From assembly GCA_017303395.1 (NCBI GenBank), contig JAFLBN010000007.1:1-64000 (forward strand): a DNA stretch of 64,000 nucleotides, read 5' to 3'. Under the pieces are notes generated by a model. The model saw only the letters and a list, made by a program, of their open reading frames with translations. It made no database searches and was not told the origin of the DNA. Shown in pieces: positions 1 to 64,000 of this stretch (position 1 is the first letter of the stretch; each line of letters opens with the position of its first letter). The translations under genes and the position numbers were made by a program. Origin of the DNA: Chitinophagales bacterium (GTDB taxonomy: Bacteria > Bacteroidota > Bacteroidia > Chitinophagales > Chitinophagaceae).

Positions 1-142
1 TCTCTCTGTTGAGCAATGCGCGCATCATAGTTTCCTGAAACAAATCTTTTGCATCTTCATTGTCGTGCGTCAGCGATACTGCATAAGGTCTTAAAAAGTC
101 GCTATGACGTACTACCATCGAATTAAAGTCTGCTGTTGTCAT
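1..142 (-). CDS. ECF-type RNA polymerase sigma factor, N-terminal fragment (cut by window edge)
   Basis: The minus strand reads open from an ATG at 142 to the window edge, giving 47 residues that begin MTTADFNSMVVRHSDFLRPY. The segment HDNEDAKDLFQETMMRAL matches sigma-70 region 2.1-2.2, where D-A-x-D-L-x-Q-E-T is the usual signature of ECF sigma factors that bind core RNA polymerase. Only this part is visible, so the DNA-binding region 4 and any anti-sigma partner lie outside. It is the last gene of a minus-strand trio with a MerR/B12 regulator and an SRPBCC protein, an arrangement often seen near carotenoid genes in Bacteroidota. A role in a light or stress regulon is inference. Confidence 0.8.
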   Translation of the reverse strand, partial: MTTADFNSMVVRHSDFLRPYAVSLTHDNEDAKDLFQETMMRALLNRE

Positions 143-318
143 ATTGTTTAACTTTTACGTGTACGAAGTTAAACACGAACACATTCCAACGAAATAGATT
201 TTGTTTATCCTTTCATGGTGTTTTCTTAAACAAAACAGAATTCATTGAAAATCAAGATTATACAAAGAAAACAGGCTGAAAAATTAATTTCAGCCTGTTA
301 GAGAATTAGTTAGATATT

Positions 319-1218
319 TTAATTTAAAGTTATAAGAATGTCTCTTACTTGTTGTAAAGTATACATAAACTGCACGTTCTTCACAGGTATTTGCTTGGTT
401 ACATTCAACAAACTACCCGATACCAGAATTTTACTGTCAGGGAAAGTGTTGTGCAGTTTTTGCATGTATTTGTTTACATCAAAGTCTGATGCTACAGACG
501 TGAGGTGGACATAAAGATAGTCAGGATGCTTGGCTTCAACCACCATCTTCACGTCTTTAATGGGCGAATTAGCACCGAGATATATCGGGTTCTTACCGTA
601 TTTGCGTAGCAGGTAGTTTACGTACATCAGACCTATATCATGTATTTCGCCTTCTGGCAAAAACAATAGTACCGATGGGCCTGCATCTGCTTCTTTGGGT
701 GGTAAACCTTCTATCGCCAATGCCAGTTTGCGATACACCACATTGCTCACCATGTGCTCCTGTGCAGGGAAGAGCCTGTCTGTCATCCACATCAGGCCTA
801 TTTTTTCCAGGAAATTGAACACAAGCTGTTCTATGGTTTGTTCAATACCATACTTGCGTAGGTATTCATTCACCAGTTTTTCGTACCTGTCTATATCCAT
901 AGCCAGTGTAGCTTCCAACAGTTCGTTGACAAGTACCTGTAGTTTGAAGTCCTTATCGTTTATCTTCTGAATAAGCGAGTTCATCTCCTCATCACTCATT
1001 TCATGAATACGGGAAATCTTGTAGCCGTAATTGTTGAGGAGCGATATGCGTAGTGCCGTTTTCAGGTCCAGCGCATCGTAGTAACGTATATTTGTAGGCG
1101 TACGCTTGGGTTGCAATATGCCATAGCGTTGCTCCCAGATGCGTATAGTATGCGCCTTGATACCGGTGAGGTTTTCAATGTCCTTAATGCTGAACCTATT
1201 CATTTCTGCAGTATCCAC
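319..1218 (-). CDS. MerR-family regulator with cobalamin-binding domain (CarH/LitR-like)
   Basis: A transcription factor of 299 residues. Residues ~6-75 form a MerR winged helix: FSIKDIENLTGIKAHTIRIW, then EQRYG and a R-Y-Y wing. Residues ~90-175 resemble the helical cap domain of B12-dependent regulators. Residues ~180-299 form a Rossmann-like B12-binding domain with GEIHDIG, which keeps the E/D-x-H-x-x-G motif whose His ligates cobalt. CarH/LitR proteins of this family use adenosylcobalamin as a light sensor and repress carotenoid or photolyase genes in the dark. Translation may begin at Met1 or at Met6, which lies just before the conserved helix. The gene lies between an SRPBCC gene (upstream on the same strand) and an ECF sigma gene (downstream). 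The light-sensing role is inferred from domains only. Confidence 0.88.
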   Translation of the reverse strand: MDTAEMNRFSIKDIENLTGIKAHTIRIWEQRYGILQPKRTPTNIRYYDALDLKTALRISLLNNYGYKISRIHEMSDEEMNSLIQKINDKDFKLQVLVNELLEATLAMDIDRYEKLVNEYLRKYGIEQTIEQLVFNFLEKIGLMWMTDRLFPAQEHMVSNVVYRKLALAIEGLPPKEADAGPSVLLFLPEGEIHDIGLMYVNYLLRKYGKNPIYLGANSPIKDVKMVVEAKHPDYLYVHLTSVASDFDVNKYMQKLHNTFPDSKILVSGSLLNVTKQIPVKNVQFMYTLQQVRDILITLN

Positions 1219-1261
1219 AGTACCAGATTTTGCTTTTAAAACAATAACAGTATAAAAAAGT

Positions 1262-1723
1262 TTATTTATTGAAGTGCTTTTCTATCTGTTGGTACCGATA
1301 GTCAAATATATCTCGTAATTGTTTCTTTACGAAGAGTGTGTGCGCAATATTGCCAAGAATACCCAATGGCAGGCGATAGTGCACAAGATCGGTCATCATA
1401 ATGCCTTTGTCTGTTTCCTCGAACAAGTGCTGATGGTGCCACATTTTGTATGGGCCTACACGCTGCTCGTCTACAAAGCGTTTATTGCGCTCCACATGGG
1501 TTATCTCAGTCATCCAATTGAGCGGAATACCCAGCAGCGGAGATACTTTGTAGGTAATGACCTGCCCTGCGTACACATCACCCTTAGGTATATCGCAGGT
1601 TATTACAAAGTTCATATAAGCAGGTGTGATGGCCGACAGATTGCGCGCATCTGCGAAGAATGCCCAGAGGGTATCTATATCGCACCTGATGAGTTGTTTA
1701 CGTTCCAGCTTGAAGACAGACAT
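1262..1723 (-). CDS. SRPBCC-fold (START/Bet v1-like) ligand-binding protein
   Basis: A soluble protein of 153 residues with no signal peptide. It resembles the SRPBCC family COG4276: an N-terminal strand FKLERKQLIRC, the helix DTLWAFFADARNLSAITP, and alternating strands with a conserved WMTEITHVE and FVDEQRVGPYKMWHHQHLF. This fold has a deep hydrophobic cavity for lipids or hydrophobic ligands. In Bacteroidota such genes often neighbour carotenoid and MerR/B12 regulators, as here, where it precedes the MerR gene by 43 bp on the same strand. Ligand and biochemical activity are unknown. The divergent VWA gene starts 110 bp away. Confidence 0.82.
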   Translation of the reverse strand: MSVFKLERKQLIRCDIDTLWAFFADARNLSAITPAYMNFVITCDIPKGDVYAGQVITYKVSPLLGIPLNWMTEITHVERNKRFVDEQRVGPYKMWHHQHLFEETDKGIMMTDLVHYRLPLGILGNIAHTLFVKKQLRDIFDYRYQQIEKHFNK

Positions 1724-1833
1724 GCTACAACAACAGTATTGGGTGCTGATTGTTCAAAATGCAATGCATCAATGTTTGTATCAATAAATGCAATTAGCAG
1801 CAGAAGCTTTAAAGGCTGTAACTTCATCTCAGG

Positions 1834-2928
1834 ATGAAAGGATTTGTATTTACGCAATTCAGGGAGGAAGATAACAGGTCGCCGTTTCAGAAACTGTTCG
1901 ACCTGTTTATGGAGTTGTTGCAATATACCAGTGGCGATGCTACAGAGGCGCTGGACTGGCTGACACAGCTTGACAGGAAGTACGGGCTGACGAATAATGA
2001 CTACAGCATTGGCGATTTTATAGATGAGCTGAAAGAGCAGGGATATCTGCAAGAGAATGAAAGTGATGGTGCGTATAAGATAACAGCTAAGTCGGAACAG
2101 ACCATTCGCAAACGCTCGCTGGACGAGATATTCGGCAAACTGAAAAAGACAAAGCAGGGCAACCATCGCACTTTCCGCAGCGGGCAGGGCGATGAATTGA
2201 ACCCTGAAACAAGGCCTTATGAATTTGGTGATGCACTGGAGGCGATAGACTTTACGGGGAGCCTGCGCAACTCTTTTGTGAACCACGGTGTAGAGAGCTT
2301 TAAGATGCAGCAGGATGATCTTGAAATCCACGAAATGGATTTTAAGACACAGACTTCTACTGTGTTGATGATAGATATCTCTCACTCTATGATACTATAC
2401 GGTGAAGACCGTATAACACCTGCGAAGCGTGTGGCTATGGCATTGAGTGAGCTGATAACAACACGCTACCCTAAAGACACGTTGGATATTGTGGTATTTG
2501 GTAACGATGCATGGCAGATAGAAATGAAAGACCTGCCTTATCTGCAAGTAGGGCCATACCATACCAATACCGTTGCAGGGCTTGAGTTGTCTATGGATAT
2601 ACTGCGCAGACGCAAGAACCCTAATAAGCAGATATTTATGATAACTGATGGCAAACCTACCTGCCTGAAAGTTGGTAATAAGTACTACAAAAACAGCTTT
2701 GGTATAGATACCAAAATACTGAACCGTACGCTGAATCTGGCAGGACAACTACGCAGGCTGAAAATACCTGTAATAACATTTATGATAGCCAACGACCCTT
2801 ACCTGCAGTCTTTTGTACGCGAGTTTACAGAGGTGAATAATGGCAAAGCCTTTTATTCATCGCTCGATGGGTTGGGGCAATTTATATTTGAAGATTATGA
2901 GCGCAACAAGCGTAAACGTGTACGCTGA
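1834..2928 (+). CDS. VWA-domain protein
   Basis: A cytoplasmic protein of 364 residues. The N-terminal ~165 residues are helical and charged. A von Willebrand factor A domain follows, with the MIDAS motif DISHSM at ~185-190 (D-x-S-x-S) preceded by STVLMI, and a later TDGKPT segment carrying the T-D metal-site residues. Bacterial VWA proteins of this kind commonly pair with MoxR/ChlI-type AAA ATPases and act as metal-dependent adaptors. No such ATPase lies in the flanking DNA here. The stop abuts the pyrH stop with no spacing (convergent genes). The specific substrate is unknown. Confidence 0.85.
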   Translation: MKGFVFTQFREEDNRSPFQKLFDLFMELLQYTSGDATEALDWLTQLDRKYGLTNNDYSIGDFIDELKEQGYLQENESDGAYKITAKSEQTIRKRSLDEIFGKLKKTKQGNHRTFRSGQGDELNPETRPYEFGDALEAIDFTGSLRNSFVNHGVESFKMQQDDLEIHEMDFKTQTSTVLMIDISHSMILYGEDRITPAKRVAMALSELITTRYPKDTLDIVVFGNDAWQIEMKDLPYLQVGPYHTNTVAGLELSMDILRRRKNPNKQIFMITDGKPTCLKVGNKYYKNSFGIDTKILNRTLNLAGQLRRLKIPVITFMIANDPYLQSFVREFTEVNNGKAFYSSLDGLGQFIFEDYERNKRKRVR

Positions 2929-3639
2929 TTAGCTAACCAGTGTACCGATGTTTTTACCCTCAACTACTTTTTGCAGGTTGCCTGTCGTGTTCATATCAAA
3001 CACAATGATAGGCAACTTGTTTTCCTGACAAAGTGTGAAGGCAGTCATGTCCATTACTTTCAGGTTCTGGCTGATGACTTCTGAGAAAGAGAGTTTCTCG
3101 TACCTAGTTGCAGTAGGGTCTTTTTCAGGGTCTGCAGTATAGATACCATCTACACGCGTACCTTTCAATATCACATCTGCATTTATTTCTACAGCTCTCA
3201 GCGAGCCTGCAGTATCTGTCGTAAAATATGGGTTGCCCGTACCTGCACCGAATATTACAACACGGCCTTTCTCCAGGTGGCGTATAGCGCGGCGGCGAAT
3301 GTAAGGTTCTGCAACTTGTTCCATTTTAATAGCCGTCAGCAAGCGTGTTTTAACACCTGTTTTCTCCAATGCAGACTGCAGTGCCATACCATTGATAACA
3401 GTTGCCAGCATGCCCATATAGTCGCCCTGTGCGCGTTCTATGCCTGTTTCAGCTTCATTCATACCACGGTATATATTGCCACCACCAATTACAACTGCTA
3501 CCTGCACACCTAGGTCTGTAATGGTTTTAATATCTGCAGAATACTGTTCCAGCATTTTCGGGTCGAGGCCGAAACTGCGGTCGCCCATTAAAGATTCACC
3601 GGAAAGTTTCAGCAGTATTCTGTTGTATTTTGGAAGCAT
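2929..3639 (-). CDS. pyrH: UMP kinase (uridylate kinase)
   Basis: Phosphorylates UMP to UDP with ATP in pyrimidine nucleotide synthesis, as a cytoplasmic hexamer of the amino-acid-kinase fold. At 236 residues it has the usual family length. Diagnostic segments are [11 protein letters not shown] at the N-terminus, [11 protein letters not shown] in the nucleotide-binding loop, [14 protein letters not shown] in the catalytic/UMP loop, and [13 protein letters not shown]. The start at 3639 places KLSGES at the normal distance. It sits downstream of the gcvT terminator, so it has its own promoter in 3640-3819, and it converges end to end with the VWA gene. Confidence 0.97.
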
Positions 3640-3818
3640 ATACCTAATGTTAATATTAACGGGGCTATTTCGCTTGCAAAGAAATGAAAAACTTACGGCT
3701 TTTAGAAGTGCAACGACTTATTCATTAAAAGACCATACTAGAATTTGGAAAGAGTTATAGTTGAAAGTACTTGTAAATATGTGAAATGGATGTATTAGTC
3801 AGCATTGACTAAGTACAT

Positions 3819-3861
3819 AAAAGAAGATGGCTGCAATATTATTGCAGCCATCTTCTTTTAT
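3819..3861 (-). terminator. Rho-independent terminator downstream of gcvT
   Basis: A perfect inverted repeat: AAAAGAAGATGGCTGCAAT, a 3-base loop ATT, and the exact complement ending in CTTCTTTT. The stem is 19 bp. It lies 19 bp past the gcvT stop and works on the minus strand, with U-rich sequence at both ends, so it could act in both directions. Confidence 0.88.
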
Positions 3862-3879
3862 CATAATAGGTTTTGAACC

Positions 3880-4965
3880 CTATGCAAATGGTATTTTCAC
3901 CACTTTGGCTTTCAGTGCTTTGTCGCGCACAGCTACGAATACTTCAGTACCTTCTGCTGCGTTCTCTTTAGTTACATAAGCCATACCTATAGCTTTGCCC
4001 AGACTTGGCGCTTGTGTGCCCGACGTAACGAAACCAATCTCGTTGCCATTGGCATCCTGCACTTTGTAGTGATGACGAGGAATACCTTTGTCTATCATTT
4101 CGATACCTACCAGTTTGCGTTTCAGGCCTTCTGCTTTCTGTGCTTCGAATATGCTGCGGGAAGTAAAGTCTTTCGTGAATTTAGTTATCCAACCCAAACC
4201 TGCTTCCAGCGGAGAAGTAGTATCGTCTATATCATTACCATACAGACAGAAGCCCATTTCAAGGCGCAGTGTATCGCGTGCTGCAAGGCCTATCGGCTTC
4301 ATGCCATGTGGTGCACCTGCTTCAAATATTTTGTTCCAGATTATTTCTGCATTGTTGTCTTTGTCTTCAAAGTATATTTCTACACCACCTGCACCGGTAT
4401 AGCCTGTAGCGCTTATCAGTACATTTTCAATACCTGCGAAAACGCCTTTAGTGAACGTGTAGTATTTCAGGTTGGTGATGTCCATATCTGTAAGCGTTTG
4501 CATGTACTGTACAGCCTTAGGTCCTTGTACAGCCAGCAGGCCTGTTTTGTCAGATATATTGTGCATCTCAACACCTTTGGTGTTGTGTTGGCTTATCCAG
4601 TTCCAGTCTTTTTCTATGTTCGATGCATTTACAACCAGCATGTAAACATTGTTGGTTTCTACGCAGTACACCAGCAAATCATCCACGATACCACCTTCAT
4701 TGTTTGGCAGGCAAGAGTATTGTGCTTTGCCGTCTGTTAGTTTAGAAGCATCGTTGGTGGTAACACGCTGAATCAGGTCCAGTGCATCAGGCCCTTTCAG
4801 GATGAATTCGCCCATGTGGCTTACGTCAAATACACCTGCATTGTTGCGTACTGTCTGGTGCTCTTCGTTGATGCCAGAATAAGAGATAGGCATATTATAA
4901 CCTGCAAATTCGGCCATTTTAGCACCGAGGTCGATGTGTTTTTGAGTAAATGGAGTATTCTTCAT
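3880..4965 (-). CDS. gcvT: Aminomethyltransferase (glycine cleavage system T protein)
   Basis: Transfers the aminomethyl carbon from the lipoyl H protein to tetrahydrofolate, releasing ammonia, in glycine degradation. The 361 residues match the family length. Visible motifs are [10 protein letters not shown] near residue 43, [23 protein letters not shown] in the folate-binding region, [21 protein letters not shown], and PLEAGLGW. The start gives [20 protein letters not shown], the usual T-protein N-terminus. It is a single gene with its own -7 element upstream and a strong terminator downstream. Other gcv genes are not in the window. Confidence 0.97.
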
Positions 4966-4996
4966 TTTCCTGAATGTATTATAATTTGATTGGGTG

Positions 4997-5004
4997 CAAA
5001 GATA
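4997..5004 (-). promoter_or_regulatory. Bacteroidota -7 promoter element for gcvT
   Basis: The minus strand reads TATCTTTG, an exact match to the Bacteroidota -7 consensus TAnnTTTG. It lies 32 bp upstream of the gcvT start codon. A clear -33 TTTG at the standard distance is not seen, so this rests on the -7 element and position. Confidence 0.55.
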
Positions 5005-5212
5005 AGTTATTGCTCGGTTAGTTAATATGTTTGTTTGTTTTAATGTGATGAAGTGCTCCCGATAAATGGTTACAAATGGTTACGGATTTTTCGTAGCATG
5101 TATTTTGGTTACAGCCTACCGACTAATGGATGGGAATGCTGATATTTGTTACCTGTAGTCGTCACATTTTTTCTACTGCAAAAATACAACTATTATTTGT
5201 TAAAATATATTT

Positions 5213-5833
5213 ATGGCAAAGAGCATCACAAAAGCCGTTTATTACGAACATTTGTCTAAAGACAAGAAGATGCAGAAGCTTGTAGCAGCATTCCCCGATC
5301 TGGAACTGAAAAAACGAAAGAACATTTGCCTGCGTCTATGTGCGTCCATCATGAGCCAGCAGCTGAGTACAAAGGTGGCAGATGTTATCTTCAAACGGTT
5401 TTTGCTGTTGTTTGATGGTAAAGAACCAACACCGCAGCAAATAGCGGATATGCCACACGAAACATTGCGGGCAATTGGCTTATCGAACGCGAAAGTGACG
5501 TATGTACAAAACGTAGCCCGCTATGCGCTGGAACATGGTATGGAGGATAGGAAGCTGTACAAAATGAGCAATGAAGAGGTGATGGACTTTTTGCTGCCGA
5601 TAAAGGGTGTGGGTAAATGGACGGTAGAGATGCTGCTGATGTTTACGCTTGGAAGGGAAGATGTGTTTGCTGTTGATGATTTGGGTATACAGCAGGGTAT
5701 GGCAAAAGTGTATGGTATTGACATGACCGACAAGAAGGCAATGAAAGAAAAGATGCTGAAGCTATCTGCAAAATGGAGTCCCTACAGAACATATGCCTGT
5801 CTGATGCTATGGCGATGGAAAGACGATAAATAA
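5213..5833 (+). CDS. DNA-3-methyladenine glycosylase II-like (AlkA/HhH-GPD family)
   Basis: Removes alkylated bases from DNA to start base excision repair. The 206 residues include the helix-hairpin-helix segment LLPIKGVGKWTVEMLLMFTL at ~123-142, followed by DVFAVDDLGIQQGM, where the conserved D of the HhH-GPD family is the catalytic aspartate. MSQQLSTKVADVIFKRF near residue 47 is the typical N-terminal helical motif. It lacks the long AlkA N-terminal beta domain, as is usual for short bacterial members. It is a single gene divergent from gcvT. Confidence 0.92.
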   Translation: MAKSITKAVYYEHLSKDKKMQKLVAAFPDLELKKRKNICLRLCASIMSQQLSTKVADVIFKRFLLLFDGKEPTPQQIADMPHETLRAIGLSNAKVTYVQNVARYALEHGMEDRKLYKMSNEEVMDFLLPIKGVGKWTVEMLLMFTLGREDVFAVDDLGIQQGMAKVYGIDMTDKKAMKEKMLKLSAKWSPYRTYACLMLWRWKDDK

Positions 5834-5860
5834 GAAGAGGCGCAATCTGCGCCTCTTCTT
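5832..5860. terminator. Bidirectional Rho-independent terminator
   Basis: AAGAAGAGGCGCA, loop ATC, then the complement TGCGCCTCTTCTT and ATTTTA. The 13-bp stem lies between the glycosylase stop and the stop of the convergent lipoprotein gene (overlapping by two bases), so it can serve both genes. Confidence 0.85.
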
Positions 5861-6320
5861 ATTTTACTTTATAACCCATTAGCGTAATGCTCATCACACT
5901 ATCAGGCTTGTATGCACGCATCAGGTAGTTTACATAGATACTATCCTTGCTGAACCATACTTTAGTGATGTCATAGCCGGGGTTCAGTGCTATATATTCG
6001 CTCATAACACCTCTGCTTTCTACAAAGTGCAGATTGCGGAAGTTGAATGCACCCACACCATTTTCGATAGATATTTTGACATCTTCCAGTTTGTTGATGG
6101 TGTGTTTGTATTTATTATCCACCGGTTGATAGGCTTCTATACCCACAAAATGGATGCTGTCATACATACGGTATGTGCCGTTTATCTGATCGTATGTAAG
6201 TACATTATCGTTATAGCCCTGATTGATATTGTCGGGATAGGTAACTACTGTACCCTTATTGCAGGAATAAACAAAAATTGCTACGATTGCTATTGCTAGC
6301 AGCGAGATATACTGTTTCAT
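5859..6320 (-). CDS. Hypothetical lipoprotein
   Basis: A 153-residue protein with a lipoprotein signal peptide: MKQYISLLAIAIVAIFVYSC, with Cys20 as the likely lipidation site followed by NKG. The mature part has alternating short strands with aromatic residues and no recognised domain. It is probably anchored in the outer or inner membrane facing the periplasm. A similar small lipoprotein lies at 10318-10752. Both contain DSVY/DSIY-like repeats reminiscent of small Bacteroidota lipocalin-like lipoproteins. The function is unknown. Confidence 0.8.
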   Translation of the reverse strand: MKQYISLLAIAIVAIFVYSCNKGTVVTYPDNINQGYNDNVLTYDQINGTYRMYDSIHFVGIEAYQPVDNKYKHTINKLEDVKISIENGVGAFNFRNLHFVESRGVMSEYIALNPGYDITKVWFSKDSIYVNYLMRAYKPDSVMSITLMGYKVK

Positions 6321-6363
6321 GTTTTGAAATATTTTGGCCTCTCTACCTTCTATATCTCTGCTG

Positions 6364-6371
6364 CAAAGATA
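6364..6371 (-). promoter_or_regulatory. -7 promoter element upstream of the 5859-6320 lipoprotein gene
   Basis: The minus strand reads TATCTTTG, matching TAnnTTTG, 43 bp upstream of the start codon. The -33 element is not clear. Confidence 0.45.
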
Positions 6372-6403
6372 ACAAATACCTGTAATCTTTGGTTAAACGC
6401 TGG

Positions 6404-6994
6404 TTAACGTTTCTCTATTTTGAACGTTTGCGCCTCATTTTCTGAAGCAAACTTTACAAAATAGAGTCCTGCGTTCAGGTGGTTTATATTTAGTGACGAA
6501 GTACCAGCTGGCAATGTGTAGTTGCCAACAATTGTACCTATACTATTCACAATTGTAATATTGTGTGATTTGTTGTCTGCCAAGCTGAAATTCAGGATAT
6601 CTGTTACAGGATTCGGATATACTGTAGTTTTTGCTTCTGATATACTGTTGATGCTTGTGCCTATAGGTGCTGTTTTGAAATTCTGGCAAGTCCATTGAGA
6701 TAAACCAGTGCTGCAGCGTGTTCTAATACAAATATAAACGACTATATCCGGTTGTAAGCCAAGTGCCTGCACTGAAGTATGTGTAGTGATAGTACCTTTT
6801 GCTGGTATTTGATTATCTACACGTATAGCATATTCATAATCTATAGCATTGGCTACAGCAGGCCACGATATAACATAGCTTGTACTACCTATGCCTACAG
6901 CGCTAACTGTATTTACAGTATCGCACTGTGCTTTTGCTGCAAAAGAAGAAATAATTAGACACGTAGCCGCTAAGAGTTTGTAGTATTGGTTCAT
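6404..6994 (-). CDS. Secreted protein with fibronectin III-like domain and T9SS type A sorting signal
   Basis: 196 residues. Residues 1-22 are a Sec signal peptide ending AAKAQ. Residues ~28-110 form one fibronectin-III-like domain (YVISWPAVANAIDYEYAI ... YICIRTRC). The C-terminal ~70 residues start with VYPNPVTDILNF and end with LNAGLYFVKFASENEAQTFK, the type A sorting domain (TIGR04183 type) that directs export across the outer membrane by the type IX system. Its upstream neighbour on the same strand has the same architecture with two FN3-like domains, so the pair probably arose by duplication. No enzymatic domain is present. Confidence 0.88.
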   Translation of the reverse strand: MNQYYKLLAATCLIISSFAAKAQCDTVNTVSAVGIGSTSYVISWPAVANAIDYEYAIRVDNQIPAKGTITTHTSVQALGLQPDIVVYICIRTRCSTGLSQWTCQNFKTAPIGTSINSISEAKTTVYPNPVTDILNFSLADNKSHNITIVNSIGTIVGNYTLPAGTSSLNINHLNAGLYFVKFASENEAQTFKIEKR

Positions 6995-7051
6995 AAGCTA
7001 ATTCAATTTTATATGAATTTAGTGGTTATGAACAAACACAACAAGACTATA

Positions 7052-7897
7052 TTAGTCTTTTAAAAGCTTTTTAATCTGTACTTCTTCGCCCTGTACATAG
7101 CGTATAATGTACATTCCGTGGTTTAATGAATTGATATTGATGTTATTAGTACCCTGATGTATTTCTGTGGCAAGAACTGTTTTCCCGCTGATGTCTGTAA
7201 TCAGCATCAAGAACGGGGCACCATTATTTTGTACATACAATACATCTTTTGCAGGGTTGGGGTATATATTGATGTCATTTGTGTTTTCAACAGCATTGAT
7301 ACCTACAGACCAAGGTGTAAAGAACGATTGCATAGCCCATGCAGAATAAGAAGTACCACCACAACTGGTGCGTGCAAAAGCATAATACGTTTTAGCGGGT
7401 TTCAATCCTTTTACACGTACTGTATTTGTATTGATGGCAGTGCCGGAAGTTGGTGTTGTGCTGAGCGTATCTATATAGTATTCGTAACTAGCGCCCGGGC
7501 TTACAGAGGTCCAGGTGATGTCTGCACTATCTGCAATTGCATTTGTTATTGTTATAGTGCCGGGTGAACCGCATGGAGTAGAAAAACTGAGAGATGTCCA
7601 TGGGGTAAAGAGGCTGGCGCCGCAGTAGGTACGATGCCATGCTTTGTAAGCCATGCCCGGTGTAAGACCGCCAACACCTGCAGCAATGAGCGATGTAGAT
7701 GTGCCTGTAGTAGGTGCAGCTGCGCTTGCGGGCAATACAGCATATTCATAAACACCTGCGCCTGCAAAAGCCCATGCCATACTTACACTATCTGCCTGAA
7801 TATGAATAAGCGATGGGGTAGCGGCAGGGCATTGAGCCGAAGCATTGAAACCCGATAACATCAAAAAACAAACAATAGCATAAATATAGGTGCGCAT
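7052..7897 (-). CDS. Secreted protein with two fibronectin III-like domains and T9SS type A sorting signal
   Basis: 281 residues: a signal peptide of 1-22 ending ASAQ; two FN3-like domains at ~25-108 and ~110-195 (DSVSMAWAFAGAGVYEYAV and SADITWTSVSPGASYEYYI); and a C-terminal type A sorting domain starting IYPNPAKDVLYVQN and ending HGMYIIRYVQGEEVQIKKL. A cell-surface or released protein using the type IX pathway is expected. It lies 57 bp upstream of the shorter paralogue at 6404-6994 and may share a transcript with it. No catalytic motif was seen. Confidence 0.9.
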   Translation of the reverse strand: MRTYIYAIVCFLMLSGFNASAQCPAATPSLIHIQADSVSMAWAFAGAGVYEYAVLPASAAAPTTGTSTSLIAAGVGGLTPGMAYKAWHRTYCGASLFTPWTSLSFSTPCGSPGTITITNAIADSADITWTSVSPGASYEYYIDTLSTTPTSGTAINTNTVRVKGLKPAKTYYAFARTSCGGTSYSAWAMQSFFTPWSVGINAVENTNDINIYPNPAKDVLYVQNNGAPFLMLITDISGKTVLATEIHQGTNNININSLNHGMYIIRYVQGEEVQIKKLLKD

Positions 7898-8082
7898 CTT
7901 ATAATAATTCTTTGCCTTAAAGATACGTAGAAATAGAAGAGTGCTTCTTATAAATAAAGCATCTGTCTACAAATGCCTTGAAATTTTATGTGTGAGTTAA
8001 TAAGCTTAATCTTAAAGCCTTATGCATTTAACAGGATGAATGTAAAAACTACGGTTTTGAAACATTATTTTTATAGAGAGGC

Positions 8083-10314
8083 ATGAATCATTTACCACAT
8101 CTTATACAAGACCTTGCGCTGATACTGATAGTGGCAGGGATAACCACATTGCTCTTCAAACGGCTGAAGCAACCCGTGGTGCTGGGGTATATATTGGCAG
8201 GTCTGCTTGTCAGCCCCAACTTCAAACTATTTCCTACCGTAACGGATATAGAAAACGTGCGTGCTTGGGCAGATATTGGTGTGATATTTCTGTTGTTTAC
8301 GCTTGGTTTGGAATTCAGTTTTAAGAAGCTGATGCATGTGGGTGGTACATCGTCCATTACGGCATTGATAGAAGTATCGGCCATGTTGGGTATTGGTTTT
8401 ACACTTGGTAAGCTGCTTGGCTGGCCGTTGATGGACTGTATATTCCTTGGTGGTATTATGAGTATTGCGTCTACTACAATCATCCTGCGTTCGTTTGACG
8501 AGATGGGACTAAAGGGGCGCAAGTTTGCAGAGTTGGTATTTGGTGTGCTGATAATAGAAGACCTTGTAGCTGTTGTGCTGATGGTATTGTTATCTACCAT
8601 TGCAGTGAGCCGAGAGTTTGCCGGTACACAAATGCTCACATCTATTCTTACACTGGCATTCTTCCTGATACTATGGTTTATAGCAGGTATCTTTTTTATT
8701 CCTTCGTTCCTCAGCCGTGCACAAAAACATTTAAATAATGAGACGCTGCTGGTACTATCTATAGGTATGTGTCTGGGTATGGTAATGTTGTCTTCGCAAG
8801 CAGGATTTTCACCTGCATTGGGTGCGTTTGTAATGGGCTCTATATTGGCAGAAACAACCCAGGCAGAAAGGATAGAACATATCGTGCAACCGGTTAAGGA
8901 TTTATTTGGGGCAGTGTTCTTTGTATCTGTAGGTATGCTGATAGACCCTAAAGTACTGATAGACTATTCCGGGCCGATACTCATTATAACATTGACATTG
9001 ATTGTGGGTAAAGTGCTGCACGTAATAGCAGGTGCACTGATAGCAGGGCAACCTTTGAAGCGTGCCATACATGCAGGTATGAGCATGGGACAGATAGGTG
9101 AGTTTTCTTTCATCATTGCTACGCTGGGTGTTACACTTGGTGTAACAAGTAGTTTTCTGTATCCTATTGCTGTGGCGGTTTCGGCAGTTACTACATTTTC
9201 TACACCATACCTTATAAAGCTTGCGGGGCCTACCTACGAGGTGGTAGATAAACTGCTGCCTGTAAAATGGAGAAAAGCACTGGACAGGTATAGTACAGGT
9301 GCACAGTCTATAACCACTGCCAGCGATTGGCGGAAAGTTATACAGGCAACGCTTGTTATCATTATTGTATTCTCATTGGTTATCATTGGCATTATCTTCC
9401 TGTTTGTCAACTATGTGTTATGGTGGGTAGCTGACTATGTGAAGTCTGATGTGTGGGTGCATATCATTACAGCAATATTGTGTCTTGCAGCTATGTCGCC
9501 GTTTTTGTGGGCATTAGTACTACGTAAAGTGGCACCAGAGTCTACGGCATTGCTATGGAGCAACAGACGCTATAGAGCACCGTTGCTATTTCTGCGGCTG
9601 GTAAGGGCGGGTATTTCTATTGTTTACATTAGCTTGTTTATGCTCAGCTTCTTCCCTGTGATTGTTGCCATAACAGGTGCCATAGTGTTGGTAAGCTTTG
9701 CCGCCATATTCTCTAAACGTATACATAGGTTTTACATCAGGTTGGAGAACAGGTTTATGTTCAACTTTTATCATCGCGAACTACAGGAAGCCAAAGCGAG
9801 CTTGCGAGAGCTGGCACCGTGGGATGCGCATATAGCACGCATTACCTTCCCTGCAGGTGCAGTGTGTACGGGCAATACACTGGAAGAAATGCAGATACGC
9901 GAACGTTTCGGAGTAAACATAGCGATGATAAAGCGTGGAGAACTGCATACGATACCGGCACCCGGACGATATGAACGTCTTTATCCAGGAGATAAGCTGT
10001 TTGTAATAGGTACAGATGAGCAACTGGAAGCATTTAAGAAATATATAGAGCCTGAAAACGGGCAGAGTCTGGTGGCACAGGAAACACGAGAAGTGGTTCT
10101 GAAAAAACTGGTACTGAATGAAAGCTCCGTCTTGTTAGGACAAACCATCAGAAATAGTGGTATCCGCGAAAAAACGAATGGCCTGATTGTAGGCATAGAG
10201 CGTGATGGCAAACGCATCCTGAACCCCGAATCGAACACCATGTTTGAGGATGGAGACAAGGTATGGATAGTGGGCGACAGCCAATTAATAAACGAACTGA
10301 TAGGTACTAAATAG
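8083..10314 (+). CDS. CPA2-family monovalent cation:proton antiporter with RCK_C domains
   Basis: An inner-membrane transporter of 743 residues. Residues ~8-385 form the Na/H-exchanger domain of the CPA2 family with about twelve TM helices (KRLKQPVVLGYILAGLL, LLFTLGLEFSF, and the FGAVFFVSVGMLIDP segment). Residues ~415-560 add four more TM helices, unusual compared with short KefB-type members. Two TrkA_C/RCK_C domains follow at ~585-655 and ~669-743, each with a G-D-K-x-x-V-G/I-D-like end, which gate transport in response to ligands. No RCK_N (NAD-binding) domain was recognised. It transports K+ or Na+ in exchange for H+. Ion specificity cannot be read from sequence. It is a single gene. Confidence 0.92.
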   Translation: MNHLPHLIQDLALILIVAGITTLLFKRLKQPVVLGYILAGLLVSPNFKLFPTVTDIENVRAWADIGVIFLLFTLGLEFSFKKLMHVGGTSSITALIEVSAMLGIGFTLGKLLGWPLMDCIFLGGIMSIASTTIILRSFDEMGLKGRKFAELVFGVLIIEDLVAVVLMVLLSTIAVSREFAGTQMLTSILTLAFFLILWFIAGIFFIPSFLSRAQKHLNNETLLVLSIGMCLGMVMLSSQAGFSPALGAFVMGSILAETTQAERIEHIVQPVKDLFGAVFFVSVGMLIDPKVLIDYSGPILIITLTLIVGKVLHVIAGALIAGQPLKRAIHAGMSMGQIGEFSFIIATLGVTLGVTSSFLYPIAVAVSAVTTFSTPYLIKLAGPTYEVVDKLLPVKWRKALDRYSTGAQSITTASDWRKVIQATLVIIIVFSLVIIGIIFLFVNYVLWWVADYVKSDVWVHIITAILCLAAMSPFLWALVLRKVAPESTALLWSNRRYRAPLLFLRLVRAGISIVYISLFMLSFFPVIVAITGAIVLVSFAAIFSKRIHRFYIRLENRFMFNFYHRELQEAKASLRELAPWDAHIARITFPAGAVCTGNTLEEMQIRERFGVNIAMIKRGELHTIPAPGRYERLYPGDKLFVIGTDEQLEAFKKYIEPENGQSLVAQETREVVLKKLVLNESSVLLGQTIRNSGIREKTNGLIVGIERDGKRILNPESNTMFEDGDKVWIVGDSQLINELIGTK

Positions 10315-10317
10315 CAG

Positions 10318-10752
10318 TTATTTTCTGTTGCCTGTTAGTATTCTGCTTTCATACATGTGGCCACCCAGATACCGCGAATAGGTGATAAAAACTGAATCGC
10401 TGGTGAGGATTATTTTATCACAATCGTTGGGGTTGGAAAAATACTTGTAATACCCTGCATACGCCGGGTATTTATTGTTATAACTAAATGTATCCTTTCC
10501 GGCTAAAATATAATTTGCGGCCGTATCGAAAGATACCGTCAATTGTCTGTTTAGCGGATAGTGTGTGATTACTGTAGTATCGCCTGTGGCGTTTGAGTGC
10601 CATCGGTACACACTATCGAAGATTGTATAGTTGCCTGTAAACGTGCCAGGCAGTTTTGTTATATTAGTATTATTGGCAACACTGTTTTGGTTGTCTTTTT
10701 TGCAAGAGGAGATTGCTACAATCAGTAATAGTGCAATTGATATAAGTCTCAT
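10318..10752 (-). CDS. Hypothetical lipoprotein
   Basis: 144 residues with a lipobox: MRLISIALLLIVAISSC, Cys17, followed by KKDNQ. The mature part contains LPGTFTGNYTIFDSVYRW and later DSVFITYSRYLGG, resembling small lipocalin-like Bacteroidota lipoproteins. No conserved catalytic residues are visible. It converges with the antiporter gene with 3 bp between stops. The function is unknown. Confidence 0.78.
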   Translation of the reverse strand: MRLISIALLLIVAISSCKKDNQNSVANNTNITKLPGTFTGNYTIFDSVYRWHSNATGDTTVITHYPLNRQLTVSFDTAANYILAGKDTFSYNNKYPAYAGYYKYFSNPNDCDKIILTSDSVFITYSRYLGGHMYESRILTGNRK

Positions 10753-10788
10753 AGGTTATTGAGTATGATTAAAGTTACTAAAAAATAC

Positions 10789-10820
10789 AAACCCCGACCA
10801 AAGCTGGTCGGGGTTTTATA
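10789..10820 (-). terminator. Rho-independent terminator downstream of pckA
   Basis: AAACCCCGACCA, loop AAGC, complement TGGTCGGGGTTT, then a T-rich end. The 12-bp GC-rich stem is flanked by A-runs, so on the minus strand it gives a U-tract. It lies between the pckA stop and the start of the lipoprotein gene at 10752. Confidence 0.88.
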
Positions 10821-10842
10821 ATTAAGAGCGTTTAAAACTCAA

Positions 10843-12456
10843 TTAAGCGTTCTCCATCACTTTTGGTGCAGCGGCCAGAATTTCTTCGTTAGCCTGAGAA
10901 GCGTATTTGCTGAAGTTGTTAACGAACAGTTGTGCCAGTTCGTTAGCTTTCTTATCATATGCTTCTTTGTCTGCCCAAGTATCGCGTGGGTTCAGAATTT
11001 CTGCAGGTGCACCCGGTACGCTTTGTGGTACCAGTACGCCAAATGTTGGGTGAGCTTTGTATTCTACATTATTCAGTTCACCATTCATAGCTGCAGTAAT
11101 CATAGCACGTGTGTAGCTCAGCTTCATACGGCTACCTGTACCGTATGCGCCGCCGCTCCAACCTGTGTTGATGAGCCATACGTTAACATCGCTGTGTTCT
11201 TCCAGTTTCTTACCCAGCAACTCAGCATATTTAGTTGGGTGCAAAGGCAGGAACACGCGGCCGAAACAAGCTGAGAACGTAGTTTGTGGTTCTGTAACAC
11301 CAACCTCGGTACCTGCAACTTTTGCAGTGTAACCGCTGATGAAGTGGTACATAGCCTGGCCTTTCGTCAGTTTGCTGATTGGAGGCAGGATACCGAACGC
11401 ATCGCAAGTAAGGAAGAATATGTTTTTAGGATCGCCACCGTAAGATGGTTCTTTTGCATTTTCGATGTGGTAGATCGGATAAGCAGCACGTGTATTTTCA
11501 GTGATGCTGCCATCTGCATAATCTACAGTCTTAGTGCCTGCATGGAATTTGATGTTTTCCAACAGTGCATTTGGCTTGATAGCATTGAATATCTGTGGTT
11601 CTTTTTCAGCGCTCAGGTCTATACATTTTGCATAGCAACCGCCTTCAAAGTTGAATACAGAGCCATCTGCCCAGCCGTGTTCGTCATCACCAATCAGTGC
11701 GCGGTTAGGATCTGCAGACAGGGTAGTTTTACCCGTACCGCTCAAACCGAAGAACAGGGCTACATCGCCATCTTTACCTTCGTTTGCAGAGCAGTGCATG
11801 CTCAGTACCTTATGATCGTGCGGCAGTACAAAGTTCAGTACGCCGAAGATACCTTTCTTCATTTCGCCTGTGTAAGCAGAACCACCTATCAGGATAACTT
11901 TACGTGTAAAGTTTACGATAGTGAAGTTTGCCTGACGTGTACCGTCTACAGCAGGGTCTGCCTGGAAGCTAGGAGCCTGAATGATGTGCCAATCAGGAGT
12001 CTGTGTTTCGATTTCCTGAGCAGAAGGGCGCAGGAACAGGTCGTTACAGAACAGGTTAGCCCAAGGAGTTTCGTTTACCACACGGATGTTCAGGCGGTAT
12101 TTAGGGTCTGCACAAGCATAAGCATCGCGTACCCATACTTCTTTACCACCGAGGTAAGCTACTACTTTATCATACAGTTTGTCGAAAGCCTCCGGAGAGA
12201 AAGGAATGTTAACATCACCCCAATCAACACTGTGTTCAGTGATAGCGTCCTTAACTGTGAATTTGTCTTTAGGAGAGCGGCCCGTAAATTTTCCGGTGCT
12301 AACACACAGTGCGCCTGTATCATTCAGTTCGCCTTGTCCCAGTTCTAATGTTTTTTGAGTCAGCTCTTCAGGAGAGAGATTCCAGTGAGCAACGGCAACA
12401 TTCAGCCCTATGTTACTAAGATTAGCTGAAGGGTTCTTTTTACCAAATTCCTGCAT
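10843..12456 (-). CDS. pckA: Phosphoenolpyruvate carboxykinase (ATP)
   Basis: Interconverts oxaloacetate + ATP and PEP + CO2 + ADP, the first committed step of gluconeogenesis. The 537 residues match the ATP-type family. Motifs are GSAYTGEMKKGIFG, the P-loop GLSGTGKTTLSADPNR at ~237-252, IGDDEHGW, FNFEGGCYAKCIDL, and LINTGWSGGAYGTGSRM. The kinase-1a and -2 loops and the metal-binding His/Lys region (MHCSANEG) are intact. It is a single gene with an exact -7 element upstream and a strong terminator downstream. Confidence 0.98.
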   Translation of the reverse strand: MQEFGKKNPSANLSNIGLNVAVAHWNLSPEELTQKTLELGQGELNDTGALCVSTGKFTGRSPKDKFTVKDAITEHSVDWGDVNIPFSPEAFDKLYDKVVAYLGGKEVWVRDAYACADPKYRLNIRVVNETPWANLFCNDLFLRPSAQEIETQTPDWHIIQAPSFQADPAVDGTRQANFTIVNFTRKVILIGGSAYTGEMKKGIFGVLNFVLPHDHKVLSMHCSANEGKDGDVALFFGLSGTGKTTLSADPNRALIGDDEHGWADGSVFNFEGGCYAKCIDLSAEKEPQIFNAIKPNALLENIKFHAGTKTVDYADGSITENTRAAYPIYHIENAKEPSYGGDPKNIFFLTCDAFGILPPISKLTKGQAMYHFISGYTAKVAGTEVGVTEPQTTFSACFGRVFLPLHPTKYAELLGKKLEEHSDVNVWLINTGWSGGAYGTGSRMKLSYTRAMITAAMNGELNNVEYKAHPTFGVLVPQSVPGAPAEILNPRDTWADKEAYDKKANELAQLFVNNFSKYASQANEEILAAAPKVMENA

Positions 12457-12490
12457 AGAATTATCTTTTTGTTATAAAAAGTTGAGGCGG

Positions 12491-12498
12491 CAAAAATA
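12491..12498 (-). promoter_or_regulatory. -7 promoter element for pckA
   Basis: The minus strand reads TATTTTTG, an exact TAnnTTTG match, 35 bp upstream of the pckA start. The -33 region is only weakly matching. Confidence 0.55.
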
Positions 12499-12755
12499 CT
12501 ACATAAAACATTTAACCACTATTAAATTTCAGGCTATTGCTACAAAATTTACAAACAATAACAAGCGGCTAACGAGACAATTAATATAGAAATAATATAT
12601 CTGTAAGCCATTGAAGCTATAAAAAGGGGGACAGTTGACGAAAAACGTGTATTTGAAGCTTGTGATTTTAACAAATAGCCTCGTAAAGCGGTGTCTGAAA
12701 AGCGTACGTATTTTATAAAAAAACAAATCGCCCTTTTTTTTGAACGATAAACCCG

Positions 12756-12763
12756 TATCTTTG
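12756..12763 (+). promoter_or_regulatory. -7 promoter element for the atpBEFHA operon
   Basis: TATCTTTG, an exact match to TAnnTTTG, 23 bp upstream of the atpB start, preceded by a run of T ending in G at 12733-12741. The -33 spacing is shorter than consensus. Confidence 0.5.
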
Positions 12764-12785
12764 CGCAAATTTTCAGGGCAGAATA

Positions 12786-13931
12786 ATGAGATCCGGACGT
12801 TTATTTTCCTTACTGGCATTGACTTTCGCGCTATCGAGCGCACCTGTTTTTACATATGCGCAACATGAAGAAAATCATGAGGCAGCCCCTGTTGCAGTGG
12901 CTGAAGCAGCACATGAAGGACACCACGAAGAAAAAAAGGAGGGTTTTAACGCTTCTGAAGTAATCTTTGGTCACATTGGCGATTCTCACTACTGGCACTT
13001 TTTCGATGTTAATGAACATCCGGTAAGCTTGTCTTTGCCTGTTATTATATATCATCCTGAAAAAGGGCTGGAAGTTTTCTCTGCATCAAAATTCCACCAC
13101 GGGCATGAAAGCTATAATGGCTATATGATTGACCCGAACAGCAAGATGAAAGAAAAAATCATCTCTGAGGATGGTGCAAAAATTATTGATTTCTCTATTA
13201 CTAAGAACGTTCTTTCGATGATTATATCAGTAGTACTGCTGCTGACCATCATGCTGAACGTAGCTAAGAAATATAAAAAGAACGGTGCTATGGTAGCGCC
13301 AAGCGGTTTCCAGAATGCACTGGAGCCAGTTATTACTTTTGTTCGTGACGAGGTAGCTAAGCCCAACCTGGGTAACAAATACATGCGCTTCATGCCTTTG
13401 TTGCTGACGGTATTCTTCTTTATATGGATTAACAACCTGCTGGGTTTGCTGCCGGGCGGCGCTAACTTTACGGGCAACATCTCGGTAACAGCTTGTTTGG
13501 CTATTATATCATTTTTGGTAATGGTATTTAGCGGTAACAAACATTTCTGGAGCCACTTGTTCAATCCTCCGGGTGTACCCTTCGGCGTTAAGCTATTGTT
13601 GGTTCCGATTGAAGTTATTTCTCTATTTATTAAACCGATAGCGCTGATGATACGTCTTTTTGCCAACATACTGGCAGGACACATCGTTATCCTGAGCGTT
13701 ATCTCAATGATATTCATTTTTGCCGGTTTGAGTAAAGTAGCAGGCTGGGGTTTTGCACCTGTATCTATGGCGTTCACTATCTTCATGTTCTTCCTGGAGT
13801 TGTTGGTGGCGGCTATACAGGCGTTCATCTTCACTAACCTGACAGCAGTATTTGTAGGACAGGCGGTAGAAGAAGGTCACGGTCATGACGAACATCATGC
13901 TGATGGCCATGCTGAAGCTGCACATCATTAA
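12786..13931 (+). CDS. atpB: F0F1 ATP synthase subunit a
   Basis: The membrane stator subunit that forms the proton half-channels next to the c-ring. 381 residues, longer than the ~270 of E. coli, as is usual in Bacteroidota. A signal-like N-terminus is followed by a His/Glu-rich stretch (~25-55), then about six TM helices. MIRLFANILAGHIVIL at ~285-300 carries the essential Arg. The C-terminus is another His/Glu/Asp-rich tail. It is the first gene of the operon atpB-E-F-H-A, 67 bp before atpE. Confidence 0.96.
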   Translation: MRSGRLFSLLALTFALSSAPVFTYAQHEENHEAAPVAVAEAAHEGHHEEKKEGFNASEVIFGHIGDSHYWHFFDVNEHPVSLSLPVIIYHPEKGLEVFSASKFHHGHESYNGYMIDPNSKMKEKIISEDGAKIIDFSITKNVLSMIISVVLLLTIMLNVAKKYKKNGAMVAPSGFQNALEPVITFVRDEVAKPNLGNKYMRFMPLLLTVFFFIWINNLLGLLPGGANFTGNISVTACLAIISFLVMVFSGNKHFWSHLFNPPGVPFGVKLLLVPIEVISLFIKPIALMIRLFANILAGHIVILSVISMIFIFAGLSKVAGWGFAPVSMAFTIFMFFLELLVAAIQAFIFTNLTAVFVGQAVEEGHGHDEHHADGHAEAAHH

Positions 13932-13980
13932 TACGTGTTCAACCAACAAAAAGGAATAAAGTAATTAATTAGTTTTTTAA

Positions 13981-14247
<267 letters not shown>

Positions 14248-14262
14248 GTAGTTTAAAAAATT

Positions 14263-14297
14263 AACTGCACTCAACGCACAGGGCAGCGAGTGCAGTT
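14263..14297 (+). promoter_or_regulatory. Intra-operon hairpin between atpE and atpF
   Basis: AACTGCACTC and its exact complement GAGTGCAGTT are separated by a 15-base loop, followed by ATTTTAGATTTT. This 10-bp stem lies 16 bp after the atpE stop. It could be a weak terminator or an RNA-stability element that raises c-subunit output over the downstream subunits, which fits the need for many c copies per complex. That role is inference. Confidence 0.6.
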
Positions 14298-14402
14298 ATT
14301 TTAGATTTTGATTGACAATCCGTACTGTTTTCAGGTACATCGGTAACAGGGTTGTAAAATGAAAAACCTGATAATAAAGAGCATCATAAATCAATAGATA
14401 AC

Positions 14403-14897
14403 ATGGATTTGTTGACCCCGGAACTCGGTTTATTTGTATGGACGCTGCTTGCGTTCCTCATCGTTTTCTTCATACTGCGCAAGTTTGCGTGGAAACCAAT
14501 ACTGAATTCGCTGCACGAGCGCGAAACAGGTATTGCTGATTCTATAGCAGCTGCTGAGCGTGTGAAAAAAGAAATGAGCCAGATGCAGGCTGACAACGAG
14601 AAGCTGATGATGGAAGCACGTGCACAAAGCGCACAAATGCTGAAAGAGGCGAAAGAAATGAAGGACAGCATCATCAACAAAGCAAAAGAAGAAACTAAAG
14701 TTGTTGCAGATAAGATGATTGCTGACGCTCAGCAACAAATTCAGCAACAAAAAATGGCTGCGCTTACCGAAGTGAAAAACGAAATCGGTAAACTGGCTGT
14801 TGAGGTAGCAGAAAAAGTAATCCGCAAGCAATTGGCAACTGCCGAAAGCCAGAACGATTATGCACAGATGCTGGCTGAAGAAATAAAAATGAACTAA
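14403..14897 (+). CDS. atpF: F0F1 ATP synthase subunit b
   Basis: The peripheral stalk subunit, 164 residues. A single N-terminal TM helix (LFVWTLLAFLIVFFILRKFAW) is followed by FAWKPILNSLHERE, the standard junction, and a long charged alpha-helical coil rich in A, K, E and Q that dimerises and binds delta. One b gene is present, with no b' paralogue. It lies 22 bp before atpH. Confidence 0.96.
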   Translation: MDLLTPELGLFVWTLLAFLIVFFILRKFAWKPILNSLHERETGIADSIAAAERVKKEMSQMQADNEKLMMEARAQSAQMLKEAKEMKDSIINKAKEETKVVADKMIADAQQQIQQQKMAALTEVKNEIGKLAVEVAEKVIRKQLATAESQNDYAQMLAEEIKMN

Positions 14898-14919
14898 TAA
14901 CTGAAGTAACAGAACAGAT

Positions 14920-15486
14920 ATGCCAAATCCACGTCTCGCTTCACGTTATGCAAAAGCTCTGCTGGACCTTGCTGTAGAACAGAATGCTGTTGACAGCACG
15001 CTGCAGGACATCCGCTTGCTGGATGCCGTAAGCAAACAAAGCCACGAGTTTACTAACATGCTGCGCAGCCCGATTATAAACGCTGCTAAAAAACAGGAAA
15101 TAGTTGCTGCTGTATTAAGTGGTAAGATGAGCGCCCTGACAGATGGCTTCATTAAACTGCTTGTAAGCAAAGGCCGCGAGGCTAACCTGCCTGAAATAGC
15201 TGATGCTTTCATAACACAATACAAGGTTATGAAAAACATCAAAACTGTAAAGTTGACGACGGCGACGCCACTCAGCGATACTGTAAAGCAAAATATTATT
15301 AAGAATGTAGTGGCTTCTGTACACAAAGGCGAAATCGAAGTGACAGAAGTAGTAGATCCTAATATCATTGGTGGTTTCATTCTGCAAATGGATGATAAGC
15401 TGGTAGACGCAAGCGTGCGCCGCGACCTGAATGATGTGAAGACTCAGTTCCAGAAGAACATCTACGTAAGCACTATCTTCAATTAA
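14920..15486 (+). CDS. atpH: F0F1 ATP synthase subunit delta
   Basis: Caps the F1 head and links it to the b stalk. 188 residues, a normal length. The N-terminal helical domain begins NPRLASRYAKALLDLAVEQ, the family signature. The C-terminal domain carries DPNIIGGFILQMDDKLVDAS, matching the conserved G-G-x-x-x-x-x-x-D-x-x-x-D-x-S. It lies between atpF and atpA. Confidence 0.96.
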   Translation: MPNPRLASRYAKALLDLAVEQNAVDSTLQDIRLLDAVSKQSHEFTNMLRSPIINAAKKQEIVAAVLSGKMSALTDGFIKLLVSKGREANLPEIADAFITQYKVMKNIKTVKLTTATPLSDTVKQNIIKNVVASVHKGEIEVTEVVDPNIIGGFILQMDDKLVDASVRRDLNDVKTQFQKNIYVSTIFN

Positions 15487-15532
15487 TAAAGTACAAGAGA
15501 AACAGTTTTTATTATTTATAAAATAAAAAGTC

Positions 15533-17113
15533 ATGGTTGAGATTAAACCGGATGAAATATCGGCGATACTTCGCCAGCAGTTAACAAACTTCAACGCTTC
15601 TGCCAATCTGGAAGAAGTTGGTACCGTACTGCAAGTAGGTGACGGTATTGCCCGCGTGTATGGCCTGAATGGCGTACGTCAGGGTGAGCTGGTAGAATTT
15701 GAAAACGGCGTAAAAGCGATAGCGCTGAACCTTGAAGAAGACAACGTGGGTGTGGTATTGATGGGTGACAGCGGTAGCATTAAAGAAGGTGCACAAGTAA
15801 AACGCACTGGTCAGATTGCCTCTATCAAAGTAGGTGAAGGTATGGTAGGCCGTGTTGTAAACACACTGGGCGAGCCAATAGATGGTAAAGGCCCTATAAC
15901 TGGTGAACTGTATGAAATGCCTATCGAGCGTAAAGCACCGGGCGTTATCTTCCGTGAGCCGGTAAAAGAACCACTGCAAACAGGTATCAAATCTATCGAT
16001 GCGATGATTCCTATTGGCCGTGGTCAGCGTGAGCTGGTAATCGGTGACCGTCAGACAGGTAAAACTGCTATCTGTATCGATACCATCATCAACCAAAAAG
16101 AATTTTACGATGCAGGCAAGCCTGTATACTGTATATATGTTGCGATAGGCCAGAAGGCATCTACTATTGCCGGTGTTATGAAAACACTGGAAGAGAATGG
16201 TGCAATGGCGTATACAACTATCGTTGCTGCGCCTGCTGCTGATCCGGCTCCACTGCAGTTCTACGCTCCGTTTGCAGGTGCTGCGATAGGTGAGTTCTTC
16301 CGCGATACTGGACGTCCTGCACTGGTTGTTTATGACGATCTGTCTAAACAAGCTGTGGCATACCGTGAGGTATCTCTGCTGCTGCGTCGTCCGCCGGGCC
16401 GTGAAGCATATCCTGGTGACGTATTCTATCTGCACAGCCGCTTGCTGGAACGTGCTGCGAAAGTTATCAATAACGATGCTATCGCTAAAACAATGAACGA
16501 TTTGCCTGAGAGCATCAAACACCTGGTAAAAGGTGGCGGTTCTCTGACAGCATTGCCAATCATTGAAACACAAGCGGGTGACGTATCTGCTTATATTCCT
16601 ACAAACGTAATCTCGATCACCGATGGTCAGATATTCCTGGAATCAAACCTGTTCCTTGCAGGTATCCGTCCGGCTATCAACGTTGGTATCTCTGTAAGTC
16701 GCGTGGGTGGTAGTGCGCAGATCAAATCAATGAAAAAAGTTGCCGGTACACTGAAACTTGACCAGGCGCTGTATCGTGAGATGGAAGCGTTCTCTAAATT
16801 CGGTGGTGATCTGGATGCTGCTACAAAAGTAGTACTGGATAAAGGTAGCCGTAACGTGGAAATTCTGAAACAAAACCAATACTCTCCGTATAGCGTAGAA
16901 AAGCAAGTTGCTATCATCTACCTGGGTACAAACAACCTGATTCGCGAAGTGCCTGTTAAGAATGTAAAAGCATTCGAAGAAGCATTCCTGCGCGAACTGG
17001 AATTGAAAATGCCTGAGTTGCTGGCAGACTTCAAAAAAGGTAACCTTCCTGAAGACGGCATCGCTAAGATGGTGAAAATGGCACAGGATATGATTCCTCA
17101 GTTCAAAAACTAA
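15533..17113 (+). CDS. atpA: F0F1 ATP synthase subunit alpha
   Basis: A nucleotide-binding, non-catalytic subunit of the F1 hexamer, 526 residues. Motifs are the P-loop GDRQTGKT at ~170-177, the [31 protein letters not shown] region (split here as DDLSKQA and RRPPGREA), [10 protein letters not shown] near residue 388, and the C-terminal DELSEEEF-equivalent helical end. It is the last gene before a strong terminator. The gamma subunit (atpG), which commonly follows atpA in Bacteroidota, is absent here. Confidence 0.98.
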
Positions 17114-17141
17114 TCATCCATTCCCGAAAGGGACGTGATAT

Positions 17142-17179
17142 AAAGTAAAAGCCCCGCATCAGCGGGGCTTTTACTTTTA
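17142..17179 (+). terminator. Rho-independent terminator of the atp operon
   Basis: AAAGTAAAAGCCCCGC, loop ATCA, complement GCGGGGCTTTTACTTT, then T. A 16-bp stem lies 28 bp after the atpA stop. It can also serve the convergent SprF-like gene. Confidence 0.92.
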
Positions 17180-17211
17180 ACAGGTAGTAAGCGGTATTTA
17201 ACCAAAATGTA

Positions 17212-18252
17212 TTAATAGAATTCAGGACAGATAGTGCGGCTCTTTTCTCTGTTGGGGCTGTTGATGAGCCCGGTCTTCACTACACTTATTTCGTAGCCAC
17301 CCTGCATATTGCTTGCTACACGTAGTTTGGATGCGTTGAGGTCGTATGCGCAGGTAAATGCAAGGTCTTTGTAACGCAGTTTGATAGTTGGGATAATAGC
17401 GTCATTGTAGCGATAGAATACGCCACCGAACAGCACAAATAGCAAACCATCGTTAGGGCCATATTTGTGCCAGCCTAACATACCACCACCAATTATTTCG
17501 CTATAGCTGCCTTGCTTGCTGTAGTTGGCATGTATCTGAAAGCTGAATTTCTGATTCAGCTGTTTACTGATGGCAACATTACCATTCCAACGTGTCATAA
17601 GGCGCGCGTCGCTACTATTGTAGAATGAAGTTTTTGGCTTCATAATGTGATAAGCACCTGCACCTATTACATAGTTCAATGCATTCTCTTCTCCGCTGGT
17701 AGAACTGCTATAGGTAACACCTGCACCCATATCCCAATAGTTGATGGTTGGGTTGCCCATATTCTCACCACTTGGATTGGAAGCATTGAACGAATTGTTC
17801 ATGTACTGATTATTGAACGTGGCTCGCGTAGGGTCGAAGCTGCGTTGTATATAACCGGCAGTAAAGCCTACTGATAAGTAAGAGTTGTGGCCGTCTTCCA
17901 AAGACTTGTTGTAGTTGATAGCAGGATATACAGATGTAGTCTTGAGATTGATGCTGCCAGCCCTATCGTAATATCCTAATACACCAATGCTAAGGTAGTC
18001 GTTTACTTCATTGATTGGTATGCGTGCTTCAACATTTGCCAGTGCAGTTTGGAATGGTTTGCTGATGCTGCTCCACTGATTGCGATACACAACCCCAACT
18101 TTATAATCTCCTGTGAAAAGTCCTGTCAGTGAAGGGTTTCGCAGAATGGATGTTTCGTAGAACTGCGAAAAATGTATGTCCTGTGCAGTTGCTTGCTGTA
18201 AGCCTGCTGCCGCAATGCCAGCCAATAATATATGTTTCAGTCTGTTGTTCAT
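17212..18252 (-). CDS. PorP/SprF family type IX secretion membrane protein
   Basis: 346 residues, with a signal peptide ending ATAQ and then DIHFSQFYETSILRNPSLTG, the PorP/SprF hallmark, followed by an outer-membrane beta-barrel. In T9SS, SprF-like proteins attach or export a specific type-B-sorted adhesin encoded next door. Here the gene lies 5 bp downstream of the 1531-residue type-B-sorted PKD protein on the same strand, so it is probably that protein's dedicated partner. The C-terminus is TICPEFY rather than a typical barrel-ending strand. It is one of many expected paralogues, so no symbol is assigned. Confidence 0.9.
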   Translation of the reverse strand: MNNRLKHILLAGIAAAGLQQATAQDIHFSQFYETSILRNPSLTGLFTGDYKVGVVYRNQWSSISKPFQTALANVEARIPINEVNDYLSIGVLGYYDRAGSINLKTTSVYPAINYNKSLEDGHNSYLSVGFTAGYIQRSFDPTRATFNNQYMNNSFNASNPSGENMGNPTINYWDMGAGVTYSSSTSGEENALNYVIGAGAYHIMKPKTSFYNSSDARLMTRWNGNVAISKQLNQKFSFQIHANYSKQGSYSEIIGGGMLGWHKYGPNDGLLFVLFGGVFYRYNDAIIPTIKLRYKDLAFTCAYDLNASKLRVASNMQGGYEISVVKTGLINSPNREKSRTICPEFY

Positions 18253-18257
18253 AGATT

Positions 18258-21200
18258 CTATCTTATCAGGGTTACATCGCCTTTAATAATCATTGTTTCA
18301 CCACTTTCGCAAAGCGCCTCTACCACATATACAAATACATCTGGTGGTAATGTGGCTCCTTTGTAAGTACCATCCCATGCATACGCAGCATCATTCAATG
18401 GCATACCGGTTCTTTCAAATACTACTTCACCCCATCGGTTGTAAACCCTGAAAGAGCGTACTTTATCAAGACCTGTACCACGTGGATAGAACACGTCATT
18501 TTGCCCGTCGCCATTTGGTGTAAATGTATTTGGTATGAACAACTGGCTTTCATCGCAAAGCACTTTTACAGTTACTTTATCAGAGTCTGTACAACCAAAG
18601 TCTGTATAAACAGTAATAGTATATTCAGTTGTTTTCTTTGGTGCGGCTGTAGGGTCTGGACAATCTGCGCAATTAAGGCTTTCTGCAGGCGTCCATTTAA
18701 AACGATTAATCAAGTTGCCTGTAGCATTCAGAATAGTTGAGTTACCCGCGATGATAGTTGCTGCCCCCGTAGCAGTAACATCGGGTAGCGGATGGATTTT
18801 GATGTTTACAAAATCAGTATCTGGTATACAACGCCCCTCATAGGTTATCACTTTGTATTTGGTAGTAACATCCGGAGATGCTACAGGTGTACGAGATGTA
18901 GCGTCGTCCAACCCTTTTGATGGCGTCCAGACATATGTTTTGCCACCATTTACAAACAGACGTGTAGTATCCCGCAGACACAATTCTTTATCAGGACTTA
19001 CTGTTGCAACTACTTTCGTTTTAATTTTTACAACTACAGTATCTGTATTGCTACAATTGTTTACATCTGTGCCTTTTACCACAAAGCTGAAGTATTCTTT
19101 AGGAGATGCCTTAGGGTCTGGACAATCCAAACAAGACAGATATGGAGTTGTATTCCATATATAAGAAATACCACCGCTAGCATTCAACTGTGCGGTATCG
19201 TTAAGACAAATTGTAGTATCTAATCCTGCGTTAATTACAGGTAAAGGATGTATTGTCAGATTTTTAGTAATGCTATCTATACAACCCTGCGCATTTCTCA
19301 CAACAAGCTTTACAGGATATTGTCCTGGAGGTCCATAGAAATGAGTTGGTGCTTTCATTGTACTGGTAGAACCATCATCAAAAGTCCATTTCCAGTAGTT
19401 GATGGAAGAGAAATATGTTTTGGAAGTATCAATCAAAGTGACATTATTGTACTGGCAAGGGGCATCGCCTTTAAAGCCAGGCTCTACAGCATCTACCTTA
19501 ATGGTATCAATACCACTGCTGAGGCTTTTACAGCCATTTGCGTCTTCAAATATTACACGTGGTACATACGCACCCGGCCTATCGTAGCGATGTGTAATGC
19601 TTGATGAAGTTGTATTAGTAACAATACCATCATCAAAGTCCCATGCAAGCTTTGCAACATTGCTTACAATGGCATTGAAGCTGACGTCTAATGGTTTACA
19701 TCCATTAAGTGGGGTATAGTCAAACGCACCATCATATCCTAGTATGCGTACAAATCCTATTGCAGAATCTGTACAACCATGTGCATCTGTTGCAACTAAT
19801 GTTACACGGTATTTATTTCTTGTAGTATAAAATTCTGAAGGAGTAGCAGATGTTGAAGTGTTACCCATACCCAAACGCCAATAGTATTGCACTGTGTTGG
19901 TAGATGTACTCGTGAATTTAACAAGCAATGGAGGGCATACTGCTACAGAGTCGCTCATAGTAAATGAAGGGAAAGGTTTTGATGTAGTAACAGCATTGTT
20001 TTTTATAACAGTGTCTTTACAGCCAAATGTATCAGTTACTACGAGTGTTACATTAAAGCTACCCAAAGTACTATAAGAATAATTCGGGCTGTATTGAGAA
20101 GATGTACCACCATTACCAAAGCTCCAGGCAGATGATACTATGCCTTTTGAGATATTATTAAAGGCGAGCGTCTCATTCAGGCATGCAGTGTCTTTAACAG
20201 TGAAGCTGGCAACAGGTTTTTGTGCTATGATGTGTTGTGGCCTGATCATAGAATCTTTACAGCCAACATTATCTGTTATGACAAGCTTTATATCATAAGT
20301 GCCACGTGTGGTGTAGTAATAAGATGAGGACGTACCTGTTACAGGAGTGCTGCCCCCTATGCCATAGTTCCACATACGATTGATAATATTAGCACCTGAC
20401 GTTACAGTTGAATTGTCGGAAAAATTGACTGTAAATGGTATACATCCTCTGGTTGGTGAGGCAGAAAAGCTAGCAGTAGGTATTGATACAAATATCCAGT
20501 TGTATTTTACAATAGAATCGCTGCAGCCATATAAATCAATAGCGATCACTTTTACTTTATGGAAACCGGCCCCGCCTATTGGCCATTTAATGCTGCCGTT
20601 TGTAGTGCCTATATAAGCATTGTCCAGATAAAACTCATATGCCAGTGGTTGCCGTCCTGTTAGTGTGGAAGTAAAGGTGACCGAATCTCCGTTGCAGACA
20701 GCAGTGTCATTTGCTGATAGTGTCATAGACCTGCTACTGAGTTCCAGAGGATAAACAGTAGTATCAGAACATCCGGTGCGGGTACTGTAAGTGACAAGTG
20801 TTACATTGTAAGTGCCTGCAGTCGGGTATCTGAAATATGGGTCGTTATCAGTTGTTGAGGTGCTGTTGCCGGGATCGCCGAAGAACCACTTGTAAGAAGT
20901 GTGTCCGAAAGATGTGTTATGAAAACGAACTTTTAACGGAGAGTCGCAGAATCGCTCTGTATTGAACAATGCTTTTGGAGAATCTACGATGATATACTTT
21001 GGCTTTGTAATAGATGCAATACATCCTTTATGCGTAGCAATGAGTGTTACGTTCATAGTATCGGGCCAGTTGTATTGATGCCTCGGGTCTTTAGCTGTAG
21101 ACTCACTTCCTTCACCAAATTTCCATTTCCATGAATCTACCGGGCCAGTTGTAAGATTGGTAAATTGTACATAGCCTCTGATACAAATATGTAGTGGAGA

Positions 21201-22853
21201 TGCCGTAAAGTCCGGAACAGGTGGTTGGCCTACTCTTACTTCCACCGTATCTTTTGCAACACAACCTTTAGTTGTTGTAACTGTCAGGATTACTTTGAAT
21301 ACGCCAGTATCAACAAAGGTATGGCTCATGTGTTGCAATGTTCCATGCGTGGTATTATCGCCCCAATCCCAGTCGTAAGACTGAATTTTATAAGGATAAT
21401 AGCGAGGGATATTCCCCGGAATGTTTGTATATGTAGTATCAGAGAAAAATATTGTTAAAGGTTTACAGCCTTCTATTTTAGCTCTGTCAATTTTATCGCC
21501 ACCTTTGTATGGTGTTATTACAGTGTATATATCGTGAATCTTTACTGCACTGGTTTTATATATTGTATCTGTACAGCCTGCAGCAGTAGATACAGCCATC
21601 ATAGGGCTGAAATAGCCGTTGCTGTAATAAGTGAATGTAGGCGAAGGGGATGTACTGGTAAGGGGTGGTGCTGCGCCATTGTTCCAGTAATATGTGGCAT
21701 ATGAACCATTAGGTACTAATTGCACACTGACAGGCGCAGGGCATAATGTGTCAGGGTTTACTGTAAAATCTGCAACAGGTTTAGGGTTAACAGTTATTAC
21801 TTTGGAAGCTGTTGTGACACAGCCTCTGTAGTTGTATGTAACAGTAACCGTAAAAGTACCTGCTGAATTATATTTATATGTGGGCGATGCCGCAGGAGAC
21901 GTACCTAGGCCATCACCAAAGTCCCAAAAAATAGACCCTCCGGCAGGAGTAAAAGTGCCAGTGAAACCAATAACAGATTTCTGACACACACTTGCAGGAG
22001 ATGTAATGCCAGCAGTAGGGTAGTGAATATTGATATAGTTAGGCCTTGTTAGTGAGTCTTTACATCCGTTAGCATCTGTAACAATAAGTTTGGGCGACCA
22101 TGTATTGGGCGGAGCGGTATATGTATGTGTGCTTGTGTTGCCAGTACCAGGTGTACCTCCATCTCCATATGCCCATGAATATGTGAATGGTCCGTTACCT
22201 GTTGCAGAACCTGTAAATGTTGTAGAACAGGGAGAAGAACAGAAATCTACAGGAGATGCGCTGAATGAAGGAACAGGCCTTGCCCTGACATTAATAAATG
22301 CAGTTTTTGTAAGCAATGCACTGCAACCATAGCTATTTGTAACTGTTAATGTAACATCTTGAGGCCCGGGATTAGTAAATGTAGCAGTAGGATTTGCCCC
22401 GGAGCCCGTAGAGCCCCAGAACCAACTATAAGATCCTGTACCGGGAGCATTGAGTGTACTTGCATCCTGAAAAGTGACAGTAAGTGGTGAACAGCCAGTA
22501 GTAGGTGTTGTAGCATTAAAATTGACAGAAGGTTTAGGGTAAACTGTTATGTAGTTAGTCTTTGTTTCTACATCTGTAGACGATCCGTTAGATATGGTAA
22601 GCCTTACTGTATAATTGCCGGGTGCGCCGATAGTATAAGATACAGATGGTGTAGTTGTTGTGGTACTCCAAGTACCTATCTGCCATGTATAGCTGGTAGG
22701 GCTACCTGTAGATGTGCTATTGAGGGTTACAGCGAATGGTGGACAGTCGGCAGTTTTTGAAGCCACAAAATCTGCGTTCAGTTGAGCAAATGCTAACATC
22801 GGCATCATTAACATGGTTAGAAAAACGTATAAAAGTTTTTTTATAGAAGGCAT
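18258..22853 (-). CDS. Giant PKD-repeat surface protein with T9SS type B sorting domain
   Basis: 1531 residues: a signal peptide (LAFAQ), then about thirteen PKD-type repeats recognisable by their W-x-x-G/D cores (YTWQIGTWS, YSWFWGSTGSG, YSWAYGDGG, IFWDFGDGLG, YDWDWGDNT, WKWKFGEGSES, YKWFFGDPGNS, RMWNYGIGGS, SAWSFGNGG, YYWRLGMGNTS, LAWDFDDG, WKWTFDDGST). One more Ig-like module precedes YIGTTNGS. Three units at the C-terminal side follow the pattern N-C-x-D-C-P-D-P-x-A-x-P. The last ~95 residues, FIPNTFTPNGDGQNDVFYP to the end, form a gliding-motility-associated type B sorting domain. It is probably a cell-surface adhesin or motility protein exported with the adjacent SprF-like protein. No enzymatic domain is present. 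Confidence 0.92.
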   Translation of the reverse strand: MPSIKKLLYVFLTMLMMPMLAFAQLNADFVASKTADCPPFAVTLNSTSTGSPTSYTWQIGTWSTTTTTPSVSYTIGAPGNYTVRLTISNGSSTDVETKTNYITVYPKPSVNFNATTPTTGCSPLTVTFQDASTLNAPGTGSYSWFWGSTGSGANPTATFTNPGPQDVTLTVTNSYGCSALLTKTAFINVRARPVPSFSASPVDFCSSPCSTTFTGSATGNGPFTYSWAYGDGGTPGTGNTSTHTYTAPPNTWSPKLIVTDANGCKDSLTRPNYINIHYPTAGITSPASVCQKSVIGFTGTFTPAGGSIFWDFGDGLGTSPAASPTYKYNSAGTFTVTVTYNYRGCVTTASKVITVNPKPVADFTVNPDTLCPAPVSVQLVPNGSYATYYWNNGAAPPLTSTSPSPTFTYYSNGYFSPMMAVSTAAGCTDTIYKTSAVKIHDIYTVITPYKGGDKIDRAKIEGCKPLTIFFSDTTYTNIPGNIPRYYPYKIQSYDWDWGDNTTHGTLQHMSHTFVDTGVFKVILTVTTTKGCVAKDTVEVRVGQPPVPDFTASPLHICIRGYVQFTNLTTGPVDSWKWKFGEGSESTAKDPRHQYNWPDTMNVTLIATHKGCIASITKPKYIIVDSPKALFNTERFCDSPLKVRFHNTSFGHTSYKWFFGDPGNSTSTTDNDPYFRYPTAGTYNVTLVTYSTRTGCSDTTVYPLELSSRSMTLSANDTAVCNGDSVTFTSTLTGRQPLAYEFYLDNAYIGTTNGSIKWPIGGAGFHKVKVIAIDLYGCSDSIVKYNWIFVSIPTASFSASPTRGCIPFTVNFSDNSTVTSGANIINRMWNYGIGGSTPVTGTSSSYYYTTRGTYDIKLVITDNVGCKDSMIRPQHIIAQKPVASFTVKDTACLNETLAFNNISKGIVSSAWSFGNGGTSSQYSPNYSYSTLGSFNVTLVVTDTFGCKDTVIKNNAVTTSKPFPSFTMSDSVAVCPPLLVKFTSTSTNTVQYYWRLGMGNTSTSATPSEFYTTRNKYRVTLVATDAHGCTDSAIGFVRILGYDGAFDYTPLNGCKPLDVSFNAIVSNVAKLAWDFDDGIVTNTTSSSITHRYDRPGAYVPRVIFEDANGCKSLSSGIDTIKVDAVEPGFKGDAPCQYNNVTLIDTSKTYFSSINYWKWTFDDGSTSTMKAPTHFYGPPGQYPVKLVVRNAQGCIDSITKNLTIHPLPVINAGLDTTICLNDTAQLNASGGISYIWNTTPYLSCLDCPDPKASPKEYFSFVVKGTDVNNCSNTDTVVVKIKTKVVATVSPDKELCLRDTTRLFVNGGKTYVWTPSKGLDDATSRTPVASPDVTTKYKVITYEGRCIPDTDFVNIKIHPLPDVTATGAATIIAGNSTILNATGNLINRFKWTPAESLNCADCPDPTAAPKKTTEYTITVYTDFGCTDSDKVTVKVLCDESQLFIPNTFTPNGDGQNDVFYPRGTGLDKVRSFRVYNRWGEVVFERTGMPLNDAAYAWDGTYKGATLPPDVFVYVVEALCESGETMIIKGDVTLIR

Positions 22854-23080
22854 AACAGGATTGAAGATTTAATGCTCTTTTAAAGTTAAACAATACTTAA
22901 AAGTTTAGCTATTAAAAATCGCTTATTAGCTGTGGTTTTCATGGCATTTTAATGAGATATTCAAATATTATTAATTTATGGTTAAAGTCATAAAATCCTG
23001 TGAATAAATTTATTAACCCGTAGTAAATGAAGAATTTGGAAGGTTTGATTAATTGTCTGTAATCTGACCCATGCTTTTCA

Positions 23081-23088
23081 TACATTTG
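23081..23088 (+). promoter_or_regulatory. -7 promoter element for lysA
   Basis: TACATTTG matches TAnnTTTG, 20 bp upstream of the lysA start. TTG at 23053-23055 could be the -33 part but is slightly too distant. Confidence 0.45.
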
Positions 23089-23107
23089 CAATCCTTTTTT
23101 AACAAAT

Positions 23108-24322
23108 ATGTCTTATTCACTCAGTAAAGAACAATTGATTAGTGTGGCCAATGAATTTGGCACACCGGTATACGTGTACCATGCGGAAAAAATTGCTGAA
23201 CAGTACAATAAGCTGAAGGATGCGTTCAAGAGCCATCCTACGCGTTTTTTCTATGCATGCAAGGCCCTGACAAACATCAATGTGCTGAAGTATATGAAGA
23301 GCCTTGGCGCTTCTGTAGACTGTGTGAGCATATATGAGGTGAAACTGGCGCTGAAAGCGGGTTTTGAACCGAATGAAATATTATATACCCCAAACTGTGT
23401 AGATTTCAATGAGATTGTAGATGCACAGCAATTGGGCGTAAACATCAATATAGACAACATATCAATACTGGAGCAATTCGGTAACAAATTCGGTAGTGGT
23501 TATCCTGTTTGTATCCGTATTAATCCGCATATTGAAGCAGGTGGTAACTATAAAATATCTACCGGCCATATAGACAGCAAGTTTGGTATATCTGTACACC
23601 AACTGCGTCATATAGAGCGTGTGGTGAAAACAACCAAACTGCATGTAAAAGGTCTGCACATGCATACAGGTAGCGAGATTAAAGACGTAGATGTCTTCCT
23701 ACGCGGACTGGATGTGATGTTTGAAATAGCACGCCATTTCGATTCGTTAGAGTTCATCGATATGGGAAGCGGCTTTAAAGTGCCGTACAAAGAAGGTGAT
23801 AAAGGAACAGATGTTGCACTGCTGGGAGAAAAGCTGACAGCTGCAGTAAAAGAGTTTGAAGCAGAATATAACCGCACACTGGAAGTATGGTTTGAGCCGG
23901 GCAAATATCTGGTGAGCGAATGCGGCTACTTTGTAGTAAAAGCGAATGTCATCAAACAAACGCCAGCAACGGTTTTCGTAGGTGTTAACTCAGGCTTTAA
24001 TCATCTGATACGCCCTATGTTCTACGATGCGTATCACCGTATAGAAAACATATCGAATCCAAGCGGTGCAGAGCGTATCTATACCATTGTAGGTAATATC
24101 TGCGAGACAGATACATTTGCATGGGACAGGGTTATGAATGAAGTGCGTGAGGGCGACTTCCTTGTATTCTACAACGCGGGAGCTTACGGGTTTGAGATGA
24201 GCAGTAATTTCAACTCTAGGCTGAAACCTGCAGAAGTAATGGTGAAAGACGGAAAAGCCTTCCTGATACGTGAACGTGATGAGTTTGAAGACCTGTTGAG
24301 AAACCAGATAGAAGTACTTTAA
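23108..24322 (+). CDS. lysA: Diaminopimelate decarboxylase
   Basis: Converts meso-diaminopimelate to L-lysine and CO2 with PLP. 404 residues, alanine-racemase-type fold III. The PLP-linking lysine is in FFYACKALTN (Lys52). HMHTGSEI, MGSGFKVPY and the EPGKYLV segment line the active site. The C-terminal domain includes VGNICETDTFA and NAGAYGFEMSSNFNSR, where C-E-T/S-x-D and the Tyr complete the interface site. It is a single gene followed by a palindromic terminator. Confidence 0.96.
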   Translation: MSYSLSKEQLISVANEFGTPVYVYHAEKIAEQYNKLKDAFKSHPTRFFYACKALTNINVLKYMKSLGASVDCVSIYEVKLALKAGFEPNEILYTPNCVDFNEIVDAQQLGVNINIDNISILEQFGNKFGSGYPVCIRINPHIEAGGNYKISTGHIDSKFGISVHQLRHIERVVKTTKLHVKGLHMHTGSEIKDVDVFLRGLDVMFEIARHFDSLEFIDMGSGFKVPYKEGDKGTDVALLGEKLTAAVKEFEAEYNRTLEVWFEPGKYLVSECGYFVVKANVIKQTPATVFVGVNSGFNHLIRPMFYDAYHRIENISNPSGAERIYTIVGNICETDTFAWDRVMNEVREGDFLVFYNAGAYGFEMSSNFNSRLKPAEVMVKDGKAFLIRERDEFEDLLRNQIEVL

Positions 24323-24328
24323 AATACA

Positions 24329-24354
24329 AGCTCCCGATATCGGGAGCTTTTTAT
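24329..24354 (+). terminator. Rho-independent terminator downstream of lysA
   Basis: AAGCTCCCGATATCGGGAGCTT is a 22-bp palindrome followed by TTTA. It lies 7 bp after the lysA stop. Confidence 0.85.
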
Positions 24355-24417
24355 TGATTTTATAACGCGGTGATTGATTTGTTTCATCGTATTTTTAAGG
24401 ATAATCATTTTCAGCCT

Positions 24418-25002
24418 ATGAAAAACATCGTTGTCTTTTGCGGTTCTAAAGAAGGATACAATGAAGCCTACAGAGAAACTGCCTATGCGTTGGGTGCCAC
24501 ACTTGCAGAACGTGGAATCGGCCTTGTGTATGGAGGCGGGAAAGTAGGGCTGATGGGTGCCGTGGCAGACGGTGCGTTGCAGAATGGCGGCAGAGTTGTT
24601 GGCGTAATTCCTGATTTTCTGGAAACAAAAGAAGTAGCGCACGATGGCCTGACAGAGCTGATTGTAACAGACAGTATGCATAGCCGCAAGGTGAAAATGC
24701 ATGAACTGAGTGATGGTGTGATAGTGCTGCCAGGTGGCTGGGGTACAATGGACGAAATGTTTGAAATGCTGACATGGGGACAACTGGGCCTGCATAAAAA
24801 GCCAATTGCCCTGCTGAATATTAATGGCTACTACGACAGCCTGAAAGTATTGGTGAACAATATGGTGCTGGAAGGTTTTCTGGAAGAATGCACCGCAGAA
24901 ATATTAATGACCAGCGAATCGGTAGAAGAATTGCTGGGTATGATGGAGCAATTTGAAGCACCGAGCGTGGAACAGGTAATGGACCACAAATCAGACACTT
25001 AG
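24418..25002 (+). CDS. LOG-family cytokinin riboside 5'-monophosphate phosphoribohydrolase-like protein
   Basis: 194 residues from the ATG at 24418, chosen because MKNIVVFCGSKEGYNEAY is the usual family N-terminus. An upstream in-frame GTG at 24370 would add 16 unlike residues. The Rossmann fold carries GLVYGGGKVGLMGAVAD and the signature VLPGGWGTMDEMFEMLTW (P-G-G-x-G-T-x-x-E). Family members cleave nucleoside monophosphates to a base and ribose phosphate. The in vivo substrate in Bacteroidota is uncertain. Confidence 0.9.
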   Translation: MKNIVVFCGSKEGYNEAYRETAYALGATLAERGIGLVYGGGKVGLMGAVADGALQNGGRVVGVIPDFLETKEVAHDGLTELIVTDSMHSRKVKMHELSDGVIVLPGGWGTMDEMFEMLTWGQLGLHKKPIALLNINGYYDSLKVLVNNMVLEGFLEECTAEILMTSESVEELLGMMEQFEAPSVEQVMDHKSDT

Positions 25003-25050
25003 ATAATTACCTGCTAAGTTTTATCTTCATAGCCATAATTATCAATATAG

Positions 25051-26541
25051 ATGGCACTTAGCAGGATATGGGCGGCATTCATTATCATAGCCATCAGTGT
25101 GGCAGGTTACAAGGCTTTTTTTGCATCAGACAAGGCTATCTTCAGCCGTATGGTGACGGGCAAGGCAGACGATGCCTATGATACAGTCTATTATCAAAAA
25201 GTCGGGTCGCCACTGAATGAAGGCTTTGTCTCTGAAGAAAGCTTTGCCAAATACATTGCGGGCTTTGGTTATAAAGAAGCAGACTCGCTGCACGCTGCAA
25301 CCATTGCTATAGCAGATAAACAAACACTGTCTGCAACACAAACATCTTTCCACGGACAAGTTTATACATATAAAAACATACAAGCGAAGCTGACTAAAAA
25401 AGCAGATGGTATTATTGAAACCTGTAAGAGTGCAGTGAATATATGTATAGGGCTGATAGGCATCATGGCGCTGTTTATGGGTTTTATGAGCATTGCAGAA
25501 AAAGCAGGTGGTATTAATTTGTTGTCGCGCATTATTGGCCCGTTCTTCTCAAAGCTATTTCCCGAATTGCCGAAAGGACACCCTGCCATGGGGCATATGA
25601 TGATGAATTTTTCGGCCAATCTGTTGGGGTTGGATAATGCCGCAACACCATTTGGCATTAAAGCCATGGAAAGCCTGCAAGAAATTAACCCCGATAAAAA
25701 GACTGCCAGTAATGCACAGATTATGTTTCTGTGTCTGCATGCATCGGGCCTTACATTGATACCTGTCAGCATTATAGCAGCACGCTCTGCAGTGAAGGCA
25801 ACAAACCCAACAGATATATTTGTGCCTTGTATGATAGCCACATTTGCCGCAACAATGGCGGCTATGTTTATTGTGTCAATGCGCCAGAAGATAAACCTGC
25901 TACAACCGGTGATACTTGGTTGGGTAGGTGGATTGTCTGCTGTGATAGCAGGTATTGTAGTGTATCTTCGCAGCCTTGACACAGATGCTATGCAATCCTT
26001 CTCATCGCTGCTTAGCAATGGTTTGATACTGGTAATATTTATACTGATAGTATTGGGCGGATTGTATAAGCGCATCAACATCTTCGATGCGTTTGTAGAT
26101 GGAGCTAAAGGCGGTTTTGAAACAGCGGTGAAGATTATTCCTTATTTGGTGGGTATGCTGGTAGCCATCAGTATGCTGCGCACCAGTGGTACATTTGATG
26201 TGGTAATAGCAGGTATGAAATCTTTGTTTGGCGCTATGGGCACAGATACCCGTTTTGTAGACGGCTTGCCGACTGCATTGATAAAACCATTGAGTGGCAG
26301 TGGTGCGCGTGGTATGATGATAGATACGATGAAAAACTTCGGCCCTGATTCTTTTGCCGGCAGATTGTCTTGCATATTACAGGGTTCTTCAGATACAACT
26401 TTTTATGTAATAGCCGTGTACTTTGGTGCAGTAGCGGTAAAGAATACACGTTATACAATAGGTGCAATGTTGCTGGCAGATTTGGTGGGCATTATCACCG
26501 CGATAGGCTTGTGTTATATGTTTTTCGGGGCATCTGCATAA
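25051..26541 (+). CDS. Fused SpmA/SpmB-like nucleoside-recognition (Gate) membrane protein
   Basis: An inner-membrane protein of 496 residues with about ten TM segments. An N-terminal TM and soluble insert (~30-120) precede a SpmA-like half (ICIGLIGIMALFMGFMSIAEKAG ... MMMNFSANLLGLDNAATPFG) and a SpmB-like half (~340-496: FVDGAKGGFETAVKIIPYLVGML ... LPTALIKPLSGSGARGMM ... LQGSSDTTFYVIAVYFGAV). In spore formers these two are separate proteins. A fusion is common in Bacteroidota, which do not sporulate, so the role is probably transport or ion-gate related. The substrate is unknown. Confidence 0.88.
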   Translation: MALSRIWAAFIIIAISVAGYKAFFASDKAIFSRMVTGKADDAYDTVYYQKVGSPLNEGFVSEESFAKYIAGFGYKEADSLHAATIAIADKQTLSATQTSFHGQVYTYKNIQAKLTKKADGIIETCKSAVNICIGLIGIMALFMGFMSIAEKAGGINLLSRIIGPFFSKLFPELPKGHPAMGHMMMNFSANLLGLDNAATPFGIKAMESLQEINPDKKTASNAQIMFLCLHASGLTLIPVSIIAARSAVKATNPTDIFVPCMIATFAATMAAMFIVSMRQKINLLQPVILGWVGGLSAVIAGIVVYLRSLDTDAMQSFSSLLSNGLILVIFILIVLGGLYKRINIFDAFVDGAKGGFETAVKIIPYLVGMLVAISMLRTSGTFDVVIAGMKSLFGAMGTDTRFVDGLPTALIKPLSGSGARGMMIDTMKNFGPDSFAGRLSCILQGSSDTTFYVIAVYFGAVAVKNTRYTIGAMLLADLVGIITAIGLCYMFFGASA

Positions 26542-26547
26542 AATAAT

Positions 26548-26573
26548 AAAGGGCTGCATTTGCAGCCCTTTTG
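26548..26573 (+). terminator. Rho-independent terminator
   Basis: AAAGGGCTGCA, loop TT, complement TGCAGCCCTTT, then TG. An 11-bp stem lies between two convergent genes (the gate protein and the DUF4878 lipoprotein), so it may serve both. Confidence 0.85.
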
Positions 26574-26591
26574 TTGTTGAAATTATATTGA

Positions 26592-27047
26592 TTATTTACT
26601 TGCAGTATCGTTGGTTGGAGTAGCAACTGCTGTATCCGGTTGTGCTACAGGTTCTTCTTCCTGTTCTTCATTCATGAAGTCATCATTCTTTGTGAAGTTT
26701 ACCAACCATTTATCATTTTGCTTGATGAGGTTCAGTTTCTTTTCATCTTTCATTTCAGATGTTTTGTAGAAAACCACTGCCTTATCGCCGTTTTCCTCAA
26801 CTTTTGTAATTTCTACAGTTACTTTCTGCGCTTTTTTCACTTCGCTGTCTGGCAGGCGAACTGCCATGGTTTCCAGCATTTCCAGCATTTGTTTTGTTGC
26901 GTCTGTAGATACAGTTTTAGCCTCTTTATAGTTCATGTGCCAGAAGCTGGTAAGGAACTTTTCAGCTACCGGTTTAGGTGAATTAGAATTACATCCTGTC
27001 GCAATAACAGCAACGATAAATGCCAATCCTAAAAGCGCTTTTTTCAT
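26592..27047 (-). CDS. DUF4878-type lipoprotein
   Basis: 151 residues from the ATG at 27047. The longer open frame to 27137 adds 30 non-signal residues and would overlap the neighbouring peptidase gene, so the start before KKALLGLAFIVAVIATGC was chosen. The lipobox Cys is followed by NSNSPKPVAEKFLTSFWHMNY, and the domain ends in LNLIKQNDKWLVNFTK, the pattern of the NTF2-like DUF4878 family. The C-terminus is E/Q/P/T rich and probably disordered. The role is unknown. Confidence 0.85.
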   Translation of the reverse strand: MKKALLGLAFIVAVIATGCNSNSPKPVAEKFLTSFWHMNYKEAKTVSTDATKQMLEMLETMAVRLPDSEVKKAQKVTVEITKVEENGDKAVVFYKTSEMKDEKKLNLIKQNDKWLVNFTKNDDFMNEEQEEEPVAQPDTAVATPTNDTASK

Positions 27048-27078
27048 ATTCTTATTTTTCAAATTTCGGCAAAGGTAT

Positions 27079-27750
27079 CTATTTAAACCTAACCTGACAA
27101 ATCCATTCACAATAGTCAGTTTTAGTAATGTCATCAACGGCTACATAGGTATATCCCATCCATTTGGTAGGTTGTATAACAGCTTTTCCAAGGCTTTTGT
27201 TGATGGCCTGATATAATAATTCGGCACAGTACAATTTGTCATCGTTTGATATATCAAACTGCAGGTCGAATTTCTTGTGCTGGTTGTAATAGCCGCGTGT
27301 TATGCTGGCAAGGCTATCTACCTGAGCAGCTGTAAAATGATAACGCAAAATACCAATGCCACTGTTGTGCAATGGTGATGCCCAGGTTTGTATATTGTCG
27401 CGGCGCAGCACCTCGTCGGGGTTATCTTCCCCGCCAATGCTATGGTATATATAGGGTTTACCTTCCTCAATCAGTACTATGCCGCAGTGAGAATAGGTTT
27501 TGTCTTCCCTGTTTGCCTCCCTGAACATCTCGCTGGTCATGTCATTGCCGGTACGCACTACAATGTCTCCGTTTTGCAGCAGCGCTTCGCAGGAGTCTAT
27601 AAGGTGCAGATTATAAGGGTTGGCAGCCATAGCTGCAATGGAATGTACATCCCGTTTTCCCGCGGCTTTGTAGTACCATAAGGCTGCGCCAGCAGCAAGC
27701 AGGGCTGCAGATACAATCAGTAAGCGGGTATGTTTTGCCTTTGGTATCAA
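27079..27750 (-). CDS. YiiX/YebB-like permuted NlpC/P60 papain-like cysteine hydrolase
   Basis: 223 residues with an N-terminal TM/signal-anchor (LLIVSAALLAAGAALWYY). The catalytic region shows the permuted papain-like order: His in YSHCGIVLIEEG (~110), then Cys in KLYCAELLYQAI (~180), with a nearby GDIVVRTG strand at the domain start. Family members act on peptidoglycan stems or lipids in the envelope. The substrate here is not predictable. The stop lies 31 bp upstream of the DUF4878 start, so the two may be co-transcribed. Confidence 0.85.
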   Translation of the reverse strand: MIPKAKHTRLLIVSAALLAAGAALWYYKAAGKRDVHSIAAMAANPYNLHLIDSCEALLQNGDIVVRTGNDMTSEMFREANREDKTYSHCGIVLIEEGKPYIYHSIGGEDNPDEVLRRDNIQTWASPLHNSGIGILRYHFTAAQVDSLASITRGYYNQHKKFDLQFDISNDDKLYCAELLYQAINKSLGKAVIQPTKWMGYTYVAVDDITKTDYCEWICQVRFK

Positions 27751-27790
27751 TGTATTGCAAAATTAGCCAATAGTTTAGCTACTACAGCCT

Positions 27791-27798
27791 TAACTTTG
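27791..27798 (+). promoter_or_regulatory. -7 promoter element for the UbiD-family gene
   Basis: TAACTTTG matches TAnnTTTG and lies 55 bp upstream of the chosen start codon at 27854. Confidence 0.45.
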
Positions 27799-27853
27799 CG
27801 GGGCGTAGTGAACGATATGCGTGCATATTTGTTACTATATCGCAATTGGTATT

Positions 27854-29758
27854 ATGGCATATAAATCATTAAAGGCATTTGTAGATGCTTTGGATAAGGC
27901 GGGTGAACTGGTAAGGATTAAAACTTTTGTAGATCCTGTACTGGAAATAGCAGAGATAGCAGACAGGGTTTCTAAAACACCTGAGTGGAACAAAGCACTA
28001 CTTTTTGAAAATACAGGCACCGGCTTCCCGTTGCTGATAAACAGTATGGGTAATGAGCGCCGCATGTGCATGGCACTGGGTGTAGACGATCTGGATGATG
28101 TGGCAAGAGATATAGAAAGCTTGCTGAAAACAATCACAGCACCTAAAAATGGTTTGTTGGAAAAACTGGCCATGTTGCCGCAACTGGGCAAGTTTGCATC
28201 CTGGATGCCGAAAGTGGTGAGTGGACGTGGAGAGTGCCAGCAAGTGGTGATGGATAAGCCTGACTTATCGAAACTACCGATACTGAAATGCTGGCCAAAA
28301 GATGGTGGTAGGTTTGTTACGCTGCCAGCTATTCACACAAGAGATTTGCTGAACGGTACGCGTAATATCGGTATGTACCGTATGCAGGTATTTACCGAAA
28401 CCATGACGGGTATGCACTGGCATAAACATAAAGTAAGTGCACGCCACTATAACGAATACAAGAAGCAAGGGAAGATAATGCCTGTAGCGGTAGCGCTTGG
28501 TGGCGATCCTATATATACTTATTCTGCAACGGCGCCATTGCCTGAAAATGTGGATGAGTACATGTTGGCAGGTTTCCTGCGCAAGAAGCGTGTGGAACTG
28601 GTGAAGTGTATAACACAGCCTGAAATAGAAGTACCTGCTGATGCAGATATCATTATAGAAGGCTATGTAGACCCGAATGAAGAACTGATATGGGAAGGCC
28701 CGTTCGGCGACCACACGGGTTATTATTCATTGCCCGATTTCTATCCGCGTTTTCATGTTACTGCCATCACCCACAAGAAAGATGCGATATACCCTGCAAC
28801 TATTGTAGGTATACCGCCACAGGAAGATGCATGGATAGGTAAGGCAACGGAACGTATATTCCTGGCACCTATCAAAATGACGATGGTGCCTGAGATAAAA
28901 GATATGAACATGCCTGTAGAGGGTGTGTTTCATAACCTTGTAATCACTACCATAGATAAAGAATATGCTGGGCAGGGACAGAAAGTGATGAATGCCATGT
29001 GGGGTGCAGGGCAGATGATGTTTAACAAGATACTGGTACTGGCAGATGGCAAGGTGAAGATTGATGATTACAAGACATTGGCCAAGTATGTGTTTGATAA
29101 TGTGAATCCTGCAACGGATATATACTTCAGCCAGGGACCGATGGATGTATTGGACCATAGCTGCAGCAAGCTGGGCTTTGGCGGCAAGATGTGTATAGAC
29201 GGCACGAAGAAATGGGAAGAGGAAATGACTATGCCGCTTACGCCATTCAAACTGAATGCTGCGTTTAATGCTGCTGCATTGCAAAAGCAATATCCCGAAA
29301 TAGCATCGCTGAATGATAAGCTGGCGCGTGAATGGGAAATACCTGTATTGTTTGTTGCGATGAACAAACAACGCAAAGGGCATGTAGAAGAGCTACATGC
29401 TGCGCTGTGTAAAGAGCAAGGCTTGCAGGGCATCAAAATGATACTATACGTAGAGCATACGGTAGACGCTAATGATATAGCAGACGTGTTGTGGAGATTC
29501 TGCAATAATCTGGACCCTCGCCGCGACCATTTTTACGGTGGTGCAGATAAAACAATACTAGGGCTAGATGGTACAAGGAAAACAAAAGCATTGGATGGCT
29601 TTGAACGCCCTTGGCCTAATGTGATAGCTGCGGATGCTAAAACAATAGCAGTAGTAGATGCTAAGTGGAACGAACTTAATCTTGGTACACTGATAAAATC
29701 GCCATCGCTGAAATACCAGCACCAGATGTATGGTGAAGAAGCGCAGGTGATGGAATAA
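27854..29758 (+). CDS. UbiD-family decarboxylase
   Basis: 634 residues from the ATG at 27854 (MAYKSLKAFVDALDKAGELVRIK). An ATG at 27821 would add 11 hydrophobic residues not seen in the family. UbiD enzymes use prenylated FMN to (de)carboxylate aromatic or unsaturated acids. Visible are the N-terminal MGNERRMCMALGV, the central NIGMYRMQVFTETMTGMHWHKHK, and EGPFGDHTGYYS with the catalytic Glu/Asp network. In Bacteroidota this family often acts in menaquinone synthesis, but no other men or ubi gene is adjacent. The UbiX prenyl-FMN supplier is not in the window. Confidence 0.92.
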   Translation: MAYKSLKAFVDALDKAGELVRIKTFVDPVLEIAEIADRVSKTPEWNKALLFENTGTGFPLLINSMGNERRMCMALGVDDLDDVARDIESLLKTITAPKNGLLEKLAMLPQLGKFASWMPKVVSGRGECQQVVMDKPDLSKLPILKCWPKDGGRFVTLPAIHTRDLLNGTRNIGMYRMQVFTETMTGMHWHKHKVSARHYNEYKKQGKIMPVAVALGGDPIYTYSATAPLPENVDEYMLAGFLRKKRVELVKCITQPEIEVPADADIIIEGYVDPNEELIWEGPFGDHTGYYSLPDFYPRFHVTAITHKKDAIYPATIVGIPPQEDAWIGKATERIFLAPIKMTMVPEIKDMNMPVEGVFHNLVITTIDKEYAGQGQKVMNAMWGAGQMMFNKILVLADGKVKIDDYKTLAKYVFDNVNPATDIYFSQGPMDVLDHSCSKLGFGGKMCIDGTKKWEEEMTMPLTPFKLNAAFNAAALQKQYPEIASLNDKLAREWEIPVLFVAMNKQRKGHVEELHAALCKEQGLQGIKMILYVEHTVDANDIADVLWRFCNNLDPRRDHFYGGADKTILGLDGTRKTKALDGFERPWPNVIAADAKTIAVVDAKWNELNLGTLIKSPSLKYQHQMYGEEAQVME

Positions 29759-29776
29759 TGACAAATTGATAATGTA

Positions 29777-29809
29777 AAATACCTGCCGTTGCTGGCAGGT
29801 ATTTTTTAT
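29777..29809 (+). terminator. Rho-independent terminator
   Basis: AAATACCTGCC, a 6-base loop, complement GGCAGGTATTT, then TTT. An 11-bp stem lies 19 bp after the UbiD-family stop. Confidence 0.85.
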
Positions 29810-29854
29810 GGATGCAATAGAATGTACATATATTGTGTTCTATAAATACATTGT

Positions 29855-30256
29855 ATGAGCAACGAACAAAGGAAACGCGTAACAGGTATTGGGGGCATAT
29901 TTGTAAAAAGTAATGACCCTGAACACCTGCGCAACTGGTACAATAAACATCTGGGTTTTAATGCCAATCAATACGGCGCAACTTTTGAATGGCTGAAAGT
30001 AGAAAAGCCTGAAGAAAAAGGCACTACGGTATGGAGTACGTTCAAAAATAACTCAGACTATTTCACGCCATCGCAGAAAGAGTATATGATAAACCTGCGT
30101 GTAGATGATCTGGAATGGCTACTTGCAGAACTGCGCAAAGAAGGTATAGAACAGGTAGGTGAAATGCAGGTGTATGACTATGGCAAATTTGCGCATATAG
30201 TAGACCCTGAAGGAACGAAGATAGAACTGTGGGAACCTGTTGATGAGAAGTTGTAG
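29855..30256 (+). CDS. VOC-family (glyoxalase/bleomycin-resistance-like) protein
   Basis: 133 residues, one pair of beta-alpha-beta-beta-beta modules: GIGGIFVKSNDPEHLRNWYNKHLGF at the N-terminus, NLRVDDLEWLLAELRKEG in the middle, and YGKFAHIVDPEGTKIELWEP at the end, where E (IELWE) is the usual metal ligand. Substrate unknown; this superfamily includes isomerases, dioxygenases and resistance proteins. It is a single gene between the UbiD-family terminator and the nucleotidyltransferase. Confidence 0.9.
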   Translation: MSNEQRKRVTGIGGIFVKSNDPEHLRNWYNKHLGFNANQYGATFEWLKVEKPEEKGTTVWSTFKNNSDYFTPSQKEYMINLRVDDLEWLLAELRKEGIEQVGEMQVYDYGKFAHIVDPEGTKIELWEPVDEKL

Positions 30257-30342
30257 GTAAACATATTAATATCAAATTCGGTGTTTAAAAGGCATTTACC
30301 CAAATTGCTGTATTTTCACACCCGGAAGCAAAAACATTAATT

Positions 30343-31344
30343 GTGAAAGCCATTATCCCGGTTGCCGGTGCAGGTACCAAACTCCGCCCGCTTACTTATA
30401 CACAGCCAAAGGCACTGATACCTATAGCGGGTAAAACCATCCTTAGTGTAATAGTAGACCAACTGCTGGAGGCAGGTGTTACAGAGTTTGTGTTTGTAAT
30501 AGGCTACCTCGGCGAAAAGATTCAACGATATATTGCTAAAACATACCCAAATCTTTCTTACACCATTGTAACGCAGGAAGACAGGCGCGGTACGGGCCAT
30601 GCTATATGGCTTACCAAAGATGCAGTGAAAGATGAGGAAGTGATAATAGTGCTGGGCGATACCGTGTGCGACTATAATGTAAAAGATATACTGAACCACA
30701 GCACATCGCAGATTGGTGTTAAGAAAGTAGACGACCCTCGCAGTTTTGGTGTAGTAGAGCTGGATAATAAAGACATGGTATTGAAAGCAGTAGAAAAACC
30801 ATTGATACCAAAGTCGAACATGGCAATGGTGGGCATCTACTGTATCAAAGAAACAAAAGCACTGTATGCCGCGCTTGAAAAGCATGTAGGTAGCAAGCTG
30901 GATGAAGAAGGCGAATACCATCTTACCAATGCGCTGCAGTATATGATAGAAGGTGGTATTAAGTTTGAAGCCTTCAGGGTAAACAACTGGTTTGATTGCG
31001 GTAAGAAAGAAACATTGCTTTCTACCAATGCTACGTTGCTGAAAGAAATAAGCGAAGAGCGCGGCGAAGACCAGAAACCATACAATCATGGTACAAGCGT
31101 CATCATACCACCTGTTAGTATAGCAGAAGGTTGTAATCTGCATAATTCCATCATTGGTCCGAATGTAACGATAGGAGAATTTACCAATGTACAGTCTTCC
31201 ATCATCAAAGATTCCATCATCGGTTCTTATGCAGAACTGGAAGAAGTAGTACTGCATTCATCCATCATTGGTAGCGATGCTTTTGTGCGTGGACTAAGCC
31301 AAAGCCTGAACATAGGTGATAATACAGAAATAGATTTGGGTTAG
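30343..31344 (+). CDS. Sugar-phosphate nucleotidyltransferase
   Basis: 333 residues starting at a GTG codon at 30343, required because KAIIPVAGAGTKLRPLTYTQ must stay intact and no ATG lies upstream. Family signature: G-x-G-T-K-L-R-P-L-T-x-x-x-P-K-A-L near residues 8-24, VVLGDT-like VLGDTVCDY for sugar-nucleotide and metal binding, and DDPRSFGVVELD. The C-terminal part (~245-333) has left-handed beta-helix hexapeptide repeats (SIIGPNVTIGEF, SSIIKDSIIGSY). It makes NDP-sugars for envelope or exopolysaccharide. The sugar and nucleotide are not certain (glucose-1-P thymidylyl- or uridylyltransferase are both possible). Its stop overlaps the stop of the convergent gene by 4 bp. Confidence 0.9.
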   Translation: MKAIIPVAGAGTKLRPLTYTQPKALIPIAGKTILSVIVDQLLEAGVTEFVFVIGYLGEKIQRYIAKTYPNLSYTIVTQEDRRGTGHAIWLTKDAVKDEEVIIVLGDTVCDYNVKDILNHSTSQIGVKKVDDPRSFGVVELDNKDMVLKAVEKPLIPKSNMAMVGIYCIKETKALYAALEKHVGSKLDEEGEYHLTNALQYMIEGGIKFEAFRVNNWFDCGKKETLLSTNATLLKEISEERGEDQKPYNHGTSVIIPPVSIAEGCNLHNSIIGPNVTIGEFTNVQSSIIKDSIIGSYAELEEVVLHSSIIGSDAFVRGLSQSLNIGDNTEIDLG

Positions 31345-32246
31345 AGGTTGTATACATCTTTCGCTATGCGATAGGTGTTGCAATGTGCTGCAACGATGTG
31401 TTTTACATCGGGAGAATAACCACCGCCCATGGCTGCTGCTACAGGTATGTTATGTTTTTTGCAAAGATTGTAAACTATATAATCCCGCTCCGCACATTCT
31501 TCTTGTGTCAGTTGCAGCTTACCATATTTGTCTGTAGCTAACACATCTACACCTGACAGGTATAATACTATGTCTGGTTTTACAGTGTCAATCAGTTTAG
31601 GCAACGTATCATTCAGTATGGTGAGATATTCGCTGCCAGTAGTGCCATCTTTCAAGCCAATATCAAGATCGCTCTGTTCTTTATGAAATGGATAGTTGTG
31701 CTGCCCGTGCATGCTGAAAGTAAATACATCTTCCCTACCATTAAACAACGCCGCCGTGCCGTTACCCTGATGCACATCTAAATCCACTATCAGGATTTTC
31801 CTAACAAATCTTTGTTGCAAGATATAATTGGCAGCCACTGCAAAATCATTCAGCAGGCAAAAGCCCTCTCCTTTATCGGCAAATGCATGGTGTGTACCAC
31901 CCGCTACATTCAGTGATGCGCCATATTGCAAGGCATATTCCGCACACATGATACTGCCTTTGCAGATGCGTACCTCACGCTCTATCAGTTGTGCAGATAA
32001 AGGAAATCCGATTGCACGCATTTCTTTGTCGGTAAGCTGTAGGGTTTTCATGCGATGCCAGTAGTCGGCATCGTGAGTAAGCAGGATAGTTTCCTCATCG
32101 AGCGGTTCAGGGGCAAAGAGGGTTTCAGGTGTTATTATGCCTTCATGTAATAGTTGCGCAGGTATCAGCTCATACTTTTCCATAGGGAAGCGATGCCCCG
32201 CAGGTAGCGGGTGTGCATATAACGTATGGTAGGCAATTTTGAGCAT
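31341..32246 (-). CDS. Histone-deacetylase-family (AcuC/acetylpolyamine amidohydrolase-like) zinc hydrolase
   Basis: 301 residues from the ATG at 32246, giving MLKIAYHTLYAHPLP; an upstream in-frame ATG at 32264 adds MAIVLA. Arginase/deacetylase-fold motifs: AGGTHHAFADKGEGFCLLND (H-H active site), ILIVDLDVHQGNGT (zinc-binding D and H), and LYLSGVDVLATDKYGKL (third zinc Asp). It removes acetyl groups from small molecules or proteins. The true substrate is unknown. Its start lies 48 bp upstream of the tmRNA promoter, divergent from ssrA. Confidence 0.93.
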   Translation of the reverse strand: MLKIAYHTLYAHPLPAGHRFPMEKYELIPAQLLHEGIITPETLFAPEPLDEETILLTHDADYWHRMKTLQLTDKEMRAIGFPLSAQLIEREVRICKGSIMCAEYALQYGASLNVAGGTHHAFADKGEGFCLLNDFAVAANYILQQRFVRKILIVDLDVHQGNGTAALFNGREDVFTFSMHGQHNYPFHKEQSDLDIGLKDGTTGSEYLTILNDTLPKLIDTVKPDIVLYLSGVDVLATDKYGKLQLTQEECAERDYIVYNLCKKHNIPVAAAMGGGYSPDVKHIVAAHCNTYRIAKDVYNL

Positions 32247-32293
32247 AGCTAAAACGATTGCCAATTTAACAATATAAAGCGGTGGTTGTTTCG

Positions 32294-32301
32294 TATCTTT
32301 G
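32294..32301 (+). promoter_or_regulatory. -7 promoter element for ssrA
   Basis: TATCTTTG matches TAnnTTTG exactly, 26 bp upstream of the mature tmRNA 5' end. This leaves a short leader for RNase P removal. Confidence 0.6.
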
Positions 32302-32326
32302 CATTAGTTCTTTGAAAAAAGTACCC

Positions 32327-32691
32327 GGGGCCGACTGGTTTTGACAGCATAGGGCAGGGTAAGTAAGCATGTCGTGCGTTGGATAATTAGCACGTAAATC
32401 TGAATATTCAACTTTTGACTGGCGAATCTAATTACGCCATGGCTGCCTAATTAATTTAGCGCAACCATTATGGCCGCGGATGGCTTTGGCCTGTTGACGT
32501 CACCGCCGCCTAACTCAACTCTCAATAGGATAGCCTCGTGATGCTGCGCTCGCTTGGCGAAATTCAAAGCAGATAGGAAGTTTGTAGGTTTGTCCCGTTC
32601 CGGCTCTCTTCCGAAATCAAATTCAGGAATACACATGTAGAAAGCTTATTGGGCATATGTTTGGACGCGGGTTCGAATCCCGCCGGTTCCA
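32327..32691 (+). ncRNA. ssrA: tmRNA (transfer-messenger RNA), tag GESNYAMAA
   Basis: Rescues stalled ribosomes by acting as tRNA-Ala and then mRNA. The 5' end GGGGCCGACUGGUUUUGACAG and the 3' T-arm GGGUUCGAAUCCC with acceptor CGGUUCC pair into a 7-bp acceptor stem (two G-U pairs). The discriminator A is 32691 and CCA is not encoded. The reading frame ending ...GGC GAA TCT AAT TAC GCC ATG GCT GCC TAA encodes the tag GESNYAMAA, close to known Bacteroidota tags such as GEESYAMAA. Length is 365 nt, one-piece form. The 3' end is the edge of the accessory element: the antisense recombinase frame overlaps positions 32564-32691. Confidence 0.95.
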
Positions 32692-34216
32692 CTCTACGGG
32701 AAAGCAGATTAGAAAATTCTAGTCTGCTTTCTTTTTTTACAGCGAAAGTCTTGCTGGACGCGGCAATCAACAACAACACATTATTGTCCGAAGCGGTTCG
32801 AAACTGGTTATTTTCATAAATCAACTTTTCAGGGAAGGTCGAACCAATTATTTGTTGTTTTACTTCCAAAGCCGCACTGGTAAAGAGTTTATCGAGATTT
32901 GATAAAAAATAAAATCCGAACTCCATTACATCGTTTTCATCTTTTGGTTGTAGTTCTTCTATTGCATCTATTTTTAATTTCAAGCGATGTGCATCTTCTT
33001 CCAGTTTCGCTTTGATGGGTTGATAGTCAACAAAATCCATCTTGCCATCGAGCATTAAAACCTGTGCTCTTTCCATTCGCTGTTCAAAAGTCTCTAATTT
33101 GTTTTTTAATTCAGCCAGTTCTTTAGCTCTGATTTCAGCCTCTTCTTTATTCTCTCCTCCTAATATTAACTCCAGTGAACGATATACTTTGTCATTATTA
33201 CTAACGGCATGCAATACATCATTAAAAAGTGAGTTTGCTTCATCGGCGCGGAAGCGTTCTTTACAGCCGAACTTACAGTGGTAATAATAATACCTCGCAT
33301 TTCTGCCTTTGGATGCACTGCCTGTTAATGGTTTACCACATCTGGCACATTGTAAAAATCCACGCAGTGGTAATTCATCTTTTTGGCAGATCGTTATTGG
33401 CTGCTCTTTTTTCTTCCTGCCATTGAGTATATCCTGCACTTCATAAAACAGGGATTCAGCAACAATGGCTTCATGAACACCTTTGACTAAACTAGCAGGT
33501 TCATTTTTATGTGCTGTGACAAATACCTTACCTATATAGGTAGGGTTACGCATCATATACCAAAAGCGAGTTCGCCCTAATGGCATTCCTTTTTTATTCA
33601 GCATACGTCGTAGTTCCTCTATCTGGTATAAACCTGTTGCCATCATTTCAAAGGACTGTACTACCATTGCCTTATCTTTCGATGGGACAATGGTTGGTTT
33701 ATTGTTTTCAGTACGACCATGTTTATAACCATAGGGAGCAGAACCCATATAACGTCCTTCCTTCATCGCCTTACGAACACCAGCCAGTATATTCATTGAC
33801 CTACGATCATTCTCTACTTCAGGTGCAGTCAGATATAAAGCCAGCAAAAACTTCTGTTCTGGGATTTCCATATTCAATGGCTGCTCAATCGCCTGAGGCT
33901 CGAGTCCCAATGAATGCAGTTTAGAAATCATCGTATAAGCTTCCGGAGCATTACGAGAGAACCTGTCCCATTTAAGAAACAATAACAAATCTGCAATAGC
34001 TTTATTCTTTCGCTGAAACTCCAGCAATTTCTTAAACTGCGGGCGTTCGAAAGTCTTGGCTGAATAGTCTTCTTTAAAGAAAGCAACAATCTCAATGTTG
34101 TTAGCCGCACAATGCCTGCGTAGCATTTCTTCCTGGTGTGCGAGGCTGTGTCCTTTCTCTGCCTGTTCGTCCGTACTTACCCTTATATATAATATGGCCT
34201 TTCTTCTTTTCATCAT
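32564..34216 (-). CDS. Large serine recombinase (integrase/resolvase superfamily)
   Basis: Catalyses site-specific integration and excision of the element. 550 residues. The resolvase domain at 1-150 begins MMKRRKAILYIRVSTDEQAE with catalytic Ser14, and LLLFLKWDRFSRNAPE gives the conserved R-x-S/R residues. A recombinase domain (~165-275: GSAPYGYKHGR, RNPTYIGKV) is followed by a zinc ribbon (C-A-R-C ... C-x-x-x-C, ~287-322) and a coiled coil (~350-420). The last ~42 codons lie antisense inside ssrA; the end AGFEPASKH is a translation of the antisense T-loop. The protein tail would therefore differ when the element is excised. No excisionase was recognised. Confidence 0.93.
   Translation of the reverse strand: MMKRRKAILYIRVSTDEQAEKGHSLAHQEEMLRRHCAANNIEIVAFFKEDYSAKTFERPQFKKLLEFQRKNKAIADLLLFLKWDRFSRNAPEAYTMISKLHSLGLEPQAIEQPLNMEIPEQKFLLALYLTAPEVENDRRSMNILAGVRKAMKEGRYMGSAPYGYKHGRTENNKPTIVPSKDKAMVVQSFEMMATGLYQIEELRRMLNKKGMPLGRTRFWYMMRNPTYIGKVFVTAHKNEPASLVKGVHEAIVAESLFYEVQDILNGRKKKEQPITICQKDELPLRGFLQCARCGKPLTGSASKGRNARYYYYHCKFGCKERFRADEANSLFNDVLHAVSNNDKVYRSLELILGGENKEEAEIRAKELAELKNKLETFEQRMERAQVLMLDGKMDFVDYQPIKAKLEEDAHRLKLKIDAIEELQPKDENDVMEFGFYFLSNLDKLFTSAALEVKQQIIGSTFPEKLIYENNQFRTASDNNVLLLIAASSKTFAVKKESRLEFSNLLSRRVEPAGFEPASKHMPNKLSTCVFLNLISEESRNGTNLQTSYLL
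32701..32738 (+). terminator. Rho-independent terminator of ssrA
   Basis: AAAGCAGATTAGA, loop AAAT, complement TCTAGTCTGCTTT (one G-U pair), then CTTTTTTT. It lies 10 bp after the tmRNA 3' end, on the element side, within the 3' part of the recombinase gene on the opposite strand. The element, or DNA just inside it, therefore supplies the ssrA terminator. Confidence 0.85.
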
Positions 34217-34335
34217 ATTCCTGTTTTTAGGTTAGTTGTAAGGTTTATATAATAGTTGTGCTTAATCCTTACTTATGTAAAGATACAAAACATTGATAAT
34301 CAAATAGTTAAGTAAAAATAATAGGTGTTGATCGA

Positions 34336-34755
34336 CTAAGAAGCTGTCTTAGCCTTATGAACGAACACTAAGGCATTCTTATTGATGCGCTTCTTCGTTT
34401 TAGTGCTTCGGATGGACTCAAGCGTTGTAGGTGTATTATTTTCAAGGGTATGTACGACTGCGCCGGCAATCACATATAACCAGTCACGGATTTGGTAGAG
34501 CTCATCATCTGTATACTGGTGGTTTCGGTCATTCCATATTTTACGCAGCTCTTTAATCGACACACGGTCAGTAAAAATATCAGCTGTTTGATTTTGTCCC
34601 TGTTCCCTGTCTGTTGCAATCGCTTCGCGTAACAATTTGTCCTTCATTTTATCCATTCGTTTTATTCTAAGTGATAATTCTGTATAAGTGCTACAGTTGT
34701 TTTTAGTAATCCGTATGTAATCGGAGGGCAATGTTCCCGAAATCGGTCGAACCAT
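34336..34755 (-). CDS. Hypothetical protein of the element
   Basis: 139 residues. Not recognised. The start used here (ATG at 34755) abuts the last unit of the 10-bp repeat array. An internal Met (MDKMKDKLLREAIATDREQ, ATG at 34659) is an equally good start and would place the repeats well upstream. The protein is hydrophilic and mostly helical with DDELYQIRDWLYVIAGAVV, ending in a K/R-rich tail. It precedes the recombinase on the same strand, with 119 bp between. It might be a recombination directionality or regulatory factor, but nothing in the sequence proves it. Confidence 0.55.
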   Translation of the reverse strand: MVRPISGTLPSDYIRITKNNCSTYTELSLRIKRMDKMKDKLLREAIATDREQGQNQTADIFTDRVSIKELRKIWNDRNHQYTDDELYQIRDWLYVIAGAVVHTLENNTPTTLESIRSTKTKKRINKNALVFVHKAKTAS

Positions 34756-34791
34756 TGATGCTCTTTGATGCTCTTTGATGACCTTTGATGC
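34755..34791. repeat. Left 37-bp array of four 10-bp repeats (TTGATGCTCT-type)
   Basis: The plus strand reads TTGATGCTCT, TTGATGCTCT, TTGATGACCT, TTGATGC: exact 10-bp periodicity, one helical turn. The same 37 bp with a single mismatch lies in inverted orientation at 35829-35865, so each array has the same orientation relative to the gene it precedes (leftward genes here, rightward genes there). It is probably an operator or iteron for an element-encoded regulator. Confidence 0.85.
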
Positions 34792-34986
34792 TGTTCTTGT
34801 TACAATGGCTGTAATGAACCCGCTTAAATCCGTATTATATTGTAATAATGATGTAATAGACAGTAGTAAATAAGTATCAAAACAATGTATTATTGCAATG
34901 TGTAAAAATATTTGTACAATGTTTTAGACAGTTGATGGTAGTAAAGAATACGTACAATAATTTTGCAGTCTTAATAAGCGCTATCA
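34756..34986. other. 231-bp AT-rich divergent region left of the DUF4248 gene
   Basis: Contains the left repeat array, then AT-rich DNA with two TAGACAGT copies (34858-34865, 34925-34932), each followed within 15 bp by TAGTAAA, and two ACAATGT copies. The promoter of the DUF4248 gene is at its right end. No gene is seen. Confidence 0.55.
34958..34965 (+). promoter_or_regulatory. -7 promoter element for the DUF4248 gene
   Basis: TAATTTTG matches TAnnTTTG, 21 bp before the ATG. TTG at 34932-34934 is a candidate -33 part (23-bp spacing). Confidence 0.5.
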
Positions 34987-35193
34987 ATGTTTGAGATTAA
35001 ACCGTATACCCGTAAAGAGCTAGCCTACATCTATTTCCCAAACAGTTTTACTCCTAAAAGTGCATGTTTGAGTTTTCGAAGATTGCTTGAAAAATGTCCC
35101 AAAGGCATCGAGTTAAAAAAGACAATACAATACAAAAAGCACTTATCTACACCAGATGTAGAAGCTATCGTTGAAATTGTTGGTCGACCTTGA
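34987..35193 (+). CDS. DUF4248-family small protein (putative DNA-binding regulator)
   Basis: 68 residues. It matches the DUF4248 family common in Bacteroides mobile elements: YTRKELAYIYFPNS at the N-terminus, a middle CLSFRRLLEKCP segment, and LSTPDVEAIVEIVGRP at the end, matching the family's F-T-P-x-x-V-x-x-I-x-x-x-L/V-G-x-P. The layout suggests a small helix-turn-helix protein. It lies between the two 10-bp repeat arrays and directly before a strong terminator and a cluster of TGTAGCA repeats, so it is a candidate for binding one of these repeat sets. That binding is inference. Confidence 0.85.
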   Translation: MFEIKPYTRKELAYIYFPNSFTPKSACLSFRRLLEKCPKGIELKKTIQYKKHLSTPDVEAIVEIVGRP

Positions 35194-35259
35194 CGTACAC
35201 TATTTATTGGCCCTACTTTAAGTAAGCAATATACAGATGCTTTTGGGTAATAGATATTG

Positions 35260-35293
35260 ATAACCCGCTACTCTCGTAGCGGGTTATTTTTTT
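35260..35293 (+). terminator. Rho-independent terminator downstream of the DUF4248 gene
   Basis: ATAACCCGCTAC, loop TCTC, complement GTAGCGGGTTAT, then TTTTTTTG. A 12-bp stem with a clear U-tract. Confidence 0.92.
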
Positions 35294-35408
35294 TGTTTGC
35301 CTGAGTTGGTTTTTCGTTCTCTGCTTTAGCATGTCTGCCTCAAAAGTTTTCTAATTCTTTAGAAAGATCTGAAATAAGATCTTCCAAATTCCGCAGCACC
35401 TGAAAACC

Positions 35409-35637
35409 TGTAGCAATTTGTAGCATTTGTAGCAAAAATGCCCGAAAGTGAATGCAGGTAGAACTTTCGGCGTGCTACATCGCCAATTTATTTTAGCGAG
35501 CTCAAAACAAATTGTAGCAAATGTGTATATACAAATACTCTTATATTGCTACAAAGCTGCTACAGGCTTTCTGCTCCAAAAACAGGCTCAATTCCTTATC
35601 TGTATTAGCGTAGCGCTGTTTTGCTACAAATGCTACA
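35409..35637. repeat. Cluster of nine TGTAGCA/TGCTACA repeats
   Basis: Exact 7-mers: TGTAGCA at 35409, 35419, 35428 and 35513; TGCTACA at 35473, 35547, 35558, 35622 and 35631. Several are spaced 9-11 bp apart, about one helical turn. The left group points one way and the right group mostly the other, giving an overall inverted layout about 230 bp long. The pattern resembles replication-initiator iterons or multiple operators. Confidence 0.85.
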
Positions 35638-35740
35638 TAAAAAACTGCTAAACGTTTTTTCCGTTTGCCAATATTGAGGCAGGTAAACGCGCGAGAAGAA
35701 AATTCATGACAATAAAAAAGCCCGACTTAGACAAGCCGAG

Positions 35741-35756
35741 CCCCTATAAACCCTAT
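35741..35756 (+). repeat. CCCCTATAAACCCTAT motif, copy 1
   Basis: This 16-mer recurs exactly, on the other strand, at 40049-40064. A 13-bp version (CCTATAAACCCTA) sits at 58446-58458. All three are in intergenic DNA of the accessory region. The role is unknown. Confidence 0.7.
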
Positions 35757-35760
35757 CACC

Positions 35761-35889
35761 ATGAAGCTTACAAATTACATGATGTCTGTTAATCGGACAA
35801 AATTATTCTCAGTCCTATCGGTAGTTGGGCATCAAATGTCATCAAAGAGCATCAAAGAGCATCAAGTGGTTTTGAAGCAGTCGTAATCT
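35761..35889 (+). CDS. Doubtful 42-codon open frame running through the right repeat array
   Basis: ATG at 35761 gives MKLTNYMMSVNRTKLFSVLS and runs into the 10-bp repeats (QMSSKSIKEHQ) to a TAA at 35887. It could be a leader peptide for the downstream operon. The repeats read similarly in all frames and no homologue is recognised, so this is listed only as a possibility. Confidence 0.2.
35829..35865. repeat. Right 37-bp array of four 10-bp repeats, inverted copy of 34755-34791
   Basis: The plus strand reads GCATCAAATG, TCATCAAAGA, GCATCAAAGA, GCATCAA. Its complement matches the left array at 36 of 37 positions. It lies 58 bp upstream of the first gene of the rightward block (35924). Confidence 0.85.
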
Positions 35890-35923
35890 TGTTGCCTTGC
35901 AGTAACAGACCTGCAATTCAAAG

Positions 35924-36169
35924 ATGCAGTTTCCATCCCCCGGTAATCATGATTGGCCAATAAGTGAAGCTACGACTCTATGGACGGTAGCATTCGGCAC
36001 AATAGGCGGTGTTTATAAGGCACAAGCAATACCACATCTTTTATTGAACAGTTTAACGATGGACGGCAGCATTGCTGTTGTGTCTTACGCATTTATGAGT
36101 GCGGTGATTGGCTATTGCACGAAGAAGGGAATGGATTATCTGTTTGAAAAATTCAGGAAGAAAAACTAA
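35924..36169 (+). CDS. Small membrane protein (holin-like), first gene of the long rightward block
   Basis: 81 residues with two hydrophobic segments: ~15-33 (TLWTVAFGTIGGVYKAQA) and ~47-65 (GSIAVVSYAFMSAVIGYC), ending in a basic tail KFRKKN. Two TM helices with a charged C-terminus is the layout of small holins or virion membrane proteins. No family was recognised. It is followed after 2 bp by the LEA-like gene, so the two are co-translated. It is about 60 bp downstream of the repeat array that probably controls the operon. Confidence 0.65.
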   Translation: MQFPSPGNHDWPISEATTLWTVAFGTIGGVYKAQAIPHLLLNSLTMDGSIAVVSYAFMSAVIGYCTKKGMDYLFEKFRKKN

Positions 36170-36171
36170 GG

Positions 36172-36672
36172 ATGCACACAGCGGTAAAAATAGGATTGGG
36201 CGTAGGTGCTTTGGTAATAGCGGGTCGTTTGTTACAACTGAACAAACTGGCTGCCAATGTTTCCGTGTCGCTATCCAAAGTCCGCGTACATAAAGTCAAT
36301 CTATCCGGTGTTGAAATAGCTGCGACTGCAAAAGTGAATAATCCTTCTGACGTATCAGTAACGATTATTAATCCGGTGGTGCGTTTGTGGAATAACAAGG
36401 GCGGCATGATTGCAGAAAGCCCTTCTGTTAGCAGAAGTTTTCCCATTGCATCGAATCGTCAGAGCGAAGTAGGTGAGATTTTACTACCCCTTTCCTGGAC
36501 TACGATACTGCCACTGATGGGTATTAAAAACATCACGAGCATCATCAACCTGTTCAGTAAAGGCGGCACTAAGGGTGTATTAAAATCCTTTACACAGCCC
36601 ATTGCGATGTCAGTCATCATGCAGGTAGAAGGGATGACCATTGAGACACCTAAAACCATTATCAACAAATGA
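36172..36672 (+). CDS. Membrane-anchored LEA-type-2/WHy-like domain protein
   Basis: 166 residues. One N-terminal TM/signal-anchor, VKIGLGVGALVIAGRLL, is followed by a beta-sandwich region: VRVHKVNLSGVEIAATAKVNNPSDVSV is the LEA14/WHy pattern with N-P-S/T, and EGMTIETPKTI ends the domain. WHy domains occur in stress and phage-associated proteins and are thought to bind membranes or proteins. Its stop overlaps the start of the next gene (ATGA), so it is in the same operon as the transglutaminase-like gene. The function is inferred only from the fold. Confidence 0.7.
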   Translation: MHTAVKIGLGVGALVIAGRLLQLNKLAANVSVSLSKVRVHKVNLSGVEIAATAKVNNPSDVSVTIINPVVRLWNNKGGMIAESPSVSRSFPIASNRQSEVGEILLPLSWTTILPLMGIKNITSIINLFSKGGTKGVLKSFTQPIAMSVIMQVEGMTIETPKTIINK

Positions 36673-38564
36673 CGATGAAGATTTTTAACAGGGATTATCA
36701 TCCCGACCTGGAGATCAGCAGTGGTCAGCGCATACTGCGAACAGACGGAGCAAGGTATAACCACCTGTTCCCGAAAGCAGATGCAAAGGACACGGTCGTT
36801 ATGGATAATGGAGAGGTTGCAGACACCCTCAAAGTGATAGAAGAAGTGGTCTGGAAGTTTATTGGTGATACAAAGGAAATAGCGCAAAGTCTGAAAAGAG
36901 ACAGGCTGGAAGACACCCTGAAAAATATCTGGGAGTTTCTGTACCACAATATCCAATACAAATTGGACAAGCAAGGCATGGAGGAATTACGCAGGCCTGC
37001 GAGAGCATGGCACGACCGCATGTCAGGCATTGATTGTGATTGCTTTTCCATCTTCTGCTCTTCGATACTGTGCAATTTGGGAATCCCTCATCGCTTTCGC
37101 ATTACCAGGTATTCACAACCACACTGGCAGCATATCTATGTGATCGTACCTCTCAATAATGATGAAGGTTATTACACCATAGACGCTGTACTGGGGCAAT
37201 TCAATTACGAAAAGCCCTTTACGCAAAAAATGGATTATACCATGAGTTTAGATGGAATCAAGATCGCCGTATTAAGCGGCGTAGAACATAATTCGCCATC
37301 AGCGAACGATACCGGCAGAATAATAATGAACTCCATGCAGCTTGCTGCTGCTAACAATGTTGCATTACATGCAACGATATTCGGAGTAGACTTACAAGGG
37401 TTGGGTATCATGGATGGCGAAACCTATTTACAGGGCGTAGTCAAAGACTACGCACTGGAGCAAGGCTTGTATCGTTACCTGCTGGCAACCAGACAAGCCA
37501 TTGCAGAAAATCCTGTCACTTCTTTTGTGGCAGGTTATAACCACCAGGAGCTGTTAAAAATGCTGGATTATGCCATCCAGTATTGGTTCACTGACAAAAG
37601 AGATACTGCACTGGGGCAACTGATGGCAAATGAAACCTTGCTGGACAGGCTCAATGGTTTTGGTAACCTCGACGGTTTATTGGGTGATGATGCTTTGTAT
37701 GGTGATGATGATATTTTCTTCGGGGATGACGACTTACAATTAGGACGCACCAAGAAAAGCAAGGCAGCAGCCAAGCAACCCAAAGCAAAGAAGAAAGGAT
37801 TTTTTAAGAAAGTCGGACAAGGTCTGAAAAAGGTAGGTAAGGGATTGGTTCGTTTTAATCCTGCGACCATTGCATCCCGTAATGGTTTTCTGCTGGCGTT
37901 GAAACTCAATGTCGGTAAAATGTCCAGCCGCCTGAAATGGGCGTATGCGACACCGGAACAAGCAAGGGCGAAAGGCATCAGTCCTGCAACCGTTGCCAAT
38001 GCAAAACGTGCATTGGTAAAAGTCGAAAAACTGTTTGAAAAAGTAGGTGGTAAAAAAGACAACCTGCGTAAAGCGATTCTCAGTGGCAAGAAAGGAAGCC
38101 TGCATGGTTTAGGTGTTGTGCCTGTGGCTGCAGCCGTTGCTGCAGCAACACCACTCATCACGGCAGTGGTAAAAATCATGCGTGATACCGGGCTGGCGAA
38201 AAAAGATGAAGCCATTGATATTTCCGCTACAGAAGGTGCAGCCACGGAAGATGATGGTGTAAGTTTTGAAGATGGAAATAGTTCACCAACCGATGAGAAT
38301 AATGAGTTGCCAACCGATGAGGAGCCTAGCGGAGAAGATGGCATTAGTGGTTTAGGTAACATCGCAACAGGGGCTGTCAAATTCGCACAGAACAATCCTG
38401 TATTAGGTATTGCTATTGGAGGTGCGATCGCTTACGGTGTGTATAAAGTCTTAGACAGTGATAATACTGACAAAACATCAAAAGCCATTACCGCACCCGT
38501 ACTAACAGGACATAGTAGTAGTGGCAGGCATCCTCCGGAGTCAAGGATACATCTACTGGCTTAA
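36669..38564 (+). CDS. Transglutaminase-like cysteine hydrolase domain with long membrane-active C-terminus
   Basis: 631 residues. Residues ~75-210 resemble a papain-like transglutaminase core: GIDCDCFSIFCSSIL with Cys123 followed by D-C, HWQHIYVIV with a His, and YYTIDAVLGQF with an Asp, giving a plausible C-H-D triad. Residues ~350-375 are acidic (DDD runs). Residues ~360-400 are lysine-rich and amphipathic (KKGFFKKVGQGLKKVGKGL). Hydrophobic stretches follow at ~480-505 and ~590-608, flanking an acidic S/T/E/D/P stretch. An amphipathic/hydrophobic tail with a protease-like head could process virion proteins or attach to a membrane. The start overlaps the previous stop by 4 bp. Confidence 0.72.
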   Translation: MTMKIFNRDYHPDLEISSGQRILRTDGARYNHLFPKADAKDTVVMDNGEVADTLKVIEEVVWKFIGDTKEIAQSLKRDRLEDTLKNIWEFLYHNIQYKLDKQGMEELRRPARAWHDRMSGIDCDCFSIFCSSILCNLGIPHRFRITRYSQPHWQHIYVIVPLNNDEGYYTIDAVLGQFNYEKPFTQKMDYTMSLDGIKIAVLSGVEHNSPSANDTGRIIMNSMQLAAANNVALHATIFGVDLQGLGIMDGETYLQGVVKDYALEQGLYRYLLATRQAIAENPVTSFVAGYNHQELLKMLDYAIQYWFTDKRDTALGQLMANETLLDRLNGFGNLDGLLGDDALYGDDDIFFGDDDLQLGRTKKSKAAAKQPKAKKKGFFKKVGQGLKKVGKGLVRFNPATIASRNGFLLALKLNVGKMSSRLKWAYATPEQARAKGISPATVANAKRALVKVEKLFEKVGGKKDNLRKAILSGKKGSLHGLGVVPVAAAVAAATPLITAVVKIMRDTGLAKKDEAIDISATEGAATEDDGVSFEDGNSSPTDENNELPTDEEPSGEDGISGLGNIATGAVKFAQNNPVLGIAIGGAIAYGVYKVLDSDNTDKTSKAITAPVLTGHSSSGRHPPESRIHLLA

Positions 38565-38595
38565 ATGATTTTCTAACAATAAATACAATTCAACA

Positions 38596-39231
38596 ATGAC
38601 AAGTTCAGCAAATACAAACCCGGCACCCGGTATCAAAGAAGTGCTTAAACAAGTGCAGCCGATGATAGAGAATGTCGCGGGTTTTGTGATCGGCAACATC
38701 GCCGTGAATATGGCGAATAAAGTAATGAAAGTAGACCCTGCGGACGCGTCGCAGAAGGGCATCAAAAAAATGCTGCCACCACTGGTTGTATCGGCAGGTG
38801 CGATGTATGGTGCTACGAAAGTAGAACAACCGATGCTAAAGAATATCCTGCAAGGCGCAGCTATGGCAGGTGCATATAAAACCGTGAAAACGCTGATGCC
38901 TACTGCCACCTTCCTGGCAGGTGACGGCTTGGGCCTGACACCGGTAGCTGCGGTATCGAATGGAGACAGGTGGCTGTATCATGAGCGTACACCTATATCG
39001 GGCATGGGCTTTCCTGATTTAGGCAATGTACAGCCTCCGGCAGGCAGTTCCGGTTATTATATCGATGCACCCGCTTATATGGGAGAGCCTGAACCCATGT
39101 ATGCGCAACAGGTTGGTTACACGCGCAATATAGATGAACCGCTTTATGGCGGTGAAGAAGAGCAGATGCTGGGACAGAGTGAGGAATATATCGCGCAGAT
39201 GAGTGGTAATGATGACCTCCAGATATTATAG
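38596..39231 (+). CDS. Membrane-associated structural-type protein, unknown family
   Basis: 211 residues. The first ~110 are hydrophobic and helical with segments VAGFVIGNIAVNMANKVMK, PPLVVSAGAMYGATKV and ILQGAAMAGAYKTVKTL. The last ~100 are Gly/Pro/Tyr-rich (MGFPDLGNVQPPAGSSGYYI, MYAQQVGYTR) with an acidic E/Q-rich end, resembling surface-exposed or capsid-contact tails. No enzyme motif is present. It lies between the transglutaminase-like gene and the beta-rich capsid candidate, 31 bp after the former. It may be an internal membrane protein of a virion; this is inference. Confidence 0.6.
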   Translation: MTSSANTNPAPGIKEVLKQVQPMIENVAGFVIGNIAVNMANKVMKVDPADASQKGIKKMLPPLVVSAGAMYGATKVEQPMLKNILQGAAMAGAYKTVKTLMPTATFLAGDGLGLTPVAAVSNGDRWLYHERTPISGMGFPDLGNVQPPAGSSGYYIDAPAYMGEPEPMYAQQVGYTRNIDEPLYGGEEEQMLGQSEEYIAQMSGNDDLQIL

Positions 39232-39310
39232 CCTAAATCCGCTTTTAAAAGTCAATCAAATCACAATTAATCATTGCTGCTTATGAGATGAGCAGCGCAA
39301 ACAGAAGAAA

Positions 39311-40021
39311 ATGTTTACACTAGGACAGATCAACGAAAGTGAATACAATTTGCTCGGCGCTATGAGTGAAGCTGAGTTTCTCGGAGCAGTAGAGCAGGCA
39401 CAACCGGAAGAGAAAGCAAGGTTTTTCCGCAAGACCAAAGAGATAGCCCGCCAGGGTGCAGGCAAAAATGCACGTGGCAGCCGTGGTGATTTTGAAAGCC
39501 GTATCAATTTATTGCCGCGTGATATACAAAAAGGCTTGGCGAGTAAATCACTGCAGTCGGTTGACATCAGCTATTATGCGGTGAAAGATATTACCAACAG
39601 CAAGGTTGTAAAGATGCTGCGTGATGATGATAATAAAACCGTAGGCTATACCAATATCAGTTCCGCAAAACTGGAGAAAGGTGCTTTCTTCCTTTTACAT
39701 GCGATACGCCTGATGTATGGTGTAGCAGACCAGGGAACAAACAGCCCGCTGAATGTCAATTTCTCGATCACACCGGATTTTATCCGTAACGGTGAATTTG
39801 AGTTCAAAGCCAATGGTGCAGTGCTGGTGCCGAATACTTCACTGGAAGTATTCAATACCAAAGGCAATAACAAGCTGGTAGAAGGTACGTATGTGCTGGA
39901 TAATCCAAAACTGATACGTGACCAACAGACCATCGAATTCAACCTGGAATGGGGAACAAATGCGCCGCCAAACGCATTCCTGAAAGTGGTACTGATCGGT
40001 ACTACGGTTGTTAAAGCCTAA
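39311..40021 (+). CDS. Candidate major structural (capsid-like) protein
   Basis: 236 residues, soluble, no signal peptide. The N-terminal ~75 are charged helices (QPEEKARFFRKTKEIARQG). The rest is beta-rich: VDISYYAVKDITNSK, LNVNFSITPDFIRNGEFEFKA, GAVLVPNTSLEVF, TIEFNLEWGT and NAFLKVVLIGTTVV. An N-terminal helical arm plus a single beta-sandwich of this size fits a single-jelly-roll capsid protein, but I do not recognise a homologue. It lies directly before a set of shorter beta-rich paralogues, as major structural genes often do. The highest-copy status is inference. Confidence 0.55.
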   Translation: MFTLGQINESEYNLLGAMSEAEFLGAVEQAQPEEKARFFRKTKEIARQGAGKNARGSRGDFESRINLLPRDIQKGLASKSLQSVDISYYAVKDITNSKVVKMLRDDDNKTVGYTNISSAKLEKGAFFLLHAIRLMYGVADQGTNSPLNVNFSITPDFIRNGEFEFKANGAVLVPNTSLEVFNTKGNNKLVEGTYVLDNPKLIRDQQTIEFNLEWGTNAPPNAFLKVVLIGTTVVKA

Positions 40022-40039
40022 CAGGGTCAGGGGTTACAG

Positions 40040-40064
40040 ATAGGGTTTATAGGGTTTATAGGGG
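40040..40064 (-). repeat. CCCTATAAA tandem motif, copy 2
   Basis: On the minus strand CCCCTATAAA-CCCTATAAA-CCCTAT: the 9-bp unit CCCTATAAA occurs twice and is followed by CCCTAT. It contains an exact copy of the 16-mer at 35741-35756. It lies in the 67-bp gap after the capsid candidate. Confidence 0.75.
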
Positions 40065-40088
40065 TTCATCAGACTAAAAAATCTACCA

Positions 40089-40556
40089 GTGAAGAATAAC
40101 AAATTCCAACGTATACGGTTGCGGGTATCATCCGCAGGAGAGACACTACGCTTCAATGCTGTTTGCGACAAAGGCTTTCGTAACATCAAAGGCATTTTTG
40201 TTTCGCTGCCGCAGGATAAAGCCATACAGGGTTCGATGCTGGGCTTTCGACTCAATAACGTGGAAGTACTTGATGACGGACATGAGGTAAAGAACCTGAC
40301 TGCATCCAACGGTGTAGCTCCGAATAGTAAGTTTTTCCTGTTCCCGGAGAAAATAGAAGCATTGGGTGGCAGTATTGAGGGCAGGTATACGGATGGAAGT
40401 AAATATCCTTTACTGGTAGATAATGGAGAAGACAGTGGTGTATATGATCCCGGCAAGGTGGACTTTAAAACCCTTGCCGGGTACACCACCAACCCATATG
40501 GTGTGGTGTTCCCTTATGATGTGATTATCAATATCTGGTTAACCAACGAAGCCTAA
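40089..40556 (+). CDS. Beta-rich structural-type protein A
   Basis: 155 residues from a GTG at 40089, the only reasonable start before NNKFQRIRLRVSSAGETLRF. It is a paralogue of the next gene: both share F-Q-R/K-x-x-L-R-x-S-x-x-G near the N-terminus, a G-I-x-x-S-x/V strand, a G-F-R-x-x-x-x-x-V-L-D-x-x-H-E segment, and YPYDVxI near the C-terminus. No signal peptide or TM is present. Predicted all-beta. It could be a capsid, spike or vertex protein of a particle. There is 1 bp between the stop and the next start. Confidence 0.6.
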   Translation: MKNNKFQRIRLRVSSAGETLRFNAVCDKGFRNIKGIFVSLPQDKAIQGSMLGFRLNNVEVLDDGHEVKNLTASNGVAPNSKFFLFPEKIEALGGSIEGRYTDGSKYPLLVDNGEDSGVYDPGKVDFKTLAGYTTNPYGVVFPYDVIINIWLTNEA

Positions 40557-40557
40557 G

Positions 40558-41145
40558 ATGATACAGGGATATCGTTTTCAGAAAGTCAGTCTGCGCATCA
40601 GTAAAAGTGGGCAGCGTGTTTACTTCAATGCGGAAAGCCATAAAGATTTTTCGATGCTGAAGGGTATTGCTTTATCGGTGGGTTATGATGGTGCATTGTT
40701 TGGCAGCACATTCGGATTTCGGGTGGACGAGAAGAAAGTGTTGGATGAAAGCCATGAAGCACACCTGCTGGTATTTGGCAATGACGTATCTCCCAATGAC
40801 AGGATGCTGTTTTTTGAAACACCGATACCCATACACAGCGCTAAACTGGAAGGGATTTATACAGATAGTGCTTTACAGTCACTGCTGGGTAATATCAGTT
40901 ACAGCCCCGGTGGTGGTGTGATTGCTGCCACAGATGTGAATGTTAAGAAGACCTATGTATCAGGTAAGGATATTGTCTCTTACGGTAACGCGGTAGTAGA
41001 TAATGTACCTGTGTACAACGCACCAATTAATATAGGACTGGGTAACAGCAGCATGACGATGCCAAGTACAGGCGCATCGCCTTCCGCACCGGCACCGGTG
41101 TATTATCCCTATGATGTAAAGATTACAATGTTTTTATCCAGGTAG
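40558..41145 (+). CDS. Beta-rich structural-type protein B (paralogue of A)
   Basis: 195 residues. The N-terminal ~110 match protein A (FQKVSLRISKSGQRVYF, FGFRVDEKKVLDESHEAH). A Gly/Pro/Ser/Ala linker (~185-180 region, PSTGASPSAPAPVYYPYD) precedes the shared C-terminal strand VKITMFLSR. The extra ~40 residues relative to A form an insertion with repeated V-x-N/V-x-V motifs (TDVNVKKTYV, NAVVDNVPVYN). The paralogue pair suggests an oligomeric two-subunit shell, as in viruses with two single-jelly-roll capsid proteins. No homologue was recognised. Confidence 0.6.
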   Translation: MIQGYRFQKVSLRISKSGQRVYFNAESHKDFSMLKGIALSVGYDGALFGSTFGFRVDEKKVLDESHEAHLLVFGNDVSPNDRMLFFETPIPIHSAKLEGIYTDSALQSLLGNISYSPGGGVIAATDVNVKKTYVSGKDIVSYGNAVVDNVPVYNAPINIGLGNSSMTMPSTGASPSAPAPVYYPYDVKITMFLSR

Positions 41146-41147
41146 CG

Positions 41148-41576
41148 ATGACTAAGACGAGGATTATATACCACCCTGTTCCTTTTATCGTTAGACAACC
41201 CTTGACACCGGTGACGATCAATACGGTTTTACCGAGTCATATCCGTAAAGTGACAGGTATTAAAGTGGTGCATTCGGTAGGCGTGCAGTCGATGACGACA
41301 GCAGCGTATTTGCCTGTTATCGGTTATCTGTCGCTGGAGTTTAATAATAAGCAATATCACTTCGGGCATCTCGATGTTCCTTTTGATAACCGTGCGGAAG
41401 CCAGTGACGCATATCATGATGCTGCCATAGACATCATGGCAGGTAGCCTGCTGACAGGCAATTATGAAAATAAAGTGTTTACCGGCATCGAGTACCAGAA
41501 AGCGGATGGAACTATAACAGACAAGTGGAGCAATTATATCGTAACCATCTATCTCAAAGCACTATCGGATGATTAA
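41148..41576 (+). CDS. Beta-rich structural-type protein C
   Basis: 142 residues. TRIIYHPVPFIVRQPLTPVT is followed by IRKVTGIKVVHSVGVQ, which resembles the IKGI strand of proteins A and B, then YLSLEFNNKQYHFGHLDVPF and a final YIVTIYLKAL strand matching their C-terminal strand. It is therefore probably a third, more distant paralogue. It has no signal peptide and overlaps the next gene by 8 bp. Confidence 0.55.
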   Translation: MTKTRIIYHPVPFIVRQPLTPVTINTVLPSHIRKVTGIKVVHSVGVQSMTTAAYLPVIGYLSLEFNNKQYHFGHLDVPFDNRAEASDAYHDAAIDIMAGSLLTGNYENKVFTGIEYQKADGTITDKWSNYIVTIYLKALSDD

Positions 41577-41913
41577 TGTAGAGGATTATGTAGAGCGGCA
41601 GATGCGCAGACGAGGAATGGAGATTGCCTATGCGCGGATGCTACCGGTGGTTGTAAGAAGGATTACGGATAGTACCGGCAAAGTACTGAACAACAGTATG
41701 GACTTCGATGCCTATAACCAGTATTGGTTTCTGGTCAATGCTTACGAACTGCCTGTCGGCACGCGCATTACCAGTGATACCAATGTACTGTTGCTGGAAG
41801 CGCATACCAACGATACGATGGAAGAGTTCTGGGGTAAGATCAAAATACAGTTACCTGATTCCTTTACCGGCAGTTTATGCCAGGCATTGTTTTACCAGGT
41901 GATACCTAAATAA
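41569..41913 (+). CDS. Short hypothetical protein in the structural cluster
   Basis: 114 residues with an N-terminal helix, MINVEDYVERQMRRRGMEIAYARM, then strands (YWFLVNAYELPVGTRI, NVLLLEAHTN, IKIQLPDSFTG) and a final CQALFYQVIPK. Not recognised. Its 8-bp overlap with protein C and the shared strand places it in the same transcript, probably with a coupled role. Confidence 0.5.
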   Translation: MINVEDYVERQMRRRGMEIAYARMLPVVVRRITDSTGKVLNNSMDFDAYNQYWFLVNAYELPVGTRITSDTNVLLLEAHTNDTMEEFWGKIKIQLPDSFTGSLCQALFYQVIPK

Positions 41914-41932
41914 ATGACGATTAGCACAACCT

Positions 41933-42781
41933 ATGGCACAAAGTGATTTTCCGGAACTGCGTTCCCTTTTTGATAAAAACAGAGAAGTAGTCAAGATGCT
42001 TAAGGGAGAGAAACAACTCTCTGAAAAGCAAATAGCATTTACAGCAGTATACAGTAAGCTGGGTAAAAAGATAGCAGAGAGTAAAGACAAAACATCGCTG
42101 ACTGCATTTACGACCGTTATCTGCGGACGTTTTCAGGTATGCCAGCCGGATAGCATTACCATTACCTGGCATAACGCGGATACCAGCGAAAAACTATTCG
42201 AACATACTTTTTCTGTTGGCAGGCTGCAGCGCGAAGAAGAGCTGGTGCAACCACGTATGATACAGGCCGCACCTGTGACTTTTCAAGGCTTAGGAGAAGC
42301 GGATGTCAATAACCTTGTCGAAAAACGGTTGACCGAAATGCGCCGTACGGAGGATTATGAACGGATGCGGGATGAGAACCAGAAGATGCAATCACAGATT
42401 GCGGAACTGGAAGCGCGTAATGCAGACCTCCGCCATGACATTGCAGCCAAAGAGACAACAGAGAGCTATATGCGGATCCTCGGAATGGCATTACCGGGCT
42501 TATCTAAATTCTTTGGTGGTGCAAGTATACTGAGTATGCTGGCCGGAACGGAAGAAAAAGCAGAACAAGTACAACCTGCTATCGGAGCTGCTGCAACAGA
42601 GACGCCTGTCAAGGTAGAGCCAAAAGATGAAAGAGAGCAGATGGTATTGATGCTGAGAGATTATATGCTGGAGGAATTGAGCCAGCAGGAAGTCGCTACC
42701 ATCTATCTGATGTTCGTAGAAATACAAAAAGACAAAACAGTTATTCAAAAACTACTTAATCAACTCACGCAACAATCATGA
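41933..42781 (+). CDS. Coiled-coil protein with hydrophobic C-terminal segment
   Basis: 282 residues. The N-terminal half is mixed (ELRSLFDKNREVVKMLKGEKQ; later GEADVNNLVEKRLTEMRR). A coiled coil runs over ~140-185 (MRDENQKMQSQIAELEARNADLR). A hydrophobic GMALPGLSKFFGGASILSMLAG (~195-215) precedes a helical end EELSQQEVATIYLMFVEIQ. It may be a scaffold or membrane-associated assembly protein. No homologue was recognised. It overlaps the next gene by 4 bp (ATGA). Confidence 0.55.
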   Translation: MAQSDFPELRSLFDKNREVVKMLKGEKQLSEKQIAFTAVYSKLGKKIAESKDKTSLTAFTTVICGRFQVCQPDSITITWHNADTSEKLFEHTFSVGRLQREEELVQPRMIQAAPVTFQGLGEADVNNLVEKRLTEMRRTEDYERMRDENQKMQSQIAELEARNADLRHDIAAKETTESYMRILGMALPGLSKFFGGASILSMLAGTEEKAEQVQPAIGAAATETPVKVEPKDEREQMVLMLRDYMLEELSQQEVATIYLMFVEIQKDKTVIQKLLNQLTQQS

Positions 42782-42993
42782 AATTACCAATACTCCATAG
42801 CAAGCCTTCAAACGGACAAGCAAAGCAATTTGATGTGACCATTCAGGTAGCGGCTCAAAATGAACAGGAAGCAGCTGAGATGCAACAAGCCATTCAGAGT
42901 TTTGTACAGCATTTTTCGCTGAAGGAAATGAAAAGTGCTGCACACAAGTTAAAGACACCGACCAACCGCAGTATGATCAAAACTTTTCTGTAG
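42778..42993 (+). CDS. Small hypothetical protein
   Basis: 71 residues. KLPILHSKPSNGQAKQFDVTIQVAAQNEQEAAEMQQAIQS shows one beta strand and an amphipathic helix, then FVQHFSLKEMKSAAHK. The TAG at 42991 is immediately followed in frame by the ATG of the next gene. Not recognised. Confidence 0.45.
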   Translation: MKLPILHSKPSNGQAKQFDVTIQVAAQNEQEAAEMQQAIQSFVQHFSLKEMKSAAHKLKTPTNRSMIKTFL

Positions 42994-43530
42994 ATGTCTG
43001 ATAAGCGTTCCGAGATACAAGGGCAGCTTATCAGCAACCTGCCGATGATCATACTCGCAGGCGGTACCCTCTACCTCGCGTCTAAAATATTGAAAGGCGC
43101 AGGACAGACTGCTGATGAGATTGCGCAGGCATTGCAACTGAAGAAATCAGATGAGCAGGTCAAAAGTGAAAAGCAATCACAGGAAGCGATAGAACGATAC
43201 GTGAATGAAATGCCCAAGAAGCAAAAGCCGACGCGCCCTGATGGCTTCTGGGCGCAACTGGCAGAACGTATTTATCGCGACACCCAATTCAGTGCAGTAG
43301 GTGACGCCCATGATGACGCCAGGTATTGCATGACCTATGTGGGTAATGACGCAGACTTTGCACTGCTCTATAAATACTATGGCAGAAGACAAGAAACTTG
43401 GCTCGGTATTTTTCCTGACGGAGGACTAAAGGATTTGACACAGGCGATTTCCTCTAACCTCAATAAGGCGCAGAAGCAATCTATCAATAAGAATTATGCC
43501 CGTAAGGGTATTGCGATCAGGTTTGTTTAA
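42994..43530 (+). CDS. Membrane-anchored hypothetical protein
   Basis: 178 residues with an N-terminal TM helix, NLPMIILAGGTLYLASKILKG, then a charged linker and a compact C-terminal domain (~85-178: PDGFWAQLAERIYRDTQFS, DADFALLYKYYGRRQETWLG, and SSNLNKAQKQSINKNYARKGI). Topology suggests one membrane anchor with the domain outside or inside the particle. No family was recognised. It follows the previous stop with no gap. Confidence 0.55.
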   Translation: MSDKRSEIQGQLISNLPMIILAGGTLYLASKILKGAGQTADEIAQALQLKKSDEQVKSEKQSQEAIERYVNEMPKKQKPTRPDGFWAQLAERIYRDTQFSAVGDAHDDARYCMTYVGNDADFALLYKYYGRRQETWLGIFPDGGLKDLTQAISSNLNKAQKQSINKNYARKGIAIRFV

Positions 43531-43540
43531 AACAAAGGAA

Positions 43541-44164
43541 GTGGACACATTAGAAGAACAAAAGCAGACAGGTAAGGGTGAACATACGGTGCGTTATATT
43601 ATCTATGCCGCCGCCGCTTATTTTGGTTTACAGTATTTACTGAAGCCAAAACGTGCTACGGCAGCTATTGTAACACTGCAACCGGCTACGGAAATAGTCG
43701 TTGATAATGACAGTGCCGTTGTAATGCCCAAACAACCTGTAGCCATTTCAAACAATACCGAGTCTTTCCCGCTTCGTAAAGGTATGAGAGGAGAACGCAT
43801 ACTGGCATTGCAGCAGAAATTAGGCGTTACGGCAGATGGGGTATTTGGTGGTGAAACACAGTCAGCGCTTTTTAGGCAGTTTGGTATTACAAGCGTCACC
43901 GCTTCACAATACCCATCTATTATGCTCTCTAAGCTGAAGACGCTACAACCCACTAATGCATCGCCGGTACTGAAGAGAGGGAGTCGAGGTGCAGATGTAT
44001 ACCGATTACAAAAATGGCTGGGCTTTAAAGATAAAGCATCAGCGAAGCAAGGGGAGCGGATAGCAGACAGTGATTTCGGGCAACAAACAGAAAACGCGCT
44101 CTACAGTAAAACAGGACAACGAAGTATCAGCATTGCGATGCTGCATCAATACACCAAAAAATGA
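43541..44164 (+). CDS. TM-anchored protein with two peptidoglycan-binding (PG_binding_1-like) repeats
   Basis: 207 residues from the GTG at 43541. An in-frame ATG at 43496 would overlap the previous gene by 35 bp. A TM helix, VRYIIYAAAAYFGLQYLL, is followed by a linker and two PG_binding_1-like helical repeats: RKGMRGERILALQQKLGVTADGVFG and RGSRGADVYRLQKWLGF ... FGQQTENALYSKTG. Such repeats anchor cell-wall hydrolases to peptidoglycan. With no catalytic domain here, it probably docks the lytic enzymes or the particle to the wall. The related TM/PG-binding protein lies at 46459-47442. Confidence 0.72.
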   Translation: MDTLEEQKQTGKGEHTVRYIIYAAAAYFGLQYLLKPKRATAAIVTLQPATEIVVDNDSAVVMPKQPVAISNNTESFPLRKGMRGERILALQQKLGVTADGVFGGETQSALFRQFGITSVTASQYPSIMLSKLKTLQPTNASPVLKRGSRGADVYRLQKWLGFKDKASAKQGERIADSDFGQQTENALYSKTGQRSISIAMLHQYTKK

Positions 44165-44234
44165 CAAGAGTTGTCAAGTATACAGATACGAACCTATAGC
44201 AGACAATAGAAAACGCACCCGCAGCATTCAGATA

Positions 44235-44627
44235 ATGGCAGTTTTTTCACTCCGGTCGCAACGTACCGGGCAATACAAAGATTTCAGTTTACTGGAGATA
44301 CTCAAATTATTGGGTGATCCTGTGAATGATGAAATATGGCTGGAGGATGGAGAAGATGTTTTTAATCTCTCCAGCTTCAGGGACAATAATGGAAATGGTA
44401 GTGGTGGTAGCAATACACCACTTAATTGGCATACAGAAACATTTTTTCAGGCACATGGACAAACAGTATTCACCCTGCAACGCATACCTGCACCGCCGGT
44501 GCTGATGGTGATGCTCAATGGTGTGGAGCTGCGTCGCGGTGCAGATTATCATATAGATGGCAACAGGGTGCAATTACCCTTTTCGCTCAATTCGCAGGAC
44601 AGCCTGCTGTGCATCTATACTTATTAA
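44235..44627 (+). CDS. Hypothetical receptor-binding/tail-fibre-like protein, short
   Basis: 130 residues from the ATG at 44235 (MAVFSLRSQRTGQYKDFSL); an upstream in-frame ATG at 44070 would overlap the previous gene by 95 bp. A Gly/Asn-rich hinge (NNGNGSGGSN) is followed by LNWHTETFFQAHGQTVFTLQ and LMVMLNGVELRRGADYHIDG, a pattern often seen in C-terminal domains of fibre-like proteins and in the next gene's YRNGLRMEPTIDY segment. Function is inference. Confidence 0.5.
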   Translation: MAVFSLRSQRTGQYKDFSLLEILKLLGDPVNDEIWLEDGEDVFNLSSFRDNNGNGSGGSNTPLNWHTETFFQAHGQTVFTLQRIPAPPVLMVMLNGVELRRGADYHIDGNRVQLPFSLNSQDSLLCIYTY

Positions 44628-44671
44628 GTGACCGGTCAAATTATCATAACAATTAAAAACAAGTTTTAGAA

Positions 44672-45526
44672 ATGCAAGAAACAAGAATCAGGTTAGACAA
44701 ACAGTTACAGAAAGCGCCGGGCCATAAATACGTTCCGCTTTCCGATGGCAATGGTGAATTACAGTTTTCGGAAATAGATGCCCTGATTAAATCCGGCGAA
44801 ACAGTTACGCACCTCGACTCGGTAGAATTAGTGAACGGTAATATCGTTATTAAGTATACCGCCGAAGATGGTAACCAGCAAGTGGTATCTACACCACTGA
44901 ACTTCAGCCAAACAGATATACATGTAGCGGATGCGAGGTTGGAGAACCCAAGTGCGGGTATATACCGTTTAAAGATCACCGAATCCAATGGTACGGTGCA
45001 TACGGTTGATCTGACCTCACTATTGGCAGTTGTTACGCAGAATACGGAATATATCACCTTGTCTGGGAATGGTACACCGGAGAGTCCTTTGAACGCAACG
45101 CTTTCGCAGGCATTCCTGAATATGCTGCCCCGTGTGTTGGACAATCTCGAAGATGTTACTGTCACGCAGTTATTGCTTGACAATGAATTGGCTAAAGGCG
45201 GCAGTACGGTACTAGCATGGGATCATACGGACCTGCAATGGAAACCTAAAGCGGCCACTACACTCGGCCATACCAATGACCTCACGGAAATATTCCGTGA
45301 CCTGGTAGAAGGTAACAATGTGAACCTGAGCTATTCCATCTCACAGATTGACACCAGCAGCATCAAAGTATACCGCAATGGTTTACGCATGGAGCCGACC
45401 ATCGATTATCGCTTCAATGATCCGAGCCTGCCAAATGGTATTATACTCAATAGTGGATTTACAGGTAACTATCCTGAAAAAATAATCGTGGACTACCGCC
45501 TGAAGCCGGGCGTTCCGCAAAGCTAA
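44672..45526 (+). CDS. Fibre/spike-like beta-rich protein
   Basis: 284 residues, soluble. RLDKQLQKAPGHKYVPLSDGNGELQF starts a beta-rich body (NIVIKYTAEDGNQQVV, IYRLKITESNGTVHTVDLTS, and LSGNGTPESPLNATLSQAFL). The C-terminus has IKVYRNGLRMEPTIDYRF and YPEKIIVDYRL, similar in pattern to the preceding gene. A G-N-G-T-P-E-S-P-L-N-A-T-L motif is typical of phage fibre and spike proteins. It is the last gene before an internal terminator. Receptor binding is inference. Confidence 0.6.
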   Translation: MQETRIRLDKQLQKAPGHKYVPLSDGNGELQFSEIDALIKSGETVTHLDSVELVNGNIVIKYTAEDGNQQVVSTPLNFSQTDIHVADARLENPSAGIYRLKITESNGTVHTVDLTSLLAVVTQNTEYITLSGNGTPESPLNATLSQAFLNMLPRVLDNLEDVTVTQLLLDNELAKGGSTVLAWDHTDLQWKPKAATTLGHTNDLTEIFRDLVEGNNVNLSYSISQIDTSSIKVYRNGLRMEPTIDYRFNDPSLPNGIILNSGFTGNYPEKIIVDYRLKPGVPQS

Positions 45527-45533
45527 TATTCTT

Positions 45534-45573
45534 ACAAGCCGGGAATGGCAAGTCCTTCCCGGCTTGTTTTGTT
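45534..45573 (+). terminator. Rho-independent terminator between the structural and lysis/enzyme sub-operons
   Basis: ACAAGCCGGGAA, a 10-base loop, complement TTCCCGGCTTGT, then TTTGTTT. A 12-bp GC-rich stem lies 7 bp after the fibre-like gene stop. It splits the block into an upstream unit (35.9-45.5 kb) and a downstream unit (45.6-56.7 kb). Confidence 0.88.
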
Positions 45574-45585
45574 TAAACAGATACG

Positions 45586-45933
45586 ATGACACCTCCTACT
45601 GATTTTATCCGCAGGCTCACGGCAGCTACTCCAAAGAAATATGTATGGAGATGGTTATTCCATACTGTGTTGTACGGTTGCTGCATTCTTATCAATGAAC
45701 ATTATGAGCTCATTGAGGCGATGGGTTTTTCTCCCTATATGCAGGCTGCAATACGTGTGACAGGTACCGTGATCTATATGTTCTTAACAACCTACTCTTT
45801 TCAAAAAATCAATGATGACACTACTAAAAATATTCAAGTCCCCGATAGGATGGCTATTGGTGATAATCGCAGCATTGCTGCTGATGATACGCCAGGTAAG
45901 GACGATGCACAAGGAGATAACAAGGCTGGGTAG
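45586..45933 (+). CDS. Two-TM holin-like membrane protein
   Basis: 115 residues. TM1 is WLFHTVLYGCCILINEHYEL and TM2 is YMQAAIRVTGTVIYMFLTTYSF, followed by a charged, probably cytoplasmic, tail (DDTTKNIQVPDRMAIGDN). The last 41 codons overlap the start of the next gene in a different frame by 122 bp. Two TM helices with a charged tail suggest a holin, and the nested downstream gene resembles a spanin. It is the first gene after the internal terminator. Confidence 0.65.
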   Translation: MTPPTDFIRRLTAATPKKYVWRWLFHTVLYGCCILINEHYELIEAMGFSPYMQAAIRVTGTVIYMFLTTYSFQKINDDTTKNIQVPDRMAIGDNRSIAADDTPGKDDAQGDNKAG

Positions 45934-46126
45934 CAATCAGGAAGTCTTACTACAGACCCAAGAGCAAATACTGCTTGCTAACGGACGCATCGCTTCGCAA
46001 ACAGGTGTATTGCAACTCAGACAGCAAGAGTTGTTACTTATGTTCCCGCAGCTTTATGGAGAGATGAAGACATTGGGCATTAAGCCACGTTCTGTGCAGA
46101 CAGTCAGTACGACAACATTCGGCTAG
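45812..46126 (+). CDS. Nested spanin-like (Rz-type) TM coiled-coil protein, ending at an in-frame amber
   Basis: 104 residues. An N-terminal TM helix (WLLVIIAALLLMIRQV) is followed by a periplasmic helical coil (EITRLGSNQEVLLQTQEQILLANGRIA, LRQQELLLMFPQL), the layout of an inner-membrane spanin. It starts inside the holin-like gene in another frame. Reading stops at TAG (46124-46126), but the frame stays open beyond it for 111 more codons with protein-like content to 46462. Either the amber is read through, or this is a broken longer gene, or a separate downstream gene follows. Confidence 0.6.
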   Translation: MMTLLKIFKSPIGWLLVIIAALLLMIRQVRTMHKEITRLGSNQEVLLQTQEQILLANGRIASQTGVLQLRQQELLLMFPQLYGEMKTLGIKPRSVQTVSTTTFG

Positions 46127-46462
46127 CAGCAATCACTTACATCTACGCTTAGGGATAGCATTGTTTTTGTTCCCAAACAGATAGGGACAATAGGTTTTCA
46201 TTATCTGAAAACAACCGGTGATAGCCTGCGTTTTCGTGTGTTTAGCTACCATGATAGTTATTACGACGTCTCAGGCTATGCTTTGCTGGACAAACAGTTC
46301 TTACATATCAGTACGCGTGATACGATGACACAAGTTGTTTTCTATAAACGCAAGCACCCATGGTTATGGATTTTTAGCAGGAAGGAACTAATGCAAAGGG
46401 TGTATTTCAAAAATCCTAACGCAGCTATTTATTATTCACGGATTATTCAATTGCAGCGATGA
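46127..46462 (+). CDS. Downstream continuation of the spanin-like frame (separate gene or readthrough part)
   Basis: The frame after the amber encodes about 111 residues with content similar to a domain: SIVFVPKQIGTIGFHYLKTT, LRFRVFSYHDSYYDVSGYAL, FLHISTRDTMTQVVFY, and FSRKELMQRVYFKNPNAAIYY. A GTG at 46238 could start a shorter 74-residue product (MFSYHDSYYDVSGYALL), but the stretch before it also reads as coding. Its final codons overlap the next gene by 4 bp (ATGA), so it remains in the operon. Not recognised. Confidence 0.5.
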   Translation, partial: QQSLTSTLRDSIVFVPKQIGTIGFHYLKTTGDSLRFRVFSYHDSYYDVSGYALLDKQFLHISTRDTMTQVVFYKRKHPWLWIFSRKELMQRVYFKNPNAAIYYSRIIQLQR

Positions 46463-47442
46463 AAGAACCAACTAAAACCAATCTATTGTTGCCTTTGGGC
46501 ATCGGGGCAGGTGTATTGTTACTGCTGGCAGGAGTGAACAAGAAGGCTTCGGCGGCAACAAGCACGACAGCACTACCACCTTCAAATACTACAGGTGATG
46601 ATGCCAAAGCACCGACTGAAGAAACCGTTGCGCCCGGACAGATCAACCCGAATCCTGCACCGTCATATACGCCTCCAGTACAACGTATAGAAGAAACGAG
46701 TGATGAGGGTGCTGATGAAAGGCAGATTGACGATACAGCAGATGAACAAAGCGCAGTATCGCAGGATGATGGGCAAGACTTTATTGAGGAGGAGGCAGGC
46801 GGTTATGACAGCGGTAGTGAAATTGATAGCACAGGTTATACGAGACAGCATAGTAGTATGCCTCCTGTTGTACGAAATCAACCTAAGCCGGTGATGCGAA
46901 CCCAGCAACCATTTTTACCGGGCGGCAAGCCATCGATGCGAACATCGGGGGCAATGGTGAAACAATCCACTGCTTACCGTCCGGGAGCTTACAACCCAAA
47001 GCAAGCACGTTTTGATAATCGAATGAGTCAGCCGGTGAACTATCGTCCCGGAGCTATGCATCAACCCCTTACCCCACCGCAAGTACCGATGCCTGCTCTG
47101 GTGAAAACTAATGCTGTAAAAGCAGCTCCGAACGGGAATGGCAAAATATTTCCGCTGCGCATGGGAATGACCAACTCCTACGTAAAGGAAGTACAGCGGC
47201 GTATTGGTGTTCCTGCGACCGGGTATTTCGGGACAATGACTTTGACGGCTTTACGAAGCAGATACAACGTGTCTGAAGTATCGGAAACATTTTATAAACA
47301 AATCATTACCGGAAAAGCAGTTGTAGTTCGGAGACCGGTTGTCAAGCAAGCACCGCAAAGAAAAGCGATACCCAAAGGTAAACTAACCCGTAAGACAGCG
47401 ACCGCTAAACCTTTGAATAGATATAAACCTAAGAGCAGTTAA
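46459..47442 (+). CDS. TM-anchored, proline-rich protein with C-terminal peptidoglycan-binding domain
   Basis: 327 residues. An N-terminal TM helix (LLLPLGIGAGVLLLLAGV) is followed by a long acidic, P/T/S/Q-rich, probably disordered stalk (~30-230) with repeated YRPGAYNP/YRPGAM motifs, then a PG_binding_1-like domain (~235-275: FPLRMGMTNSYVKEVQRRI, TGYFGTMTLTALRSRYN) and a basic tail. It resembles the protein at 43541-44164 and shares TM-stalk-PG-binding order. A structure spanning the membrane to the wall is expected. It overlaps the preceding frame by 4 bp. Confidence 0.7.
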   Translation: MKEPTKTNLLLPLGIGAGVLLLLAGVNKKASAATSTTALPPSNTTGDDAKAPTEETVAPGQINPNPAPSYTPPVQRIEETSDEGADERQIDDTADEQSAVSQDDGQDFIEEEAGGYDSGSEIDSTGYTRQHSSMPPVVRNQPKPVMRTQQPFLPGGKPSMRTSGAMVKQSTAYRPGAYNPKQARFDNRMSQPVNYRPGAMHQPLTPPQVPMPALVKTNAVKAAPNGNGKIFPLRMGMTNSYVKEVQRRIGVPATGYFGTMTLTALRSRYNVSEVSETFYKQIITGKAVVVRRPVVKQAPQRKAIPKGKLTRKTATAKPLNRYKPKSS

Positions 47443-47456
47443 AACAATACCGTAAA

Positions 47457-48176
47457 ATGTTTTTAAGAATACAGACTTTCCCTTCTATCAATGCAGCCAA
47501 TCCTTTTTCAAGGGATGCGATGTTTCAGTTTTTTGACCGTATCAAAACAAACTGGCTGCCTTATTTCAAACAGGCAGCAGGCGTAACAGGTTTACCTGTT
47601 ACATTACTCGTAGCTAAGGCAGCAGTCGAAAGCGGGGGCAACCAGAAAACTTCCAATACTGCACATGTAGGCTTAATGCAGATTGGTAAGACTACGATCG
47701 CGGCCTGCCTGGATTATCTCGACGGCAAGATGTATTCGGACGGTAAACGTTGGGCTGCGCCGCAACAAGTGGTAGTACGGGCTACTCCGATTATACGCAA
47801 GTTTTTTAAAGCTTATGGCAAAGGCGAAACCATACATGCAGATGCAGCTTTTGCACTCGCGGCATCCGACACACAAGAAGGTGCGGAGTTTAATGTACTG
47901 ATGGGATCGCTGTATTTACATTACTTATGTCAGCACCCTAAGTTTATTGACGGTAATGTCCTGCGGCTGGATAAAGTCATGAGTGCTTACAACACGGGTC
48001 CTAATTATAGTTTTTATAAAACACCAATTGCAGATACAACCGGCTTAGTACATGTCATTCGTACCTCGCAATTATCAGCAGGTAAGAAAGACGAGACCAG
48101 CAGGCATATCCTAAAGTTCTGCGGACAGGGAGGTGCATTTGATCTCCTGTTCAATCGACAGTATTCCTTGTCCTAA
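47457..48176 (+). CDS. Lytic transglycosylase-like (SLT/lysozyme fold) protein 1
   Basis: 239 residues with no signal peptide. The SLT fold is seen from LLVAKAAVESGGNQKTSN with catalytic Glu58, then HVGLMQIGKTT, and AYNTGPNYSFY. In the lysozyme-like superfamily, E-S ... G-L-M-Q-I and A-Y-N-x-G are the core motifs. The spacer DGKRWAAPQQVVVRATPIIRKF is unusual. A cytosolic enzyme of this kind in a virus-like block acts after membrane permeabilisation or on the virion. It follows the PG-binding protein with 14 bp between, matching a lysis module. Confidence 0.8.
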   Translation: MFLRIQTFPSINAANPFSRDAMFQFFDRIKTNWLPYFKQAAGVTGLPVTLLVAKAAVESGGNQKTSNTAHVGLMQIGKTTIAACLDYLDGKMYSDGKRWAAPQQVVVRATPIIRKFFKAYGKGETIHADAAFALAASDTQEGAEFNVLMGSLYLHYLCQHPKFIDGNVLRLDKVMSAYNTGPNYSFYKTPIADTTGLVHVIRTSQLSAGKKDETSRHILKFCGQGGAFDLLFNRQYSLS

Positions 48177-48209
48177 ACAATCATTATCAGATTCATTATA
48201 TCGTATTCG

Positions 48210-48872
48210 ATGAAACTCATTCATATAGACCACCCCAATATACCTGTGTCCATACGTGAGGCATTTGCACAAAAAGTAACAGCTATTGCTGCATGGCTGG
48301 GTATTGACCCGAACTGGCTGATGCAGGTGATGTATGCCGAAAGCCGCTTAAATGCCAAAGCACAGAATATTAAAAACAAAAGACTGATAGCGGCAGGCAT
48401 ATTGCAATGGACAAAAGCCTCCGGTTTTCCCGGTGCGCCGCAAAGCGTACTGAAGTATAACCACCTGCAACAGTTAGATGAAGTCAAAAAGTATTTCGCG
48501 CCATATAGGGGAAAGATGCACAGCTATTTTGATGTATACCTGGTTACCTTCTTTCCTGCGGCGGTAGGGCAAGGAGACCACTATGTTTTTGCCACCAGCA
48601 AACTACCTGCCTCTTTGATTGCCAGTCAGAATCCTGCCATAGATACTGTAAAAGACGGAAAAATAACGATGGCAGAGTTTAAACAGTATGTATGGAGCAG
48701 CACGCCCGATGCAGTAAGGGATATGGTATTTGCAGCAGCACAAATAACACAAGCGGCTAAAAAGAAGGCGGATAGCGTTGTTAAAGCCATCAGTGAAAAC
48801 ACTGATGCCATCGGGGGAGCCGTTGCAGGTATCGGAACTATTGTAGCTTTTTTTTTCTCATTCGCCATATAG
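48210..48872 (+). CDS. Lytic transglycosylase-like protein 2 with C-terminal TM anchor
   Basis: 220 residues. IDPNWLMQVMYAESRLNAKAQN places the catalytic Glu at 44, followed by AAGILQWTKASGFPG, which matches the G-I/L-x-Q signature. The C-terminal end DAIGGAVAGIGTIVAFFFSFAI is a TM helix, so the enzyme is tail-anchored to a membrane. Tail-anchored lytic enzymes are expected in virions with an internal membrane. A paralogue of the preceding gene by function but not closely similar in sequence. Confidence 0.75.
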   Translation: MKLIHIDHPNIPVSIREAFAQKVTAIAAWLGIDPNWLMQVMYAESRLNAKAQNIKNKRLIAAGILQWTKASGFPGAPQSVLKYNHLQQLDEVKKYFAPYRGKMHSYFDVYLVTFFPAAVGQGDHYVFATSKLPASLIASQNPAIDTVKDGKITMAEFKQYVWSSTPDAVRDMVFAAAQITQAAKKKADSVVKAISENTDAIGGAVAGIGTIVAFFFSFAI

Positions 48873-48901
48873 GGCAGGAACAATCAAAATGACAGCTTGA
48901 T

Positions 48902-51900
48902 ATGATGAAGATGACTACTAAGCAAAAAGTCTATGTCCAGTCAGTAGAAAACGATTTGCGAACCCATACGAAGCAAACAAAGCGCAGCCTTGAGTCACGA
49001 GCTGCAGCCATGGGTATTGCAGATCAAAACGAAGTAAAGGAATTAACGGAACTGGCGATTGTAAACACTGCACGAAACATTGCGCTGCAAAATGATAGTA
49101 CTACGGAGGAAAAATTCCGACAAATGGTGCGACTCTACCAAGCGCAAGTGAACTTGTCCCATCGCACCTCACAAAGCATATTACTACAACAATACAGTAC
49201 CCCCGCACCCATTGGTTATCTGATGGGTGTTTTCTGTGGTATAGATAAACTGCAGTTGAAAGGTGGATATGCGTTTGAACCTTCGGCAGGGAATGGCTTG
49301 TTAACAGTCGCTGCAATGGCTGAACGAGTGTATGTCAATGAAGTAGATGAACAACGTCGCATGAACCTCCGGCAGCAAGGTTTTGCCAATGTCTGGAGCC
49401 GTGATGGCGGCCAGCCTTTCTTTGATGTGCAACAAAGATTTATGGCAGTGCTCACCAATCCGCCTTTTGGCAAGCTGGATAAAGCAGTAGTCATCAATGG
49501 TTATCCTATTGCGATACTAGAACACCTGATGGCTATCTATGCGCTGGATACGATGGCAATGGACGGTAAGGCAGCTATCATTATCGGCGGGCATACGGCA
49601 TGGGATAGTAAAGGACGTATACAGGCAGGCAAGAACCGCATCTTCTTTAACTATCTCTACCACCACTACCATGTAGCAGATGTAATCCTGCTAGCTGGGA
49701 AAGAATTGTATGCACGTCAGGGAACAGCATTTAATACCAGGCTGATACTAATCGGAGGCAGAAAACGCGACCCTGCCGGTGCCGCACCTGTTTACAATCC
49801 TGCCATCGACAAGGTCGTACACAGTTTTGAAGAACTTTTTGAGCGTGTCAAAACAGCTATGCGAACAGCGTTTCCGGGAAAAGCACCATCACAAACCACA
49901 ATACATACAAATACAAAATCAAATCAAGATATGAGTACGGAAGCGAAACGATTATTACAAGCCTTGCGAGGCAAATCGCTGGATGGCATGGAGGAAGCGG
50001 ATAGCGGGTACGCCATGACATACACCGAACAATACCTGCCATTGCAGGAATTATATAATGACGCATTGATATTACTACGAACTGAAAACTATTATGAGGT
50101 CTACGGAAAAGATGCAGGTTTTTTGAAGCATTTGTTGCCTGGTATTCGTACAACTACATTCCTGTGTGATGGTGTGTATATTGAATATACCGCATTGGAC
50201 GAGGCAGCAATGACAAGACTTATCCAAATGCTACAAAAAATGGGTATTCGTTTCATCCTTACAGATGATGCCGCCAATTCAAATCCAGTTACACGCGCAA
50301 ATAAAGATATGCCTGATAAGCAGCTTTGGGAAATCCCACTGGCTGATTTTTTAGCATCAGAAGAACAGGTTTACAAAATGCAATTGGCAAAAGGTATTGC
50401 CTATGAGCTGCCCTATAAGACAGAATATGTTATGCTGTTCAACACTTTTTTAGGTGCGAACGTGTACGATGCCTACCCGGATAATCCATATACCGATACC
50501 GGAAGAAAGGAATTGTCAAGGCGTGCATTCAGGCAGCAATGCCTGAAAATCATGCACAACTATAATGTCAGGCTGGCGATGACGATGGATATTATCGTAA
50601 GCGATGAAGTACTGGTGGATTATCCCCGTATGAAACTAAGTCAGGATGCAAGACTTACCTACCTGAAAACGATTGTTCATGCGGGCAATCAGTTGAATGG
50701 TATCAGGCGAAAACTACAGTCTTTACAAAAAGATACCCTGCTGCAATTATCAAAAGAACTAAAGCCTTTGTTTCAAATAAAGCATAAGGACATGTTGCAA
50801 GGCAATGAAGATGATGACGTGGTGGATCATGATGCTTTGTATGAACAATACAAGCAGTACAAACAAAATAAAGCAGATGCGCTCTACCTGCTTGAAACCC
50901 CTGAAACCTTTGTCGCTTTTAATGAAGATGCGGAGGCATTAGCCAAGACCTGTAATATCGGCATCATTAAAATGTCTGAAGGCGGTGTGTTCAAGTATTT
51001 CATCACAGGTTCATCCAAATCATTACTATTCCTGCGCATACAGCAATTACAGGATGCTGGCTATAAGCCTGTGCTGATAGAAGATACCCGCTATCATGCC
51101 CATGATTTACAGGAGCGTGTCGATCAGGAATTGAATAAAATACTGCGCCTGATAGATCAGCAAATGCCAAAGCATGAGGGCGACTTAGGAGCCCCCTATC
51201 AGCCCTCATCGAATGCCTGTATCGTACTGGACACACAAGTGCCTGACAGCATGGCTTTTGAAACACAAGAAGCACTGGCAGCGATCAAGGAAGCTGTGGG
51301 TGGTGATGCGGATAATTTTGTACGCGACCGCTTAGGTTATCCAACCAAGACGGCACTATGTAAAGCCCTGTCAGCAGAGCAGACAGATGCGGTGATGATG
51401 GGGATATACAATATCGAGGCAAGGGGACAAGGGATGATTATCGGCGACCAGACAGGTATCGGTAAGGGACGTGTGGCTGCAGCCATGTTGCGCTATGCAC
51501 ACCACCAGGGACTAAAGCCCGTATTCTTAACGGAGAAAGCGAACCTGTTCTCGGATTTATACCGTGACCTCTATGCAATCGGCTCCGGCCATCTGCGTCC
51601 CTTTATTGTCAATGGCAGGGAAAGTAAGACAGATATCAAAGACGAAGATGGTAATATCATCTACCAGGCATTACCCTATGCAGAGCAAACGGCTGCATTC
51701 AAATCGGAAAAGCTACCCGCAGGATTTGATTTTGCGATAGGTACCTATAGCCAGTTTAACAGCCCGGAAAAGAAACCTGAAAAACCTGCTTTTCTAAGTG
51801 CGATCGCCAGAGATACCATCTTCATCATGGACGAGTCCCATAATAGTAGTGGTTCATCCAATACGGGTAATTTCCTGCAAGGTGTTATCGCGCAGGCCAG

Positions 51901-54880
51901 CGGCGTAGTTTACCTCTCCGCCACTTTTGCTAAACGCCCGGATAATATGCCGATCTATGCGGTAAAGACCGCTATCTCGGATTGTAATATGAGCCGTGAC
52001 CAATTAGTTGAAGCGATACAGCGAGGAGGTGTGGCATTACAGGAAGTATTGTCTTCGCAACTCGTAGCTGAAGGACAGATGATACGCAGGGAAAGAAGTT
52101 TTGAGGGGGTAGAAGTGAACTATATCACTTTACAGGACAAGGCACAGGAACACGCTGCGATTGCTGATAATATAACAGGTATCATCCGCGACATCATCAG
52201 TTTTCAGAGAGATTATGTCGATTCAGTTGTTGAAGAATTAGACACCATAGCCGTTGCCGATGGCAAAGCGGTGGGTATGCGTGATGGCACAAATAAAGCA
52301 GGCGTAGACAATACTCCCTATTTCAGTAAGGTCTTTAATATCATTAACCAGATGCTCTTTTCCATCAAAGCAGCATCAGTGGCAGAGCGTGCCATCGAAA
52401 GGCTAAAAGAAGGCAAAAAGCCTGTAATTGCTTTCTCTTCCACAATGGGTAGTTTTTTGGAAGACATGACGGACGAAAAAGGATTGCCAGTAAGTGATGG
52501 TTCTGTTATCATGCCTGATTTTTCTGAAGTATTGCGCAGAGGTTTAGATGGGGTCATGCGCTATACTGAAAAAAGCCCGAATGGAGAACCTGTTTACAAA
52601 GCTTTTGAGATTACAGAACTATCGCCAGAAGCACAGGCGGTATACTTCGGTATCCGTAAACGTATTGATGAGATAGCAACCGGGATTTCAATCTCGCCGA
52701 TTGATGTGGTGGTACAAAACATAAAAGCGGCAGGATATACGGTTGCAGAAGTGACCGGGCGTAAATATGAATTACAGTGGCTGGAGGCGAATGACCCGAT
52801 GAACGAGTTTTTATCTGAAGGCAATAAAGAAAATTCAGTACGCAAAGCGATTGTGGCATTGCGTAAGAAGATAAACACCAACGATACTTTTCGGGAGTTT
52901 AACAATAATGAAGTAGACGTACTGCTTATCAACCAGAGTGGTAGTACGGGTGCATCGGCACATGCGATTCCTACTTCCAAAGTGCCCAAAGACAAAGTGA
53001 GGCAAAGGGTTATGATTGTGCTGCAGGCGGAACTGGATATTAATACCGAGGTGCAGAAACGTGGCCGTATCAATCGAACGGGGCAATTATTGAAGCCTAT
53101 TTATGATTATATGACTTCAGCCATTCCGGCAGAGCTCCGATTGATGATGATGCTGCAAAAAAAGCTGAAATCACTGGATGCCAACACAGCCTCTAATCAA
53201 AAGCAATCCAGCAAGATTTTAGATGTGCCAGATTTCCTGAATAAATACGGAGACAGGGTTGTTAAAGAATACTTATTAGAAAACCCTGCTGTGAACAGGA
53301 TGCTGGATGATCCATTGAAGTTAAAGAACACGACGGATAGCGAACAAGGGGATGCACAGGCCATGGAGAATGCAGCACATAAAGTAAGTGGGCGTGTAGC
53401 AGTACTGTCTGTAAAAATGCAGCAGGAGTTTTATGCGGAGATAACCGAGCGTTATAATGATTATGTGTCCTACCTGCAACAGATCGGGGATTATGATCTG
53501 GAGATGGAAGCAATGAACCTGGAAGCGGAAACAGTGAATAGCAAAGTCGTGAAAGTAGGCGGTGGTTCAGGTAGTGTATTCAGCGAGGATAGTGTTTTAG
53601 AAACAGTACATGCCAATGTGTTGCGCAAACCATTTACGGCAACAGAATTGGATAACCTCCTCAAAGAATCGTTACAGGGAGAAGATGCACTGAAAATACA
53701 GCAGGATATTATCCGTGACTATAACGAAGAGACGGCAATGGCAGCGGATATTGAAGCGAAGGAACTGGGTGAACGCTACCATGAGTTAGCTAAGCGTATT
53801 AACCTGGAGAAGAAATTTCTGCGGCTAAAGAACGACAGTGAAAGAGAAGCCTACTATCACCAACGCGAAAAAGAGATAGAAGAGGCGCATGGGAAAGCGC
53901 TGAAGCAATTGTTGGACAAAGCCGCGGCAAGGAAATTTTATCTCGAAAAGCTGTTTAAGTTTTTCTATATCGGGCGTAACCTGAGTTTTCCGATAAGTAC
54001 GGGTAGTGGTTATATGGAATATGTACCAACTGTATTCCTCGGCTTTGTGATAGACTGGAAACGTAAGAATCCTTTTTTGCCTTCTAAGATCAAGCTGCGT
54101 TTCGCGCTGGCAAACAGTAATAAATATTTTGCCATGCCTGCATCTTTTGAAGACATTGATAAGATCATAGGTGCAAGCGCGGAACTGCCAAGAATCGGAC
54201 TGGAGCAGATACTGCAAAATTGGGGCGTATACATCCAGCAGAATAATGCGGACAGAAAGACCCGACATATCGTAACGGGCAACCTCTTGCAGGCATTCAG
54301 TGATTTCCGAGGTAAACTGGTAAACTATACCACACTGGACGGAAAAATTGAAAAAGGCATCCTGTTGCCAGAGAATTGGGTGATGGATGAGCAGGTGCAG
54401 GATAAAGTGAGTATACCTGTCATCAAATCGCTTCCGCTTATTAAATCGCTTACGGTAGGACATTCGATTGTGACCAGCACCGGCATTGGTTTTATCAGGC
54501 AGCCAACCGGTTATAAAGTCATTGTTCCGATGGCGCGCAAAGTAGCGGGTGATATTTACCTCGATAAGGATTTACTGGCGCTGGTGGATGGTAATAATTT
54601 CAATCGTGTATCAGATAGGATGGTAGCGCAACTGAATATTGCTGCCATAGAAAACTTTGTAGGCATTATACAGGACAAGCATACCTGTTCTGTGATGATA
54701 AGCCGCCACCAGTTCAGCCAAATGGAAAAACAAGTTACGGTACACCACAAACGCAGGCCAATACGAATGCCTGAACCAGAGGGAGCATACCAAGCGAGTG
54801 ACCAGGAATTAGAATTACTCCAGCTCGAAGCAGAAGCACTCCAACTTAAACTAAGACTCAAACTAAGATTAGCAGCATAA
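48902..54880 (+). CDS. DarB/strawberry-notch-like giant protein: DNA methyltransferase + MutS-I-like domains + SF2 helicase
   Basis: 1992 residues. An N6-adenine methyltransferase at ~100-310 has motif I FEPSAGNGLL (~125) and motif IV NPPFGK (~186). Two domains resemble the MutS mismatch-recognition domain I: ~392-455 (NYYEVYGKDA ... LPGI) and ~660-735 (ETFVAFNEDAEALAKTCNIGI ... GYKPVLIED). The strawberry-notch-type helicase at ~830-1400 has Walker A GDQTGIGKGR (~846), DESH (~976), SAT and RGRINRTGQ (~1388). The C-terminal ~500 residues are helical then beta-rich. P1 DarB has the same methyltransferase-helicase order, travels in the virion and protects injected DNA from restriction. The role here is inferred from that. 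Confidence 0.82.
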   Translation: MMKMTTKQKVYVQSVENDLRTHTKQTKRSLESRAAAMGIADQNEVKELTELAIVNTARNIALQNDSTTEEKFRQMVRLYQAQVNLSHRTSQSILLQQYSTPAPIGYLMGVFCGIDKLQLKGGYAFEPSAGNGLLTVAAMAERVYVNEVDEQRRMNLRQQGFANVWSRDGGQPFFDVQQRFMAVLTNPPFGKLDKAVVINGYPIAILEHLMAIYALDTMAMDGKAAIIIGGHTAWDSKGRIQAGKNRIFFNYLYHHYHVADVILLAGKELYARQGTAFNTRLILIGGRKRDPAGAAPVYNPAIDKVVHSFEELFERVKTAMRTAFPGKAPSQTTIHTNTKSNQDMSTEAKRLLQALRGKSLDGMEEADSGYAMTYTEQYLPLQELYNDALILLRTENYYEVYGKDAGFLKHLLPGIRTTTFLCDGVYIEYTALDEAAMTRLIQMLQKMGIRFILTDDAANSNPVTRANKDMPDKQLWEIPLADFLASEEQVYKMQLAKGIAYELPYKTEYVMLFNTFLGANVYDAYPDNPYTDTGRKELSRRAFRQQCLKIMHNYNVRLAMTMDIIVSDEVLVDYPRMKLSQDARLTYLKTIVHAGNQLNGIRRKLQSLQKDTLLQLSKELKPLFQIKHKDMLQGNEDDDVVDHDALYEQYKQYKQNKADALYLLETPETFVAFNEDAEALAKTCNIGIIKMSEGGVFKYFITGSSKSLLFLRIQQLQDAGYKPVLIEDTRYHAHDLQERVDQELNKILRLIDQQMPKHEGDLGAPYQPSSNACIVLDTQVPDSMAFETQEALAAIKEAVGGDADNFVRDRLGYPTKTALCKALSAEQTDAVMMGIYNIEARGQGMIIGDQTGIGKGRVAAAMLRYAHHQGLKPVFLTEKANLFSDLYRDLYAIGSGHLRPFIVNGRESKTDIKDEDGNIIYQALPYAEQTAAFKSEKLPAGFDFAIGTYSQFNSPEKKPEKPAFLSAIARDTIFIMDESHNSSGSSNTGNFLQGVIAQASGVVYLSATFAKRPDNMPIYAVKTAISDCNMSRDQLVEAIQRGGVALQEVLSSQLVAEGQMIRRERSFEGVEVNYITLQDKAQEHAAIADNITGIIRDIISFQRDYVDSVVEELDTIAVADGKAVGMRDGTNKAGVDNTPYFSKVFNIINQMLFSIKAASVAERAIERLKEGKKPVIAFSSTMGSFLEDMTDEKGLPVSDGSVIMPDFSEVLRRGLDGVMRYTEKSPNGEPVYKAFEITELSPEAQAVYFGIRKRIDEIATGISISPIDVVVQNIKAAGYTVAEVTGRKYELQWLEANDPMNEFLSEGNKENSVRKAIVALRKKINTNDTFREFNNNEVDVLLINQSGSTGASAHAIPTSKVPKDKVRQRVMIVLQAELDINTEVQKRGRINRTGQLLKPIYDYMTSAIPAELRLMMMLQKKLKSLDANTASNQKQSSKILDVPDFLNKYGDRVVKEYLLENPAVNRMLDDPLKLKNTTDSEQGDAQAMENAAHKVSGRVAVLSVKMQQEFYAEITERYNDYVSYLQQIGDYDLEMEAMNLEAETVNSKVVKVGGGSGSVFSEDSVLETVHANVLRKPFTATELDNLLKESLQGEDALKIQQDIIRDYNEETAMAADIEAKELGERYHELAKRINLEKKFLRLKNDSEREAYYHQREKEIEEAHGKALKQLLDKAAARKFYLEKLFKFFYIGRNLSFPISTGSGYMEYVPTVFLGFVIDWKRKNPFLPSKIKLRFALANSNKYFAMPASFEDIDKIIGASAELPRIGLEQILQNWGVYIQQNNADRKTRHIVTGNLLQAFSDFRGKLVNYTTLDGKIEKGILLPENWVMDEQVQDKVSIPVIKSLPLIKSLTVGHSIVTSTGIGFIRQPTGYKVIVPMARKVAGDIYLDKDLLALVDGNNFNRVSDRMVAQLNIAAIENFVGIIQDKHTCSVMISRHQFSQMEKQVTVHHKRRPIRMPEPEGAYQASDQELELLQLEAEALQLKLRLKLRLAA

Positions 54881-54890
54881 CACAAACAGT

Positions 54891-56702
54891 ATGAAGATGA
54901 AACTAAACAGAACAAATTATTTTCAGCAGATAGGTAATTACATACACATCATTCAACAGGACGAGGATTTTGAAGCCACTTACCAGTTTATTAATAAAGT
55001 AACCAAGCAGGGGAAAGAGCCCAACAATATCGATAAGTCCCCTGAAATCAGGGAGACATTTGATCTGTTCCTGAAGAACCTGAATAGCCAGGAAGAAAAG
55101 CTTTCTAAAGCCAAGACAAAAAAAGCAGCACCAACAAAGCAACCGAAGCCGGTTAAAAAGCCCAAAACGGAAGCGCCTAAGAAAGCAGCAAAGCCCAAAC
55201 CAAAGAGAAAGGAAAAAATCAAGTATCAATCGGAGCAGGTGTCGCATATACCGTCTGATATAGCGCTTGTCAAAAAATACCTTTCACTGCATGACAAAGA
55301 CAAGAGCTATGTTCAGCTACTAGCTATATGGCGGGCATTTAATAAAGCCATTATAGAGCGGAAAGTTATCAGGGATTCCCCTTATCATGCAGAAATAGCA
55401 GCTATGAATGCAAGCCTGCGTGTTGCGGTGCATGAGGCAAGAGAAGCCGGCAGCCTGCACCTGGTTATTCCGGATGCCCGCCTAAAAGTCTATGATGAGA
55501 TAGCACATAGTGTTGAAAAGTCCGTGGGCGTAGGTATCCTGATGGAGTACATCAATATATCCGGTATGAAAGGATGGCAGGAGCGAGCAGAAAAACTGCT
55601 GCGACGAATTGAAAAAGCGGAAGCAGATGGACGATTGAAAGGCGATAGGTATATCCGGGAGGTACGTAAAGCATATACCGCTATCAAAGCTTATATAGAC
55701 AGAGAAACAGAAGTAGTAGATGTCAGTACCTATAGCCTGAATGGTATCGGTGAAATCGCAGTCATGGGTTGTGCATGTGAAGAAGGGCTAGACGGATTTA
55801 CCAGGGCACAAAATGCAGTTGTATATAAGCTCATGGAAGAGAATGTAAAGAATCTTTCAGATGAAGAATTGGAAAGGGCATTTGAAGATACAGTTGCGCC
55901 ATCGCTTTGTAAGGCGATTGCACATAAGTTGATGGAAAGAAAGCAACTTACTATGAGTATGATCCGTAATCCTGCAAAGCTGGCAAAGCGGGCTGCGTTA
56001 GCAGGGGCGGAACAGTATGATATAGAAACAGAGTTGATGGATATGCGACTGAAGAAAGCAGGTAGAAATCAGCATAAGCATACAGCAGGTGGTTTAAATG
56101 GGTTTGAAGAAACACCGTCAACTATTGCATCACAAGATGTGCAGATCATATCTGCAAAGGAACTGGTCAACAAGAAATTTAAAACAATGGGACTGGCGGG
56201 TAAGTACCGAAAGCTTTTGGGTGACCCTGAACCAGGGTTTTCAGCCATGATATATGGCAAGCCTAAACAAGGTAAGTCAACGGTAGCGATAGATTTTGCC
56301 AAGGAATTAACGAAGCATGGTAGGGTGCTGTATTGCGCATTTGAGGAAGGGCATGGTTATACCTTACAAGATAAAGTAAAACGCAATCATGCGGATGTGC
56401 CGGGGTTGGATTTTGCGAATAAACTACCTGCTCATCTGAGTTCGTATCAATATGTGTTTATTGATAGTGTAAGTGATGCGGGACTGGATGAACAGGCATT
56501 TAAGCAACTCATTAAATCCAATAAACCTACTTCTATCATAGGTATATTCCATGCCACCAAAGATGGAAAGTTCAGGGGAGGACAAACCTACGCACATGAT
56601 GTAGATATCTTGGTACGTGTGGAGGATGGCGTGGCACATGCACAGGGTAGATTTGCACCACCCAGTGATCTGAGTATAGCTGCCTTGCAAACTAGTATAT
56701 AG
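54891..56702 (+). CDS. RecA-fold ATPase with lysine/proline-rich linker
   Basis: 603 residues. The N-terminal ~65 residues are helical (FQQIGNYIHIIQQDEDFEATY). A K/P/A-rich linker (~70-112) precedes a long helical middle (~120-430). The C-terminal ~160 residues form a RecA/RadA-like ATPase: FSAMIYGKPKQGKSTVAIDF with Walker A near 454, VLYCAFEEGH (the catalytic Glu region), YVFIDSVSDAG (Walker B), and IGIFHATKDGKFRGG. It resembles phage Sak4/RecA-like ATPases. It could be a DNA recombinase, a helicase loader or a packaging ATPase. It is the last gene of the block, 10 bp after the DarB-like gene and before a strong terminator. Confidence 0.68.
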   Translation: MKMKLNRTNYFQQIGNYIHIIQQDEDFEATYQFINKVTKQGKEPNNIDKSPEIRETFDLFLKNLNSQEEKLSKAKTKKAAPTKQPKPVKKPKTEAPKKAAKPKPKRKEKIKYQSEQVSHIPSDIALVKKYLSLHDKDKSYVQLLAIWRAFNKAIIERKVIRDSPYHAEIAAMNASLRVAVHEAREAGSLHLVIPDARLKVYDEIAHSVEKSVGVGILMEYINISGMKGWQERAEKLLRRIEKAEADGRLKGDRYIREVRKAYTAIKAYIDRETEVVDVSTYSLNGIGEIAVMGCACEEGLDGFTRAQNAVVYKLMEENVKNLSDEELERAFEDTVAPSLCKAIAHKLMERKQLTMSMIRNPAKLAKRAALAGAEQYDIETELMDMRLKKAGRNQHKHTAGGLNGFEETPSTIASQDVQIISAKELVNKKFKTMGLAGKYRKLLGDPEPGFSAMIYGKPKQGKSTVAIDFAKELTKHGRVLYCAFEEGHGYTLQDKVKRNHADVPGLDFANKLPAHLSSYQYVFIDSVSDAGLDEQAFKQLIKSNKPTSIIGIFHATKDGKFRGGQTYAHDVDILVRVEDGVAHAQGRFAPPSDLSIAALQTSI

Positions 56703-56711
56703 CAACGCTAA

Positions 56712-56756
56712 AGACAAAGGATAGGCATAGAGCCTATCCTTTGTCTGTTTTGTTTG
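56712..56756 (+). terminator. Rho-independent terminator ending the rightward gene block
   Basis: AGACAAAGGATAGGC, loop ATAGA, exact complement GCCTATCCTTTGTCT, then GTTTTGTTTG. A 15-bp perfect stem lies 9 bp after the RecA-like gene stop. Confidence 0.93.
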
Positions 56757-56820
56757 AATTTGTATCGATATGATCCCGAAAACGGGTATGCCTTAATCTA
56801 TTTACTTCAAAAGTTGGGGA

Positions 56821-57192
56821 TCAGGATTTTTTGGACTCTTTATACATCGCTATAATACCTTTTTGCATTTCAATAACCGCATCTTTTTCTTTGAGCAGAC
56901 GCTCATACATCTCTATTACTTTTTCGTTAGAGTTCACGTAAAAGCCATTGCCGTTATTACCTGTCTGCTGATATACAGTCTGGAACGTAGCAGCACTATC
57001 CATGTTTTTGATAGCTTCAACAGGAAAATCCAAAACAGCTGCTATTTTGTTCAGCCATTCATCATCAATCTCCTCTTTGCTTTCCAACCTTGAATATTCC
57101 TGCTGTGAAATTTGGAGCTTAGAAGCCATTTCCTTTTGCGGTATGCGACGAAAATTGCGTAGACTGGATATGTTTTTTCCTAAATGAACCAT
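56821..57192 (-). CDS. XRE-family helix-turn-helix regulator with C-terminal coiled coil
   Basis: 123 residues from the ATG at 57192; the longer frame to 57285 adds non-conserved residues. Residues ~1-65 are an XRE/Cro-type HTH (NISSLRNFRRIPQKEMASKLQISQQEYSRLE). The C-terminal ~45 residues form a coiled coil (EKVIEMYERLLKEKDAVIEMQK). The domain is typical of phage or element repressors. It is divergent from the receiver-like gene (57331), so it could control both. It lies directly behind the terminator of the rightward block. Confidence 0.82.
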   Translation of the reverse strand: MVHLGKNISSLRNFRRIPQKEMASKLQISQQEYSRLESKEEIDDEWLNKIAAVLDFPVEAIKNMDSAATFQTVYQQTGNNGNGFYVNSNEKVIEMYERLLKEKDAVIEMQKGIIAMYKESKKS

Positions 57193-57233
57193 TGACAGTA
57201 AATTTTGATGCGGTTTTAAGTCATCATATATAA

Positions 57234-57278
57234 ACGGTAAAATACAATAGTTTTCAGGTATAATACAACAATTACCGT
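57234..57278. promoter_or_regulatory. Candidate operator: inverted repeat ACGGTAA/TTACCGT
   Basis: ACGGTAA at 57234-57240 and its exact complement TTACCGT at 57272-57278 are separated by 31 bp in the divergent promoter region of the XRE gene. AATACAA also occurs nearby twice. A repressor binding site is plausible but unproven. Confidence 0.35.
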
Positions 57279-57330
57279 ATTGCATTCTAGAAAACCACGC
57301 TTACTTTAGCAGCAAATTTATTTAATATCC

Positions 57331-57711
57331 ATGACACCCACCACCATTGCTTTAGTTGAAAACAAAATGCTGTATTTGGAGGGATTATCTTGTCTGTTAA
57401 AAGATAATGGCTGTTCCATTCCGATCAATACCTCTAGCTTGTCCTTGCTGCATGCTGCTTTGCAGCTTACTACAAACTATCCGGACATATGCCTTATTAA
57501 TCTTTGTATGCTGGCAGATGGAGACACTACATTTGTCAATTCCATTAAGCAACTGGCAATATCAACAAAAGTTATTGGTTACTATATCGATGAAGCAGAT
57601 TTGCAATTTGCATCTGCATTGCATCTGGATGGCGTATTTTCTTTAAAAGAACCACCTGAAAATATTATGAATATGATAAATACAGCAACTGCAGGCCAGA
57701 TGTCGATTTGA
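57331..57711 (+). CDS. Receiver-domain-like protein lacking the phospho-acceptor Asp
   Basis: 126 residues with a response-regulator fold only: TIALVENKMLYLEGLSCLLK at the start, YPDICLINLCM (normally P-D-x-x-L-x-D, here Asn at the phospho-Asp position), then VIGYYIDEADL and GVFSLKEPPENI with the conserved Lys. No output domain is present. The loss of the Asp suggests a phosphorylation-independent protein-interaction module, or a decayed regulator. It is adjacent to a divergent XRE gene and followed by a 76-residue gene. Confidence 0.72.
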   Translation: MTPTTIALVENKMLYLEGLSCLLKDNGCSIPINTSSLSLLHAALQLTTNYPDICLINLCMLADGDTTFVNSIKQLAISTKVIGYYIDEADLQFASALHLDGVFSLKEPPENIMNMINTATAGQMSI

Positions 57712-57765
57712 TGCTTTGAAAATTAACGTGACTACCTATTGTTATTTAGAAATTGAAGAATAATC

Positions 57766-57996
57766 ATGCATACTAGTAGCTATCCCAAATTCGACCATGA
57801 AGCCAAAGAACTTTCAGCATTTTCATTCAGTGTAGATACGTTTATCATCTCGCTGAAAAATGGACAGATTGTTCATTTTATTGCCGATGATGTGCAGCAA
57901 TTTAAAGCTTGGTTGACTAAAAATGATGTGAGGGATATAAGAAAGGACGATGGTATACCCCAGACATTTAAAGTTGTCAAAGTGGAACGTAATTAA
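57766..57996 (+). CDS. Small hypothetical protein
   Basis: 76 residues. FSFSVDTFIISLKNGQIVHFIADDVQQFKAWLTKNDVRDIR shows a beta-beta-alpha pattern: the strand DTFIISLKNGQIVHF is followed by helix DVQQFKAWL. The protein resembles small DUF-type proteins of Bacteroidota accessory DNA but is not recognised. It lies 54 bp after the receiver-like gene in the same direction and may share its transcript. Confidence 0.6.
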   Translation: MHTSSYPKFDHEAKELSAFSFSVDTFIISLKNGQIVHFIADDVQQFKAWLTKNDVRDIRKDDGIPQTFKVVKVERN

Positions 57997-58466
57997 AAAA
58001 AGGGTAATCTGAAACGCTTATAAGGATGTGCGTTAAGTGAATAGAGATTAAATTATTGTTGTATTTACCAGTTACTGAATAGTGAAAACAAGTGTAATGG
58101 CGGGTATAAGATGGTTGAGGGATTGTAGTAAAAAATCTACAGAATAAAACTAGGTTGACTACAGATTTTTTAACAAACTATTTGTATAATTGTAAGACAA
58201 ACACAAACTATTAGCAATATTGAATGAAGACAGCATTTCCCCAAAAATGCTTGCGTGACCATGAGAAACTGAAGTTTAGTTCTTCTCCGATATTCTAATC
58301 CAGGGTACAAACGAATACGATAAGCCAAAGGCTAGTGTAGCGATTATAAAGCTGTACTTGCTTAACGGGGATTGTATGCATCAAAAAATCGATTAATAGT
58401 AATGACTAAATGTCATTACGCTGGATATAATATTTCATAGACATTCCTATAAACCCTAGCATAGGA
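57997..58466. other. 470-bp intergenic region
   Basis: No credible gene. It contains an AT-rich inverted repeat TAAAAAATCT/AGATTTTTTA (58129-58138, 58163-58172), several short open frames without protein features, and the start-codon hairpin of the next gene at its end. The promoter of the outer-membrane gene is presumably here; a TATTTG/TATAATTG region near 58180-58190 is a weak candidate. The region may contain decayed genes. Confidence 0.5.
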
Positions 58467-58469
58467 ATG
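58442..58469 (+). promoter_or_regulatory. Start-codon hairpin of the 58467 gene
   Basis: CATTCCTAT (58442-58450), a 10-base loop AAACCCTAGC, and ATAGGAATG (58461-58469): an exact 9-bp stem that includes the ATG of the outer-membrane gene. The loop and left arm contain the CCTATAAACCCTA motif. Such a hairpin could block translation unless melted. Regulation is inference. Confidence 0.55.
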
Positions 58470-61295
58470 ATCAAACAGTACAGACATATCATCTGGCTGG
58501 CAATTTTATTTGTCTGTCACTTCAGCTACGGTGCGAGTAGAGCTGACAGTACTGTTATTGTTTCAGCAGATCCACCCTATAAAGAGAACCAGTATTTATA
58601 TCAGGCTGTCTATTATAAAGGATTTGATGATATTCGATATGCAGTCAGATTAAAGCTTGATATAGCAACTAAAGACAGTTTTCAAAATGTTTATGATGTC
58701 GTATTTGATCAGTATAAATTCAAAGCCGGTAATCTTCGCAGTATTTTAAATATTGAGCGCAATGATAAAGCAAACTATATAGACTACGCCTGGCTGGAAG
58801 CCGTAAAGCAATACCATCAGTTACCTGTCGGGGATTATCAATTTCAACTGATAATCAAGGAATCAAAAACGGGAATTCTTAAATATAGCGGAAAGTTTGA
58901 TTGGCAATCAGATAGCATCATGCCCGCGCATTCCGGTGTGCTGAACAAATTGTTTGACGGAACAACAAGTAAGGTAAATGTATTAAACCAACCAAAGCGC
59001 CTATCACAAGACCTTATACAAAAGAGTACAAAGTACACGCGCAGGCGGGTAGCACAGATAAAAGGTATCCGGACACAAGAAGTACAGCGAGACGGAATGA
59101 CCTATACAGCTATCTATTATAAAAGCTGGTTCATGGGTTATTTGCTGCAGCAGGACATCGGAACCATGCAGTCATCTGTATTTAACCAGCAAGAGGCGCT
59201 CAAAAACAATCCAGCTTCCCTGGTACAAACAAGTCTGCCACAGTTTACATCTGTAAGTTCTCAGTTTAAAAATGCTAATTCGAAGAAGGGTAAGGCTGAA
59301 GATGAACAGATAGAAGGAAGTGTAGACATTATTGGCAATTTCAGTAACGGGCAAGAACCTAATTCGGCTCAGGATAATAATTATCAGGAACTGAGAGGCG
59401 ATCTGCATACTGAGATATTGAATATGCCGGTTGTGATAGAAGGATATTATACAACACAAGACAAAAACAGGAGAGCTAAAGCGAGTTATATCAGGGTGCG
59501 TTATGATCTGGAGAAACAAAAGGAGAAACTGAACAAGGAAGTAGGTAACTACAAGGATATGTATGAGCGTGTAGGTGCTTCAGGTCAGGGTGTGACCAAC
59601 GGAGCCTCGGCACTGCTCAACCAGCTACAACAGCAACAAGTATTGTCAGCTCACCAGTTTCAGTCAAATTATCGCATTAGCGGAGATAAACTCATGGCAA
59701 GCGGTGGTGATGTAGAAGAATTGGCAGCGGGTACAGATAGCGCTACGGCAGCGAAACTCAGGAAGGATAAGGATGCAATAAAGCAGCGTTACCTGCAAAT
59801 GCAGGAAACGCAGGCAAAGATTACAAAGTATCAAAAACTATTAGACCAGTATCGGAATTCACAGTATTTCGATTCAAGCCTGAACTATTCAAAAATACAG
59901 GAAGCAACAGGTAGTAAGGACTATTCATATAAGTCATTGGTCAAAGCAGCTAGTAATATACTCCCGGAATCCAAAGCCAAATCATTTCTAAGCGGTTTAA
60001 CTAAGCTCAACATTGGTATACTCAATGACTATGAGTCCAATTACACTATATCCGGCCAGACCTTGAAGGGATTAAACTTCGGCTATGATCTCAACCTGTT
60101 TACTGTCGGACTAACAGCAGGTAAAACAGAATATGTTTCTAGGAACGGTGATGTAGACAGGTATAACACCTATTTACTAAAACTGGATTTTAAGCCAGTT
60201 GGCAAGCAGAAGATAGGCATTATCTATTACGGTTATACTCCAACCAAGCAGATTTTAGACGACCCTTCATTTACCAAAACGGATTTGTCTGTACCTAGCT
60301 TCAGGCAACCTGTACACATCGTGAGCCTGACCCATAGCGGTACAATTGTGAAGGGTTTGCAGATTGAATCTGAAGGAGCTTATTCATACAAAAATACCCG
60401 TGCCAACAGTGATATAGACCTGCATCATACAGCCATTAAATCCGGCTTACAATACGAGTTGCCAAAGATACCTGTACACCTGAAAGCAGAATGGGAGCAT
60501 GTAGGTAAGCAGTTTGAAAATAATGCCTTGCCTTATACAAGAGCAGGTATCGAGCGGTATACGCTTGCGACGGACTTCACTTTATTTAAATCATTTTTGA
60601 AAGCAGGTGTACAATTCAACAGGGTACAACAAAGCACATTTTACAGTACAGGTTATAATACGAAATGGGGATTTGATTTGCAGACCAAGTCCAAACAATA
60701 CCCCAACCTCTTAGTATCGTATAAGCCATTCAGTACATTTAGAAGAGCGGAAGATACGTTTGCCATTGCACAACGTCCTGTATTTGGTTCTGTATGGATA
60801 GCCAGGGCAACCTACCAGTTCAAGCGTAAGCCTGCTAACCATCGGTTCATGCTGAGTTATAACCGTAATAAAAGTACGGTAGACACGCTCTCTTATCAAT
60901 CACATACGCTACAGGCAAGTTATATATACACATCAACGAAGCTGACATTTACATCCAATAGCGGATGGTCTTCACAGCCTTATTACATGCCCGATGGTAC
61001 CATGCTTACTAATAGCGTGGTCTTTGGAGGCGTGAGTGGCAGTAAAAGAGTAACGAAGCAATTGATGGTGAATTTGGGACAGGAGCTTGCCTATGCGGGA
61101 TTTGGACTGCAGCGTAGGGCAACTACATTGGGGCTGAACTACCGTTTTGAAAAATTACCATTCACTCTATATACACAATGTCGTTATGCGGGCATACGCG
61201 CCAATGAGGCAACGGTCATAAAGAATATATGGTTTGGTCAGCTAGGCGTGCAATGCAGGTTTAAGACACAAACACCAAAGTTTAAAAAGAAATAA
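58467..61295 (+). CDS. Large outer-membrane beta-barrel-like protein, unknown family
   Basis: 942 residues. The signal peptide (LAILFVCHFSYGA) is followed by a soluble N-terminal region (~25-500) with coiled-coil stretches (~340-370, ~410-450: KEKLNKEVGNYKDMYERV, AKITKYQKLLDQYRNSQ). The C-terminal ~400 residues show many alternating amphipathic strands ending at aromatic residues (LNFGYDLNLFTVGLTAG, TYLLKLDFKPVGKQKIGIIYYG, YTLATDFTLFKSFLKAGVQF), typical of an outer-membrane barrel, ending QLGVQCRF. It is the first gene of a co-directional set with an OmpH-like protein, a lipoprotein and an RHS-type protein. It could be an exporter or surface anchor for the RHS protein; that is inference. Confidence 0.68.
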   Translation: MIKQYRHIIWLAILFVCHFSYGASRADSTVIVSADPPYKENQYLYQAVYYKGFDDIRYAVRLKLDIATKDSFQNVYDVVFDQYKFKAGNLRSILNIERNDKANYIDYAWLEAVKQYHQLPVGDYQFQLIIKESKTGILKYSGKFDWQSDSIMPAHSGVLNKLFDGTTSKVNVLNQPKRLSQDLIQKSTKYTRRRVAQIKGIRTQEVQRDGMTYTAIYYKSWFMGYLLQQDIGTMQSSVFNQQEALKNNPASLVQTSLPQFTSVSSQFKNANSKKGKAEDEQIEGSVDIIGNFSNGQEPNSAQDNNYQELRGDLHTEILNMPVVIEGYYTTQDKNRRAKASYIRVRYDLEKQKEKLNKEVGNYKDMYERVGASGQGVTNGASALLNQLQQQQVLSAHQFQSNYRISGDKLMASGGDVEELAAGTDSATAAKLRKDKDAIKQRYLQMQETQAKITKYQKLLDQYRNSQYFDSSLNYSKIQEATGSKDYSYKSLVKAASNILPESKAKSFLSGLTKLNIGILNDYESNYTISGQTLKGLNFGYDLNLFTVGLTAGKTEYVSRNGDVDRYNTYLLKLDFKPVGKQKIGIIYYGYTPTKQILDDPSFTKTDLSVPSFRQPVHIVSLTHSGTIVKGLQIESEGAYSYKNTRANSDIDLHHTAIKSGLQYELPKIPVHLKAEWEHVGKQFENNALPYTRAGIERYTLATDFTLFKSFLKAGVQFNRVQQSTFYSTGYNTKWGFDLQTKSKQYPNLLVSYKPFSTFRRAEDTFAIAQRPVFGSVWIARATYQFKRKPANHRFMLSYNRNKSTVDTLSYQSHTLQASYIYTSTKLTFTSNSGWSSQPYYMPDGTMLTNSVVFGGVSGSKRVTKQLMVNLGQELAYAGFGLQRRATTLGLNYRFEKLPFTLYTQCRYAGIRANEATVIKNIWFGQLGVQCRFKTQTPKFKKK

Positions 61296-61314
61296 CAGCC
61301 ATAATTGTATTGAT

Positions 61315-62478
61315 ATGCGAATCAGAAAACCAATAATCCAAAGAGTCAGCACTTTATTGCTGCTGTTGATTGTGGCAACAAGCTGGCAAGGCAGAGCGCA
61401 AGGCACATCCCTTGTTGTAAACCTTGCTCAAATTGATGGTGTTGAGTTAAACCCAGAGAACGTATTTAATTATGAAATCCTGAACAATACAGGTAGTAGT
61501 AAGGATGTTGCAATCCAGGGTAGTATTCACTATCGTAATTCTGCACTCAAGGCAAGTTATAGCCTGAACATCCGTTTACAACCGGGTAATAATCCGATTG
61601 GCAAAGAAAGAGGATCATCTGCAGTATGGAGTTTTTCGGAGAGTGGATTAAAAGAACTGTTTAAAGACTATGGCAAACTGCCGCAAGGTACTTATGAGTA
61701 CTGTGTATCGGTCTCATTAAAAACCATCAATCCTGAATATGATGCAGGCGAACCAATTAGTGAGTGTACGTATCAGACCGTGAATGATATCTTTCTCATC
61801 AACCTGATAGAGCCCGAAAACAATGCAAAACTATACGAGTTGAATCCTATGTTTTCGTGGGTAGTAAACTATCCGTTTGCCAGTCATTTAACCTATCGTA
61901 TCAGGATAGCGCAAGTGAAAGAAGGGCAGAACAATGAAAATGCTATTAATAGGAACAATCCTGTTTACCAGGATAATCAGGTGATGTCAACCAGTATGAT
62001 TTATCCTGCAACAGCAAAGCTGCTTGTAAAATTCCAGCCATATGCCTGGACAGTTGATGCTTATTATAAAGGTATACTCTTAGGTGGTGCTGAGGCATGG
62101 CGATTTACCATCATTGAAGACAGCTTATTAAAGGAATATAACCCTGTTGAGCCATATTATGATTTTGTAAAACATTATGGCGAATCAACGATAACTGCCA
62201 TTGGTGAAATCAAACTGAAGTATACATCTGATATGATGTACGATAGTCTTGATGTTAAGATTATGGACGATAAGGGAGAGACAGTGAAGATTCCGAATTC
62301 AAAGGTAGGTATGCACGTGGGGGATAACTATTTTATTATTCCATTGCATGAGCGAGTAAGATTAGGACATGGCAGGGTTTATAATCTTCAATTGATCAAT
62401 AAGGACAAACAGAAATTTAATATACCGTTCAAATACACAAACCCCGTTTTTTTAGATGGACCCAAAAGCGATAAGTAA
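61315..62478 (+). CDS. Secreted beta-rich hypothetical protein
   Basis: 387 residues. An N-terminal signal peptide is seen (STLLLLLIVATSWQGRAQ). The body is beta-rich with FNYEILNNTGSSKDVAIQGSI, PPEYDAGE-like PEYDAGEPISECTYQ, and a fibronectin-like VNYPFASHLTYRIRIAQV with W near YAWTVDAYYKGILLGGAEAW. Its 3' end overlaps the next start by 23 bp, so translation is coupled. No homologue was recognised; similar proteins sit next to RHS-type genes in Bacteroidota. A periplasmic or surface role is expected. Confidence 0.62.
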   Translation: MRIRKPIIQRVSTLLLLLIVATSWQGRAQGTSLVVNLAQIDGVELNPENVFNYEILNNTGSSKDVAIQGSIHYRNSALKASYSLNIRLQPGNNPIGKERGSSAVWSFSESGLKELFKDYGKLPQGTYEYCVSVSLKTINPEYDAGEPISECTYQTVNDIFLINLIEPENNAKLYELNPMFSWVVNYPFASHLTYRIRIAQVKEGQNNENAINRNNPVYQDNQVMSTSMIYPATAKLLVKFQPYAWTVDAYYKGILLGGAEAWRFTIIEDSLLKEYNPVEPYYDFVKHYGESTITAIGEIKLKYTSDMMYDSLDVKIMDDKGETVKIPNSKVGMHVGDNYFIIPLHERVRLGHGRVYNLQLINKDKQKFNIPFKYTNPVFLDGPKSDK

Positions 62479-62962
62479 AGTTTACAGATGGTTAGCCGTT
62501 TTATCGGCTTTAGTATTGATTATAGGCGTGGTTCTGAGCTGGCAGTTGATGAAGCCCGCAGAAGTTGCATATATAGATATAGGAAGATTAGTAGGTGGTT
62601 ACCAGATGAAAAAGGATTTGGACAAGCAGGCAAATGGTGATTTGCAACGAATAAAATCTGTGTCGGACAGTTTGAAGATGATAAAGAAAGCAGCAGCAGG
62701 AGTCCCGACTCCTTCATTGGATTCGCAATTGCAGTATGTACAGTATGCTTTTCAGCAATATTATGAACAATCGAACAGAAGTATTAGCGAAAAGATATGG
62801 GAGCGTCTTAATCCATTGCTGGAGCAATATGGTAAGGAAAGAAAAATAAGATTGTTAGTTGGTGCTAATGGAGCCGGAACTGTATTGTATGGCGACAAAG
62901 GGATTGATATGACAGATGATTTAATAAAGTATCTGAACAGTAAGTATGAGAAAGGTAATTAG
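62456..62962 (+). CDS. OmpH/Skp-family-like periplasmic chaperone
   Basis: 168 residues. A TM/signal-anchor (WLAVLSALVLIIGVVLSWQLM) is followed by EVAYIDIGRLVGGYQMKKDLDKQ, which resembles the OmpH/Skp pattern I-A-Y-V-D-x-x-x-V-L-x-x-x, then a helical body and a final strand. Skp-type chaperones hold unfolded outer-membrane proteins. In this set it could serve the large barrel protein or the RHS protein. It overlaps the following lipoprotein start by 17 bp. Confidence 0.75.
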   Translation: MDPKAISKVYRWLAVLSALVLIIGVVLSWQLMKPAEVAYIDIGRLVGGYQMKKDLDKQANGDLQRIKSVSDSLKMIKKAAAGVPTPSLDSQLQYVQYAFQQYYEQSNRSISEKIWERLNPLLEQYGKERKIRLLVGANGAGTVLYGDKGIDMTDDLIKYLNSKYEKGN

Positions 62963-63560
62963 TGGTTTAGCGATTTTGTTGTTGCTGGTTTCCTGTAGTG
63001 GCAGAAAGTCACTGAGCCCATTGGATTATTTGAAGTATATGGAAAATACAGAAAACGGCCTCATGAAAATAGTAACCGTAGGGTCGTATGAATACCGTAT
63101 TCAGTTTGCACCACCTGAATATCTGGCTGACCGGCAGTTTTGCAAAGAGATGGAACAAGGTATGATGGAAGGCTATAAAAAGCGCATGCAGGAAATGAAG
63201 GGACATATTTTCTTTTTAATAAACATCTATCCGCGTAATACATCACAGCAAAGTATCAATGAACGTATTACTGAGAATGCAGGAGCTACACAACGGGTTA
63301 TGTATTATCAGCAACAGGCGGCAGGTGATATTGTTCTAAAAGCTGGGACATATGAACAGGTGCCTGCAACTTATGTGTATGAGGATAACTATGGACTTTC
63401 CCCATACAATACGATTGTTGTGGGCTTTACCGGAGACTATGGTAAAGAAGACCTGCAATTAATATTTAACGACCGATACACACATACACCACTTATAAAA
63501 GCTGGGTTTTCAAAAGATGAGTTATCTGTATTGCCCGAAATATCAGTAAAAACGAATTAG
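62946..63560 (+). CDS. Hypothetical lipoprotein
   Basis: 204 residues. The lipobox LAILLLLVSC, with Cys17 followed by SGRKSLSP, gives a clear lipoprotein. The mature body is mixed: SYEYRIQFAPPEYLADRQF, HIFFLINIYPRNTSQQS, and FTGDYGKEDLQLIFNDRYTH. It is followed after 6 bp by the RHS-type gene. It may be an immunity or trafficking partner for it, which is inference. Not recognised. Confidence 0.72.
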   Translation: MRKVISGLAILLLLVSCSGRKSLSPLDYLKYMENTENGLMKIVTVGSYEYRIQFAPPEYLADRQFCKEMEQGMMEGYKKRMQEMKGHIFFLINIYPRNTSQQSINERITENAGATQRVMYYQQQAAGDIVLKAGTYEQVPATYVYEDNYGLSPYNTIVVGFTGDYGKEDLQLIFNDRYTHTPLIKAGFSKDELSVLPEISVKTN

Positions 63561-63566
63561 TATATA

Positions 63567-64000
63567 TGAAAAAGACCCTTTTACGAATCACTGCAAGGAC
63601 TTTGTTGGTATCGATGGTTTACCAATTGGTATTCCCATTGTATACCTATGCGTTAACAACAGGTCCGTCACAACCGGAGGTACAGAGTTTTGAGCCTGTT
63701 GGGACAACGGAGATGGTGGATATGTTTACAGGTGATTTTAATTATAATATTCCATTGATGGATGTGGAAGGATATCCGATCAATATCAGTTATCACAGTG
63801 GAGTCGGAATCGAACAAGAAGCAAGCTGGGTGGGGCTTGGTTGGAATATTAATCCAGGTAGTATCAACCGTGCGGTACGAGGACTACCGGATGATTTTTG
63901 CGGGGATACCGTAGACAAGGAATTAAGTATTCAGGATGAGAAAAACTTCAAAGTAGGTACAGGTATCAGCATAGGATTTGAGTTAGGCGGTTTTGATACG
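63567..64000 (+). CDS. Giant RHS/SpvB-type repeat protein, N-terminal fragment (cut by window edge)
   Basis: From the ATG at 63567, 144 codons are visible to the window end. The start MKKTLLRITARTLLVSMVYQ is a signal-type sequence, then EVQSFEPVGTTEMVDMFTGD and GLGWNINPGSINRAVRGLPD: F-T-G-D-F-x-Y-N-I-P-L-x-D-V-x-G-Y-P-I-x-I-x-Y-H-S-G and G-L-G-W-N-x-N-P-G is the standard N-terminal signature of large Bacteroidota proteins with RHS/YD repeats. These families often end in a variable toxin domain and are followed by an immunity gene. The C-terminus, and so the toxin type, lies outside. Confidence 0.85.

Follow-up and report, generated by a model that had tools for sequence, protein, structure and literature searches.

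Among the tailless viruses described so far, the system closest to the locus analyzed here is SSIP-1, a phage with a membrane that infects a salt-loving bacterium and is the nearest cultured relative of the group. In the available parts of the published descriptions, this phage has T=49, a circular 44 kbp genome and two capsid proteins, and belongs to the vertical single beta-barrel group (PMC6260650, PMC6356626, PMC4958249); it is unclassified there, with a genome hardly like anything in GenBank (PMC5332951, PMC6356626).

The window (64,000 nucleotides of contig JAFLBN010000007.1 from a Chitinophagales bacterium, the whole stretch analyzed) contains a gene block, at 35,924-56,702, that probably supplies the structural, lysis and DNA-protection functions of a larger integrated element. 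The element starts where the tmRNA gene ends (3' end, position 32,694) and extends to approximately position 102,291 of the contig, past the end of the window, about 69.6 kb in total. The block is filled by 23 plus-strand ORFs (our selection from a program-made ORF list), in agreement with the one-strand block of about 21 genes described in a first-pass annotation of this DNA. The features are as follows.

32327-32694, plus strand: tmRNA (ssrA), host gene and integration site (Rfam RF00023, 140.9 bits)
32564-34216, minus strand: large serine recombinase, integrase (Pfam Resolvase 2.9e-25, Recombinase 1.1e-8, Zn_ribbon_recom 1.3e-6)
34987-35193, plus strand: DUF4248 small protein (Pfam 2.8e-9; kept in 7 of 11 relatives)
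35924-36169, plus strand: small, apparently membrane protein (by eye), first in the block (7 of 11 relatives)
36172-36672, plus strand: putative LEA2-like protein with an N-terminal hydrophobic segment (74 of 82 loci; no Pfam match)
36669-38564, plus strand: transglutaminase-like protein, counterpart of SSIP-1 structural protein gp34 (DUF553 2.8e-5)
38596-39231, plus strand: small hydrophobic protein (by eye), preceding the capsid gene (7 of 11 relatives)
39311-40021, plus strand: predicted major capsid protein, single jelly roll (structure prediction)
40089-40556, plus strand: second predicted jelly-roll protein, capsid or vertex candidate (structure prediction)
40558-41145, plus strand: paralogue of 40089 (HMMs of the two recover the same genes)
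41148-41576, plus strand: small block protein (7 of 11 relatives)
41569-41913, plus strand: small block protein (24 of 82 loci)
41933-42781, plus strand: coiled-coil-like block protein (by eye; 57 of 82 loci)
42778-42993, plus strand: small block protein (7 of 11 relatives)
42994-43530, plus strand: protein with an N-terminal hydrophobic segment (by eye; 7 of 11 relatives)
43496-44164, plus strand: protein with a hydrophobic segment and a peptidoglycan-binding domain (PG_binding_1 9.1e-4, under cut-off; family in 66 of 82 loci)
44070-44627, plus strand: block gene, true start probably later (six of seven relatives have homologues of 128-148 aa)
44672-45526, plus strand: possible fibre or receptor protein, putative function (7 of 11 relatives)
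45586-45933, plus strand: possible holin (by eye; 7 of 11 relatives)
45812-46462, plus strand: DUF6549 gene, frameshifted in the window copy (pieces 45812-46126 and 46238-46462; Pfam DUF6549 6.3e-8 in the first piece)
46459-47442, plus strand: second peptidoglycan-binding protein (PG_binding_1 0.019, weak; same family as 43496 by HMM)
47457-48176, plus strand: lytic transglycosylase, possible counterpart of SSIP-1 gp54 (SLT 4.7e-8; PHROG 2013 'lytic tail protein' 0.0017)
48210-48872, plus strand: second lytic enzyme, C-terminal hydrophobic segment by eye (SLT 8.7e-4, just under the Pfam cut-off)
48902-54880, plus strand: strawberry-notch helicase with a MutS_I domain, DarB-like, 1992 aa (Helicase_C_4 2e-20, AAA_34 9.6e-20, MutS_I 1e-11)
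54891-56702, plus strand: RecA-like ATPase, counterpart of SSIP-1 virion ATPase gp40 (AAA_24 1.8e-7)
58467-64000, plus strand: start of the RHS-type cargo region (RHS label by eye), continuing beyond the window

The serine recombinase gene lies at the left end of the element, with its 3' end reading into the tmRNA, and adjoins the block in five related copies. This left end abuts the tmRNA (G000 and, by alignment, G004), tRNA-Val (G002a, G006a) or tRNA-Arg (G007a), and a shared 28-base right end terminates the element in five of the six copies examined; the right-end motif is absent within the 100 kb assembled for copy G007a. Four other genomes have an uninterrupted host flank across 32,692-32,697, without the element. 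Given that different tRNA-Val, tRNA-Arg or tmRNA sites are occupied in related species, the element moves: it is an integrated mobile element with a recombinase, defined ends, a tRNA or tmRNA target and sites that differ between genomes. A tyrosine integrase (PF00589) was not found on contig C42. Five other copies (two in G002 and one each in G004, G006 and G007) likewise have the 58467 gene on this side of the block, the remainder of the element carries RHS-type and defence genes, and patches of homology reach about 79 kb. The first-pass annotation delimited a real block but missed the recombinase and the real ends, and the virus-lineage element that it proposed is not 21 kb long but a mobile island of the full length given above, bearing a recombinase and cargo. 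ARAGORN does not call the tmRNA here but calls one at the same place in genome G006 (L194, L205).

The block is a genuine, conserved unit, and purifying selection acts on it. Gene order is near-complete over the block in 7 of 11 relatives and partial in the other four, a conserved core extends across 82 loci, and dN/dS is 0.018-0.196 where computable (17 block genes tested). The many overlaps of 4 bp or more that had been reported were overstated: five of 20 junctions overlap (-4, -8, -4, -35 and -122) with the doubtful ORFs 44070 and 46238 excluded, and 7 of 22, by ORF coordinates, with these included. Pfam and PHROGs scans of 20 of the 23 ORFs (all except 42778, 44070 and 46238) give no match to portal, large terminase, tail tube, tape measure, relaxase or type IV secretion families, as the first-pass annotation had noted, and tail-labelled PHROG matches are limited to the lysozyme domains of 48210 and 47457; 48210 matches PHROG 4928 (6e-19) and PHROG 196, baseplate hub (1.4e-18). 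The domain matches listed above also bear out the two lytic transglycosylases, the peptidoglycan-binding domains (weakly), the RecA-fold ATPase and the DarB-like protein of that annotation; DarB is a protein of phage P1. None of ten block proteins is named above cut-off by NCBIfam.

The predicted structure of 39311 (236 aa) is one barrel of eight strands, and the best 12 structure matches of this model, compared using VIA-align, are without exception jelly rolls of viral capsid or scaffold proteins. The 40089 protein is likewise predicted to form an eight-strand jelly roll, with mixed structure matches. A jelly roll, the lack of which would have spoken against the first-pass annotation, is predicted for both. 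The structure-library matches also include some that do not fit, namely PHM and further jelly rolls from outside capsids. Two small predicted single jelly rolls in one block resemble the arrangement in SH1, HHIV-2, HCIV-1 and P23-77, and chains of HHIV-2, HCIV-1 and SH1 are among the structure matches of the block proteins; the comparison also includes the capsid protein of an archaeal virus, Sulfolobus polyhedral virus 1 (Portogloboviridae), at 10% identity. A double jelly roll of the PRD1/PM2 type was rejected given the single barrel of the 39311 model. At the sequence level, a 39311 profile matched no solved chain among PDB sequences, and tblastn searches of phages with 39311 (50,697 records) and 36669 gave no match at E<=1. 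The HMMs of 39311 and 40089 have no match among the 57 SSIP-1 proteins, and hhalign comparison of 39311, 38596, 40089 and 43496 with ten SSIP-1 targets, including gp45/46, gp47 and gp48, gave nothing credible; the capsid proteins of the block and of SSIP-1 are not alignable by sequence. An FtsK/HerA packaging ATPase within the structural block is a feature of the P23-77/SH1-type vertical single-jelly-roll viruses. No such ATPase was detected by Pfam in the 20 block ORFs scanned, and therefore the element is not filed in the P23-77/SH1-type families.

Two block proteins match annotated structural proteins of SSIP-1. The 36669 HMM detects gp34 with E=2.1e-13, DUF553 and Transglut_core matching both proteins, and the 54891 HMM detects gp40 with E=3.8e-24; related ATPases occur in other phages too. 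The similarity of 48902 to gp43, a giant structural methyltransferase, is weak (E=2.4e-4 among the 57 proteins, 0.0044 in six frames), which makes 48902 a possible counterpart as judged from sequence, and that of 47457 to gp54 is also weak (E=5e-4; the six-frame run did not retrieve it at E<=0.01). As in the element, these SSIP-1 genes sit among many small structural genes in a one-strand cluster, with an integrase gene outside it, and SSIP-1 gp31 shares with a Cyclobacteriaceae relative of the element a GH108 and PG_binding_3 endolysin, which in that relative is accompanied by another lysis gene, a 3TM holin of the GTA_holin_3TM family. However, gene order differs, the recombinase is a tyrosine recombinase in SSIP-1 and a serine recombinase in the window, the strawberry-notch type helicase of the block was not found by Pfam in gp43, and the element is larger than the SSIP-1 genome and carries cargo. 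The jelly-roll models, the two SSIP-1 virion matches and the fact that the searches made found this gene order in no tailed phage, integrative conjugative element (ICE) or secretion system uphold the earlier suggestion of a tailless membrane-virus lineage little described in Bacteroidota, with the amendment that it is of the SSIP-1-type single-jelly-roll kind and not PRD1- or PM2-like. The closest relative, the ends of the element and its mobility are new with respect to that annotation.

Taken together, these observations make it probable that a temperate tailless virus, or virus-built element, is integrated at the tmRNA 3' end, with the block as its module for virion formation, lysis and DNA protection, and that it belongs to an SSIP-1-like lineage that extends across Bacteroidota. 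We infer particles, a membrane and packaging; particle production is putative. Under this scenario, the serine recombinase would insert a circular genome at tRNA or tmRNA 3' ends and, presumably with a partner, excise it. Upon induction, the predicted single jelly rolls of 39311 and 40089/40558 would assemble into an icosahedral shell, with an internal membrane that would hold the small hydrophobic proteins, and the gp40-like ATPase would work in packaging or delivery. By analogy with gp43, which is a virion protein of SSIP-1, the giant strawberry-notch protein might be carried in the particle and protect the incoming DNA. Crossing of the cell wall could be aided by the transglutaminase-like and peptidoglycan-binding proteins and the transglycosylases, and the lysis genes would release the particles.

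The main alternative is a virus-derived mobile element without an infectious virus of its own, which would form transfer or killing particles or depend on a helper and be kept for its defence and RHS-type cargo. This is unlikely, even though tandem arrays and cargo are compatible with it, as are the GTA_holin_3TM-family holin in one relative and the size of these elements, which at 60-79 kb exceed the SSIP-1 genome as given in the accessible part of its description (PMC6260650). In the window copy a frameshift splits the DUF6549 gene, the pieces of which (45812 and 46238) had been taken for separate small genes. This would also fit such an element, but the gene is a single unbroken ORF of 210-216 aa in all seven relatives that have it, and both the purifying selection on the block genes and the insertion at different tRNA genes speak against a non-infectious element.

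It is far less probable that the locus is an ICE or an integrated plasmid, with the block encoding a cell-surface or DNA-uptake apparatus and not a virion. Plasmids often carry strawberry-notch/methylase proteins (526 records), and five block gene families are encoded on one strand of the Persicobacter plasmid pPP10, which differs from the window in carrying replication (rep) and partition (par) genes and in having the giant gene in two parts. Against this reading, relaxase and type IV secretion families are absent from the 20 ORFs scanned, the rest of the element having been scanned in part, and the capsid-like folds, lysis genes and virion-protein matches count against it. A decayed tailed prophage is more improbable still: the giant helicase is shared with Bacteroides phage BS-TP4, a tailed control phage with an annotated portal and tail spike, and 48210 matches a baseplate-hub PHROG, but the other 14 of the 15 block HMMs tried have no match in the part of BS-TP4 compared (the first 50 of 64 kb), portal, terminase and tail-structure families are lacking in the scanned ORFs, 39311 is without a match in the phage records, and purifying selection acts on the block genes. 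On these grounds, a tailed prophage, an ICE and a secretion system are all disfavoured as explanations of the locus.

Returning to the SSIP-1-like virus, relatives were detected at 147 genome loci, of which 80 were fetched, 78 of these labelled Bacteroidota. In IMG/VR, alignment searches recovered relatives in three records only, and 39311 alone as the query found nothing; the IMG/VR record G119 lacks a terminal repeat, so that its completeness as a circular genome stays putative. Literature search listings gave SSIP-1 papers and, within those listings, no recognised paper on such Bacteroidota proviruses; Salisaeta is not mentioned in the available passages of a survey of double-jelly-roll viruses (PMC5894146). 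The loci would make SSIP-1 the cultured representative of a widespread Bacteroidota provirus group, not an isolated case. Such a group would have escaped virus catalogues owing to capsid proteins that none of the family models searched recognises. We tentatively raise the possibility of a new high-rank lineage of the single-jelly-roll membrane type, present mainly as integrated 50-80 kb Bacteroidota islands, tandem at tRNA-type sites, in which a tailless capsid larger than usual for phages of this type moves defence and RHS-type cargo from one bacterium to another. Several carriers are named, cultured strains, among them Taibaiella soli, in which every block family is present, and, from a partial check of their copies, Ohtaekwangia koreensis, Puia dinghuensis and Chitinophaga eiseniae, so that particles, capsid structure and transfer of defence cargo are directly testable. 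Some of the relatives stand in arrays of units of about 50 kb.

The element that carries the 35,924–56,702 gene block is mobile and has defined ends. The block is adjoined by a gene for a large serine recombinase (32,564–34,216, minus strand), and the element begins at the 3' end of a tmRNA gene that is detected with Rfam and missed by ARAGORN:

32,327–32,694: tmRNA gene, ending at 32,694

The host flank to the left of this gene is unbroken up to 32,692–32,697 in four other genomes (G002, contig C5; G008; G006; G012), after which other DNA follows. Copies of the element lie downstream of tRNA-Val(tac) (G002, contig C13; G006, contig C1), of tRNA-Arg(cct) (G007, contig C9) and, by alignment, of the tmRNA (G004), and their left starts are identical or almost identical in sequence. 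A common 28-base motif resembling a tRNA 3' end closes five of the six copies; in the source genome it occupies positions 102,264–102,291, giving an element of 69.6 kb, compared with 60.3 kb in G004, 63.7 and 79.3 kb for copies G002a and G002b, and 64.5 kb for G006a. We infer the right end from this repeated motif, not by comparison with the precise unoccupied site in the same strain. Further occurrences of the motif follow at 119,147, 125,700 and 133,578, before host flank sequence returns at 155,244; the integration locus therefore holds an array, of whose first unit the window covers the leftmost 31 kb. Beyond the window, the region 119,147–155,244 contains further units, each closing in the tRNA-like motif, and the region 102,292–119,147 is a 17-kb unit with RND-type efflux genes (labeled by eye). 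This unit is 98–99% identical to one in G002 (contig C15) although the neighboring virus-like elements are only about 80% alike, which points to recent transfer between species.

The contig comprises 202,642 bases of a 3.76-Mb genome, and the window is its bases 1–64,000. The block includes 23 plus-strand ORFs (our selection from the ORF list), 20 of which were compared with Pfam and PHROGs. These searches identify a transglutaminase-like domain in 36669, weak PG_binding_1 matches in 43496 and 46459, DUF6549 in 45812, SLT lysozymes in 47457 and 48210, MutS_I and strawberry-notch helicase domains in 48902, and a RecA-like AAA_24 ATPase in 54891. Neither database yields a match for 39311, the predicted major capsid protein, and the only matches for 40089 and its paralog 40558 are at chance level. 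The gene overlaps described in the first-pass annotation are present but are fewer than the many claimed (5 of 20 junctions; 7 of 22 when two uncertain ORFs are counted). At 45,812–46,462, a frameshift, which may be a genuine mutation or an artifact of assembly, splits the DUF6549 gene that is intact in all seven relatives possessing it.

The block is conserved and under selection. The closest relatives of the predicted capsid protein come from Chitinophagaceae and other Bacteroidetes genomes, including Taibaiella soli. Among 11 relatives compared for gene order (two each from G002, G006 and G007, one each from G004, G009, G018 and G040, and a plasmid), the order is preserved almost throughout the block in seven, and three retain a core of eight families (nine in G018). 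The plasmid, pPP10 of Persicobacter psychrovividus, carries five block families alongside rep and par genes and is possibly a plasmid-like prophage. Scanning 84,980 species genomes by alignment yields 147 loci; the best 80 of these, which were retained, comprise 78 labeled as Bacteroidota, one from a Saccharospirillaceae MAG and one from an unlabeled bin. Across 82 surveyed loci (these 80 and two from IMG/VR), the early families 40089, 36669 and 36172 occur in 82, 81 and 74, respectively, 43496 in 66 and 41933 in 57, and the last genes, 48902 and 54891, in at least 45 and at least 11, the counts for later genes being lower bounds because many loci stop before the last genes. The prevalence is 10 among the 99 relatives searched and 3 among 395 genomes sampled across the phylum, with the source genome included in both counts. 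The dN/dS values, which are rough because many synonymous distances exceed 1 or are saturated, range from 0.018 to 0.196 wherever computable (17 block genes against four relatives); 39311 has the lowest value in two of the four comparisons and one of the lowest in another.

A search with the 54891 ATPase (36 phage records) identifies Salisaeta icosahedral phage 1 (SSIP-1), a tailless membrane-containing phage, at 1e-12, but this gene alone is not specific for SSIP-1 because an uncultured 636-kb phage scores better (3e-18) and many Bacteroides phages follow closely. When 22 block HMMs are compared with the 57 SSIP-1 proteins, 54891 matches gp40 (3.8e-24), 36669 matches gp34 (2.1e-13), 48902 matches gp43 (2.4e-4) and 47457 matches gp54 (5e-4), whereas the capsid-protein HMMs match none of the 57. 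The gp34, gp40 and gp43 proteins are annotated as structural. A six-frame search with 15 block HMMs (E<=0.01) recovers gp40, gp34 and gp43 but not gp54; across the initial 50 kb of tailed Bacteroides phage BS-TP4, the helicase HMM is the only one of the 15 to match. A 16-kb ORF of this phage (1,511–17,686) includes a giant-helicase relative with 35% identity. Reviews group SSIP-1 with two-capsid-protein, vertical single beta-barrel viruses and give it T=49 and a circular 44-kbp genome (PMC4958249, PMC6356626, PMC5332951, PMC6260650).

With its recombinase, target sites, ends, varied sites across genomes and conservation, the element is real, conserved and mobile, and its best explanation is a provirus of the SSIP-1-like kind, or a derivative of one, with putative particle formation. 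By analogy with membrane phages, SSIP-1 included, the proteins with predicted jelly-roll folds would form a shell, probably with an internal membrane; the gp40-like ATPase would function in packaging or delivery, the giant helicase might be co-delivered, and cell-wall penetration and lysis would complete the cycle.

Other families of the element rely on integrases other than a serine recombinase. Two genomes contain arrays of three or four units, which are 62–83% alike in their shared parts:

G102, contig C1, 1,519,754–1,669,959: tandem array of related, differing ~50-kb units
G101, contig C1, 2,967,239–3,069,749: tandem array of related, differing ~50-kb units, one with a broken capsid gene

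In G102 (Cyclobacteriaceae), four capsid genes on one strand are spaced by 48.5, 51.0 and 50.0 kb; in G101, three (including the broken one) are spaced by 50–51 kb, and one more is located elsewhere. One G102 unit encodes a tyrosine integrase, an endolysin (GH108 and PG_binding_3), a GTA_holin_3TM protein and restriction-modification-like cargo, and its giant helicase gene is in the opposite orientation to the capsid genes. The IMG/VR record G099, also with a tyrosine integrase, shows 98.8% identity to a chromosomal copy over 15.7 kb.

Very large RHS-type genes (63,566–80,085, labeled by eye) lie beyond the block; giant RHS-like proteins of 2066 and 3199 aa are encoded within 58,467–80,085, beside the block. 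The 942-aa 58467 protein also occurs in five further copies and diverges far more rapidly than the block protein 36669 (43–47% versus 79–85% identity to the same three copies). Also beyond the block, a defense library matches a TIR protein (ThsB, 1e-114), a CapP-like protein (1.7e-37) and a UvrD-like helicase. Outside the element, the minus strand at 18,258–22,853 encodes a 1531-aa protein that has PKD repeats and a type IX secretion signal.
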